Shown: positions 1 to 64,000 of the stretch, in pieces
Layout: each line of letters begins with the position of its first letter
How positions within the stretch are numbered: position 1 is the stretch's first letter
From: Hydractinia symbiolongicarpus
Taxonomy: Eukaryota; Cnidaria; Hydrozoa; Anthoathecata; Hydractiniidae
Assembly: GCF_029227915.1 (NCBI RefSeq)
Contig: NC_079881.1
Location: forward strand, 9,116,001 to 9,180,000
Direction: 5' to 3'
Length of the DNA: 64,000 bases
Notes under the pieces: generated by a model
Databases searched by the model: none
Seen by the model: the letters and a program-made list of their open reading frames with translations, nothing else
What the model was told of the DNA's origin: nothing
Position numbers and translations under genes: made by a program

Positions 1-56
1 TGGAGGAGGGTGTAATTGAGCGGAGCGTGATTGACACGCTCTCTCAATCTTTTTAA
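1..56 (+). CDS. 3' end of an upstream tandem copy of the large charged-protein gene (partial)
   Basis: These bases match the last 56 bases of the complete gene that ends at 4826 and encode the same C-terminal residues, ending at the same TAA stop (54-56). The frame is open from the window edge. The rest of this copy lies upstream of the window. It shows that the large gene exists in at least two tandem copies about 4.77 kb apart. Whether the upstream copy is intact cannot be seen. Confidence 0.8.
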   Translation, partial: EEGVIERSVIDTLSQSF

Positions 57-154
57 ACGCTACTGCAACCGTATCCATATGTATATGCGAACATTCCAGT
101 CATTACTTCAGGACAAGCAAACAGCAAGGCAACATCAAGAAACATCAAGAAATG

Positions 155-582
155 ATAGAGACTGCTTTTAGAAAGAAATATGTAATGTACAGAAACACAT
201 ATACGAAGAGCTGACCCGGTTAATGCAATATAACATTAGCAAAATGAAAGTTTACCAGGAAAAGAGAGACTGCTTTAAGAAAGAAATATGTAATGTACAG
301 AAACACATATACGAAGAGCTGACCCGGCTAATGCAATATAACATTAGCAAAATGAAAGTTTACCAGAAAAAGAGAGACTGCTTTAAGAAAAAAATATGTA
401 ATGTACAGAAACACATATACGAAGAGCTGACCCGGTTAATGCAATATAACATTAGCGAAATGAAAGTTTACCAGGAAAAGAGAGACTGCTTTAAGAAAGA
501 AATATGTAATGTACAGAAACACATATACGAAGAGCTGACCCGGTTAATGCAATATAACATTAGCAAAATTAAAGTTTACTAA
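155..582 (+). repeat. 108 bp minisatellite, left copy
   Basis: A partial unit (about 155-222) is followed by three full 108 bp units starting at 223, 331 and 439, and by a final 36 bp partial unit ending in TAA at 580-582. The unit length equals 36 codons, so one frame stays open for 119 codons from the ATG at 223 and would give a 36-residue Lys/Glu/Tyr-rich repeat. The partial first unit breaks that frame with a TAG. The repeat begins about 100 bp past the stop of the upstream gene copy, so it may be 3' UTR sequence or a separate short coding region. Confidence 0.75.
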
Positions 583-2272
583 GAAAACATCACAATTATA
601 TTATGTAACTTGAAACAACGGATGCGGTTTGTGGTTTATTCTTTTTTTTTGTCTTTTACCTACACATAACCTTAAAGCTTTCCTCCTGCCAAAAAAATAG
701 TCAAGCTCCTATGAAAGACCTTTGAAAGTTGTCTGGAAATCTTATTATTATTTCAAAAATCCTAAAAGGTTCACTAATTATGAGAAATTATGACATTATC
801 AACTAGCACTGAAACGTGTAATTGCTTTCATCAAGTATAATTATCGTAACTAAATATTAAAATTGATGTACAATTTTTAAAACGCCCTATATGCTATGAC
901 AAAACCAACATCGCACTAAGAAGAGCAAAAGAAAATTATCAGCCCAATCTTGATCCGCCGTCGAACTCTTTAGCCTTTTCTAGCACACATTAAGACTTTT
1001 AAGCCCATGGGGGAAGGTGGGTTCACCATTATAAGCCGATAATGGCCCGCGTTATATTTATACAAAATGTCTATGTGTATAAAAATTTGTCGGTAAAGTG
1101 ACAAATGGAGTAACATTTTTTCCGAACTAATTTTTGAACGCTTTTTTTACCGAGAAGGTATTGAGGGTCTATGAAAGTTAATGTAAGTTCTGAAACCTGA
1201 TTAGTTCGTAAGATAATCCGTGCCACCCCAAAGAAAAAAGAACCCATCAAATTGCAGAACTTATAATTTCCAGGCGAATTAAAGCTCAAATCGTTTCAAA
1301 CATTTTTTGCGAACAGGAACAAATAGTGTTATACAAACAAAAAAAACAATTAAAAGAACAACCAATAAGATTGTAGATTCCATTCGTTATGAAGATCAGA
1401 CCCTAAATGCGGGAAACTTGACATCAATAAATTTATACCTAAATTATCATTTTTTTCAAATTTCTCGCATTCAGATATTATAAATGAGGCTGCTAATGTT
1501 TCAACGAGGATTGTAGCGGTTTGGAATTCAGAATGCAACGCAAACTTTAGCCTGGTTATGGTTTCTTTACAAAACACAAAAGGGACGAATTTATTTTAAA
1601 AAAAGCACGCTTTCTTTTCTATTTTTTTTTGTTGTTGTTGTTGTTATAACGCTGAAATATTAAGCTGTTATTTCGCTTTTAAGCTAAGTTCTTAAGCTGC
1701 ATCTTGAGCTTGCACGGTCGTTAACAGATCACCCATTCAGTGCACAGGTGGTGTATGCCGAATAAATTTAACCTGGAGTTGCAGAACTCGATATTTTCAT
1801 CGTGAAAAAGTCAACATATTTGTTTAGCAACGTTGATAATAATCCCATGAAAGATAAGGGCTGGTTATCGCACACGGTGCCGAGTAGAATATGGCGCATA
1901 TTTTCCGTGTTTTTTAATGTTTGCGGGCCTTCGGGAGAGTACAATAACTGCAAAAGTTATACAACAAGTTAAATATACGGCATATTGGACGAGGTATATG
2001 CGATAGCTGGTGTATCATTAGCATGAATAATATTATTTGAGGGAAACGCCTTGAAACGTAGCTACATAACATTTGAAAGCGCAGATGGAAAACTCATAAG
2101 AAACCAAATGTTAAAGCGAAACGCACTTCGAGGAGCGTTTAAAATTCAAACTTAACGTTGGGAGCGAGGTTGATTCCGCTTATCTTTAGAAAAAAAACAT
2201 GGTGGCTCAAACGCATATCTGCAATTGGCACCATGACAACAAACACATCACAAGATGATGTAATATAGCATA
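583..2272. other. No gene recognised
   Basis: The first 470 bases belong to the duplication. The rest is AT-rich. It holds a short T-run followed by GTT repeats near 1622-1648 and short frames on both strands that lack domains or supporting splice signals. Its end must contain the promoter of the gene that starts at 2367. Confidence 0.5.
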
Positions 2273-2286
2273 ATTTGACGTCAAAT
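2273..2286. promoter_or_regulatory. CRE palindrome upstream of the large gene
   Basis: ATTTGACGTCAAAT is a perfect 14 bp palindrome around the full CRE core TGACGTCA, the site bound by CREB/ATF-type bZIP factors. It lies about 15 bp before a TATA-like run and about 80 bp before the favoured ATG at 2367. The same 14 bases occur upstream of the genes in array units 2 to 16. Binding is inferred. Confidence 0.6.
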
Positions 2287-2300
2287 AAATAACAAATATG

Positions 2301-2310
2301 TATATATATA
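2301..2310 (+). promoter_or_regulatory. TATA-like box of the large gene
   Basis: A TATATATATA run lies between the CRE palindrome and the ATG at 2367. If used, transcription would start near 2330. The in-frame ATG at 2298 would then fall outside the transcript, which supports 2367 as the start. The run is simple sequence, so it could be chance. Confidence 0.4.
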
Positions 2311-2366
2311 CGGTGACAATATTTCATGGCATCATTATTCGTGAGTGGGAGTTTTACATAGTCAAG

Positions 2367-4826
2367 ATGAGACTTCCACGACCAAAACTGTTTAAGAAAC
2401 GTAAAACAAAGAAAGGGAGAACAGGATTGTTCTCATTATGGCAAAGTTTTTTTGCACTTTTAACATGTTGTACCAGCAGCAGTGCAAATAAACAACAGAA
2501 GAGACGGAGACGCAACAAAGTTGATGTTGTCGTGTGTCCTTCAGAATCATCAATGAACAAAGTTGAGGTAGCTGCAGATCAAACAAGTGAATTGGCAGAA
2601 GAAGCCAAGCAAGCAGTTGTACCTTTGGAGAAGAAAAAGAAGAAGAAGAAAAGTTGCAGAGTTAAGAGTAGTAGCAAATCTGAAGAAAAGGTTGAAGTTG
2701 ATCCAGGTGCGAATGTAGTGGAATTTAATAAGGTTGTTAGTCAAAAGGAAGTGTCAGTTCTAAAACTTGCGGTAGAAGATCGAGGATGTGAAAGTGAAGA
2801 TCAAGGATATAAAAGTGAAATAAAGATTGAGAAAGACAACTCAGTTGAGAGCTCTACCGGTAGTAATGTATTGCAAGGTCAAGAGAAAGCCAGTGATGCA
2901 AAAATGGAGATTGAAATACACGAAGGTGGTGGCAAGACAGCATCAGGAAACAACCGCGTTGAGACGGAAGGTTATCAAGTGCAAGCCGTCGTTGAGAGAA
3001 AGATCAATGTCATAGCGGAAGACCTAAAGGAGAAATGCTGCATTAACGACAATGATAAAGTTATTGATAACAAGGATGGAACCAAAGAAATTTCTTATAA
3101 CAATGGTGACAGGAAGAAAATCGAAGCAAAAGAAATCAATAGTGAAATTGCAATGGCATCGAGCTGTGCCCGAGAAAACAAAGTGTTGGACATTGATCAG
3201 GAGATGCTAACTAAGAAGAACGACGAACAACGAAAGATGTCGGTTGCATATAACAAGGAAAACGTTAATGGCGATTCTGTTTTAATTAAGAAATGTTCTA
3301 TCAATCAGCAATCAGTCGAGGTTATGAACGACACTGTCTTGGTGACGGAGGACAATTTTGTGACAGATTTTGTGCAAGAAGTTTTGTCCCGAGCAATAGA
3401 TGCAGTGCAAATGGAAAATGGGCGCGATAAGAACATGGTTTGTAAGCAAAAATCAACTGAAAGCTTTGATGGAGGACTCCTACATGTTGCCGAATCGATG
3501 AAGTTTAACACGGATGCTGTCATTAAAACTGAGAAAAGTTCTGTCATTTTGCAATCGATTGAAGTTTTGAACAAGGCTAACTTAAATGAAGAAAACATCA
3601 CAGGTTTTTTACAAGGTGTCTTATCCCAAACAGTTCTTCATTTGCAGATGGAGTACGTGCTTGATCAGAATACTGTTGGCAAGAGCGAGTCTGCCGAAAG
3701 TTTCGAGATAGGTATACCACAAGCCTTAGGATCGATGAATCTGAATATCGATGATGATGTTGCTAAAAACAAAAACAATTCGTCAACTAAGAAGGATGAC
3801 ATAAGCTTTGCGTCGAAACCTTCATGCATGAATGAAGTGGATGAAGTGGCAGATATTATGCCGGCAACTAAAAATCCATTGCGTAAAGTAGATGTAAGTA
3901 TATAGCTTTTTATCGTCAAAAAAAATCTTCTTAAAATAATGACGAAACATTTTTTGAATAAAATGCTTGTTAATTCATAGATGTGTAAAGATGAAAAACG
4001 TTCAGGTATCCGACAAAAATCACCGATTCGTCGTCAACCAAAGCTGCCACATCGCTATTTTCGTTTAAACGACACATACGAATCTTTCAGTATGTCAGTG
4101 AAAACAGAAGAGGATTTTAAAGCGGATAAAGTGCTTTACACTATCCACGAGGATGAAGAGCTTGAATGTGCTGAAACAACTTCAACATCGTCCTGCGATA
4201 AACCAGAAGCAGACGACAGTGGTGTCATTATTAATCGTGAAGGGAGTTTGACAGGATGCAGAAGTGATGTTTTGTGTGCAATTCCCGAGATAAACGAAGA
4301 GGAAATTGAAGAAGAAACGACAGTCGTGAAATTCATTTTGGATGAGGTAACTGATGAAAACCTTCTCAACGTGTTTAGAATGCAAAGGCAAAAATATATT
4401 GAAGGAAGATTTCCGAATGTTGTTATTATGGATGTGATTGTAGAAGAAGAAGAAATAGAAGATGACGATGATGCTGATGCTGATGCTGAACATGACAATC
4501 ATGAGAATGGGGAGATAGATGGTGAAGATGAGGAGGAGGGGCGAGAGTGTAAGGAAGTGATGGATGCCAGTGATAAGGAGATGGGTGATGTGGAGGGGGT
4601 TAAGGAGGATGAAGAAACGAATGTTGGTAAAGAGCAAGTAAAAGTCGTGCAAGTTGTCGTGTTTTCACACGAAGAGATGATGATCGATAGTGTGATGGAG
4701 GAGAACTTGATAGAGAAGAGCGTGACTGAGGAGAATTTGATTGAAGAGAGCGTGATTAAGAAAGCCGTGATGGAGGAGGGTGTAATTGAGCGGAGCGTGA
4801 TTGACACGCTCTCTCAATCTTTTTAA
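2367..4826 (+). CDS. Large charged low-complexity protein with two AKAP-like helices (two exons, 790 aa)
   Basis: I do not recognise the family. Exon 1 runs 2367-3893 and exon 2 runs 3981-4826. The 87 bp intron has a strong GAT|GTAAGT donor and a TAG|ATG acceptor and is in phase 0, so the frame stays open. The N-terminus is basic (KKRKTKK at 10-16, RRRR at 46-49) around a hydrophobic stretch with Cys34-Cys35, which could bind membrane through palmitoylation. A lysine run lies near residue 90. A tandem repeat of about 79 residues holds two amphipathic helices at 330-348 and 410-427. Helix one fits the hydrophobic spacing of PKA-RII anchoring helices; helix two departs from it at one Thr. Exon 2 is very acidic and ends in 10-residue repeats. 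Function as a kinase scaffold is inference; a generic disordered protein is the alternative. An in-frame ATG at 2298 would add 23 residues. Confidence 0.72.
3894..3980 (+). other. Intron of the large gene
   Basis: The sequence begins GTAAGT and ends TTCATAG. Without splicing the first frame stops four codons into the intron (TAG at 3903-3905). With splicing the two open frames join in phase. The short size and T-rich body fit an invertebrate intron. Confidence 0.75.
4686..4805 (+). repeat. 30 bp coding repeat, four units
   Basis: Four successive 30 bp units (4686, 4716, 4746, 4776) encode the decapeptides DSVMEENLIE, KSVTEENLIE, ESVIKKAVME and EGVIERSVID at the protein's C-terminus. The first two are nearly identical and the last two have drifted. 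They show recent in-frame expansion of an acidic tail. Confidence 0.7.
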
Positions 4827-5826
4827 ACGCTACTGCAACCGTATCCATATGTATATGCGAACATTCCAGTCATTACTTCAGGACAAGCAAACAGCAAGGC
4901 AACATCAAGAAACATCAAGAAATGATAGAAACTGCTTTTAGAAAGAAATATGTAATGCACAGAAAACATATACGAAAAGCTGACCCGGCTAATGCAATAT
5001 AACATTAGCGAAATAACAGTTCAGGGAAAGAGAGACTGCTTTAGGAAAGAAATATGTAATGTACAGAAACACATATACGAAGAGCTGACCCGGTTAATGC
5101 AATATAACATTAGCAAAATGAAAGTTTACCAGGAAAAGAGAGACTGCTTTAAGAAAGAAATATGTAATGTACAGAAACACATATACGAAGAGCTGACCCG
5201 GCTAATGCAATATAACATTAGCGAAATAAAAGTTTACCAGGAAAAGAGAGACTGCTTTAAAAAAGAAATATGTAATGTACAGAAACACATATACGAAGAG
5301 CTGACCCGGTTAATGCAATATAACATTAGCAAAATTAAAGTTTACTAAGAAAACATCACAATTATATTATGTAACTTGAAACAACGGATGCGGTTTGTGG
5401 TTTATTCTTTTTTTTTTGTCTTTTACCTACACATAACCTTAAAGCTTTCCTCCTGCCAAAAAAATAGTCAAGCTCCTATGAAAGACCTTTGAAAGTTGTC
5501 TGGAAATCTTATTATTATTTCAAAAATCCTAAAAGGTTCACTAATTATGAGAAATTATGACATTATCAACTAGCACTGAAACATGTAATTGCTTTCATCA
5601 AGTATAATTATCGTAACTAAATATTAAAATTGATGTACAATTTTTAAAACGCCCTATATGCTATGACAAAACCAACATCGCACTAAGAAGAGCAAAAGAA
5701 AATTATCAGCCCAATCTTGATCCGCCGTCGAACTTTTTAGCCTTTTTTTAGCACACATTAAGACTTTTAAGCCCATGGGGGAAGGTGGGTTCACCATTAT
5801 AAGCCGATAATGGCCCGCGTTATATT
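4771..5826 (+). repeat. Tandem duplication, right copy
   Basis: This is the partner of 1-1058. It includes the 3' end of the large gene, the 108 bp minisatellite and a shared 3' flank. Past about 5827 the two copies are unrelated, which marks the right breakpoint. A possible ATTAAA polyadenylation signal near 5624 is present in both copies. The AATAAA at 5969-5974 is beyond the breakpoint and occurs only here. Confidence 0.85.
4925..5348 (+). repeat. 108 bp minisatellite, right copy
   Basis: The organisation equals the left copy: a partial unit with a TAG, three full 108 bp units and a 36 bp tail ending in TAA, open for 118 codons from the ATG at 4992. The first full unit is 3 bp shorter than in the left copy, and a few other bases differ. 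The two arrays therefore drifted while keeping unit number and frame. Confidence 0.75.
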
Positions 5827-7117
5827 TTATGTTATGTGTTTTTTAATGCTTTATATTTCTTGCCCTTCTGTGACTTTTCCTAACTTTTGTATTGCATTAC
5901 ATGGATCAAGAATTTGTTTAATGTTCGTCAGGCAAAAGCAGAGGAAATTACGCGACGCTTTTTATATCAATAAAGAAAGTGTTAGGTTTTAATTTAAACA
6001 CTATGGTAGTGTATTCGTTATATATGCTTATTTAAAAAATGTACAATTGTTTAGCGTTATTTCCTTCCCGGCTTGGTACGTGATTGAGTAATCCTTTCTA
6101 CTAAAGAAAGATAAAATTAAAAAACATTAAAATTGTACAATGTTACCAGACTGAACTACACTCGTTGTTTTGTTGTTTTTACATCTAATCGGGGAAACAG
6201 AAAACGTCTCCAATAAAAATCTAGAAAAACATCAAGAGGTTTGAAATAAAAGTTTTTTAACACTTGATCGATAAAAAAAGTTATGGAGATCAGGCTCAAA
6301 CTCGCCTAAATGGAACCTCAAAACGGTTATCTAGGACATCGAACACATTTCTATAACACGAATGGAAACTCCCTAAAATGGATATCCTGGGCATCGGACA
6401 CTATATCCATGTAAAGTACCATCAATCAATTTTAGGAAGATGCGTGAATCTGATTGTCTTTTTTTCGAAATTTTCAATCCCATGCCTTAATCCACGAGCA
6501 ACAATTTGTTTGGATACCCTACCTCAAATATTAAGTGTGCCATGATCTAGTATAGTATTATCAAGCATTGGGATTGTCTCCTTTACGAACCGGTAAAGGT
6601 GGTCTTACCAAACGCTGAGACGCTTTGTTAAAACTTACCTACGATTATTTACTCAGAATAGGTCTTTCAGTTCCCATAAGATCTAGCCAAATCAATCCCA
6701 TTCTCATGATAAACGCTTGGTTGTGCCGACAAACATGTGTTAGTATGCCCACTTAGTCATTATTTTAACGAGGGTGGAAGGACGAATCACGATCACGCTG
6801 TGAAAGAAACAACAAGAAAAATGTCGTGGTTTTGACACTTGTCCCGAGCAGAGTGTAAATATCTTAAATGGTAAATGTAATGAAAGACATTTTTTGTAGA
6901 ATTTCTGAAACATCATAAAAAATCTTTCAAACATTTTGGTTCTGACGATCTGTAGGAAATGCCTTGACCAGCAGCTAACCAGGATCTACTGGGACCAGGG
7001 CTTTTTATAAGTTCCGCAGAGATACCAATACCTAACAAGCACGGGGGACGAGGAGGAAGAACACAGTGAGCTGCAAATCTCAGACAACAAAAAAACATCT
7101 GAAGCAGAAAACGTTTA
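5349..7117. other. No gene recognised
   Basis: AT-rich spacer between the duplicated gene and the 16-unit array. It begins with the shared 3' flank of the duplication. It holds an AATAAA at 5969-5974 and a degenerate repeat at 6306-6412. Short open frames show no domain or codon signal I can support. Confidence 0.5.
6306..6412 (+). repeat. Degenerate direct repeat of about 54 bp
   Basis: Two adjacent segments share the pattern CCTAAAATGG... ATCtaGGaCATCGaACAc with several mismatches: about 6306-6358 and 6360-6412. They may be an old tandem duplication inside a worn repeat element. Confidence 0.35.
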
Positions 7118-7306
7118 AGAAGGCTGGGAACGAGATTGTCACTGGCGTTTCATGGTAGCTGGAGAACTGGTAAGTCGTAAGTTTTCCTGTTTTATATAGA
7201 TTAAGAAGTCTGTAACGATACATAACAGTCATTTTAGCTCTATAAGTTTGTTAAATTTTCTTAAAGATTGCAGACCCAAAATCACTTAAAAGTCTTATCT
7301 GCACGT
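7118..7306. repeat. Weakly related left edge of the tandem array
   Basis: The bases around 7120-7143 (CTGGGAACGAGATTGTCACT) closely match the unit junction at 9477-9496 (CTGGGAACAGAATTGTCACT). The following 150 bases match poorly. The true left boundary of the first unit may therefore lie here, worn down by divergence. The alternative is that a dispersed CTGGGAACGAG element sits at this place by chance. Confidence 0.4.
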
Positions 7307-8066
7307 TCATATAGGCACGGACAGCAGACGAAACGGTGAGGAAATTCAATAAAACATTGTAATAAAATGTATTATTGGAATATATTTACAAAACATAATT
7401 TACAAAAAATAATAGACGTATATCCCACCCTACCTTTATCACAAAAAGACCTTTATAAAACCTATTAACACGATGAGAATTTAAGACAAGAATTGATGGA
7501 AACAAAATAAGGCTTTGTCGGGTATTTGCCGCCGTTCCACAACAAAATCTTACGAATACTTCCATTTTTAGTCCAGTCTCTATGAGCAAAAAGAAGTGGC
7601 CGGTAAAACCTCACAAAACCAAAGAAAATTTTAAAAGCGAATCGAAGAATAAAAAATATTAAAGAGATACTTTATCAGGACAAGTATGCTATCAGGAGTG
7701 ATCTTCAATTTAGCGAAATAACTCAAGCCTTTGTTGCCGCCTATTCACAAAAACTTGATAGTGATCACACTAAGAAATAAAACGCATCGGACTAAAATAC
7801 TTGTTAAAAGTATTTTATGGGTGCGTGACGATAGCATGGCCTTTGAAAATGCCTAGAGAAAATATTTTCCAAAAAATTCAGAGAAAAGACTTCGGAAAAA
7901 ACAAAAAAGAGTCAGAAAAAGCATCATGGAAGAAATTGAGAAAAAATTAATCAGAAAAACGGATTCAGAAAAAACTAAACGGGAAAAAAACAATTTTAAA
8001 AGAAAATTAAAACAAAAAACAGATTTAGAAAAAAATGGATAAAGGTAGGGTAGGGTAAGGGAAGAA

Positions 8067-9002
8067 TTAAAACTTTTGTACTTCAGCAGCATGCAATTGA
8101 AGAAGTTCTTCAACTTCCTCAATCGCAGCCGCGACTTTCAATTTCTTTTTGGAAAGCTTTCTTGGAAAGATTTTGCAAAAGAAATTGTTACGCAAAACCT
8201 TTGTAACACCATCACACTTTTTGCGAAGCACGGTGGTGAAGCTTATTGTTTGTTGTTTACATTTCTTATATCGTTCATCTTGCTCAGCAAGTTTTTTCTT
8301 AAGATTCTCTATGGCATCCTTTTGATAAGCACCATTAACCTCCAGCTCTTTCATTTTGCATTCCATATTAAAAATGCACCGATTCAATCCATCGTTTTCC
8401 TTTGCAAAAACATTACGTTCACCTGTCACCTTCTCGAGTAGTTCTTCAACTTTGATTCTTTTCATCTTTTCACTCTCACAATCTTCAACAGCTTCCGCAG
8501 CCATCTTTTCCACAGGTTTTATTGCCTGCTGAATGATTTCTGGAATCGCATTTACTTTTGTGCTTAATTGGTCGAATACTGCATCACATTCTTTGTTACA
8601 ATCTTTGATTACTTGCTCTAGATGTTGAATCTGCTGCAGATGCTTTTTATTTATGTCTTCGTTCTTCGTTCTCCTTTCTACTTTTCTTCTCTCCTTTGAG
8701 AGCTTGAGTTAAAGATGTTAACTTGTCTTCATAAACTTCGTTTATTTCCTGAAAAATAAAGTAAATTCGCGCTAATAATTTGTAGCGAGATGCAAAAATT
8801 TCTTTTGTGTGTCGTTTTGTCACTCCATTTGTTTATATTATACCATGTATTTCAAAAAATGATGAAAAAGTTAGGGTCTAACAGGATGATGTTACACCGA
8901 AATTATAAGCTCTGTTTCAAGTTTTGTCACCTTTTTTACAGGTTTCATGTCAGCAACATTATAGCTGTTAGTTTCCATTCTAGAGGGCAGTATCACTTCC
9001 AT
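8067..9002 (-). pseudogene. Coiled-coil gene, array copy 1, broken
   Basis: Exon 1 (8931-9002) and its splice donor look intact. Exon 2 (8067-8748) is 682 bp instead of 675 because seven extra bases near 8656-8668 duplicate part of GTTCTTCGTTC. This shifts the frame about 30 codons into exon 2. The Met codon that opens exon 2 in other copies is ATA here. Only the last 148 codons remain open. It is the outermost left unit and carries the most differences, for example Ser to Asn in exon 1 and a Glu to Gln near residue 188. Loss of function at the array edge, where homogenisation is weakest, is the likely reading. Confidence 0.75.
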
Positions 9003-10363
9003 CTGTCACTGAGTATTGGCGCGATGTAAAAGACGTTATTCGACGTCAAATGTTTTGCTATTAACCTGACGTAATAGTTCAAAATGGTTACCAGATACTT
9101 AGAAATGGCAAGTAAAATGAGCCTAAAGCATGATTTCGCAAATAGAAGCCATGAGGAAATACACCCTATACGTAAAAAATAACAAAGCGTCCCATTTGTT
9201 AAATGAGAAGTGCGTGAGGGATTCCAAAAACATATATCGCAGAGAGAACATGCTCCATTTCTTGGTTGTTTTAGTCACACAGTTTTGTGTGATCGCACAC
9301 CTATTTCGATGCGCCCAATGCATTTGCGACACATCTAAAGCTTGCACTCCTTTCTTTTGCTAATGTAAAGTCAACAGCCGAGTGGATTGCCCGGGGGGTC
9401 CAGGGGTCAACGCCCCCCAGGCGGGATTTGCATATGATGTCAAAGTATATTAGAAGAAGCAAAAGTTTAAAAGAGCTGGGAACAGAATTGTCACTCTAGA
9501 ATTTCAGGATCGGTCAGAGCATGGGCATATCACATCTTAAGTCTAACCGCTTCCTAAATTTGGTCAATGTTGGCGACTTAAATTCAGTTGAAAGTTTTCT
9601 TGTCCATATAGGCACGGAGAACAGACGAAACGGTGAGGAAATTCAATAAACCATTGTAATAAAATGTATTATTGGAATATATTTACAAAACATAATTTAC
9701 AAAAAATAATAGACGTATATCCCACCCTACCTTTATCACAAAAAGACCTTTATAAAACCTATTAACACGATGAGAATTTAAGACAAGAATTGATGGAAAC
9801 AAAATAAGGCTTTGTCGGGTATTTGCCGCCGTTCCACAACAAAATCTTACGAATACTTCCATTTTTAGTCCAGTCTCTATGAGCAAAAAGAAGTGGCCGG
9901 TAAAACCTCACAAAACCAAAGAAAATTTTAAAAGCGAATCGAAGAATAAAAAATATTAAAGAGATACTTTATCAGGACAAGTATGCTATCAGGAGTGATC
10001 TTTAATTTAGCGAAATAACTCAAGCTTCTGTTGCCGCCTATTCACAAAAACTTGATAGTGATCACACTAAGAAATAAAACGCATCGGACTAAAATACTTG
10101 TTAAAAGTATTTTATGGGTGCGTGACGATAGCATGGCCTTTGAAAATGCCTAGAGAAAATATTTTCCAAAAAATTCAGAGAAAAGACTTCGGAAAAAACA
10201 AAAAAGAGTCAGAAAAAGCATCATGGAAGAAATTGAGAAAAAATTAATCAGAAAAACGGATTCAGAAAAAACTAAACGGGAAAAAAACAATTTTAAAAGA
10301 AAATTAAAACAAAAAACAGATTTAGAAAAAAATGGATAAAGGTAGGGTAGGGTAAGGGAAGAA

Positions 10364-11291
10364 TTAAAACTTTTGTACTTCAGCAGCATGCAATTGAAGA
10401 AGTTCTTCAACTTCCTCAATCGCAGCCGCGACTTTCAATTTCTTTTTGGAAAGCTTTCTTGGAAAGATTTTGCAAAAGAAATTGTTACGCAAAACCTTTG
10501 TAACACCATCACACTTTTTGCGAAGCACGGTGGTGAAGCTTATTGTTTCTTGTTTACATTTCTTATATCGTTCATCTTGCTCAGTAAGTTTTTTCTTAAG
10601 ATTCTCTATGGCATCCTTTTGATAAGCACCATTAACCTCCAGCTCTTTCATTTTGCATTCCATATTGAAAATGCACCGATTCAATCCATCGTTTTCCTTT
10701 GCAAAAACATTACGTTCACCTGTCACCTTCTCGAGTAGTTCTTCAACTTTGATTCTTTTCATCTTTTCACTCTCACAATCTTCAACAGCTTCCGCAGCCA
10801 TCTTTTCCACAGGTTTTATTGCCTGCTGAATGATTTCTGGAATCGCATTTACTTTTGTGCTTAATTGGTCGAATACTGCATCACATTCTTTGTTACAATC
10901 TTTGATTACTTGCTCTAGATGTTGAATCTGCTGCAGATGCTTTTTATTTATGTCTTCGTTCTCCTTTCTACTTTTCTTCTCTCCTTCGAGAGCTTGAGTT
11001 AAAGATGTTAACTTGTCTTCATAAACTTCGTTCATTTCCTGAAAAATAAAGTAAATTCGCGTTAACAAATTGTAGCGAGATAAAAAAATTCTTTTGTGTG
11101 TCGTTTTGCCACTCCATTTGTTTAGACTTTACCATGTATTTCAAAAAATGATGAAAAAGTTAGAGTCTAACAGGATGATGTTACACCGAAATTATAAGCT
11201 CTGTTTCAAATTTTGTCACCTTTTTTACAGGTTTCATGTCAGCAACATTATAGCTGCTAGTTTCCATTCTAGAAGGCAGTATCACTTCCAT
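10364..11291 (-). CDS. Coiled-coil protein, array copy 2
   Basis: Exon 1 is 11220-11291 and exon 2 is 10364-11038. The intron is one base shorter than in copies 3 to 16. The protein differs from the majority form by Ala176 to Thr. Both splice sites and the stop are intact. See copy 3 for the full description. This copy groups with copy 1 in several spacer variants, so it belongs to the older left part of the array. Confidence 0.62.
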
Positions 11292-12424
11292 CTGTCACTG
11301 AGTATTTGCGCGATGTAAAAGACGTTATTTGACGTCAAATGTTTTGCTATTAACCTGACGTAATAGTTCAAAATGGTTACCAGATACTTAGAAATGGCAA
11401 GTAAAATGAGCCTAAAGCATGATTTCGCAAATAGAAGCCATGAGAAAATACACCCGATACGTAAAAAATAACAAAGCGTCCCATTTGTTAAATGAGAAGC
11501 GCGTGAGGGATTCCAAAAACATATATCGCAGAGAGAACATGCTCCATTTCTTGGTTGTTTTAGTCACACAGTTTTGTGTGATCGCACACCTATTTCGATG
11601 CGCCCAATGCATTTGCGACACATCTAAAGCTTGCACTCCTTTCTTTTGCTAATGTAAAGTCAACAGCCGAGTGGATTGCCTGGGGGGTCCAGGGGGGCAG
11701 CGCCCACCAGGCGGGATTTGCATATGATGTCAAAGTATATTAGAAGAAGCAAAAGTTTAAAAGAGCTGGGAACAGAATTTTAGGATCGGTCAGAGCATGG
11801 GCATATCACATTTTAAGTCTAGCCGCTTCCTAAATTTGGTCAATGTTGGCGACTTAAATTCAGTTGAAAGTTTTCTCGTCCATATAGACACGGAGAACAG
11901 ACGAAACAGTGAGGAAATTCAATAAAACATTGTAATAAAATGTATTATTGGAATATATTTACAAAACATAATTTACAAAAAATAATAGACGTATATCCCA
12001 CCCTACCTTTATCACAAAAAGACCTTTATAAAACCTATTAACACGATGAGAATTAAAGACAAGAATTAATGGAAACAAAATAAGGCTTCGTCGGGTATTT
12101 GCCGCCGTTCCACAACAAAATCTTACGAATACTTCCATTTTTAGTCCAGTCTCTATAAGCAAAAAGAAGTGGCCGGTAAAACCTCACAAAACCAAAGAAA
12201 ATTTTAAAAGCGAATCAAAGAATAAAAAATATTAAAGAGATACTTTATCAGGACAAGTATGCTATCAGGATTGATCTTTAATTTAGCGAAATAACTCAAG
12301 CTTCTGTTGCCGCCTATTCACAAAAACTTGAAAGTGATCACACTAAGAAAAAAAACGCATCGGTCTAAAATACTTGTTAAAAGTATTTTATGGGTGCGTA
12401 ACGATAGCATGGACTTTGAAAATG

Positions 12425-12610
12425 CCTAGAGAAAATATTTTCCAAAAAATTCAGAGAAAAGACTTCGGAAAAAACAAAAAAGAGTCAGAAAAAGCATCAT
12501 GGAAGAAATTGAGAAAAAATTAATCAGAAAAACGGATTCAGAAAAAACTAATCAGGAAAAAAACAATTTTAAAAGAAAATTAAAAAAAAAACAGATTTAG
12601 AAAAAAATGG
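12425..12610 (+). repeat. A-rich degenerate tract in each unit
   Basis: About 185 bp of strongly purine-rich sequence on the plus strand with recurring CAGAAAAA and GAGAAAAAA words. The period is irregular. It lies downstream of the coiled-coil gene, so the transcript would be U-rich there, as in a 3' UTR. No protein-coding signal is kept. The same tract recurs in all 16 units, with small indels in the A-runs. Confidence 0.5.
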
Positions 12611-12615
12611 ATAAA

Positions 12616-12633
12616 GGTAGGGTAGGGTAAGGG
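12616..12633 (+). repeat. Telomere-like G-rich motif after the stop codon (each unit)
   Basis: GGTAGGGTAGGGTAAGGG has four G-runs and could fold as a two-layer G-quadruplex. It lies from 23 to 6 bp before the plus-strand coordinate of each gene's end, so on the transcript it is a C-rich element directly after the stop. All 16 units keep it. A role in 3' end formation, replication pausing or recombination is possible but only inferred. Confidence 0.5.
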
Positions 12634-12638
12634 AAGAA

Positions 12639-13567
12639 TTAAAACTTTTGTACTTCAGCAGCATGCAATTGAAGAAGTTCTTCAACTTCCTCAATCGCAG
12701 CCGCGACTTTCAATTTCTTTTTGGAAAGCTTTCTTGGAAAGATTTTGCAAAAGAAATTGTTACGCAAAACCTTTGTAACACCATCACACTTTTTGCGAAG
12801 CACGGTGGTGAAGCTTATTGTTTCTTGTTTACATTTCTTATATTGTTCATCTTGCTCAGCAAGTTTTTTCTTAAGATTCTCTATGGCATCCTTTTGATAA
12901 GCACCATTAACCTCCAGCTCTTTCATTTTGCATTCCATATTGAAAATGCACCGATTCAATCCATCGTTTTCCTTTGCAAAAACATTACGTTCACCTGTCA
13001 CCTTCTCGAGTAGTTCTTCAACTTTGATTCTTTTCATCTTTTCACTCTCACAATCTTCAACAGCTTCCGCAGCCATCTTTTCCACAGGTTTTATTGCCTG
13101 CTGAATGATTTCTGGAATCGCATTTACTTTTGTGCTTAATTGGTCGAATACTGCATCACATTCTTTGTTACAATCTTTGATTACTTGCTCTAGATGTTGA
13201 ATCTGCTGCAGATGCTTTTTATTTATGTCTTCGTTCTCCTTTCTACTTTTCTTCTCTCCTTCGAGAGCTTGAGTTAAAGATGTTAACTTGTCTTCATAAA
13301 CTTCGTTCATTTCCTGAAAAATAAAGTAAATTCGCGTTAACAAATTGTAGCGAGATGCAAAAAATTCTTTTGTGTGTCGTTTTGCCACTCCATTTGTTTA
13401 GACTTTACCATGTATTTCAAAAAATGATGAAAAAGTTAGGGTCTAACAGGATGATGTTACACCGAAATTATAAGCTCTGTTTCAAATTTTGTCACCTTTT
13501 TTACAGGTTTCATGTCAGCAACATTATAGCTGCTAGTTTCCATTCTAGAAGGCAGTATCACTTCCAT
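12639..13567 (-). CDS. Coiled-coil protein, array copy 3 (reference description, two exons, 248 aa)
   Basis: I do not recognise the family. Exon 2 (12639-13313) is open for 224 codons and starts right after a strong acceptor (TTTACTTTATTTTTCAG). Its frame has no ATG upstream: the longer open frame begins at GTG and is closed by a TAA. Exon 1 is proposed as 13496-13567: an ATG after an in-frame TGA, a second ATG at 13543 in a better Kozak context (AGAATGG), and a donor AAAAAG|GTGACA. The 182 bp intron contains CCCTAAC, a good branch site, and splicing is phase 0. If exon 1 is wrong, translation could start at the Met of exon 2 (residue 26) to give 223 residues. Predicted coiled coils lie near 26-76 and 102-186, and a basic segment with RKLSKKKLK at 218-226 could be a nuclear localisation signal. 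There is no signal peptide or membrane segment. This copy has Gln at 181 where most have Arg. Confidence 0.65.
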
Positions 13568-13602
13568 CTGTCACTGAGTATTTGCGCGATGTAAAAGACG
13601 TT

Positions 13603-13616
13603 ATTTGACGTCAAAT
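13603..13616. promoter_or_regulatory. CRE palindrome of the array gene (unit 3 as example)
   Basis: ATTTGACGTCAAAT lies 36 bp upstream of the first exon-1 ATG. It recurs at 11327, 13603, 15878, 18154, 20430, 22707, 24984, 27261, 29537, 31814, 34091, 36368, 38645, 40922 and 43199 (start positions). In unit 1 (9038-9051) one base is changed, giving CGACGTCA and breaking the full CRE. The position suggests a proximal promoter for a CREB/ATF-type bZIP factor. No TATA box is visible between it and the ATG. Confidence 0.55.
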
Positions 13617-13631
13617 GTTTTGCTATTAACC

Positions 13632-13639
13632 TGACGTAA
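13632..13639. promoter_or_regulatory. Second CRE-like site in each array promoter
   Basis: TGACGTAA (TTACGTCA on the gene strand) lies 26 bp from the full CRE core, start to start, and is present in every unit including the first. Paired CRE sites at a fixed spacing in the same promoter strengthen the case for bZIP control. Confidence 0.45.
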
Positions 13640-14913
13640 TAGTTCAAAATGGTTACCAGATACTTAGAAATGGCAAGTAAAATGAGCCTAAAGCATGATT
13701 TCGCAAATAGAAGCCATGAGAAAATACACCCGATACGTAAAAAATAACAAAGCGTCCCATTTGTTAAATGAGAAGCGCGTGAGGGATTCCAAAAACATAT
13801 ATCGCAGAGAGAACATGCTCCATTTCTTGGTTGTTTTAGTCACACAGTTTTGTGCGATCGCACACCTATTTCGATGCGCCCAATGCATTTGCGACACATC
13901 TAAAGCTTGCACTCCTTTCTTTTGCTAATGTAAAGTCAACAGCCGAGTGGATTGCCCGGGGGGTCCAGGGGGGCAGCGCCCACCAGGCGGGATTTGCATA
14001 TGATGTCAAAGTATATTAGAAGAAGCAAAAGTTTAAAAGAGCTGGGAACAGAATTTTAGGATCGGTCAGAGCATGGGCATATCACATTTTAAGTCTAGCC
14101 GCTTCCTAAATTTGGTCAATGTTGGCGACTTAAATTCAGTTGAAAGTTTTCTCGTCCATATAGACACGGAGAACAGACGAAACAGTGAGGAAATTCAATA
14201 AAACATTGTAATAAAATGTATTATTGGAATATATTTACAAAACATAATTTACAAAAAATAATAGACGTATATCCCACCCTACCTTTATCACAAAAAGACC
14301 TTTATAAAACCTATTAACACGATGAGAATTAAAGACAAGAATTAATGGAAACAAAATAAGGCTTCGTCGGGTATTTGCCGCCGTTCCACAACAAAATCTT
14401 ACGAATACTTCCATTTTTAGTCCAGTCTCTATAAGCAAAAAGAAGTGGCCGGTAAAACCTCACAAAACCAAAGAAAATTTTAAAAGCGAATCAAAGAATA
14501 AAAAATATTAAAGAGATACTTTATCAGGACAAGTATGCTATCAGGATTGATCTTTAATTTAGCGAAATAACTCAAGCTTCTGTTGCCGCCTATTCACAAA
14601 AACTTGAAAGTGATCACACTAAGAAAAAAAACGCATCGGTCTAAAATACTTGTTAAAAGTATTTTATGGGTGCGTGACGATAGCATGGACTTTGAAAATG
14701 CCTAGAGAAAATATTTTCCAAAAAATTCAGAGAAAAGACTTCGGAAAAAACAAAAAAGAGTCAGAAAAAGCATCATGGAAGAAATTGAGAAAAAATTAAT
14801 CAGAAAAACGGATTCAGAAAAAACTAATCAGGAAAAAAACAATTTTAAAAGAAAATTAAAAAAAAACAGATTTAGAAAAAAATGGATAAAGGTAGGGTAG
14901 GGTAAGGGAAGAA

Positions 14914-15842
14914 TTAAAACTTTTGTACTTCAGCAGCATGCAATTGAAGAAGTTCTTCAACTTCCTCAATCGCAGCCGCGACTTTCAATTTCTTTTTGGA
15001 AAGCTTTCTTGGAAAGATTTTGCAAAAGAAATTGTTACGCAAAACCTTTGTAACACCATCACACTTTTTGCGAAGCACGGTGGTGAAGCTTATTGTTTCT
15101 TGTTTACATTTCTTATATCGTTCATCTTGCTCAGCAAGTTTTTTCTTAAGATTCTCTATGGCATCCTTTTGATAAGCACCATTAACCTCCAGCTCTTTCA
15201 TATTGCATTCCATATTGAAAATGCACCGATTCAATCCATCGTTTTCCTTTGCAAAAACATTACGTTCACCTGTCACCTTCTCGAGTAGTTCTTCAACTTT
15301 GATTCTTTTCATCTTTTCACTCTCACAATCTTCAACAGCTTCCGCAGCCATCTTTTCCACAGGTTTTATTGCCTGCTGAATGATTTCTGGAATCGCATTT
15401 ACTTTTGTGCTTAATTGGTCGAATACTGCATCACATTCTTTGTTACAATCTTTGATTACTTGCTCTAGATGTTGAATCTGCTGCAGATGCTTTTTATTTA
15501 TGTCTTCGTTCTCCTTTCTACTTTTCTTCTCTCCTTCGAGAGCTTGAGTTAAAGATGTTAACTTGTCTTCATAAACTTCGTTCATTTCCTGAAAAATAAA
15601 GTAAATTCGCGTTAACAAATTGTAGCGAGATGCAAAAAATTCTTTTGTGTGTCGTTTTGCCACTCCATTTGTTTAGACTTTACCATGTATTTCAAAAAAT
15701 GATGAAAAAGTTAGGGTCTAACAGGATGATGTTACACCGAAATTTTAAGCTCTGTTTCAAATTTTGTCACCTTTTTTACAGGTTTCATGTCAGCAACATT
15801 ATAGCTGCTAGTTTCCATTCTAGAAGGCAGTATCACTTCCAT
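14914..15842 (-). CDS. Coiled-coil protein, array copy 4
   Basis: Exons are 15771-15842 and 14914-15588. The only protein change from the majority form is Lys153 to Asn, in the second coiled coil. An intron base also differs, changing TTATAAG to TTTTAAG on the plus strand near 15744. Confidence 0.65.
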
Positions 15843-17189
15843 CTGTCACTGAGTATTTGCGCGATGTAAAAGACGTTATTTGACGTCAAATGTTTTGCTA
15901 TTAACCTGACGTAATAGTTCAAAATGGTTACCAGATACTTAGAAATGGCAAGTAAAATGAGCCTAAAGCATGATTTCGCAAATAGAAGCCATGAGAAAAT
16001 ACACCCGATACGTAAAAAATAACAAAGCGTCCCATTTGTTAAATGAGAAGCGCGTGAGGGATTCCAAAAACATATATCGCAGAGAGAACATGCTCCATTT
16101 CTTGGTTGTTTTAGTCACACAGTTTTGTGCGATCGCACACCTATTTCGATGCGCCCAATGCATTTGCGACACATCTAAAGCTTGCACTCCTTTCTTTTGC
16201 TAATGTAAAGTCAACAGCCGAGTGGATTGCCCGGGGGGTCCAGGGGGGCAGCGCCCACCAGGCGGGATTTGCATATGATGTCAAAGTATATTAGAAGAAG
16301 CAAAAGTTTAAAAGAGCTGGGAACAGAATTTTAGGATCGGTCAGAGCATGGGCATATCACATTTTAAGTCTAGCCGCTTCCTAAATTTGGTCAATGTTGG
16401 CGACTTAAATTCAGTTGAAAGTTTTCTCGTCCATATAGACACGGAGAACAGACGAAACGGTGAGGAAATTCAATAAAACATTGTAATAAAATGTATTATT
16501 GGAATATATTTACAAAACATAATTTACAAAAAAAAATAGACGTATATCCCACCCAACCTTTATCACAAAAAGACCTTTATAAAACCTATTAACACGATGA
16601 GAATTAAAGACAAGAATTAATGGAAACAAAATAAGGCTTCGTCGGGTATTTGCCGCCGTTCCACAACAAAATCTTACGAATACTTCCATTTTTAGTCCAG
16701 TCTCTATAAGCAAAAAGAAGTGGCCGGTAAAACCTCACAAAACCAAAGAAAATTTTAAAAGCGAATCGAAGAATAAAAAATATTAAAGAGATACTTTATC
16801 AGGACAAGTATGCTATCAGGATTGATCTTTAATTTAGCGAAATACCTCAAGCTTCTGTTGCCGCCTATTCACAAAAACTTGACAGTGATCACACTAAGAA
16901 AAAAAACGCATCGGTCTAAAATACTTGTTAAAAGTATTTTATGGGTGCGTGACGATAGCATGGACTTTGAAAATGCCTAGAGAAAATATTTTCCAAAAAA
17001 TTCAGAGAAAAGACTTCGGAAAAAACAAAAAAGAGTCAGAAAAAGCATCATGGAAGAAATTGAGAAAAAATTAATCAGAAAAACGGATTCAGAAAAAACT
17101 AATCGGGAAAAAAACAATTTTAAAAGAAAATTAAAAAAAAAACAGATTTAGAAAAAAATGGATAAAGGTAGGGTAGGGTAAGGGAAGAA

Positions 17190-18118
17190 TTAAAACTTTT
17201 GTACTTCAGCAGCATGCAATTGAAGAAGTTCTTCAACTTCCTCAATCGCAGCCGCGACTTTCAATTTCTTTTTGGAAAGCTTTCTTGGAAAGATTTTGCA
17301 AAAGAAATTGTTACGCAAAACCTTTGTAACACCATCACACTTTTTGCGAAGCACGGTGGTGAAGCTTATTGTTTCTTGTTTACATTTCTTATATTGTTCA
17401 TCTTGCTCAGCAAGTTTTTTCTTAAGATTCTCTATGGCATCCTTTTGATAAGCACCATTAACCTCCAGCTCTTTCATTTTGCATTCCATATTGAAAATGC
17501 ACCGATTCAATCCATCGTTTTCCTTTGCAAAAACATTACGTTCACCTGTCACCTTCTCGAGTAGTTCTTCAACTTTGATTCTTTTCATCTTTTCACTCTC
17601 ACAATCTTCAACAGCTTCCGCAGCCATCTTTTCCACAGGTTTTATTGCCTGCTGAATGATTTCTGGAATCGCATTTACTTTTGTGCTTAATTGGTCGAAT
17701 ACTGCATCACATTCTTTGTTACAATCTTTGATTACTTGCTCTAGATGTTGAATCTGCTGCAGATGCTTTTTATTTATGTCTTCGTTCTCCTTTCTACTTT
17801 TCTTCTCTCCTTCGAGAGCTTGAGTTAAAGATGTTAACTTGTCTTCATAAACTTCGTTCATTTCCTGAAAAATAAAGTAAATTCGCGTTAACAAATTGTA
17901 GCGAGATGCAAAAAATTCTTTTGTGTGTCGTTTTGCCACTCCATTTGTTTAGACTTTACCATGTATTTCAAAAAATGATGAAAAAGTTAGGGTCTAACAG
18001 GATGATGTTACACCGAAATTATAAGCTCTGTTTCAAATTTTGTCACCTTTTTTACAGGTTTCATGTCAGCAACATTATAGCTGCTAGTTTCCATTCTAGA
18101 AGGCAGTATCACTTCCAT
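17190..18118 (-). CDS. Coiled-coil protein, array copy 5
   Basis: Exons are 18047-18118 and 17190-17864. It carries Gln181, like copies 3 and 6. From this unit rightward the downstream spacer has CCCACCCAACC instead of CCCACCCTACC, so a new variant class begins here. Confidence 0.65.
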
Positions 18119-19465
18119 CTGTCACTGAGTATTTGCGCGATGTAAAAGACGTTATTTGACGTCAAATGTTTTGCTATTAACCTGACGTAATAGTTCAAAA
18201 TGGTTACCAGATACTTAGAAATGGCAAGTAAAATGAGCCTAAAGCATGATTTCGCAAATAGAAGCCATGAGAAAATACACCCGATACGTAAAAAATAACA
18301 AAGCGTCCCATTTGTTAAATGAGAAGCGCGTGAGGGATTCCAAAAACATATATCGCAGAGAGAACATGCTCCATTTCTTGGTTGTTTTAGTCACACAGTT
18401 TTGTGCGATCGCACACCTATTTCGATGCGCCCAATGCATTTGCGACACATCTAAAGCTTGCACTCCTTTCTTTTGCTAATGTAAAGTCAACAGCCGAGTG
18501 GATTGCCCGGGGGGTCCAGGGGGGCAGCGCCCACCAGGCGGGATTTGCATATGATGTCAAAGTATATTAGAAGAAGCAAAAGTTTAAAAGAGCTGGGAAC
18601 AGAATTTTAGGATCGGTCAGAGCATGGGCATATCACATTTTAAGTCTAGCCGCTTCCTAAATTTGGTCAATGTTGGCGACTTAAATTCAGTTGAAAGTTT
18701 TCTCGTCCATATAGACACGGAGAACAGACGAAACGGTGAGGAAATTCAATAAAACATTGTAATAAAATGTATTATTGGAATATATTTACAAAACATAATT
18801 TACAAAAAAAAATAGACGTATATCCCACCCAACCTTTATCACAAAAAGACCTTTATAAAACCTATTAACACGATGAGAATTAAAGACAAGAATTAATGGA
18901 AACAAAATAAGGCTTCGTCGGGTATTTGCCGCCGTTCCACAACAAAATCTTACGAATACTTCCATTTTTAGTCCAGTCTCTATAAGCAAAAAGAAGTGGC
19001 CGGTAAAACCTCACAAAACCAAAGAAAATTTTAAAAGCGAATCGAAGAATAAAAAATATTAAAGAGATACTTTATCAGGACAAGTATGCTATCAGGATTG
19101 ATCTTTAATTTAGCGAAATACCTCAAGCTTCTGTTGCCGCCTATTCACAAAAACTTGACAGTGATCACACTAAGAAAAAAAACGCATCGGTCTAAAATAC
19201 TTGTTAAAAGTATTTTATGGGTGCGTGACGATAGCATGGACTTTGAAAATGCCTAGAGAAAATATTTTCCAAAAAATTCAGAGAAAAGACTTCGGAAAAA
19301 ACAAAAAAGAGTCAGAAAAAGCATCATGGAAGAAATTGAGAAAAAATTAATCAGAAAAACGGATTCAGAAAAAACTAATCGGGAAAAAAACAATTTTAAA
19401 AGAAAATTAAAAAAAAAACAGATTTAGAAAAAAATGGATAAAGGTAGGGTAGGGTAAGGGAAGAA

Positions 19466-20394
19466 TTAAAACTTTTGTACTTCAGCAGCATGCAATTGAA
19501 GAAGTTCTTCAACTTCCTCAATCGCAGCCGCGACTTTCAATTTCTTTTTGGAAAGCTTTCTTGGAAAGATTTTGCAAAAGAAATTGTTACGCAAAACCTT
19601 TGTAACACCATCACACTTTTTGCGAAGCACGGTGGTGAAGCTTATTGTTTCTTGTTTACATTTCTTATATTGTTCATCTTGCTCAGCAAGTTTTTTCTTA
19701 AGATTCTCTATGGCATCCTTTTGATAAGCACCATTAACCTCCAGCTCTTTCATTTTGCATTCCATATTGAAAATGCACCGATTCAATCCATCGTTTTCCT
19801 TTGCAAAAACATTACGTTCACCTGTCACCTTCTCGAGTAGTTCTTCAACTTTGATTCTTTTCATCTTTTCACTCTCACAATCTTCAACAGCTTCCGCAGC
19901 CATCTTTTCCACAGGTTTTATTGCCTGCTGAATGATTTCTGGAATCGCATTTACTTTTGTGCTTAATTGGTCGAATACTGCATCACATTCTTTGTTACAA
20001 TCTTTGATTACTTGCTCTAGATGTTGAATCTGCTGCAGATGCTTTTTATTTATGTCTTCGTTCTCCTTTCTACTTTTCTTCTCTCCTTCGAGAGCTTGAG
20101 TTAAAGATGTTAACTTGTCTTCATAAACTTCGTTCATTTCCTGAAAAATAAAGTAAATTCGCGTTAACAAATTGTAGCGAGATGCAAAAAATTCTTTTGT
20201 GTGTCGTTTTGCCACTCCATTTGTTTAGACTTTACCATGTATTTCAAAAAATGATGAAAAAGTTAGGGTCTAACAGGATGATGTTACACCGAAATTATAA
20301 GCTCTGTTTCAAATTTTGTCACCTTTTTTACAGGTTTCATGTCAGCAACATTATAGCTGCTAGTTTCCATTCTAGAAGGCAGTATCACTTCCAT
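19466..20394 (-). CDS. Coiled-coil protein, array copy 6
   Basis: Exons are 20323-20394 and 19466-20140. It carries Gln181 and is identical to copy 5 in the encoded protein and in several spacer variants, which suggests these two adjacent units arose from one recent duplication. Confidence 0.65.
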
Positions 20395-21742
20395 CTGTCA
20401 CTGAGTATTTGCGCGATGTAAAAGACGTTATTTGACGTCAAATGTTTTGCTATTAACCTGACGTAATAGTTCAAAATGGTTACCAGATACTTAGAAATGG
20501 CAAGTAAAATGAGCCTAAAGCATGATTTCGCAAATAGAAGCCATGAGAAAATACACCCGATACGTAAAAAATAACAAAGCGTCCCATTTGTTAAATGAGA
20601 AGCGCGTGAGGGATTCCAAAAACATATATCGCAGAGAGAACATGCTCCATTTCTTGGTTGTTTTAGTCACACAGTTTTGTGTCATCGCACACCTATTTCC
20701 AATGCGCCCAATGCATTTGCGACACATCTAAAGCTTGCACTCCTTTCTTTTGCTAATGTAAAGTCAACAGCCGAGTGGATTGCCCGGGGGGTCCAGGGGG
20801 GCAGCGCCCACCAGGCGGGATTTGCATATGATGTCAAAGTATATTAGAAGAAGCAAAAGTTTAAAAGAGCTGGGAACAGAATTTTAGGATCGGTCAGAGC
20901 ATGGGCATATCACATTTTAAGTCTAGCCGCTTCCTAAATTTGGTCAATGTTGGCGACTTAAATTCAGTTGAAAGTTTTCTCGTCCATATAGACACGGAGA
21001 ACAGACGAAACGGTGAGGAAATTCAATAAAACATTGTAATAAAATGTATTATTGGAATATATTTACAAAACATAATTTACAAAAAATAATAGACGTATAT
21101 CCCACCCAACCTTTATCACAAAAAGACCTTTATAAAACCTATTAACACGATGAGAATTAAAGACAAGAATTAATGGAAACAAAATAAGGCTTCGTCGGGT
21201 ATTTGCCGCCGTTCCACAACAAAATCTTACGAATACTTCCATTTTTAGTCCAGTCTCTATAAGCAAAAAGAAGTGGCCGGTAAAACCTCACAAAACCAAA
21301 GAAAATTTTAAAAGCGAATCGAAGAATAAAAAATATTAAAGAGATACTTTATCAGGACAAGTATGCTATCAGGATTGATCTTTAATTTAGCGAAATAACT
21401 CAAGCTTCTGTTGCCGCCTATTCACAAAAACTTGACAGTGATCACACTAAGAAAAAAAACGCATCGGTCTAAAATACTTGTTAAAAGTATTTTAGGGGTG
21501 CGTGACGATAGCATGGACTTTGAAAATGCCTAGAGAAAATATTTTCCAAAAAATTCAGAGAAAAGACTTCGGAAAAAACAAAAAAGAGTCAGAAAAAGCA
21601 TCATGGAAGAAATTGAGAAAAAATTAATCAGAAAAACGGATTCAGAAAAAACTAATCGGGAAAAAAACAATTTTAAAAGAAAATTAAAAAAAAAACAGAT
21701 TTAGAAAAAAATGGATAAAGGTAGGGTAGGGTAAGGGAAAAA

Positions 21743-22671
21743 TTAAAACTTTTGTACTTCAGCAGCATGCAATTGAAGAAGTTCTTCAACTTCCTCAATC
21801 GCAGCCGCGACTTTCAATTTCTTTTTGGAAAGCTTTCTTGGAAAGATTTTGCAAAAGAAATTGTTACGCAAAACCTTTGTAACACCATCACACTTTTTGC
21901 GAAGCACGGTGGTGAAGCTTATTGTTTCTTGTTTACATTTCTTATATCGTTCATCTTGCTCAGCAAGTTTTTTCTTAAGATTCTCTATGGCATCCTTTTG
22001 ATAAGCACCATTAACCTCCAGCTCTTTCATTTTGCATTCCATATTGAAAATGCACCGATTCAATCCATCGTTTTCCTTTGCAAAAACATTACGTTCACCT
22101 GTCACCTTCTCGAGTAGTTCTTCAACTTTGATTCTTTTCATCTTTTCACTCTCACAATCTTCAACAGCTTCCGCAGCCATCTTTTCCACAGGTTTTATTG
22201 CCTGCTGAATGATTTCTGGAATCGCATTTACTTTTGTGCTTAATTGGTCGAATACTGCATCACATTCTTTGTTACAATCTTTGATTACTTGCTCTAGATG
22301 TTGAATCTGCTGCAGATGCTTTTTATTTATGTCTTCGTTCTCCTTTCTACTTTTCTTCTCTCCTTCGAGAGCTTGAGTTAAAGATGTTAACTTGTCTTCA
22401 TAAACTTCGTTCATTTCCTGAAAAATAAAGTAAATTCGCGTTAACAAATTGTAGCGAGATGCAAAAAATTCTTTTGTGTGTCGTTTTGCCACTCCATTTG
22501 TTTAGACTTTACCATGTATTTCAAAAAATGATGAAAAAGTTAGGGTCTAACAGGATGATGTTACACCGAAATTATAAGCTCTGTTTCAAATTTTGTCACC
22601 TTTTTTACAGGTTTCATGTCAGCAACATTATAGCTGCTAGTTTCCATTCTAGAAGGCAGTATCACTTCCAT
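21743..22671 (-). CDS. Coiled-coil protein, array copy 7
   Basis: Exons are 22600-22671 and 21743-22417. The protein is the majority form with Arg181. Downstream of the stop it has one change (GGGAAAAATT instead of GGGAAGAATT) next to the telomere-like motif. Confidence 0.65.
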
Positions 22672-24019
22672 CTGTCACTGAGTATTTGCGCGATGTAAAA
22701 GACGTTATTTGACGTCAAATGTTTTGCTATTAACCTGACGTAATAGTTCAAAATGGTTACCAGATACTTAGAAATGGCAAGTAAAATGAGCCTAAAGCAT
22801 GATTTCGCAAATAGAAGCCATGAGAAAATACACCCGATACGTAAAAAATAACAAAGCGTCCCATTTGTTAAATGAGAAGCGCGTGAGGGATTCCAAAAAC
22901 ATATATCGCAGAGAGAACATGCTCCATTTCTTGGTTGTTTTAGTCACACAGTTTTGTGTCATCGCACACCTATTTCCAATGCGCCCAATGCATTTGCGAC
23001 ACATCTAAAGCTTGCACTCCTTTCTTTTGCTAATGTAAAGTCAACAGCCGAGTGGATTGCCCGGGGGGTCCAGGGGGGCAGCGCCCACCAGGCGGGATTT
23101 GCATATGATGTCAAAGTATATTAGAAGAAGCAAAAGTTTAAAAGAGCTGGGAACAGAATTTTAGGATTGGTCAGAGCATGGGCATATCACATTTTAAGTC
23201 TAGCCGCTTCCTAAATTTGGTCAATGTTGGCGACTTAAATTCAGTTGAAAGTTTTCTCGTCCATATAGACACGGAGAACAGACGAAACGGTGAGGAAATT
23301 CAATAAAACATTGTAATAAAATGTATTTTTGGAATATATTTACAAAACATAATTTACAAAAAATAATAGACGTATATCCCACCCAACCTTTATCACAAAA
23401 AGACCTTTATAAAACCTATTAACACGATGAGAATTAAAGACAAGAATTAATGGAAACAAAATAAGGCTTCGTCGGGTATTTGCCGCCGTTCCACAACAAA
23501 ATCTTACGAATACTTCCATTTTTAGTCCAGTCTCTATAAGCAAAAAGAAGTGGCCGGTAAAACCTCACAAAACCAAAGAAAATTTTAAAAGCGAATCGAA
23601 GAATAAAAAATATTAAAGAGATACTTTATCAGGACAAGTATGCTATCAGGATTGATCTTTAATTTAGCGAAATAACTCAAGCTTCTGTTGCCGCCTATTC
23701 ACAAAAACTTGACAGTGATCACACTAAGAAAAAAAACGCATCGGTCTAAAATACTTGTTAAAAGTATTTTATGGGTGCGTGACGATAGCATGGACTTTGA
23801 AAATGCCTAGAGAAAATATTTTCCAAAAAATTCGGAGAAAAGACTTCGGAAAAAACAAAAAAGAGTCAGAAAAAGCATCATGGAAGAAATTGAGAAAAAA
23901 TTAATCAGAAAAACGGATTCAGAAAAAACTAATCGGGAAAAAAACAATTTTAAAAGAAAATTAAAAAAAAAACAGATTTAGAAAAAAATGGATAAAGGTA
24001 GGGTAGGGTAAGGGAAGAA

Positions 24020-24948
24020 TTAAAACTTTTGTACTTCAGCAGCATGCAATTGAAGAAGTTCTTCAACTTCCTCAATCGCAGCCGCGACTTTCAATTTCTT
24101 TTTGGAAAGCTTTCTTGGAAAGATTTTGCAAAAGAAATTGTTACGCAAAACCTTTGTAACACCATCACACTTTTTGCGAAGCACGGTGGTGAAGCTTATT
24201 GTTTCTTGTTTACATTTCTTATATCGTTCATCTTGCTCAGCAAGTTTTTTCTTAAGATTCTCTATGGCATCCTTTTGATAAGCACCATTAACCTCCAGCT
24301 CTTTCATTTTGCATTCCATATTGAAAATGCACCGATTCAATCCATCGTTTTCCTTTGCAAAAACATTACGTTCACCTGTCACCTTCTCGAGTAGTTCTTC
24401 AACTTTGATTCTTTTCATCTTTTCACTCTCACAATCTTCAACAGCTTCCGCAGCCATCTTTTCCACAGGTTTTATTGCCTGCTGAATGATTTCTGGAATC
24501 GCATTTACTTTTGTGCTTAATTGGTCGAATACTGCATCACATTCTTTGTTACAATCTTTGATTACTTGCTCTAGATGTTGAATCTGCTGCAGATGCTTTT
24601 TATTTATGTCTTCGTTCTCCTTTCTACTTTTCTTCTCTCCTTCGAGAGCTTGAGTTAAAGATGTTAACTTGTCTTCATAAACTTCGTTCATTTCCTGAAA
24701 AATAAAGTAAATTCGCGTTAACAAATTGTAGCGAGATGCAAAAAATTCTTTTGTGTGTCGTTTTGCCACTCCATTTGTTTAGACTTTACCATGTATTTCA
24801 AAAAATGATGAAAAAGTTAGGGTCTAACAGGATGATGTTACACCGAAATTATAAGCTCTGTTTCAAATTTTGTCACCTTTTTTACAGGTTTCATGTCAGC
24901 AACATTATAGCTGCTAGTTTCCATTCTAGAAGGCAGTATCACTTCCAT
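24020..24948 (-). CDS. Coiled-coil protein, array copy 8
   Basis: Exons are 24877-24948 and 24020-24694. The protein is the majority form. Just upstream of exon 1 it carries TTTGCACGATG (others TTTGCGCGATG) and AAATGACAAG (others AAATGGCAAG). Copy 11 shares both changes. Confidence 0.65.
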
Positions 24949-26296
24949 CTGTCACTGAGTATTTGCACGATGTAAAAGACGTTATTTGACGTCAAATGTT
25001 TTGCTATTAACCTGACGTAATAGTTCAAAATGGTTACCAGATACTTAGAAATGACAAGTAAAATGAGCCTAAAGCATGATTTCGCAAATAGAAGCCATGA
25101 GAAAATACACCCGATACGTAAAAAATAACAAAGCGTCCCATTTGTTAAATGAGAAGCGCGTGAGGGATTCCAAAAACATATATCGCAGAGAGAACATGCT
25201 CCATTTCTTGGTTGTTTTAGTCACACAGTTTTGTGTCATCGCACACCTATTTCCAATGCGCCCAATGCATTTGCGACACATCTAAAGCTTGCACTCCTTT
25301 CTTTTGCTAATGTAAAGTCAACAGCCGAGTGGATTGCTTGGGGGGTCCAGGGGGGCAGCGCCCACCAGGCGGGATTTGCATATGATGTCAAAGTATATTA
25401 GAAGAAGCAAAAGTTTAAAAGAGCTGGGAACAGAATTTTAGGATTGGTCAGAGCATGGGCATATCACATTTTAAGTCTAGCCGCTTCCTAAATTTGGTCA
25501 ATGTTGGCGACTTAAATTCAGTTGAAAGTTTTCTCGTCCATATAGACACGGAGAACAGACGAAACGGTGAGGAAATTCAATAAAACATTGTAATAAAATG
25601 TATTATTGGAATATATTTACAAAACATAATTTACAAAAAATAATAGACGTATATCCCACCCAACCTTTATCACAAAAAGACCTTTATAAAACCTATTAAC
25701 ACGATGAGAATTAAAGACAAGAATTAATGGAAACAAAATAAGGCTTCGTCGGGTATTTGCCGCCGTTCCACAACAAAATCTTACGAATACTTCCATTTTT
25801 AGTCCAGTCTCTATAAGCAAAAAGAAGTGGCCGGTAAAACCTCACAAAACCAAAGAAAATTTTAAAAGCGAATCGAAGAATAAAAAATATTAAAGAGATA
25901 CTTTATCAGGACAAGTATGCTATCAGGATTGATCTTTAATTTAGCGAAATAACTCAAGCTTCTGTTGCCGCCTATTCACAAAAACTTGACAGTGATCACA
26001 CTAAGAAAAAAAACGCATCAGTCTAAAATACTTGTTAAAAGTATTTTATGGGTGCGTGACGATAGCATGGACTTTGAAAATGCCTAGAGAAAATATTTTC
26101 CAAAAAATTCAGAGAAAAGACTTCGGAAAAAACAAAAAAGAGTCAGAAAAAGCATCATGGAAGAAATTGAGAAAAAATTAATCAGAAAAACGGATTCAGA
26201 AAAAACTAATCGGGAAAAAAACAATTTTAAAAGAAAATTAAAAAAAAAACAGATTTAGAAAAAAATGGATAAAGGTAGGGTAGGGTAAGGGAAGAA

Positions 26297-27225
26297 TTAA
26301 AACTTTTGTACTTCAGCAGCATGCAATTGAAGAAGTTCTTCAACTTCCTCAATCGCAGCCGCGACTTTCAATTTCTTTTTGGAAAGCTTTCTTGGAAAGA
26401 TTTTGCAAAAGAAATTGTTACGCAAAACCTTTGTAACACCATCACACTTTTTGCGAAGCACGGTGGTGAAGCTTATTGTTTCTTGTTTACATTTCTTATA
26501 TCGTTCATCTTGCTCAGCAAGTTTTTTCTTAAGATTCTCTATGGCATCCTTTTGATAAGCACCATTAACCTCCAGCTCTTTCATTTTGCATTCCATATTG
26601 AAAATGCACCGATTCAATCCATCGTTTTCCTTTGCAAAAACATTACGTTCACCTGTCACCTTCTCGAGTAGTTCTTCAACTTTGATTCTTTTCATCTTTT
26701 CACTCTCACAATCTTCAACAGCTTCCGCAGCCATCTTTTCCACAGGTTTTATTGCCTGCTGAATGATTTCTGGAATCGCATTTACTTTTGTGCTTAATTG
26801 GTCGAATACTGCATCACATTCTTTGTTACAATCTTTGATTACTTGCTCTAGATGTTGATTCTGCTGCAGATGCTTTTTATTTATGTCTTCGTTCTCCTTT
26901 CTACTTTTCTTCTCTCCTTCGAGAGCTTGAGTTAAAGATGTTAACTTGTCTTCATAAACTTCGTTCATTTCCTGAAAAATAAAGTAAATTCGCGTTAACA
27001 AATTGTAGCGAGATGCAAAAAATTCTTTTGTGTGTCGTTTTGCCACTCCATTTGTTTAGACTTTACCATGTATTTCAAAAAATGATGAAAAAGTTAGGGT
27101 CTAACAGGATGATGTTACACCGAAATTATAAGCTCTGTTTCAAATTTTGTCACCTTTTTTACAGGTTTCATGTCAGCAACATTATAGCTGCTAGTTTCCA
27201 TTCTAGAAGGCAGTATCACTTCCAT
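26297..27225 (-). CDS. Coiled-coil protein, array copy 9
   Basis: Exons are 27154-27225 and 26297-26971. It has Ile62 to Asn in the first coiled coil, shared only with copy 16. Its upstream spacer is a hybrid: the left-class form CGATGCGCCC next to the right-class GTCATCGCAC, so it looks like a recombinant unit. Confidence 0.65.
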
Positions 27226-28572
27226 CTGTCACTGAGTATTTGCGCGATGTAAAAGACGTTATTTGACGTCAAATGTTTTGCTATTAACCTGACGTAATAG
27301 TTCAAAATGGTTACCAGATACTTAGAAATGGCAAGTAAAATGAGCCTAAAGCATGATTTCGCAAATAGAAGCCATGAGAAAATACACCCGATACGTAAAA
27401 AATAACAAAGCGTCCCATTTGTTAAATGAGAAGCGCGTGAGGGATTCCAAAAACATATATCGCAGAGAGAACATGCTCCATTTCTTGGTTGTTTTAGTCA
27501 CACAGTTTTGTGTCATCGCACACCTATTTCGATGCGCCCAATGCATTTGCGACACATCTAAAGCTTGCACTCCTTTCTTTTGCTAATGTAAAGTCAACAG
27601 CCGAGTGGATTGCCCGGGGGGTCCAGGGGGGCAGCGCCCACCAGGCGGGATTTGCATATGATGTCAAAGTATATTAGAAGAAGCAAAAGTTTAAAAGAGC
27701 TGGGAACAGAATTTTAGGATTGGTCAGAGCATGGGCATATCACATTTTAAGTCTAGCCGCTTCCTAAATTTGGTCAATGTTGGCGACTTAAATTCAGTTG
27801 AAAGTTTTCTCGTCCATATAGACACGGAGAACAGACGAAACGGTGAGGAAATTCAATAAAACATTGTAATAAAATGTATTATTGGAATATATTTACAAAA
27901 CATAATTTACAAAAAATAATAGACGTATATCCCACCCAACCTTTATCACAAAAAGACCTTTATAAAACCTATTAACACGATGAGAATTAAAGACAAGAAT
28001 TAATGGAAACAAAATAAGGCTTCGTCGGGTATTTGCCGCCGTTCCACAACAAAATCTTACGAATACTTCCATTTTTAGTCCAGTCTCTATAAGCAAAAAG
28101 AAGTGGCCGGTAAAACCTCACAAAACCAAAGAAAATTTTAAAAGCGAATCGAAGAATAAAAAATATTAAAGAGATACTTTATCAGGACAAGTATGCTATC
28201 AGGATTGATCTTTAATTTAGCGAAATAACTCAAGCTTCTGTTGCCGCCTATTCACAAAAACTTGACAGTGATCACACTAAGAAAAAAAACGCATCAGTCT
28301 AAAATACTTGTTAAAAGTATTTTATGGGTGCGTGACGATAGCATGGACTTTGAAAATGCCTAGAGAAAATATTTTCCAAAAAATTCAGAGAAAAGACTTC
28401 GGAAAAAACAAAAAAGAGTCAGAAAAAGCATCATGGAAGAAATTGAGAAAAAATTAATCAGAAAAACGGATTCAGAAAAAACTAATCGGGAAAAAAACAA
28501 TTTTAAAAGAAAATTAAAAAAAAAACAGATTTAGAAAAAAATGGATAAAGGTAGGGTAGGGTAAGGGAAGAA

Positions 28573-29501
28573 TTAAAACTTTTGTACTTCAGCAGCATGC
28601 AATTGAAGAAGTTCTTCAACTTCCTCAATCGCAGCCGCGACTTTCAATTTCTTTTTGGAAAGCTTTCTTGGAAAGATTTTGCAAAAGAAATTGTTACGCA
28701 AAACCTTTGTAACACCATCACACTTTTTGCGAAGCACGGTGGTGAAGCTTATTGTTTCTTGTTTACATTTCTTATATCGTTCATCTTGCTCAGCAAGTTT
28801 TTTCTTAAGATTCTCTATGGCATCCTTTTGATAAGCACCATTAACCTCCAGCTCTTTCATTTTGCATTCCATATTGAAAATGCACCGATTCAATCCATCG
28901 TTTTCCTTTGCAAAAACATTACGTTCACCTGTCACCTTCTCGAGTAGTTCTTCAACTTTGATTCTTTTCATCTTTTCACTCTCACAATCTTCAACAGCTT
29001 CCGCAGCCATCTTTTCCACAGGTTTTATTGCCTGCTGAATGATTTCTGGAATCGCATTTACTTTTGTGCTTAATTGGTCGAATACTGCATCACATTCTTT
29101 GTTACAATCTTTGATTACTTGCTCTAGATGTTGAATCTGCTGCAGATGCTTTTTATTTATGTCTTCGTTCTCCTTTCTACTTTTCTTCTCTCCTTCGAGA
29201 GCTTGAGTTAAAGATGTTAACTTGTCTTCATAAACTTCGTTCATTTCCTGAAAAATAAAGTAAATTCGCGTTAACAAATTGTAGCGAGATGCAAAAAATT
29301 CTTTTGTGTGTCGTTTTGCCACTCCATTTGTTTAGACTTTACCATGTATTTCAAAAAATGATGAAAAAGTTAGGGTCTAACAGGATGATGTTACACCGAA
29401 ATTATAAGCTCTGTTTCAAATTTTGTCACCTTTTTTACAGGTTTCATGTCAGCAACATTATAGCTGCTAGTTTCCATTCTAGAAGGCAGTATCACTTCCA
29501 T
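28573..29501 (-). CDS. Coiled-coil protein, array copy 10
   Basis: Exons are 29430-29501 and 28573-29247. The protein is the majority form. No change from the consensus of units 10 to 16 was seen in its exons. Confidence 0.65.
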
Positions 29502-30849
29502 CTGTCACTGAGTATTTGCGCGATGTAAAAGACGTTATTTGACGTCAAATGTTTTGCTATTAACCTGACGTAATAGTTCAAAATGGTTACCAGATACTTA
29601 GAAATGGCAAGTAAAATGAGCCTAAAGCATGATTTCGCAAATAGAAGCCATGAGAAAATACACCCGATACGTAAAAAATAACAAAGCGTCCCATTTGTTA
29701 AATGAGAAGCGCGTGAGGGATTCCAAAAACATATATCGCAGAGAGAACATGCTCCATTTCTTGGTTGTTTTAGTCACACAGTTTTGTGTCATCGCACACC
29801 TATTTCCAATGCGCCCAATGCATTTGCGACACATCTAAAGCTTGCACTCCTTTCTTTTGCTAATGTAAAGTCAACAGCCGAGTGGATTGCTTGGGGGGTC
29901 CAGGGGGGCAGCGCCCACCAGGCGGGATTTGCATATGATGTCAAAGTATATTAGAAGAAGCAAAAGTTTAAAAGAGCTGGGAACAGAATTTTAGGATTGG
30001 TCAGAGCATGGGCATATCACATTTTAAGTCTAGCCGCTTCCTAAATTTGGTCAATGTTGGCGACTTAAATTCAGTTGAAAGTTTTCTCGTCCATATAGAC
30101 ACGGAGAACAGACGAAACGGTGAGGAAATTCAATAAAACATTGTAATAAAATGTATTATTGGAATATATTTACAAAACATAATTTACAAAAAATAATAGA
30201 CGTATATCCCACCCAACCTTTATCACAAAAAGACCTTTATAAAACCTATTAACACGATGAGAATTAAAGACAAGAATTAATGGAAACAAAATAAGGCTTC
30301 GTCGGGTATTTGCCGCCGTTCCACAACAAAATCTTACGAATACTTCCATTTTTAGTCCAGTCTCTATAAGCAAAAAGAAGTGGCCGGTAAAACCTCACAA
30401 AACCAAAGAAAATTTTAAAAGCGAATCGAAGAATAAAAAATATTAAAGAGATACTTTATCAGGACAAGTATGCTATCAGGATTGATCTTTAATTTAGCGA
30501 AATAACTCAAGCTTCTGTTGCCGCCTATTCACAAAAACTTGACAGTGATCACACTAAGAAAAAAAACGCATCAGTCTAAAATACTTGTTAAAAGTATTTT
30601 ATGGGTGCGTGACGATAGCATGGACTTTGAAAATGCCTAGAGAAAATATTTTCCAAAAAATTCAGAGAAAAGACTTCGGAAAAAACAAAAAAGAGTCAGA
30701 AAAAGCATCATGGAAGAAATTGAGAAAAAATTAATCAGAAAAACGGATTCAGAAAAAACTAATCGGGAAAAAAACAATTTTAAAAGAAAATTAAAAAAAA
30801 AACAGATTTAGAAAAAAATGGATAAAGGTAGGGTAGGGTAAGGGAAGAA

Positions 30850-31778
30850 TTAAAACTTTTGTACTTCAGCAGCATGCAATTGAAGAAGTTCTTCAACTTC
30901 CTCAATCGCAGCCGCGACTTTCAATTTCTTTTTGGAAAGCTTTCTTGGAAAGATTTTGCAAAAGAAATTGTTACGCAAAACCTTTGTAACACCATCACAC
31001 TTTTTGCGAAGCACGGTGGTGAAGCTTATTGTTTCTTGTTTACATTTCTTATATCGTTCATCTTGCTCAGCAAGTTTTTTCTTAAGATTCTCTATGGCAT
31101 CCTTTTGATAAGCACCATTAACCTCCAGCTCTTTCATTTTGCATTCCATATTGAAAATGCACCGATTCAATCCATCGTTTTCCTTTGCAAAAACATTACG
31201 TTCACCTGTCACCTTCTCGAGTAGTTCTTCAACTTTGATTCTTTTCATCTTTTCACTCTCACAATCTTCAACAGCTTCCGCAGCCATCTTTTCCACAGGT
31301 TTTATTGCCTGCTGAATGATTTCTGGAATCGCATTTACTTTTGTGCTTAATTGGTCGAATACTGCATCACATTCTTTGTTACAATCTTTGATTACTTGCT
31401 CTAGATGTTGAATCTGCTGCAGATGCTTTTTATTTATGTCTTCGTTCTCCTTTCTACTTTTCTTCTCTCCTTCGAGAGCTTGAGTTAAAGATGTTAACTT
31501 GTCTTCATAAACTTCGTTCATTTCCTGAAAAATAAAGTAAATTCGCGTTAACAAATTGTAGCGAGATGCAAAAAATTCTTTTGTGTGTCGTTTTGCCACT
31601 CCATTTGTTTAGACTTTACCATGTATTTCAAAAAATGATGAAAAAGTTAGGGTCTAACAGGATGATGTTACACCGAAATTATAAGCTCTGTTTCAAATTT
31701 TCTCACCTTTTTTACAGGTTTCATGTCAGCAACATTATAGCTGCTAGTTTCCATTCTAGAAGGCAGTATCACTTCCAT
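30850..31778 (-). CDS. Coiled-coil protein, array copy 11
   Basis: Exons are 31707-31778 and 30850-31524. The protein is the majority form. A base change next to exon 1 turns the donor GTGACA into GTGAGA, closer to the splice consensus. It shares two upstream variants with copy 8. Confidence 0.65.
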
Positions 31779-33126
31779 CTGTCACTGAGTATTTGCACGA
31801 TGTAAAAGACGTTATTTGACGTCAAATGTTTTGCTATTAACCTGACGTAATAGTTCAAAATGGTTACCAGATACTTAGAAATGACAAGTAAAATGAGCCT
31901 AAAGCATGATTTCGCAAATAGAAGCCATGAGAAAATACACCCGATACGTAAAAAATAACAAAGCGTCCCATTTGTTAAATGAGAAGCGCGTGAGGGATTC
32001 CAAAAACATATATCGCAGAGAGAACATGCTCCATTTCTTGGTTGTTTTAGTCACACAGTTTTGTGTCATCGCACACCTATTTCCAATGCGCCCAATGCAT
32101 TTGCGACACATCTAAAGCTTGCACTCCTTTCTTTTGCTAATGTAAAGTCAACAGCCAAGTGGATTGCCCGGGGGGTCCAGGGGGGCAGCGCCCACCAGGC
32201 GGGATTTGCATATGATGTCAAAGTATATTAGAAGAAGCAAAAGTTTAAAAGAGCTGGGAACAGAATTTTAGGATTGGTCAGAGCATGGGCATATCACATT
32301 TTAAGTCTAGCCGCTTCCTAAATTTGGTCAATGTTGGCGACTTAAATTCAGTTGAAAGTTTTCTCGTCCATATAGACACGGAGAACAGACGAAACGGTGA
32401 GGAAATTCAATAAAACATTGTAATAAAATGTATTATTGGAATATATTTACAAAACATAATTTACAAAAAATAATAGACGTATATCCCACCCAACCTTTAT
32501 CACAAAAAGACCTTTATAAAACCTATTAACACGATGAGAATTAAAGACAAGAATTAATGGAAACAAAATAAGGCTTCGTCGGGTATTTGCCGCCGTTCCA
32601 CAACAAAATCTTACGAATACTTCCATTTTTAGTCCAGTCTCTATAAGCAAAAAGAAGTGGCCGGTAAAACCTCACAAAACCAAAGAAAATTTTAAAAGCG
32701 AATCGAAGAATAAAAAATATTAAAGAGATACTTTATCAGGACAAGTATGCTATCAGGATTGATCTTTAATTTAGCGAAATAACTCAAGCTTCTGTTGCCG
32801 CCTATTCACAAAAACTTGACAGTGATCACACTAAGAAAAAAAACGCATCAGTCTAAAATACTTGTTAAAAGTATTTTATGGGTGCGTGACGATAGCATGG
32901 ACTTTGAAAATGCCTAGAGAAAATATTTTCCAAAAAATTCAGAGAAAAGACTTCGGAAAAAACAAAAAAGAGTCAGAAAAAGCATCATGGAAGAAATTGA
33001 GAAAAAATTAATCAGAAAAACGGATTCAGAAAAAACTAATCGGGAAAAAAACAATTTTAAAAGAAAATTAAAAAAAAAACAGATTTAGAAAAAAATGGAT
33101 AAAGGTAGGGTAGGGTAAGGGAAGAA

Positions 33127-34055
33127 TTAAAACTTTTGTACTTCAGCAGCATGCAATTGAAGAAGTTCTTCAACTTCCTCAATCGCAGCCGCGACTTTCA
33201 ATTTCTTTTTGGAAAGCTTTCTTGGAAAGATTTTGCAAAAGAAATTGTTACGCAAAACCTTTGTAACACCATCACACTTTTTGCGAAGCACGGTGGTGAA
33301 GCTTATTGTTTCTTGTTTACATTTCTTATATCGTTCATCTTGCTCAGCAAGTTTTTTCTTAAGATTCTCTATGGCATCCTTTTGATAAGCACCATTAACC
33401 TCCAGCTCTTTCATTTTGCATTCCATATTGAAAATGCACCGATTCAATCCATCGTTTTCCTTTGCAAAAACATTACGTTCACCTGTCACCTTCTCGAGTA
33501 GTTCTTCAACTTTGATTCTTTTCATCTTTTCACTCTCACAATCTTCAACAGCTTCCGCAGCCATCTTTTCCACAGGTTTTATTGCCTGCTGAATGATTTC
33601 TGGAATCGCATTTACTTTTGTGCTTAATTGGTCGAATACTGCATCACATTCTTTGTTACAATCTTTGATTACTTGCTCTAGATGTTGAATCTGCTGCAGA
33701 TGCTTTTTATTTATGTCTTCGTTCTCCTTTCTACTTTTCTTCTCTCCTTCGAGAGCTTGAGTTAAAGATGTTAACTTGTCTTCATAAACTTCGTTCATTT
33801 CCTGAAAAATAAAGTAAATTCGCGTTAACAAATTGTAGCGAGATGCAAAAAATTCTTTTGTGTGTCGTTTTGCCACTCCATTTGTTTAGACTTTACCATG
33901 TATTTCAAAAAATGATGAAAAAGTTAGGGTCTAACAGGATGATGTTACACCGAAATTATAAGCTCTGTTTCAAATTTTGTCACCTTTTTTACAGGTTTCA
34001 TGTCAGCAACATTATAGCTGCTAGTTTCCATTCTAGAAGGCAGTATCACTTCCAT
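33127..34055 (-). CDS. Coiled-coil protein, array copy 12
   Basis: Exons are 33984-34055 and 33127-33801. The protein is the majority form. The spacer to its right has the older GGATCGGTC variant (34547-34555) surrounded by units with GGATTGGTC, a possible gene-conversion patch. Confidence 0.65.
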
Positions 34056-35403
34056 CTGTCACTGAGTATTTGCGCGATGTAAAAGACGTTATTTGACGTC
34101 AAATGTTTTGCTATTAACCTGACGTAATAGTTCAAAATGGTTACCAGATACTTAGAAATGGCAAGTAAAATGAGCCTAAAGCATGATTTCGCAAATAGAA
34201 GCCATGAGAAAATACACCCGATACGTAAAAAATAACAAAGCGTCCCATTTGTTAAATGAGAAGCGCGTGAGGGATTCCAAAAACATATATCGCAGAGAGA
34301 ACATGCTCCATTTCTTGGTTGTTTTAGTCACACAGTTTTGTGTCATCGCACACCTATTTCCAATGCGCCCAATGCATTTGCGACACATCTAAAGCTTGCA
34401 CTCCTTTCTTTTGCTAATGTAAAGTCAACAGCCGAGTGGATTGCTTGGGGGGTCCAGGGGGGCAGCGCCCACCAGGCGGGATTTGCATATGATGTCAAAG
34501 TATATTAGAAGAAGCAAAAGTTTAAAAGAGCTGGGAACAGAATTTTAGGATCGGTCAGAGCATGGGCATATCACATTTTAAGTCTAGCCGCTTCCAAAAT
34601 TTGGTCAATGTTGGCGACTTAAATTCAGTTGAAAGTTTTCTCGTCCATATAGACACGGAGAACAGACGAAACGGTGAGGAAATTCAATAAAACATTGTAA
34701 TAAAATGTATTATTGGAATATATTTACAAAACATAATTTACAAAAAATAATAGACGTATATCCCACCCAACCTTTATCACAAAAAGACCTTTATAAAACC
34801 TATTAACACGATGAGAATTAAAGACAAGAATTAATGGAAACAAAATAAGGCTTCGTCGGGTATTTGCCGCCGTTCCACAACAAAATCTTACGAATACTTC
34901 CATTTTTAGTCCAGTCTCTATAAGCAAAAAGAAGTGGCCGGTAAAACCTCACAAAACCAAAGAAAATTTTAAAAGCGAATCGAAGAATAAAAAATATTAA
35001 AGAGATACTTTATCAGGACAAGTATGCTATCAGGATTGATCTTTAATTTAGCGAAATAACTCAAGCTTCTGTTGCCGCCTATTCACAAAAACTTGACAGT
35101 GATCACACTAAGAAAAAAAACGCATCAGTCTAAAATACTTGTTAAAAGTATTTTATGGGTGCGTGACGATAGCATGGACTTTGAAAATGCCTAGAGAAAA
35201 TATTTTCCAAAAAATTCAGAGAAAAGACTTCGGAAAAAACAAAAAAGAGTCAGAAAAAGCATCATGGAAGAAATTGAGAAAAAATTAATCAGAAAAACGG
35301 ATTCAGAAAAAACTAATCGGGAAAAAAACAATTTTAAAAGAAAATTAAAAAAAAAACAGATTTAGAAAAAAATGGATAAAGGTAGGGTAGGGTAAGGGAA
35401 GAA

Positions 35404-36332
35404 TTAAAACTTTTGTACTTCAGCAGCATGCAATTGAAGAAGTTCTTCAACTTCCTCAATCGCAGCCGCGACTTTCAATTTCTTTTTGGAAAGCTTTCTT
35501 GGAAAGATTTTGCAAAAGAAATTGTTACGCAAAACCTTTGTAACACCATCACACTTTTTGCGAAGCACGGTGGTGAAGCTTATTGTTTCTTGTTTACATT
35601 TCTTATATCGTTCATCTTGCTCAGCAAGTTTTTTCTTAAGATTCTCTATGGCATCCTTTTGATAAGCACCATTAACCTCCAGCTCTTTCATTTTGCATTC
35701 CATATTGAAAATGCACCGATTCAATCCATCGTTTTCCTTTGCAAAAACATTACGTTCACCTGTCACCTTCTCGAGTAGTTCTTCAACTTTGATTCTTTTC
35801 ATCTTTTCACTCTCACAATCTTCAACAGCTTCCGCAGCCATCTTTTCCACAGGTTTTATTGCCTGCTGAATGATTTCTGGAATCGCATTTACTTTTGTGC
35901 TTAATTGGTCGAATACTGCATCACATTCTTTGTTACAATCTTTGATTACTTGCTCTAGATGTTGAATCTGCTGCAGATGCTTTTTATTTATGTCTTCGTT
36001 CTCCTTTCTACTTTTCTTCTCTCCTTCGAGAGCTTGAGTTAAAGATGTTAACTTGTCTTCATAAACTTCGTTCATTTCCTGAAAAATAAAGTAAATTCGC
36101 GTTAACAAATTGTAGCGAGATGCAAAAAATTCTTTTGTGTGTCGTTTTGCCACTCCATTTGTTTAGACTTTACCATGTATTTCAAAAAATGATGAAAAAG
36201 TTAGGGTCTAACAGGATGATGTTACACCGAAATTATAAGCTCTGTTTCAAATTTTGTCACCTTTTTTACAGGTTTCATGTCAGCAACATTATAGCTGCTA
36301 GTTTCCATTCTAGAAGGCAGTATCACTTCCAT
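35404..36332 (-). CDS. Coiled-coil protein, array copy 13
   Basis: Exons are 36261-36332 and 35404-36078. The protein is the majority form. The spacers on both sides share CTTCCAAAATTTGG, which other units have as CTTCCTAAATTTGG. Confidence 0.65.
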
Positions 36333-37680
36333 CTGTCACTGAGTATTTGCGCGATGTAAAAGACGTTATTTGACGTCAAATGTTTTGCTATTAACCTGAC
36401 GTAATAGTTCAAAATGGTTACCAGATACTTAGAAATGGCAAGTAAAATGAGCCTAAAGCATGATTTCGCAAATAGAAGCCATGAGAAAATACACCCGATA
36501 CGTAAAAAATAACAAAGCGTCCCATTTGTTAAATGAGAAGCGCGTGAGGGATTCCAAAAACATATATCGCAGAGAGAACATGCTCCATTTCTTGGTTGTT
36601 TTAGTCACACAGTTTTGTGTCATCGCACACCTATTTCCAATGCGCCCAATGCATTTGCGACACATCTAAAGCTTGCACTCCTTTCTTTTGCTAATGTAAA
36701 GTCAACAGCCGAGTGGATTGCTTGGGGGGTCCAGGGGGGCAGCGCCCACCAGGCGGGATTTGCATATGATGTCAAAGTATATTAGAAGAAGCAAAAGTTT
36801 AAAAGAGCTGGGAACAGAATTTTAGGATTGGTCAGAGCATGGGCATATCACATTTTAAGTCTAGCCGCTTCCAAAATTTGGTCAATGTTGGCGACTTAAA
36901 TTCAGTTGAAAGTTTTCTCGTCCATATAGACACGGAGAACAGACGAAACGGTGAGGAAATTCAATAAAACATTGTAATAAAATGTATTATTGGAATATAT
37001 TTACAAAACATAATTTACAAAAAATAATAGACGTATATCCCACCCAACCTTTATCACAAAAAGACCTTTATAAAACCTATTAACACGATGAGAATTAAAG
37101 ACAAGAATTAATGGAAACAAAATAAGGCTTCGTCGGGTATTTGCCGCCGTTCCACAACAAAATCTTACGAATACTTCCATTTTTAGTCCAGTCTCTATAA
37201 GCAAAAAGAAGTGGCCGGTAAAACCTCACAAAACCAAAGAAAATTTTAAAAGCGAATCGAAGAATAAAAAATATTAAAGAGATACTTTATCAGGACAAGT
37301 ATGCTATCAGGATTGATCTTTAATTTAGCGAAATAACTCAAGCTTCTGTTGCCGCCTATTCACAAAAACTTGACAGTGATCACACTAAGAAAAAAAACGC
37401 ATCAGTCTAAAATACTTGTTAAAAGTATTTTATGGGTGCGTGACGATAGCATGGACTTTGAAAATGCCTAGAGAAAATATTTTCCAAAAAATTCAGAGAA
37501 AAGACTTCGGAAAAAACAAAAAAGAGTCAGAAAAAGCATCATGGAAGAAATTGAGAAAAAATTAATCAGAAAAACGGATTCAGAAAAAACTAATCGGGAA
37601 AAAAACAATTTTAAAAGAAAATTAAAAAAAAAACAGATTTAGAAAAAAATGGATAAAGGTAGGGTAGGGTAAGGGAAGAA

Positions 37681-38609
37681 TTAAAACTTTTGTACTTCAG
37701 CAGCATGCAATTGAAGAAGTTCTTCAACTTCCTCAATCGCAGCCGCGACTTTCAATTTCTTTTTGGAAAGCTTTCTTGGAAAGATTTTGCAAAAGAAATT
37801 GTTACGCAAAACCTTTGTAACACCATCACACTTTTTGCGAAGCACGGTGGTGAAGCTTATTGTTTCTTGTTTACATTTCTTATATCGTTCATCTTGCTCA
37901 GCAAGTTTTTTCTTAAGATTCTCTATGGCATCCTTTTGATAAGCACCATTAACCTCCAGCTCTTTCATTTTGCATTCCATATTGAAAATGCACCGATTCA
38001 ATCCATCGTTTTCCTTTGCAAAAACATTACGTTCACCTGTCACCTTCTCGAGTAGTTCTTCAACTTTGATTCTTTTCATCTTTTCACTCTCACAATCTTC
38101 AACAGCTTCCGCAGCCATCTTTTCCACAGGTTTTATTGCCTGCTGAATGATTTCTGGAATCGCATTTACTTTTGTGCTTAATTGGTCGAATACTGCATCA
38201 CATTCTTTGTTACAATCTTTGATTACTTGCTCTAGATGTTGAATCTGCTGCAGATGCTTTTTATTTATGTCTTCGTTCTCCTTTCTACTTTTCTTCTCTC
38301 CTTCGAGAGCTTGAGTTAAAGATGTTAACTTGTCTTCATAAACTTCGTTCATTTCCTGAAAAATAAAGTAAATTCGCGTTAACAAATTGTAGCGAGATGC
38401 AAAAAATTCTTTTGTGTGTCGTTTTGCCACTCCATTTGTTTAGACTTTACCATGTATTTCAAAAAATGATGAAAAAGTTAGGGTCTAACAGGATGATGTT
38501 ACACCGAAATTATAAGCTCTGTTTCAAATTTTGTCACCTTTTTTACAGGTTTCATGTCAGCAACATTATAGCTGCTAGTTTCCATTCTAGAAGGCAGTAT
38601 CACTTCCAT
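37681..38609 (-). CDS. Coiled-coil protein, array copy 14
   Basis: Exons are 38538-38609 and 37681-38355. The protein is the majority form. The junction to its right reads GCCAAGTGG, as after copies 11 and 16, while other units have GCCGAGTGG. Confidence 0.65.
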
Positions 38610-39957
38610 CTGTCACTGAGTATTTGCGCGATGTAAAAGACGTTATTTGACGTCAAATGTTTTGCTATTAACCTGACGTAATAGTTCAAAATGGTTACCA
38701 GATACTTAGAAATGGCAAGTAAAATGAGCCTAAAGCATGATTTCGCAAATAGAAGCCATGAGAAAATACACCCGATACGTAAAAAATAACAAAGCGTCCC
38801 ATTTGTTAAATGAGAAGCGCGTGAGGGATTCCAAAAACATATATCGCAGAGAGAACATGCTCCATTTCTTGGTTGTTTTAGTCACACAGTTTTGTGTCAT
38901 CGCACACCTATTTCCAATGCGCCCAATGCATTTGCGACACATCTAAAGCTTGCACTCCTTTCTTTTGCTAATGTAAAGTCAACAGCCAAGTGGATTGCTT
39001 GGGGGGTCCAGGGGGGCAGCGCCCACCAGGCGGGATTTGCATATGATGTCAAAGTATATTAGAAGAAGCAAAAGTTTAAAAGAGCTGGGAACAGAATTTT
39101 AGGATTGGTCAGAGCATGGGCATATCACATTTTAAGTCTAGCCGCTTCCTAAATTTGGTCAATGTTGGCGACTTAAATTCAGTTGAAAGTTTTCTCGTCC
39201 ATATAGACACGGAGAACAGACGAAACGGTGAGGAAATTCAATAAAACATTGTAATAAAATGTATTATTGGAATATATTTACAAAACATAATTTACAAAAA
39301 ATAATAGACGTATATCCCACCCAACCTTTATCACAAAAAGACCTTTATAAAACCTATTAACACGATGAGAATTAAAGACAAGAATTAATGGAAACAAAAT
39401 AAGGCTTCGTCGGGTATTTGCCGCCGTTCCACAACAAAATCTTACGAATACTTCCATTTTTAGTCCAGTCTCTATAAGCAAAAAGAAGTGGCCGGTAAAA
39501 CCTCACAAAACCAAAGAAAATTTTAAAAGCGAATCGAAGAATAAAAAATATTAAAGAGATACTTTATCAGGACAAGTATGCTATCAGGATTGATCTTTAA
39601 TTTAGCGAAATAACTCAAGCTTCTGTTGCCGCCTATTCACAAAAACTTGACAGTGATCACACTAAGAAAAAAAACGCATCAGTCTAAAATACTTGTTAAA
39701 AGTATTTTATGGGTGCGTGACGATAGCATGGACTTTGAAAATGCCTAGAGAAAATATTTTCCAAAAAATTCAGAGAAAAGACTTCGGAAAAAACAAAAAA
39801 GAGTCAGAAAAAGCATCATGGAAGAAATTGAGAAAAAATTAATCAGAAAAACGGATTCAGAAAAAACTAATCGGGAAAAAAACAATTTTAAAAGAAAATT
39901 AAAAAAAAAACAGATTTAGAAAAAAATGGATAAAGGTAGGGTAGGGTAAGGGAAGAA

Positions 39958-40886
39958 TTAAAACTTTTGTACTTCAGCAGCATGCAATTGAAGAAGTTCT
40001 TCAACTTCCTCAATCGCAGCCGCGACTTTCAATTTCTTTTTGGAAAGCTTTCTTGGAAAGATTTTGCAAAAGAAATTGTTACGCAAAACCTTTGTAACAC
40101 CATCACACTTTTTGCGAAGCACGGTGGTGAAGCTTATTGTTTCTTGTTTACATTTCTTATATCGTTCATCTTGCTCAGCAAGTTTTTTCTTAAGATTCTC
40201 TATGGCATCCTTTTGATAAGCACCATTAACCTCCAGCTCTTTCATTTTGCATTCCATATTGAAAATGCACCGATTCAATCCATCGTTTTCCTTTGCAAAA
40301 ACATTACGTTCACCTGTCACCTTCTCGAGTAGTTCTTCAACTTTGATTCTTTTCATCTTTTCACTCTCACAATCTTCAACAGCTTCCGCAGCCATCTTTT
40401 CCACAGGTTTTATTGCCTGCTGAATGATTTCTGGAATCGCATTTACTTTTGTGCTTAATTGGTCGAATACTGCATCACATTCTTTGTTACAATCTTTGAT
40501 TACTTGCTCTAGATGTTGAATCTGCTGCAGATGCTTTTTATTTATGTCTTCGTTCTCCTTTCTACTTTTCTTCTCTCCTTCGAGAGCTTGAGTTAAAGAT
40601 GTTAACTTGTCTTCATAAACTTCGTTCATTTCCTGAAAAATAAAGTAAATTCGCGTTAACAAATTGTAGCGAGATGCAAAAAATTCTTTTGTGTGTCGTT
40701 TTGCCACTCCATTTGTTTAGACTTTACCATGTATTTCAAAAAATGATGAAAAAGTTAGGGTCTAACAGGATGATGTTACACCGAAATTATAAGCTCTGTT
40801 TCAAATTTTGTCACCTTTTTTACAGGTTTCATGTCAGCAACATTATAGCTGCTAGTTTCCATTCTAGAAGGCAGTATCACTTCCAT
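39958..40886 (-). CDS. Coiled-coil protein, array copy 15
   Basis: Exons are 40815-40886 and 39958-40632. The protein is the majority form. Two private changes (GAGATAACCTGCTCC near 41125) lie in the upstream spacer. Confidence 0.65.
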
Positions 40887-42234
40887 CTGTCACTGAGTAT
40901 TTGCGCGATGTAAAAGACGTTATTTGACGTCAAATGTTTTGCTATTAACCTGACGTAATAGTTCAAAATGGTTACCAGATACTTAGAAATGGCAAGTAAA
41001 ATGAGCCTAAAGCATGATTTCGCAAATAGAAGCCATGAGAAAATACACCCGATACGTAAAAAATAACAAAGCGTCCCATTTGTTAAATGAGAAGCGCGTG
41101 AGGGATTCCAAAAACATATATCGCAGAGATAACCTGCTCCATTTCTTGGTTGTTTTAGTCACACAGTTTTGTGTCATCGCACACCTATTTCCAATGCGCC
41201 CAATGCATTTGCGACACATCTAAAGCTTGCACTCCTTTCTTTTGCTAATGTAAAGTCAACAGCCGAGTGGATTGCTTGGGGGGTCCAGGGGGGCAGCGCC
41301 CACCAGGCGGGATTTGCATATGATGTCAAAGTATATTAGAAGAAGCAAAAGTTTAAAAGAGCTGGGAACAGAATTTTAGGATTGGTCAGAGCATGGGCAT
41401 ATCACATTTTAAGTCTAGCCGCTTCCTAAATTTGGTCAATGTTGGCGACTTAAATTCAGTTGAAAGTTTTCTCGTCCATATAGACACGGAGAACAGACGA
41501 AACGGTGAGGAAATTCAATAAAACATTGTAATAAAATGTATTATTGGAATATATTTACAAAACATAATTTACAAAAAATAATAGACGTATATCCCACCCA
41601 ACCTTTATCACAAAAAGACCTTTATAAAACCTATTAACACGATGAGAATTAAAGACAAGAATTAATGGAAACAAAATAAGGCTTCGTCGGGTATTTGCCG
41701 CCGTTCCACAACAAAATCTTACGAATACTTCCATTTTTAGTCCAGTCTCTATAAGCAAAAAGAAGTGGCCGGTAAAACCTCACAAAACCAAAGAAAATTT
41801 TAAAAGCGAATCGAAGAATAAAAAATATTAAAGAGATACTTTATCAGGACAAGTATGCTATCAGGATTGATCTTTAATTTAGCGAAATAACTCAAGCTTC
41901 TGTTGCCGCCTATTCACAAAAACTTGACAGTGATCACACTAAGAAAAAAAACGCATCAGTCTAAAATACTTGTTAAAAGTATTTTATGGGTGCGTGACGA
42001 TAGCATGGACTTTGAAAATGCCTAGAGAAAATATTTTCCAAAAAATTCAGAGAAAAGACTTCGGAAAAAACAAAAAAGAGTCAGAAAAAGCATCATGGAA
42101 GAAATTGAGAAAAAATTAATCAGAAAAACGGATTCAGAAAAAACTAATCGGGAAAAAAACAATTTTAAAAGAAAATTAAAAAAAAAACAGATTTAGAAAA
42201 AAATGGATAAAGGTAGGGTAGGGTAAGGGAAGAA

Positions 42235-43163
42235 TTAAAACTTTTGTACTTCAGCAGCATGCAATTGAAGAAGTTCTTCAACTTCCTCAATCGCAGCCGC
42301 GACTTTCAATTTCTTTTTGGAAAGCTTTCTTGGAAAGATTTTGCAAAAGAAATTGTTACGCAAAACCTTTGTAACACCATCACACTTTTTGCGAAGCACG
42401 GTGGTGAAGCTTATTGTTTCTTGTTTACATTTCTTATATCGTTCATCTTGCTCAGCAAGTTTTTTCTTAAGATTCTCTATGGCATCCTTTTGATAAGCAC
42501 CATTAACCTCCAGCTCTTTCATTTTGCATTCCATATTGAAAATGCACCGATTCAATCCATCGTTTTCCTTTGCAAAAACATTACGTTCACCTGTCACCTT
42601 CTCGAGTAGTTCTTCAACTTTGATTCTTTTCATCTTTTCACTCTCACAATCTTCAACAGCTTCCGCAGCCATCTTTTCCACAGGTTTTATTGCCTGCTGA
42701 ATGATTTCTGGAATCGCATTTACTTTTGTGCTTAATTGGTCGAATACTGCATCACATTCTTTGTTACAATCTTTGATTACTTGCTCTAGATGTTGATTCT
42801 GCTGCAGATGCTTTTTATTTATGTCTTCGTTCTCCTTTCTACTTTTCTTCTCTCCTTCGAGAGCTTGAGTTAAAGATGTTAACTTGTCTTCATAAACTTC
42901 GTTCATTTCCTGAAAAATAAAGTAAATTCGCGTTAACAAATTGTAGCGAGATGCAAAAAATTCTTTTGTGTGTCGTTTTGCCACTCCATTTGTTTAGACT
43001 TTACCATGTATTTCAAAAAATGATGAAAAAGTTAGGGTCTAACAGGATGATGTTACACCGAAATTATAAGCTCTGTTTCAAATTTTGTCACCTTTTTTAC
43101 AGGTTTCATGTCAGCAACATTATAGCTGCTAGTTTCCATTCTAGAAGGCAGTATCACTTCCAT
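42235..43163 (-). CDS. Coiled-coil protein, array copy 16 (right end)
   Basis: Exons are 43092-43163 and 42235-42909. It has Asn62 like copy 9. Unlike the left-end copy it is intact and typical, so decay affects only the left edge. Its upstream region ends at the last GC-rich hairpin, so its promoter must lie within about 430 bp or extend into unique sequence. Confidence 0.65.
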
Positions 43164-43564
43164 CTGTCACTGAGTATTTGCGCGATGTAAAAGACGTTAT
43201 TTGACGTCAAATGTTTTGCTATTAACCTGACGTAATAGTTCAAAATGGTTACCAGATACTTAGAAATGGCAAGTAAAATGAGCCTAAAGCATGATTTCGC
43301 AAATAGAAGCCATGAGAAAATACACCCGATACGTAAAAAATAACAAAGCGTCCCATTTGTTAAATGAGAAGCGCGTGAGGGATTCCAAAAACATATATCG
43401 CAGAGAGAACATGCTCCATTTCTTGGTTGTTTTAGTCACACAGTTTTGTGTCATCGCACACCTATTTCCAATGCGCCCAATGCATTTGCGACACATCTAA
43501 AGCTTGCACTCCTTTCTTTTGCTAATGTAAAGTCAACAGCCAAGTGGATTGCTTGGGGGGTCCA

Positions 43565-43581
43565 GGGGGGCAGCGCCCCCC
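43565..43581. repeat. GC-rich hairpin at unit junctions (perfect form at array end)
   Basis: GGGGGGC, loop AGC, GCCCCCC forms a perfect 7 bp stem, flanked by GGGGTCCA and AGGCGGG, in an otherwise AT-rich region. Inner junctions carry GCCCACC, which breaks one stem pair; the unit 1 junction (9397-9425) has a different worn form. The array ends a few bases after this copy. It could be the terminus of the element that founded the array. Confidence 0.55.
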
Positions 43582-43588
43582 AGGCGGG

Positions 43589-45004
43589 AGGCGACGGACG
43601 CCAAAACGCAAATTTCTGGACGCCTAAATAAAAGTTTAGGTCTTTGGCTGTGAAATGAGTCTGAATTGAGCATCTAGTTCGTTTTTGTTTTTGAGTTATT
43701 CAGTTGAAGTTGAAATACGAGTTGTGTCAAAATTGGCATTTTTGACAAACGGACCTCAGTGCGAGGTTTAATACTCTGACAGAGTATATTTTTATCAAAC
43801 TATAAACAGGCATTTGAATTTTGTAAGAAGGCAACCGTTTAAATAAACAGCCAATTGCTTTCTGCTTAATGCTCTGTAGAAAGGTTAAATTTAAACTTCT
43901 AAAGTCTGTTGGTATGACTTGACCGGACATGGGTCCAGGACCTTTCTGCGCTGGGGAAGCAAAAGCTGTCATCACGACCGGAATACGGGAACGTTACGGA
44001 TAGTTGGTTTGACCCACTTGCAAAGTATAAAAAGGAACATTGTGCCATAGAATCCATGGTTGTTTTGATTTGGCTGGCAAGAAATAGTTATCCGGTCTAC
44101 AGAAAACATTTTTGTTTAGATAAGTCGGTGAATTCTGCATATACCGTAATAGAGCACCAGAGCTGACATATAAATAGCGCGTTAGGTCCCAGTTTACCCT
44201 TCTAGTTGTGTCCGGCTGCGTTTAGGTTCTGTGCAATCCTATTTTGGAAGCCCTGCTTTCTTGTAGATACACAAATCTGATAATGTATGTGGAAGATATT
44301 TTCCACGTTACAAAAAGTTTTCACAACATTTTCTGTATTTTTATGCAAATTTTTATTGGATATTTTTTCAAAACAATAAATATTTATTTTATTTTTTCAT
44401 TTATTTACTATTTATTTATGGTTTTACATAGTTCATGGACTAATTTACACCAACTGAGAAGTATTTCAAAGCACACCCTTCTTCTCGCAAAACAACTGTC
44501 AACTATCGCGTTTTATATGCGTTGCGAACTCCAAGCAACGCGATATTCATTTGTGCGTTAATCAGCGATACAAAAAATAAATAAAAATGGCAACCAAAAT
44601 TCGTTTTTGTAAATTTGACGTATTTCTTAGCGAAGTTTTAATAACATTACCGGATACATGTGTAAGATTTATTATCAATGATGTCCCCCACAAAGAATAT
44701 AGCGATATTTCTAGATGAACAGTGTACAAATGTATCTGGATATTTTTTTATTCATATATGTTTTAATAGCGTAAAACGGCTGAAAACGGCGCGCGGAGTT
44801 TTAAAAAAGCTACAAAAACCCTATAGGAACCAGATGACAACATGCAAAAATGCTTTCCGCATATGCAATTCGCATGTAAGCGCTTGATCCCTTGCAAATT
44901 GTGTTGAAAGTGACAACGCTTTTGCAACCTTGTTTTTTCGGCTATTTGCTTTCTTTCTTACACAGAACGAAGAGACTGGTAGAGAAGTTTCCCAAAGTTT
45001 CCTC
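43589..45004. other. No gene recognised; two TATA-like boxes
   Basis: Unique sequence begins at the array edge. TATAAAAAGG at 44026-44035 and TATAAATAG at 44169-44177 look like TATA boxes on the plus strand. The open frames that follow are short, AT-rich and without domains, so no gene can be assigned to them. Confidence 0.35.
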
Positions 45005-45124
45005 CCTTTTTGATATAAGAAAGGACTCAAATCCAAAAAGGTAAAAAAGCCTGAAAACAAGGGTGAGATTTGACACCATTTCCGGTATAATATAATTTTC
45101 GCTGCCTTTTCTGATATCAAAAGG
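45005..45124. repeat. Short inverted repeat, MITE-like
   Basis: A 20-base arm at 45005-45024 (CCTTTTTGATATAAGAAAGG) matches the reverse complement of 45105-45124 (CCTTTTCTGATATCAAAAGG) with few differences. The 80 bp between can form a loop. It lies next to another inverted-repeat element. Confidence 0.45.
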
Positions 45125-45172
45125 CCAAAATCCTTTGGAACGAGGGTGGTCCAATGACTACTTCATTCTGCA

Positions 45173-45304
45173 CGCGAAGCAACCTCGTTCCCAGGGTCTT
45201 GTAGCTCCAAGCCGTTATTACGGAGTAGCCAACAAAGCAAGGGTCTTTCCGCCGCAATGAAATTCATTAAAAAGGCAAATGGCCATGGAAAGGAGGTCGC
45301 GCGA
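45173..45304. mobile_element. Small MITE with AACCTCGTTCCCAGGG-type ends
   Basis: The left end (CGCGAAGCAACCTCGTTCCC) is matched imperfectly by the reverse complement of the right end around 45281-45304 (CCATGGAAAGGAGGTCGCG). The interior includes GGGTCTTTCCGCCGCAATG. The element has no coding capacity and must have been moved by a transposase encoded elsewhere. I recall similar sequences from cnidarian genomes. Confidence 0.5.
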
Positions 45305-45823
45305 AAAGTATACTAGCTTTGTGATATAATTAATCTTTTATCGCAAATATTATAGTCGCAATAGGTTTTCAATACAGTTAGTTTAAAATTGTACATGCAA
45401 TTCGTGTATCTAAATTTTATATATACGTCGTTTTTTGATAAAAAACACAATATTTGTGAACTTGAGGCTGAAATATAGGGACTTTCAACTAGTAACTGGC
45501 GAAAGACAAAGTAAATTAATAGATTATTCGAAATCTTTTTAAACAGAATTTTAAAAAGATGTATCAGATTTCTGACTCCGTAAAGAAAATCTTTTTTAAA
45601 GTTAAGAAACATCCAGGCTAAAACATAAAAATTATGTTTCTTATAAAAAAAGACATGTATATAGTCCTTTAAGTGATTTTTACAGTAAAAGGGATTTTAA
45701 AAGGATTTATCAGGGCTGGTAAGAACATATTTCATATTTCAAGTACTAAGAATCATTTAAGAATTAGGTAACGAAAGCTTGAAGGAACTTACAATCAAGA
45801 AACCAAAATTCATAGCACTTCTG

Positions 45824-46332
45824 AAGGTCGACGCGAACCGATCCGACTTTCCATCCGACTTGAGATTTTTCCCATGTCGGATGAAAAGTCGGTTCGGTTT
45901 GCGTATGTACGAAAAAACAAAATTTTCAAGAAAAAGGTTGGATGAAAGTTTGTTCCAGAACACAAAAATGAACAAAATGGTTTGGTGTACCATTTCATCC
46001 GACTTTTGGAGTCTTTTTCTTTACAAAAAACATCTGCTTAAAACCTATTCTATCTTCTACTTTTAACTCTTAAATGATATTTTTAAAATACCCCTGTTCT
46101 CCACGCTTCTTCCTTGTTTTCATTGTTTTTCGTCATCAAAATCTGCAAGCCCGTTCATTATAATTACCGTTGCGAGCAAAGTGCTGTCCTTCATTTTGAA
46201 AATTCAAATTACTAAACTCACGGATGGGTCACAAACGAGAAATTCGATTTCATCCGACATTCGAATTTTCATGCAAAATTCTCTCTTTCTTTCAAAGTCG
46301 GATAAAAATTCGGATCGGTTTGCGTCGACCTT
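45824..46332. mobile_element. MITE of 509 bp with about 38 bp terminal inverted repeats
   Basis: The left end AAGGTCGACGCGAACCGATC (45824) pairs with the right end ending GATCGGTTTGCGTCGACCTT (46332). The inverted match continues through ATCCGACTT for about 38 bp with some five mismatches. The interior repeats CATCCGACTT or its complement several times. There is no transposase frame. A clear target-site duplication was not found. Confidence 0.6.
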
Positions 46333-47334
46333 AACTTTAATCAGAAAAATTACAAGTAATGTCTCAAACCGCAGTGCAAATTTGGGCTAATGCAAAATAT
46401 TCACACTTTGAGATACACTATAATATTCTGACAGGACGTCTAACTGTCCTTTCAGACTATCATTGTCGCATATGAGCGCTTAGGACAAGGCCGGCTGACA
46501 GAAGGAAGTTTACAAAATGTCGCTCATGTCATTATAATTCTACTTCTGCTGTTTCGATCTAAAGAAAAAACACACACGCTTCTGCAGTGAAAACAAACCA
46601 ACAACTGAGACTTTCATTGATCAAAAATTGCGCACTCGTAAAAAACATTCTAGGCTTAACATTAGTGCCTACCTAAGTGATTTTCTACCTGAGTACATCG
46701 ATCAAAATAAAAGTTTATGGTTACACATTTTTTAAAGAAACGAAAAGTACCAGAACACAGGTTCCATCAAAAATTCTAAGAACAAGCCAAGAATTATACC
46801 TGCTAATTAAAAGATTAGTTAAAAGAATTTCTTGGCTTTAAAATAAATACAAAATAATAACTTCCCCAAGCTTCCACGAAATCGAGACATCGGACACGTA
46901 AATACATGTACTCATTTTTTAATTTTTGAAAAATTATTTTTAAGAGTATCGAAATTCTAACTAGGTTGGTTATTCTGTTAATTTCTCTAGTATCCTAAAC
47001 AATACACCTGTTAACCTGACTCGGCCTGAAATTCTTATCCAAACCCAGTCCCAACTACAGGCTTTTATTTATAAGAATATTATAATTTGTTAAATATGCA
47101 AGCTAGTGCTGTTAAAAAATGTGTGATATTTACTTGTGTTGTTTGCTTTTTATGTTTCCAAGAAATTTTTTTATCAGGGTCAAGAAAAATGCAACAGCTC
47201 TGCTCACTATGTTTTTTAATTGAACAATTCTCTTTCCTGACCAAACCATATTCGTGTAATGACATTTTAAAATTTCATTTTCTTAGAATTGTAAGTAAAG
47301 AATTCAACTACTTCGTTTAATTGTTCACCCATGC
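46333..47334. other. No gene recognised
   Basis: AT-rich sequence with short open frames on both strands and no domain, repeat or splice signal that I can support. Confidence 0.4.
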
Positions 47335-47394
47335 ATTCATTCATTCGTTCATTCATTCATTCATTCATTCATTCATTCATTCATTCATTCATTT
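47335..47394 (+). repeat. (ATTC)n microsatellite
   Basis: About fifteen ATTC units with one GTTC interruption near 47346. Related looser copies continue to about 47440. Confidence 0.85.
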
Positions 47395-49887
47395 TTCCAC
47401 TCGTTTTTCCGTTTATTCATCATTCTATTCATTCGTCCCATCAAATAAATATAATTAAAAATAAGTATAAAATAAAATAAAATTTATATCTCTATGGTCC
47501 CATTCTAATGTTTTTTTTTGTAAGCATATATTCTGTAAAAATGTGCAAGATGAAATTGGGCAAATAGATAAACATATTCCAAGAATATGCTTATCTTGAA
47601 ATCTTGTTTGCATCTTACATTGAATGTTAACAAAAACACGACATATATATAAACCTCCTATCATTGATGTAATATGTCTTTTCCCAGGTTGAATATTTTC
47701 CCCACAAAATCTAGTTTTCTGTCTGTCAGTTGAATTAGACTGCTTATAGAACAGCACATTAGAGGTGATTTTACACATTCTTTTACACATTCTTTCTAAT
47801 CTTAAGTTTGCTAAGAATATGCTAAGATAATTAGTAGAACGGTTTTTTCCCAAATATTCTCACAAAAGAGCGTTAAGGTAAACCCATGCAAATAGATTAA
47901 AATTTCTCATTCATGACATAAACATTACAGAAAATTGTATATGTCTTAACTTTATATCATAAAATATATTTCGATGATGCATTTTAAGGTTATAGAACTT
48001 TCCCTCATCAGTAAGATGTTCTCATACTGCCCAACGCTATAACGTCTTTAATTTGTTCGTCATAACGTTCATAAGTTGAAGTATCACTGCACACAAAAAT
48101 ATCCTTTTATAAACATCCAAAAATATTCACCCCACGATCCAAAATTCTCATTACCACCAATTGCTAGCTATACTTTATTTCCTTCAACTCATGCGCTTTT
48201 CCAGCCACTCTCTCTAATAAAATAGTTTCCCCTCGTAATTGTTTGTCTCTATCAGTTTTTTGAAGAAATTTCTCTTAAATAAAGTAAAGATTCAATAATA
48301 ACTAAGCTCCTAAGGACTGATAGTTTTATCGACACCTATCTCAAATAAGAAAACCTTTACACGGTTGAAAAAGCGTGTGGTTAACATCATGCGACTTTTT
48401 TTACCCGTAATGCATTTCAGTTGACCTATCATTTATCAGTCCAACCATAGTGGATATAATCATGGTCTAGCACATATAAAGGGCTAGAATAGAGACAATA
48501 ATGCACGCCGTTATTTGATAGAGGCAGGCAAATGCCAGGTGCAATTGCATCCAAACAATATTGAACGATTTTGAACTTTTTGGGTCGTCAAATTGGGTGG
48601 GATTTTGATATATAATTCCTGTGTTATGACCTTCTTGAAAATTACATTTGAAATTTTGCTCACTATTTACTAACCATCAATGGCGTTTTAATTCTCAGGG
48701 GTTTTAAAAAGGGAAACTAATAGATGCATTTAAAAACTCCCATTGTTAGCACCACAACTATATATTCTGGGGACGAAAATGCGAACCAATCAACATGCGA
48801 ATTGCGCTAATCACGTGCTCTATTTCATTGAAAACAAGATTGCAAAACATCGTAAACAACAAAAATGGCGACTGCAATGTTTTGGTTGCGTGATTAAAGC
48901 TTTAGAGCTGCTCTTTTACATTCAAACGAGTAGCGAGCAATGGTAAGTTTTGAGATATTTTCTTTTTATCATTTAAAATTGCCTGTTCGCTATGGCTGGG
49001 AATATTTTGCATCGCACAAGTTATCCAGCTTACGTGGGATTAAAACCCCTTTTCAAGAAATATTAACATTAAGACTGAGTCTTGGAAACGAAGATTGTTA
49101 TATGTAATCCAGTTGCTGTCCAAAGTTTTGTTTTAGCTACTATAGGTATAAAGGTTAGCTAAATCTCCACACTTGATTGCGTTAAAACTTCTGATTTTGT
49201 TAATTTGTAACTCGGTAACACCTTTTTTGTGCAGCAAAGCCAGATAAAATTGTGTACATACTGGCTGTATCAACAAAGTCCTTCTTGTTGTTTCACAAAA
49301 TCTACTGTTCTAAATGCAGCAGTATGGAAGAGTGTATACTAACTTACAGGGTCATAAGGACTTCTTGCATTGGAGAGGTAAAGAAACCACAGGTTTAATA
49401 AAGAGATGGTTGAGTTGAAAAGGCGAGATAGCCAGATTTGAGTTACTTGTACAAACAAAAGGAGAAATTATTGATCTTTTTAGCTAAATATAATATACCA
49501 GTTGATCACTACAATGCTAATAAGTGAGGAGATTCCTAAAAAATTTTTAAAAAGAAGCTTGCTGAGATAAGGAATTCTTCAGTTATATTACTGACAGCTT
49601 TAAGCTTCAAGGGAATGTTGCACAACTGAATAGTAGAAATAGATTTTTTGGGGGAAATTTACAACAATAAAGCAATTTGTACTTGTACAATTTTATTATT
49701 TGCTTAAAATGAAAAAAGATTTAAAAATACATTTGGTGACTTCAAAGATACTTAATGCATTACCAGGATATGACTTAATACTCTTCAGCATTAAAGGAAA
49801 ATATTTTTTGCAAGGTACCTATCATCCTGTTGGTGCTGTTGTTGCTGTTTTGGGTTTTTTGTTGCAGTTGCAGTTGCTTTTTGTTTT
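47395..49887. other. No gene supported; one possible first exon
   Basis: Mostly AT-rich sequence. A 132-codon minus-strand frame (47455-47853) opens only at TTG and has no domain. Around 48786-48942 a CCAAT motif, an E-box (CACGTG at 48812-48817), an ATG in good context (48866) and a strong donor (ATG|GTAAGT, 48943) resemble a promoter and first exon on the plus strand, but no continuing exon could be identified. Confidence 0.3.
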
Positions 49888-49918
49888 GCTGTTGTTGTTG
49901 TTGTTGTTGGTGTTGTTG

Positions 49919-49950
<32 letters not shown>

Positions 49951-49965
49951 GGTGTTGGTGGTGGT
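49888..49965 (+). repeat. (GTT)n / (GGT)n microsatellite
   Basis: A run of TTG/GTT triplets passes into GGT triplets, with interrupted TTG and GTT triplets on both sides from about 49830 to 50050. The long Leu/Val or Cys/Trp frames across it are products of the simple repeat, not genes. Confidence 0.85.
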
Positions 49966-51561
49966 CATGTCATTGCAATTGCTGTTTTGTTATTGCTATT
50001 GTTGTTGTAGTTTTTGTTGTTGTATAATTGTTTTTTTTCTTTGTTGTTGCTGTTTTTATTAAAGTTTTGCAGTGGCTTTATATTGCTGTAGCTCTATGTT
50101 GTTGCATCATTGTCTCTTTCCTTTGTTGTTGCTACAGTTGTTGATACTGAATGCTATTGAAGTTTTGCATTAGCTGTTGTTGTTGTCCATGGTAACTATT
50201 GGAACCATATGTGTTGCCTTGTCAATTGCATATCACTTTTAAATACACTGTATTTAACATTAAGATAAACTAATGGCTTCTGCCTTAGTTCTCTGTTCCA
50301 TCTATCTAGTAGCTGTTGCCATGCTTTACCATGTTATATATATTCAGATCTTTTCTGTTTCATACTCTTTCTTGGCTGATTAATAACTTTAAATGGTGAA
50401 GCTTGTAGGTGAGCTAAATTACAATTCATGACAATGGATAAATTTTAATGTCTGTTTCTGAATAAGTTTGTATGACTTTAAAACCTTTTTACCTAAGACT
50501 TTTTACACAAAGGCATATTTAGGGACAAAACATAAAGTCATTCTCATTCAAAAACATACCATGCTTCTGTATCATAAGGATGGACTTAAAAGTCTATCTT
50601 TATATGTATATTTTCATCTGCACATTCAAATTTTATCTTCTTGACATATATATTATTTTATTCTTGTATATTTCTTATTTTATTTCAACCTACCTGCGTA
50701 TTTTGTCGTCAGAAAGAAATCTGTTTTAATAAAACAATTTAACACAGTGTCTAAAAATAAATTTTAAAAAGTCCGGGCATCTTCCAGGCTTGCCAAATGT
50801 CTGGATTCTTTTTAGCGTTCTCCGGTTCATGAAATCCTTTTTAACTTTTATTCCTGTTTTGGAGAATAAGAAGATAACGTATTGTTTTCGTTACGTCCAA
50901 AATCGTCACCATAGTGATGTATTGTCGCTGGGAAACCTAAACGTCATGGTTATAGCTTTTGTTTCGTTTATATATTGTATTAACGGATCCAATAAATCTA
51001 AATGGGAATTTACACGAACTGTAAATTATTTGATTGTTATGAGTAATTTTTTTTCTTAAGACGTGCGTCCGCAGTCAGTAATCAAAGAAACAGCAGAAGA
51101 TAGTCGAGTTACCTTATTTCATATTATCATATTTATTTTTCTTCTCTCCTACTTTAGAATTTCACCGACATAACAAAAAAATAATTTCACGTTCCAAGAA
51201 ATGTATTATTCATAGCATATTTTTTAAACAGCGGGACGGATCAAAACCATTTTCGCCAATTCTTGGAAGTTCTTTGTATGCTTACTGAATGGCTGCGCAA
51301 CAAACTTTTCTAAATGTGCCGAACTTATACGTAGGATAAATTATTAACTCACTTAGCCAGCGCGTAGAATTACGTTGTAATATTATCGCATATCATCCTG
51401 CTAAATAAAATACACATAAACATGGCTCATTAGCAAAATATATGCCAGCTTCTCTAACGCTGCCAAAATCGTACTGTTATATCATACACTCTCAAAAGTA
51501 AATTCTTTTGCTATTTGCAGTGTACTTGTAGGGTAGAAATCTAAATATGTGGGTTTCTATT
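49966..51561. other. No gene recognised
   Basis: AT-rich sequence after the triplet repeat. Short frames, such as 50790-51059, show no domain. No RNA gene or transposon end was seen. Confidence 0.4.
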
Positions 51562-51584
51562 GGGGTGGGGGGAGGGGGGAGGGG
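51562..51584 (+). repeat. Strong G-quadruplex candidate
   Basis: Four runs of 4, 6, 6 and 4 G separated by single bases (T, A, A), in an AT-rich setting. Runs of at least four G with one-base loops are the most stable type of G-quadruplex sequence. No gene start is recognised next to it. Confidence 0.7.
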
Positions 51585-53100
51585 CTATTGCTCGATGGGC
51601 TTATTTTGGTGTTTAAGCGCGAGTCGAGAGAATGGAAATTTCTGTAAATGAAGATATTTCATAGTGTAACTTTGCTAACTCTAAAATGAAACTAATTTGT
51701 GGAGAGTTATTAGATTCAAGAAACCTGTGATAGCAAAGTCATTCATTTAAAAACAGAAGCTATTTATTAATGTAATTCTCGTGCAATAACAGAAACTTTT
51801 GTTTTTTATCTTTTCTGACGTCTGTTTCTATATCAGGATGTACTTTACGTGTACTCAGGGGCGTTTTTAAACCGACTTGCATGATACCAGCCTGGCTCTA
51901 ATAAAACGTATTGGCAGTTTATTTAGAACTATCTTTTGTGTAGGGAAAGCAAGTAATTATGTGGGTCTGCAGGTAATTATGTGGGTCTGCAGGAGTATGA
52001 CAAAGTTACATATGAAGAGATGATACAAAATTTAAAAAAATAAACTTTTTAAAAAATAATGTTCGAAATTGATTTTTTTTTTCTTTTATAAGAGAACTAC
52101 AAGAGAAATAAATTAATAATATTTCTACTGGCAATGTGACAATATTGTGTGCCTAGCCTGCCAATCTGGTTTCCAATCCTCTTTCGTGAAAAAGCAAGTC
52201 AGCGATAAATTAAAGTATCAAAGACAAAGTGCCACTTCAAAACTAAAAGTAAAATTCACACGTAAATTGGAACTTTCGAGTTACTAACTTGCGTTACGTC
52301 ATTCTAAAATTATTGAGATCTGGTATCTGGGGGACTGTCCAAAATTACACAATATTACTCATATTAGCGTAACAAATGAGTGAGTGGTACTAGAGCTGTT
52401 ACAGTGTGTTACAAAAGCAAAAAAACATGATCAAATATTTTACTATTTGTGACACAACGTAACGGTTCCAGTAACACCTACTAATATGTAACGTCATATT
52501 GTGAAGCCTTAACCTCTGCCTAATTATTTATTTTGAGGTACGAAAAAAAAAATTACAAAATTGCCGTTTATTTAGTTCTACAAGATGTCATTCTAGGTCA
52601 TGCACTTTCACAAGGAAATTCCGGACGTCATCTAGGAAGGCGAAAGTCTTTTATTTGAATTACAGGAACTTGAAAATGTCGAAAAAAACTCACTCGCGTA
52701 ACAAAAGAAACTAAATCTCCCGCCCTTTAATTTATTTTCGCAACTTGTGGCAAGAAAAGCAATTGTACCCTGTCACCCTAAGAGGCTACTACATAATTCT
52801 TTGATGACCTCTGAAAAGCGCAGCGGCTTTAGCATAGGAACCAAAATGACACGAGAAGAGTACGTCTGGTCTGTGATTGTAATATTTCTCGGCGTTTTTT
52901 TATCTTAGCAGTAATAACCCATGACAAAATGAAAATTAAATTGTTTTTAATGAAAAAATAATCCCATAATAACTTCATCAGAAAGGTAAAATTAATTGAT
53001 AAAAACAAATTTGAAACGCGATATTTAAATATCAACAGATTAAAGTTTGGCTTCCTCGTTAATCATAAGCAAACGATCCTCTCCATCGCATTGTGCCTTA
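51585..53100. other. No gene recognised
   Basis: Contains a perfect 20 bp tandem duplication at 51953-51992 and scattered GTTACGTCA or GTAACGTCA words near 52290 and 52497 that may be worn element ends. No coding region can be supported. Confidence 0.4.
51953..51992 (+). repeat. Perfect 20 bp tandem duplication
   Basis: GTAATTATGTGGGTCTGCAG occurs twice in a row without a mismatch, which indicates a recent slippage or repair event. Confidence 0.85.
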
Positions 53101-53439
53101 CGACAGCCTCGATTCCAGGGCACATTCACGTTTCACTCCATTTAGAAGTCGAAGAAGCCAACATACCCGAAAAAGTGGTTGCTCATACGAAAGAAATGAT
53201 TAAGTGTGTTAAGTCTTATAAAAAGTTTGATACAACCTTGTTCGCAGGACTTTTTTAAAGGAAAACAAGGATCGTAAGAAAGTTAGAAGGACTTGTGATA
53301 AAGTTCCTGCCATGTAAAAACAATCGCTGTTAAAAGTGTGGACCTCTTCCAACATCAAATCGACTAGAGAAAAACGACTGGTTATGTAGGATATTAGAAA
53401 AAGCCACCAAAGAAAAGAAGCCTTGGTACGAGGCTGTAG
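53101..53439. mobile_element. MITE-like element of about 339 bp
   Basis: The left end CGACAGCCTCGATTCCAGGG (53101-53120) matches the reverse complement of CCTTGGTACGAGGCTGTAG (53421-53439). The ends are of the same type as the element at 45173. No transposase is encoded. Confidence 0.5.
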
Positions 53440-55402
53440 TAAGCACACTGTTCTGACCGCACCTTTAGGGTTAGTTTCTACGCGGAAAAAGGTGTCATTT
53501 TTGTTACATCCGATAGCAAGATTCTTTGAAAAGTTTGTAGTTCTCAGTACCTAGGACTGTTAGATAAACGTCAAAATACGGAACTGGGTTCGAGTTTGCT
53601 AAATCCTCAAAGTTCTGGAATTACGCTGTGTCTGCTTTTTTCTTTTCTCTCAATATTTAGGCTCTTTCGCAATAAGATTGAAACAACTGTTGATTCTTTG
53701 TGAGTATTAGATACTTTGTGAGTAAGTTAAGGAATCCAACTAACCTAGGGTCACAAGGTGGAACATAACAACTATTCATGTCAAGAAGAAAATCTTTTAC
53801 ACAAAGTCATGAGGCAAAAACTTGAACTCCTGGAAAGGAAGTGTGTGTCCGATGTTGTTTCACATTGAACCTAATTTTGTATGATCCTCATTATTTCATA
53901 TGATTTTTATTATAGTTCTTAGAACTATTGATAACGTGCTTGAAAGCTTTTTTATGTTGATGAGACATTTTGTATACAATAACAAATAGCTTTGTTTGCT
54001 TTGCTCTCAATCTTGAATCGTGTTTCTGCGAAAGATAAGTGAACTTAACGAGATTTAAAATTTTTAGAATTAATGCTAACTTCATGTAAAACATCACGAA
54101 GGTGATATCACGCATAGGACCAAAGTTGACCTGGATATCTCATGTATTCATGGTAACGCCCATTAACATGAATCCCGCACACAGGCATAAATGTTTTGAG
54201 TCAAAATAAATAAATAAATAATATATGGACGTGAGTCATTCCTTGCTAGTGATCGTTTCTTCTCTCTGGCTCGATCGTACACGATCACAATTATAGAATT
54301 CCATTAGCAACATAAACACCTAGTTTCATGTAGACACAGAAATTCCAAAGAAGTCTGAGAAAAAAAATTCTTCGAATAAGAATACGTGAAGGCTGAATAC
54401 TATTAAGAACAAAATAAGAACAAAGACTCGAAAAATAAGAACAGCTAGCCTCAGGCTATACTGATTCTTACAAAAAAGAGAGGGTAATGTGAGTACGGAT
54501 GGGAGTGAGTGCAGGTAGAAGGCTATCGAACGCAGCAATAAAAATTGCTGATGGCAGCAAATCAGAAACTTTTGAGGTAATCTCGCTTAGAAAAGTGCTG
54601 ATTGTAGAGTCCGATATATTTTACCAAAAGTCTACTCCAAACAAAATTTGAAGAAAAAAACTTGAAGTGTCACATTAAGTTATAGCTCTAACGTTTTAAT
54701 TTTTAGGCTTTTTTCCCCTCAACTATCTATCGATGTCGACAAAAGCATATATAAGAACACACCGTCAATATTTTTTTTCTGAAAATTGTTGTAATGTGGA
54801 AAAAGACCTTAACGCATCATTAGTCACGATATCCCTGTTTTGATGACAGTGCTTGTTATACATTTGTCAGATGCACGTTTCATTCTTGGATGACATCACA
54901 CAAATGACGTCACACCGTCACAATGATCTTTCTATTACGCTGGCTCATCAAAAGTTTATAAGTAATGCACAATGAATTTTGCTGTTGCAACGTAATTACT
55001 TTTATGTTCTCAAAGAGGAAAAAAGTATAATTTTATGGAAAAAAGATCCCGGGAATTAAAACTGTCCACATTTAACTGTTTAGAAATAGTAACCAGACCT
55101 CAAGCTGAACCAGACAAAGTCTTTTCTCATGTTTAGGTTTTGTTTTGTTAATTTTACCCAAAGGTAACTTTTTAAGAGTTTGCTAAATTAATAAAGTTGA
55201 TTCTAAGATCTAACATGCTCGTCCCTAGGTTTTATTGGTAGCCTTGCTAGCGCTTACTTAAAGACCTTATTATCAAAAAATAAGAACCGCTGAAGACGAG
55301 GTTATAGGTGTAAGCGTTTGACTTTTTAATCTTTCAGAAGCCTTAAAAAGACGAATTGTTGTAAATATTTTTTATCCTGTCAACAAAATAAACATCGTTT
55401 TA
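53440..55402. other. No gene recognised
   Basis: AT-rich sequence with an (AAAT)n-like run near 54205 and an isolated full CRE core TGACGTCA at 54905-54912. No open frame with a domain was found near that site. Confidence 0.4.
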
Positions 55403-55460
55403 CAACCTTATCCCCAGGTCTTCTTGTATCTTTTTTTTGCAGGCGCTGGGAACTAGGTTG
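55403..55460. mobile_element. 58 bp miniature inverted repeat
   Basis: CAACCTTATCCCCAGG at the left and the inverted CGCTGGGAACTAGGTTG at the right enclose about 25 T-rich bases. It appears to be a minimal or collapsed version of the AACCTCGTTCCCAGGG element family. Confidence 0.5.
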
Positions 55461-56410
55461 ATTACTTTGATGTTAAATTCTCACATGTTGCCTTGGCTAC
55501 TAATAAGATCAGCTATTTCTGTCTTCCAATCTCTGATAAGTGAAGAGGTGTATGGAGACGAAATTTCGCCATAGCTACGAGTAAACAAAGAACACACCAA
55601 TTTTTTTTATCCAAAATATATTATTAATGAATATTAAGTTTAGGAAGCACAAAAAAAAAACAACAGCAATAATGATAATAAAATTGTTTTTTTTGTATGT
55701 TAATTAAGATGGTTTCGTTTAATATTTTTAAACTTTATGAATTATACTGCCTAAAAAGCAACTAAAAGTTCTGGCGCTAGCACATATGTGTCTCGATATC
55801 TCAAATCATGAAGAGTTTGAATTATCAAGTGTTCCATTCATTATAGCAAAGGGTTAACCGTATTTCACCTTTTTTTCTTTTTCAATTTAAAGCAGGATTC
55901 CCATTATTCTACGACAACTTTATTTAGTATTTCATCGAACTTTTTCTTTCGACATATGCGTGTGGCCTAAAGCACAGAAACTTCTAAGAATTGTCTTCTA
56001 AAAGTCACGTGGTTGCTTTGGTGACGCACCACTGAAAAAAGAAATTGTATATATGTACATTTATGTGTATGAAGAGAAAAACTATATTTTAGATATAAAA
56101 AGCAGTCTATGACAAGTAGCTACGTTGAATCACATCTTTTCAACGTCATAAAAAAATAATTTACCTCCATGTCATTGAGTCTATACCAAGAATTATTGAT
56201 AGAAGACGTCTTGATATGAAAAGAAGCGGGGAAATCTAGTTAATTTTTTATTCTTTGCGGTCAAGCGTTGAAAATAAGATAGAAATTTTAATATTTATCT
56301 TTTTTGAAAGTGTCCAATTTTATCGGCGCCTTTTATCCTTGTCCCCTCACTTTTTTGTCTAAAGCCGTTACATCATGTTGCCCGCATAAAGTTTATCAAA
56401 ACGGCGAAAT

Positions 56411-56428
56411 GCCCTGGAAACTAGGTTG
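56411..56428. mobile_element. Single end of the CTGGGAACGAGGTTG element family
   Basis: GCCCTGGAAACTAGGTTG, preceded by AAAACGGCGAAAT, resembles the right end of the elements at 45173 and 55403. A partner is not clear; CCTTGTCCCC near 56337 is a weak candidate. Confidence 0.4.
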
Positions 56429-57613
56429 AACGTTATTAAGTTTAGGAAGCGACATTCTGGTTTCACATTGAATTTATTAACTCAAGTTTTCACTTTTTTT
56501 TCTTTTTTTTTTACTAGTACATTCTCCTAATAAACCAAGTCTAACCTTCGTTATGTGAATTGGGGACGCGATATACACACTGCAGACTTTATTATTTTTT
56601 TTACTTTATTTCAAAAGAAATTGAAATGTAAAAACAAACAAACAAACACACAATTAAAAAAACTATTTTTGTTACTTTTTGTTGACTTTAAAAGCAAACT
56701 TTCTGCAGAAATTCTTCGAAACTACGATTTATTGTGTCACTTCTGAAAATGAGGAGGCAAGTGTAAAAGATTCGAGGAAATTATTTTGTGAGCACATACA
56801 GAAAGTTTACTAGTAAACAGTTAGATAGGAAGAAGCGTTTTATTACCTAATTAAGTTATTAGCATCATCTCATTATCGGTCTAACCAAAACGTATCAAGG
56901 CTACAACATGCGCACCTACTTAGGTTATCAATTACTCTACATGGGGGGTTGGGAGAGGACGAGATTTTCTTAGTAATGTCTTTTTAGCGGTTAACATAAT
57001 ATCTTTTCATCGACAGTAGAAGTTTCGTTTGTTTGTTAAGAAAAAACTTAAATAGATCTTTAATCAGCGTTGTGTTGTAAGAGCCTTGGATTTAGTCTAC
57101 GCACTTTTAGACCTTTTGTATGGATCCTGAATTTGCAAGGATGATAACACCTTACAAGAAATAGCCTAGATAGCTATGTAACCTTTTATACTTTTGCACA
57201 TGCGATACTTAAAACGACTAGGGAATCCTAAAATACATCAAATATGCGATTCCATATGTTTTGCAAGAATGCTATTCCGCCAACTGTTAATTCTAGATCT
57301 GTTCCGTACGGTCTTGAACCGAAGTCCTGCGAATCCAAAAAAGATGTACGAAATTATAGTTGTAAGGCGCTCACGTTACGTTAACCTTAGTGTGTTGTGA
57401 CGCAATCCGTGGCAAAGTGAAGATTTTTGCATCTAAAGATTGAACATAGCCGGCTAATGATAAACTTAATGCACTCTTACGTTTAAAGACACCTAGAGAG
57501 TATGACGAAGTGTATTTTTATTTAGAGGTGGAACGATCGCCATAGTGATAAACTTTAATAACTTCTACTTTAAAGAGCATCTCAAAGACGTAGATTGCGT
57601 GTTTCCGATTGTA

Positions 57614-57646
57614 AGCCGTGCGTCAAGTATGACTCTATGCACGGCT
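57614..57646. repeat. Hairpin with 8 bp stem
   Basis: AGCCGTGC (57614-57621) and GCACGGCT (57639-57646) are perfect complements around a 17-base loop that itself contains GTCA/TGAC. It has no T-run or gene next to it and may be part of a worn element. Confidence 0.4.
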
Positions 57647-59407
57647 AAATGTCGTTAAAAAGAGGACTTCTTTTTCGCCGCAACTTCTTGCACAGTCCCT
57701 TCCACTGTCGATTTAGATGATCTGTTTACAACGAAAATATTTGAATTGGAACAAAATTATTGTTTTAAAATGTGAAAAGATAACTTCGTATTCAATATAT
57801 TATTTTAACAGAAAGAATATGAAAAACAATATTATTTTCGTTCACTAAATTTCAGCATTATTTTCTGATTTATGAATTCGAGTTAAATCCCTTTTCGTGC
57901 AGCGTTTTCGTTCACGATGCTTGAAAAAATTGGATTTGCTCCAAAAGATGGAATTACTCGTTTTTCATGCTTTTTTCTTTAAAAAGCTTTTAATAAGAAA
58001 GGAAGTACATACCAAAGCGGAGATGAGATAGAAACATTTTTTTTGCAATGTCATCCCCAATCTCCTTAAAAAACTGGAAAACAAAAGTTCAAACAAATTT
58101 ACCTTCTTCGCATTCATTTGCGAAATTATGGGTTAACTTTTTTTAATTGTTAAACACAAACGCATAGGGGGGACACTCTAGTTGCCCTTTTTGCGGTTTG
58201 AAATAAAACCAAATTTCAAAATAGGGACGTGTCAGTCAATTATCGATCGGCACATGCCTAACCGGATCAGAAATGCGGTTTTCATAATTACTGGTGAAGA
58301 GTAACCCTTGGAAATCTTTGTATGGGACAGTTCCGGTCATCTTCTTATAATTACGCCGCAGAATACAAAGCATGAATTTAACAATGTAGTGTAAGCTCCT
58401 GTCACACGTTCAACGGCAGGAAAATTATTTTTCCTCTCTTGAATGACACAGAAACACAATAAGTCAAATTACTTAAATTAACTGATTAATAACGAAACTA
58501 GGAACATGCGTCTGAAACTAAAAGTTCAAAGAGAGTAAGATCAGGCTTTTTCATTCCTGAGAAAGAAAGTTTAATCATGTGATCTGAAGGTATAAACAAA
58601 AAGTAGGAAGTGTAAAACAGGATTAAAGGTAATTAAACTCGCGATAAGTTAATTGAGGTCTTTACACGCAAAAGTCAATGGAAAATGATTATAGGAAGCG
58701 TTAAAGGTGGAATTTGCAATACACCCTTGTACTTTCTTTGTGTTAATGCTTCTGCAAATTTCTTGAGGTATACGGACTGAATTTCCACCTGTTAATTCAC
58801 ACAAGTACTTCTAATTTATTCTTATATTTTGGATAAAAGGGGAATTATACATATGTATTAACAAAAATATACAACATAGGCATTTCTTTATTCTAACCCA
58901 ACATGCAATAAATACTTGACTGTACTTTTTATATATATATAGAGAATTTACACAATTAACATAAGCGCAAAAACAATTCTAAAAAATTCATTGAAATAAA
59001 TTAGTAACTATATATATATAGTACATATGTATATAATCTACATATACTTTGTGATGCCATTATACCTTAACAAGGAAGCGAAATACTAGAATTAAATTCA
59101 AGCTTCTAGTAATTTAAATCTCTTTGTTATTCACTCACTCTTTAAGCAAATAAAAAATATTTTTAATATTTTTAATATAAAATATATAATACATAATGGT
59201 ACACATAATATATATTATAGGAACTATATATTCATTATCAGGGGTATGCTTTATCTAAGAATGTCTCAAAAACTTCACAATCCATCATTCAGCGAATTCT
59301 TGGAATATCTCGATGAGTAATGCCAACTGAAATAAGAAATTTCTTATTACAGGAAATGAAACAGGAAAATAAACCGTCTACTGAGTTTTGTGAATCACAT
59401 CGTGCCA

Positions 59408-59941
59408 TCATAGGGAGTAAGGGTATACACTTAGCTGTTCTTGAACAAAAGTAATATCACATTTAGCTTTGTTTTTTTGTTTATTTAATGATACCCTGGA
59501 CAAATGTTTCAATGAGGAAACAGTCTTTCTCACAGGAGCTTTTAAGAATTTATCAGAACTGATTTTTCCTTGGCTACAGTACGTTTGAATTAACCCAAGA
59601 ACTGTATCTGAATGACAAACAGGTTTGGAGCTTGCCGCAAAAAAGAACTTTCCATAACTGTATTCAATTCTTATGCTTTTTATTGCCATTTTTCGGTCAA
59701 CATAAGTTACTGTGTAATAATGGGATTGAGAAGAACTGTCTCGAACTAAAAATCTTCCTGGCTCATAGCCTTTCAGTTTTTCTACTGCTTCTTGTGTTGA
59801 TATATCCCTGTAATAAAATCCAGACATATCAAGTTCGGTATTATTTTGTTGAAAAAGATTCTTTTTATAACTGCTTAATTTTTCGGGTCTGTAGTGGTAT
59901 GATCTGTGTGATTCTTTTAAAGGTGAAACATCATTGAACAT
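59408..59941 (-). CDS. SOCS2/CISH-type suppressor of cytokine signalling (SH2 + SOCS box)
   Basis: SOCS proteins bind phosphotyrosine on receptors or JAK kinases through an SH2 domain and recruit an elongin B/C-Cullin5 ubiquitin ligase through a C-terminal SOCS box, damping JAK/STAT signalling in the cytoplasm. With the first ATG (59941) the protein has 177 residues. The SH2 domain spans about 39-134, with FLVRDS at 64-69 (Arg67 is the phosphotyrosine-binding Arg) and the RIEYSYGKF strand typical of SOCS2/CISH. The SOCS box spans about 142-177: SLKHLSRVSL matches the BC box but has Ser148 where Cys is usual, and a clear LPLP Cullin5 motif is absent. The frame is open upstream to beyond 60088 without an ATG (only TTG), so an upstream exon may join at an acceptor such as CTGCAATAG|AATG. 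The length is close to vertebrate SOCS2. The coding region is in one exon, common in the family. Confidence 0.85.
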   Translation of the reverse strand: MFNDVSPLKESHRSYHYRPEKLSSYKKNLFQQNNTELDMSGFYYRDISTQEAVEKLKGYEPGRFLVRDSSSQSHYYTVTYVDRKMAIKSIRIEYSYGKFFFAASSKPVCHSDTVLGLIQTYCSQGKISSDKFLKAPVRKTVSSLKHLSRVSLNKQKNKAKCDITFVQEQLSVYPYSL

Positions 59942-61021
59942 TCTATTGCAGCATGGCTTATACTGCCCCAACGGTGAGCAGAAAATATAATCATGTACTG
60001 TTGGTGCCAGCTTGAATGTAATAAATTTTGTGACTAAAGTCACTACAAATACACAAAAAGTTGAGTAACTAGCGAAGTACTTTTCCAAAGTAAAACTCTC
60101 ACTAAGATATTGTTCACAGCCGCTTGTGTGAGCAAGAAAGAATTAATAGATAAAGGCTGTGTTCATACGTTTACTAATATTCTTTTGAATCTTTCCTAGA
60201 ATAACCTTGAGAATTAAACATTATATGAATGCAGCATCTGTTGTTTTGGTTTCCTAGAAATCTGCTTGCATAATAATATCTCTGTAGAAAAGCTTCTGAG
60301 AATTACATTAATTTAAAGCATTTGATTGGATATGAAAACAATTATTAGAAAGATACGACCGGTTATTCCCAACCAGAAAAAATGGGAAACTTCTTAACTT
60401 TTGCATCACATTGACCTTCAACTTTTGAAACTAATATTATTTTTTTAACATAAAAAGTAAGAAATTATGCTAAAATAAGATTTTTAAAGTTACTAAAATT
60501 CTCAAGCGGATATACCCACATAATAACATCGTGCCCGGATCGCACACCGGTATGAATAGAAAAATGTTTTAAAATCATTTCCGGCCGTTTACAAGGGCCG
60601 TTTATTATATAGCTAAAAGGATACCATAAGCTGTGGAAAACCTAACCTAACAGTGTTGTTTTGTTTTGTGTGCGAATCTAGACAGATGGATTAAACATTT
60701 TCGTAAAGTACAAGGCTGAGTAGAGGGCAAAAGGGCATTCGAGATCTTGTCCAACTAGAGCTAGCTAGCTATAGCTTTATAGTTACATCCCTTTTTCATG
60801 ATACACGCATGCTCTTTTTGAACTTTTCAGGTTTACTTGTAGCTAAATGCTTATGATGGTTTTAGGACTTGAGAAGCCTTTCATACCCTCTTTATATTAC
60901 AACAAATTGACCCACTCAAACAGTTGTTAACGAAATAACGTAAGCCTAAGAGTAGCTAAGGTGCCATTCACTGAAAACGCCTGTAGGCGAACTATATAGG
61001 TATATAACAGTACGGCACTTT
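59942..61021. other. Upstream region of the SOCS gene; no other gene
   Basis: It probably holds the promoter and possibly a 5' exon of the minus-strand SOCS gene. No TATA box or STAT-type palindrome stood out by eye. The remaining open frames lie in repeat sequence or start at GTG. Confidence 0.35.
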
Positions 61022-61049
61022 CCCCTGATTGGGTGATCACCCGATTGGG
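61022..61049. repeat. Palindromic repeat motif around GGGTGATCACCC
   Basis: CCCCTGATTGGGTGATCACC (61022-61041) contains the perfect 12 bp palindrome GGGTGATCACCC (61031-61042) and continues into CGATTGGGC. A near copy with two mismatches is at 63371-63391. Related words occur near 61081 and 63510. Confidence 0.5.
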
Positions 61050-61181
61050 CAAGTCGGCGGTGGACGCTAACTTTTTTATACCCTGATCGAGTGAGTGGCG
61101 CTTTGGAGCTTGTAATAAGTCAATCGAGTGACTCTGTTCTGAACCAACTACGGACACAGGCCCAACTTTGGACACAGGACT

Positions 61182-61640
61182 GGCCCGTCTTTAGACAGGC
61201 CGGTTCATCAAAAGACAGGTCGATGCGTTCGCAATCGGGATAGCCCATCTATTGACGGGCCCGGTCCAATTTTGGACAAATGTATGCAAATACGTCTTAA
61301 GTTGGTACAGGCGCAACTATTGACGAAGGAATCTCTTGCTTTTAAAAGCCGTGTTATTCGATGGGACAAACTTAACTGTACACAAAGGTCTCTTGTAATT
61401 TTAGAAAATGTGTCACAAGATGGTAAAAGGCCTAACTATTGACAAAGGACACTTGTGTTTTCAAAAATCGTAGTAAAAAAGGACAGATCCAACTTTTGAC
61501 ACTTTTTAGAAACAGCATGGGTCAGTTTGAAGACTCCCAGACTAAAGTTAAGCCTTGTAACATGGGAAACACACTGTTTCAAATTTAAAAAAAAAATAAA
61601 GACAGATCTGGCCCAACTGTGGACAAATGCACTATAGTGT
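61182..61640 (+). repeat. Degenerate minisatellite of about 59 bp
   Basis: Successive units begin at 61182, 61242, 61304, 61363, 61422 and 61481; a further match starts at 61601. The four middle units are exactly 59 bp apart. The shared core is CAACTATTGACAAAGG followed by TCTTG-like and T-rich sequence. The first two units carry a palindromic version, GGCCCGTCTTTAGACAGGCC. Divergence is high, so the array is old. Confidence 0.6.
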
Positions 61641-61944
61641 TTATAGGAGAGGACAAAAGAAAACAAAAAATATACAGAGGAAAATAAGTCATAAATTCTC
61701 TAAATATAATCTATTACAAATATAGATGACTTGCTATCTTAATAAATTTTTTGAAAATAAAGCAATTCAATTGGCTAATACTTCTTTTTAGAAGATCTGA
61801 TTAGTTAAAAAAAACTATTTGCTTGTGAAAAAAAATGTAAACAAAGCTTAAGTCATCTATAGCTAAAGTAATGAGCAACACAAATACAATTTCATAATAT
61901 TTTTCTTTAAAAATTGAGCAAACACAGACATAAATTCACAAATA

Positions 61945-62012
61945 TTAGTAGCACAGTCAGTAGAGCGTACGACTCATTTCCAAGTGGTTGTGGGTTTGAT
62001 CCCCACATAATG
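61945..62012 (+). mobile_element. tRNA-like sequence, probably tRNA-derived SINE
   Basis: TAGCACAGTCAGTAGAGC (61949-61966) resembles a Pol III A box and D arm. GTGGGTTTGATCCCCAC (61989-62005 or so) gives a perfect T arm with a good B box. The anticodon and acceptor stems do not pair, so a functional tRNA is unlikely. A second A-box-like piece (TAGCTCAAATGGGAGC) follows near 62052. This is the usual look of a SINE head or a tRNA pseudogene. Confidence 0.45.
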
Positions 62013-62672
62013 CTGTTGTCCAGTTGGAAAAGAATTTCAAAAAAGATTTCTGTAGCTCAAATGGGAGCTTAAGGACTCACTGATCACATAAAATATAAAT
62101 TAACTTATAATATTTCTTTAAAATTATAATCAATCTTTCTGTTTCTTGATTATATAACAAAATATTTCAATCATGGATGCCCCAGCCAAAACGATTCTCG
62201 CTCTCAAGTTACGTAATAGGTCCAGTTGCAATAATTCCATCAAAGATTATATTGAAAATTAAACATAGCAAAATAGATTAAACAACAGCTTAGCTATACT
62301 ATAGCTACCTGTGAATATATATAATATGAAATTACACTGAGCTAAATGTTATATTTTGATATCTGAGTCATAATTATTTAGCTAGTCATTATGTACACAA
62401 ACATCTCCGATAATTCAACAAGGAAGTCTCTAACTGCTTTTTAAAATGCTTTCGCAGATATGGTCTTGCACGAGTTGTAAAAGTGTTGTTTTTGCTACCC
62501 ACAACAATCTTGAAATACATAACTGGATTTAATCTCAGCTAGCCATATACAACAATACCTCGGCGAAAGTTGCAGCAGTTCAGTTTTTTTCACTTTATTG
62601 TAGTTAGTTTACGTTAAATGCAATGTCTTAAGTATGCAAACATCTTTTAACGCCATATAGCAAGTTGGTCCT
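62013..62672. other. No gene recognised
   Basis: AT-rich sequence following the tRNA-like element. No open frame or repeat that I can support. Confidence 0.4.
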
Positions 62673-62735
62673 GGCCCGTCAATTGACAGGCCAGCATGTC
62701 AAAAGATGGGCCACCATGTCAAAAGACAGGCCGTG
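62673..62735 (+). repeat. Palindromic motif cluster related to the 59 bp repeat
   Basis: GGCCCGTCAATTGACAGGCC (62673-62692) is nearly the same as the motif at 61182-61201. It is followed by two copies of a unit of about 21 bp around CATGTCAAAAGA and GGCC. The shared sequence suggests that this cluster and the array 1.5 kb upstream belong to one element or family. Confidence 0.5.
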
Positions 62736-64000
62736 TTCCAAGTTGGGTTAGAATAACTCTACCCAATCAATGTTACAACATCTTTCTACATTGTAAATGG
62801 GTTCGCCTGCTCGAAGTTTATTTTATATATGTGAAGCCAATACACTAATAACATGTTTCTTATGTCTTTAGCTAGCTAGCGCTATAGGGTATCAATCCTT
62901 ATTTCTTTCACAAATATATTTTTACATTAGTTTCTTGCTTTAGCTAACATAATTAATCTTATTTGTCACCTAAGCCATTTGTCACCTAGCCGTTTTGGTT
63001 TATTCTGTAAGCATGCAGTAGCTGTCATCTGTACACGTAATAAAAGACTCAAATATACTTATTATTCACAAACTAGCTACCCTTGCTTGCTTCAGAACAT
63101 CAAAATAACAAAATCTCTCCAGCATGTTAGCTAGAAACAATTAATACTTTACCATGTTGATCCAACGTAAATAAACATTAATAGCGCCAGAACAGCATAG
63201 TAATTTTTTTTTAATTGGTGAATCGACGCGAAATACGCATGTGACTTCATATAAACAAAATTGGCCCCCGCTTTTGTCCAGTGGCTTGCCTTTTTACGAA
63301 ACAATTTTTTTTTCATAAACAGTACTCACACGATCCGGGTAAGTCTCAACTAATTTGAAAGTTGCAAACTCCCCTGATCGGGTGATTACCCCCGTGCCAT
63401 TTGGTGCCAGTTCTGAAATTTTTTAAAAAGAATGAAAACGCTATTATCTTTTATATTGAAGAAGAACTACTTTGTTATATGACTTACACACATTATACTC
63501 ACCCGTCATGATCAGAGGTCTGATCAGGGTGAAGCATTCTCTGTTAAGAATGAAATACGGATTTGCTATGATAGATATTCACCAATATGCTATTATCTTT
63601 GTTGTTTTCTTTAATAATTATGTCTTCTTTTCTGCATAATTTTACAAGTGCATAGCATAGAAACTTTATTCCCAGATAAACTTAATTATTTAGGACGTTT
63701 TAAAAGGAATTGTTGAAACTGAATATTTTGGTTAAAGATAGTAGTATTATCACTATAAAATTATGAAAAGAGTGTCACAATAGAAAAAATGCGTGCTTTG
63801 TAGATGCCACATCCAAGGTTTTGGTTTGAAAGATGATGATATTCAGTCAAATTATATTAGTGTATTTGTTTCAGGGACTATCTCCACCATCATTTCAAAT
63901 TTTATATGAATTGATTGTAATTTTTTAAACTCAAAAATTATACAAAATGAAAATAAATGGGAAAAGAAAGAGATATATGACAGAGGAAAGATTTGGAAAC
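62736..64000. other. No gene recognised
   Basis: AT-rich sequence to the window edge. The only repeat noted is the CCCCTGATCGGGTGATTACC motif at 63371-63390, with further GATCAGGGTGA near 63517. Confidence 0.4.
63371..63391 (+). repeat. Second copy of the CCCCTGAT-GGGTGAT motif
   Basis: It matches 61022-61042 at all but two positions in the same orientation, 2,349 bp away. The pair may mark the outer parts of one old repeat element that encloses the 59 bp minisatellite and the tRNA-like sequence. Confidence 0.45.

Follow-up and report, generated by a model that had tools for sequence, protein, structure and literature searches.

To our knowledge, apart from histones, toxins and a small number of dose-dependent products, protein-coding genes are seldom arranged in long near-identical tandem arrays. 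The mouse Slx/Sly genes, whose proteins are coiled-coil in nature, are described as multi-copy, lineage-specific, sex-linked and in conflict. Within the Nv1 sodium-channel toxin cluster of Nematostella vectensis, 14 of 18 copies are reported to be 99% alike at the mRNA level, and copy number is reported to correlate with transcript and protein level (PMC9842752). The tandem ncRNA arrays described from Hydractinia carry rRNA, tRNA, spliceosomal or snoRNA genes (PMC11067881), and the CREM/CREB-driven spermatid genes of mammals are described as having a TGACGTCA core near their starts and as sharing one differentiation programme (PMC10454534, PMC3091680). Against this background, the present analysis concerns a conserved unnamed Hydractinia gene. 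Within a single genome it appears to have formed arrays on two occasions, and a promoter palindrome ties it to other duplicated unknowns. The window is the whole 64,000-nt stretch of scaffold 7 that was analysed.

Layout and homogenisation of the array

BLAST with one unit identified 16 head-to-tail gene units of 2.28 kb on the minus strand (7304-43491; period 2277 bp), followed by a 98-bp partial copy; both array ends therefore lie inside the window. Units 2-16 measure 2275-2289 bp, and unit 1, at the left edge, is decayed and shortened to 2026 bp. Coding and spacer DNA are both near-identical between copies, and exon 2 is open in all units but unit 1. The earlier note's proposal of a 16-copy repeat of a complete gene, 15 of them intact, is thus borne out by BLAST and by the exon 2 frames. 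With near-identical copies, mostly intact frames and local duplication, the locus has these structural properties of a homogenised tandem protein-gene array of the Nv1 type. Rfam gave no matches in the window at gathering scores and none when two units were searched at E values up to 1, and the known structural RNA per unit that characterises Hydractinia ncRNA arrays was not found.

The copy number depends on HiFi reads with an N50 of 13.2 kb, less than the length of the array (36 kb), and an assembly could in principle have inflated or scrambled the copies. This is highly improbable: all 16 units are distinct, the closest pair being one base apart, which speaks against trivial assembly duplication; the order of the units is informative in units 3-16, though not within 9-16; and the flanks of the array within the window bear no resemblance to the unit.

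Units 9-16 differ from each other at a mean of only 3.9 sites per 2277, in keeping with recent expansion, which had been proposed, or with homogenisation. Private variants are common to neighbouring units and divergence rises with distance. Among units 3-16, 8 of the 12 sites with two carriers have them in adjacent units (chance, 13/91), five of these eight coming from one unit pair and hence not being independent. Units 2-16 show 4 replacement changes where 18.5 were expected and no silent changes where 4.3 were expected. Since silent sites are depleted like replacement sites, homogenisation alone could explain the uniformity of the array, and within-array variation alone is no proof of protein-level selection. 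The depletion of both classes of site, together with a gradient running from left to right and doublets of adjacent units, both typical of unequal crossing-over, would also be expected if the locus were simply prone to such exchange and recombination homogenised extra copies that bring no benefit. Duplication of the neighbouring gene as well, and the many other kinds of tandem array described from Hydractinia (PMC11067881), likewise favour neutral tandem duplication.

Features of the array and of the neighbouring gene. Residue numbers of unit variants follow the 248-aa model.
Feature	Position	Strand	Basis
Whole array, 16 gene units and right-end 98-bp partial unit	7304..43589	-	BLAST with one unit
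Unit 1 exon 2 region, disrupted (7-bp insertion, frameshift)	8067..8748	-	
Unit 1 palindrome, mutated	9036-9051	-	
Unit 2 exon 2, intact, A176T	10364..11038	-	
Unit 3 exon 2, intact, R181Q	12639..13313	-	
Unit 4 exon 2, intact, K153N	14914..15588	-	
Unit 5 exon 2, intact, R181Q	17190..17864	-	
Unit 6 exon 2, intact, R181Q	19466..20140	-	
Unit 7 exon 2, intact	21743..22417	-	
Unit 8 exon 2, intact	24020..24694	-	
Unit 9 exon 2, intact, I62N	26297..26971	-	
Unit 10 exon 2, intact	28573..29247	-	
Unit 11 exon 2, intact, donor GTGAGA vs GTGACA	30850..31524	-	
Unit 12 exon 2, intact	33127..33801	-	
Unit 13 exon 2, intact	35404..36078	-	
Unit 14 exon 2, intact	37681..38355	-	
Unit 15 exon 2, intact	39958..40632	-	
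Unit 16 exon 2, intact, I62N	42235..42909	-	
Unit 16 exon 1 coding part, from conserved inner ATG (METSSYNVADMKPVKK)	43092..43139	-	
Unit 16 outer ATG of 248-aa model	starts 43163	-	
Unit 16 intron, GTGACA...TTTTTCAG, 182 bp	42910..43091	-	
Unit 16 palindromic bZIP/CRE-type site ATTTGACGTCAAATAA	43197..43212	-	exact in 15/16 units
Unit 16 upstream conserved block GGTAACCATTTTGAACTATTACGTCA	43228..43253	-	alignment of 11 promoters
Unit 16 3'-region inverted repeat arm 1, directly past stop codon	42206..42225	-	unit 15 position + 2277
Unit 16 3'-region inverted repeat arm 2	41590..41609	-	unit 15 position + 2277
Same 16-mer ATTTGACGTCAAATAA upstream of unrelated neighbour gene	2273..2288	+	
Neighbour gene, two exons (to 3893; 3981-4826), likely start 2367	2298..4826	+	splice sites by eye

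The predicted product and its gene family

The window gene has two exons and is intact in 15 of 16 units; copy 1 carries the frameshift and an altered Met26, and copy 11 remains intact with its variant donor. The longest frame per unit spans 252 codons, compared with at most 186 among 500 dinucleotide shuffles. The outer ATG of the 248-residue model put forward in the earlier note was found, among 20 promoters compared, only in the window gene, whereas an inner ATG that leads into an open exon 1 occurs in 18 of them; this conservation makes a shorter product likelier, and the protein is probably 240 aa rather than 248. The outer ATG is also present in the truncated relative L022.

Structure prediction returned helices only, with low confidence (mean pLDDT 61.8 for the single sequence, 58.1 when 11 family sequences were supplied), and a heptad-type period is weak beyond the N-terminal part (in three segments, 268, 30 and 76 of 1000 shuffles). 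Searches of Pfam, NCBIfam and PDB with the window protein gave no match near a cut-off, in agreement with the original view that it resembles no known multi-copy product. SlyX, SMC and other weak Pfam/NCBIfam matches, at E 0.003 or worse, fall far under the cut-offs, are typical of coiled coils and were rejected. Pattern scans of viral contigs (8 matches) and prokaryotic genome contigs (43 matches) produced zero confirmed relatives.

The gene had been treated as a lone one, but a whole-genome search returned 68 matches and makes it one branch of a family that includes ten open tandem copies on scaffold 14, dispersed open copies and decayed copies. The scaffold 14 relatives are 63-64% identical to the window gene with exon 2 open in all ten; of nine dispersed full-length copies, eight have exon 2 open and seven have both exons open. 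Units of the two arrays match at most over unit positions 294-2038 and their spacers are unrelated, while a member of the scaffold 14 array (T06) shows a dS of 0.33-0.40 to the family members L015-L019 versus 1.40 to the window gene. Differing spacers and this dS pattern point to two separate amplifications, and the scaffold 14 array seems to have been built separately from another family branch.

Across ten family members the 224 codons of exon 2 contain no internal indel, and dN/dS between the window gene and the nine others is 0.15-0.28; judged by these ratios, the family is under purifying selection. The dN/dS comparison suggested earlier, made here with paralogs instead of related species, therefore came out away from 1. 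A reading of the array as satellite DNA was rejected, since such ratios across paralogs mark a constrained frame. Neutral tandem duplication has to contend with one family having formed two arrays, on two scaffolds and with different spacers, in which 25 of the 26 copies retain an open exon 2, and we regard it as unlikely. Selection for high dose, as first proposed, draws indirect support from the second array with its different spacers.

A multi-copy, coiled-coil-like gene that has been amplified more than once and has many decayed relatives also recalls selfish or drive-related amplification of the mouse Slx/Sly type, in which conflict drives copy number up. The arrays lie on scaffolds 7 and 14, away from the reported sex chromosome, which is most likely chromosome 1 (PMC10411563); dN/dS is low rather than raised, and no Pfam family reaches its cut-off. 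Conflict is thus a quite improbable cause.

A palindromic site common to duplicated genes

A CRE/bZIP-type palindrome, ATTTGACGTCAAAT, lies 60-75 nt upstream of the conserved start. The exact sequence is present in 15 of the 16 window copies, all ten on scaffold 14 and six of the nine dispersed copies; two of the three dispersed copies that lack it are also frame-broken (L018, in exon 1, and L020), and L019 is intact yet lacks the exact palindrome. With a TGACGTCA core, a putative binding site, near the start, the family has one feature of CRE-controlled germline genes. A scan for bacterial sigma-70 sites (18 found, 13.1 expected) has no bearing on the promoter-like sites proposed for each unit; the conserved palindrome provides the promoter evidence.

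Genome-wide, the palindrome occurs at 88 sites, all but 23 of them examined here, compared with a single site for the reversed control. A frame of at least 200 codons starts no more than 300 nt downstream at 11 of 29 further palindrome loci, with no such frame at the other 18; for random positions drawn from these loci the figure is 333 of 9829. The proteins encoded behind these palindromes are mostly unnamed, duplicated, and coiled-coil-like or basic, one having a pI of 10.6. A Pfam scan of ten such frames identified one, an ADAM protease; a HIRAN-like match fell just under its cut-off, and the rest had none above cut-off. ADAMs occur beyond sperm. The neighbour gene in the window, itself duplicated with a 4.77-kb period, has a promoter whose longest string in common with that of the window gene is 16 nt (at most 12 in 60 resamples), and BLASTP of its two exons and 36-residue repeats detected no similarity to the window protein. 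For HAP2, a known sperm gene, one exon was located on C9, the sequence covered stopping short of the gene's 5' end; the single TGACGTCA that the 3.1-kb locus L053 holds in another context weighs neither for nor against a germline role.

Amplification for a somatic cell type, such as nematocytes, would differ from a germline reading only in the cell concerned. The CRE-type site is not germ-cell-specific, which speaks for this reading. Inspection of the window protein by eye found no signal peptide and no toxin-like cysteine pattern, the two features of cnidarian toxin families, and among the other palindrome genes the pI 10.6 protein and the ADAM lean weakly to sperm; a somatic destination is rather unlikely. 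The male germline is the leading candidate, proposed tentatively and with the odds somewhat against it.

Proposed dose amplification and its relation to known systems

Taken together, the array, the second array and the common site suggest that some cell type of the animal requires large amounts of this protein. In our judgement a fairly probable explanation is a family of structural proteins that is co-regulated and amplified for dose, where the estimate refers to dose amplification within a co-regulated set and excludes the germline step. On this reading, selection for dose would have multiplied a gene whose product is a helical coiled-coil protein of 240 residues. Unequal crossing-over among adjacent units would have built the 16-copy array on scaffold 7 and would still be homogenising it, while a different family branch would have expanded separately into the 10-copy array on scaffold 14. 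Every copy would have its own compact promoter with the palindromic bZIP/CRE-type site, so that, if transcribed, each added copy would raise output wherever the bZIP/CRE factor we infer is active. Because the same site precedes several other duplicated genes for coiled-coil-like or basic proteins, the array can be read as part of one differentiation programme, which may make an abundant structural assembly. A bolder extension, which we consider doubtful, is that one long bZIP palindrome is the mark of a germline differentiation programme in Hydractinia. The targets of this programme, for the most part unknown coiled-coil-like and basic proteins, would have been expanded again and again, each time independently, to give tandem arrays or recent duplicates; all copies would retain a promoter of their own and a 3' region that a conserved 19-bp helix closes off, and copy number would be the tuning knob. 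The 88 palindrome sites give initial access to a group of unnamed genes, and with genetic engineering protocols (PMC7098123) and a single-cell atlas (PMC11067881) available for Hydractinia, the link between copy number, regulatory site and cell-type output is directly testable.

Compared with the mammalian CREM/CREB targets, the window family likewise has the core near its starts and may belong to one programme, and the putative bZIP/CRE-type site in Hydractinia is a longer palindrome. The ncRNA arrays come from the same genus, and the window unit codes for protein instead. The window family resembles Slx/Sly in being multi-copy, of coiled-coil type and apparently lineage-specific, but the Hydractinia arrays lie off the reported sex-chromosome scaffold. 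Nv1, like the window array, is a cnidarian single gene in tandem with singlet and multiplet duplications (PMC9842752); it encodes a toxin, whereas the Hydractinia gene encodes a coiled-coil-like protein, and the Hydractinia case, known here from one assembly, adds to this pattern another array formed by the same family, whose spacers differ, and a palindrome that also lies before unrelated genes.

Layout of the array and divergence of its units

The earlier note had described sixteen 2.28-kb units, fifteen of them with an intact gene, and this was borne out by BLAST and by frame checks of every unit. In the exception, unit 1, the frame is thrown out by a 7-bp insertion, and there are further changes. 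BLAST phasing placed both termini within the window: unit 1 is short by 258 bp, and unit 16 is followed by a 98-bp partial copy that stops at 43589, beyond which the flanking DNA is unlike the unit. The longest frame per unit is 252 codons; none of 500 shuffled versions of the unit has one above 186. The G-rich element GGGGGGTCCAGGGGG may mark recombination or an old insertion. It is present at the right breakpoint, within the partial unit, together with an intact hairpin arm GCGCCCCCC, and unit 2 has a variant form. No description of the array was found in the literature, as judged from titles and abstract openings of mostly non-subscription papers, with the 14-mer described below not among the query terms.

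No two of the 16 units are identical. Divergence is greatest in units 1 and 2, and among units 3-16 it rises the farther apart two units lie (Mantel r 0.60, P 0.0001). Of the 12 variants carried by exactly two of these 14 units, eight are shared by direct neighbours (P 5e-5 on the assumption of independence), five of the eight coming from the pair 3/4 and two from 5/6. Units 9-16 differ by a mean of 3.9 sites, unrelated to their order. Judged from the unit sequences, this is the pattern that repeated unequal crossing-over would leave. Variable sites in units 2-16 number 4 of 747 in coding sequence and 47 of 1530 elsewhere (Fisher P 3e-5); the corresponding counts are 3 and 27 for units 3-16 (P 0.006) and 10 and 67 for all 16 units (P 1e-4). 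Since all four coding changes in units 2-16 are replacements and silent coding sites are depleted as well (0 seen, 4.3 expected, P 0.013), this contrast alone is no proof of selection at the protein level.

Features of the array, its relatives and its neighbours (window numbering unless a scaffold, C, is named)
Feature	Position	Strand	Details
Tandem array, 16 direct 2.28-kb units	7304-43589	minus	period analysis and BLAST of one unit
G-rich element GGGGGGTCCAGGGGG	15 places, 11682 to 43555		each of units 3-16 and the right-end partial unit
3'-region inverted repeat with TGTAAATA word after it	41552-41609 and 42206-42225		example
16-mer ATTTGACGTCAAATAA upstream of neighbour gene	2273-2288		same 16-mer as in the array
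Four 108-bp repeats per neighbour-gene copy	157-587 and 4927-5353		past stop codon; largely open, 36-residue repeats
SH2 protein resembling suppressors of cytokine signalling	59411-60142	minus	Pfam SH2; best PDB matches SOCS3, SOCS2
Second array, ten consecutive open copies	C14:9055530-9077893		period about 2437 or 2490
Truncated close relative (L022)	C7:8969745		87% identity over 60 residues
Long coiled-coil-like protein	palindrome loci		935-943 codons; four copies, 95-100% identical; coiled coil called by eye
Second coiled-coil-like protein	palindrome loci		885-887 codons; two copies, 92% identical; coiled coil called by eye
Very basic protein	palindrome loci		372 and 334 codons, 88% identical; the 372-codon one has pI 10.6
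ADAM metalloprotease	one palindrome locus		disintegrin and cysteine-rich domains
Relatives of neighbour gene	two palindrome loci

The gene family and its predicted protein

The genome searched comprised 480,894,487 bases in 76 contigs, with the window at C7:9116001-9180000 on scaffold 7, and is slightly smaller than the published HSymV2.0 totals of 482,928,323 bases and 84 sequences (PMC10411563). According to the same source, the assembly derives from male clone 291-10 with a HiFi N50 of 13.2 kb, and the sex chromosome is most likely chromosome 1. The array gene gave 68 matches, counting exon pieces and decayed copies; next to the sixteen copies of the window, these include a second array on scaffold 14 and nine full-length dispersed copies, plus many decayed pieces. 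Of the nine dispersed copies only L020, with two stops, lacks an open exon 2, and exon 1 is open from a conserved ATG to the GT donor in all but L018 and L020 (7/9). The window gene was compared by NG86 with the eight dispersed copies whose exon 2 is open and with T06, a copy from scaffold 14, over 224 codons, an alignment with zero internal indels. dN/dS against these nine relatives was 0.15-0.28, although the ratios are approximate because dS to the window gene (0.8-1.4) is close to saturation. Across all 45 pairs the range was 0.15-0.71, the highest value belonging to L015/L016, which are just twelve changes apart. Among the conserved parts are FNMECK.KELEV, NF.CKIFPRK.SKKKL and portions of the C-terminal helix. 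The array gene very probably belongs to a genuine family of proteins kept by purifying selection.

The scaffold-7 unit matches those of scaffold 14 within unit positions 294-2038 at most, at about 71% identity, two of the copies having a shorter or split match; the remainder of the unit has none. T06 has a dS of 0.33-0.40 to the dispersed copies L015-L019, versus 1.40 to the window gene, and exon 2 differs at 0-10 sites among the ten scaffold-14 copies. Since the rest of the unit is unmatched and T06 is nearer to L015-L019 than to the window gene, we infer from these sequences at least two separate amplifications.

The inner ATG is present in 11/11 aligned promoters, of which only that of the window gene has the outer one; the 248-residue product of the earlier note is therefore replaced by a 240-aa model. 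The protein is predicted, with low confidence, to be helical. Hydrophobic residues recur in it with a period of ~3.5, at a power that 0/1000 residue shuffles reach for the full protein or for residues 25-110; taken alone, residues 111-190, 121-190 and 191-248 were matched by 268, 30 and 76 of 1000. The pI is 8.0, the last quarter is basic, and the 15 intact copies encode five protein versions, one of them common to eight copies.

A palindrome shared with other genes

Starting 49 nt 5′ of the outer ATG, the gene strand of 15/16 window units carries ATTTGACGTCAAATAA exactly, and the decayed unit 1 has it with one mismatch. The same 16-mer precedes the neighbour gene, whose two proteins showed no BLASTP similarity to the array protein, and is the longest string common to the two upstream regions (60 Markov resamples gave none above 12). 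Its 14-bp core is exact in 10/10 scaffold-14 copies and 6/9 dispersed copies. Variant sites are CTGACGTCAAAT in L018 and L019 and GAGGTCA in L020; L018 and L020 have broken frames, and L019 is intact. Few changes were seen across the 11-promoter alignment in GTAGCCATTTTGAA..CTATTACGTCA, then in the palindrome and then in a block 5′ of the inner ATG.

Genome-wide, the 14-mer occurs 88 times and its reversed control once. The fifty sites listed comprise 15 in the window array, one at the neighbour gene, three in L017 and L022 and 31 at 29 further loci (L024-L052), one of which, L043, holds a decayed copy from the family; counting 15 additional family sites seen in retrieved sequence, 65/88 are accounted for. 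Among the matches listed, a frame that reaches the threshold of 200 codons, and indeed 300, begins within 300 nt downstream at 11 of the 29 loci; for positions drawn at random from these loci the count is 333/9829 (3.4%) with 200 codons and 172/9807 with 300. The enrichment has P 1e-9 by loci and 7e-4 when our own grouping is applied (five families in 22 groups). No frame of at least 200 codons starts within 300 nt downstream at the remaining 18/29. Some sites may have been carried along on repeats, since L026 and L034 have reverse-transcriptase-like frames (by eye) and L024 and L025 on scaffold 1 have flanks identical in the displayed bases, with no downstream frame of 85 codons or more. On scaffold 4, three palindrome genes at 0.91-1.01 Mb (L031-L033) recur 8.6 Mb away at 9.55-9.64 Mb (L035-L037) in the same order and orientation and with similar spacing, which points to either a duplicated segment of about 92 kb or a duplicate made in assembly.

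The neighbour gene, with a lysine-rich N-terminus and an acidic second exon, is itself a tandem duplicate of 4.77-kb period (1-5827; L023), with exon 1 broken in the upstream copy. Scaffold 7 has more relatives at 4.6, 8.98 and 11.7 Mb, and scaffold 4 has decayed ones. The 108-bp repeats are possibly an alternative last exon.

The 3′ region and the proposed working of the array

Over the first 750 nt past the stop the window gene is 0.67-0.73 identical to seven family members, and over the following 500 nt 0.39-0.48; the T06 alignment is limited to 246 columns (0.77) owing to a deletion. A 20-nt arm directly after the stop can pair with an arm usually 536-640 nt downstream. In each of 11 distinct sequences (19/20 genes; L016 was omitted, its second arm being visible but outside the search pattern) 15-19 of 19 positions pair, 195/209 cells in all, and five sequences taken singly paired at 17-19 versus at most 14-16 in 200 shuffles. 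Relative to the commonest type two pairs are altered on both sides, and a third only between rarer types. Because arms swapped between sequences pair almost as well (mean 191; 195 reached in 16/2000 trials), the signal is mostly conservation, with slight covariation. T06 lacks most of the loop and keeps both arms. TGTANATA, presumably a Pumilio site, occurs in 18/20 genes and lies 3′ of the second arm in the window gene. The 19-bp inverted repeat and TGTANATA are possible leads for translational control.

The existence of two arrays, with several duplicates also placed behind this palindrome, suggests that a high output of the gene set is favoured. In this reading each unit stands as a gene on its own; were a bZIP factor to bind the palindrome, output would scale with copy number, and crossing-over would adjust the number of copies. 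Dose amplification within a co-regulated set is the reading towards which we lean. The male germline is a more doubtful proposal as the site of use; proteins of coiled-coil type, along with a basic one and an ADAM, would suit sperm differentiation. In mammals, CREM is reported to recognise TGACGTCA (PMC10454534), and its activator isoform to work in spermatids (PMC3091680).
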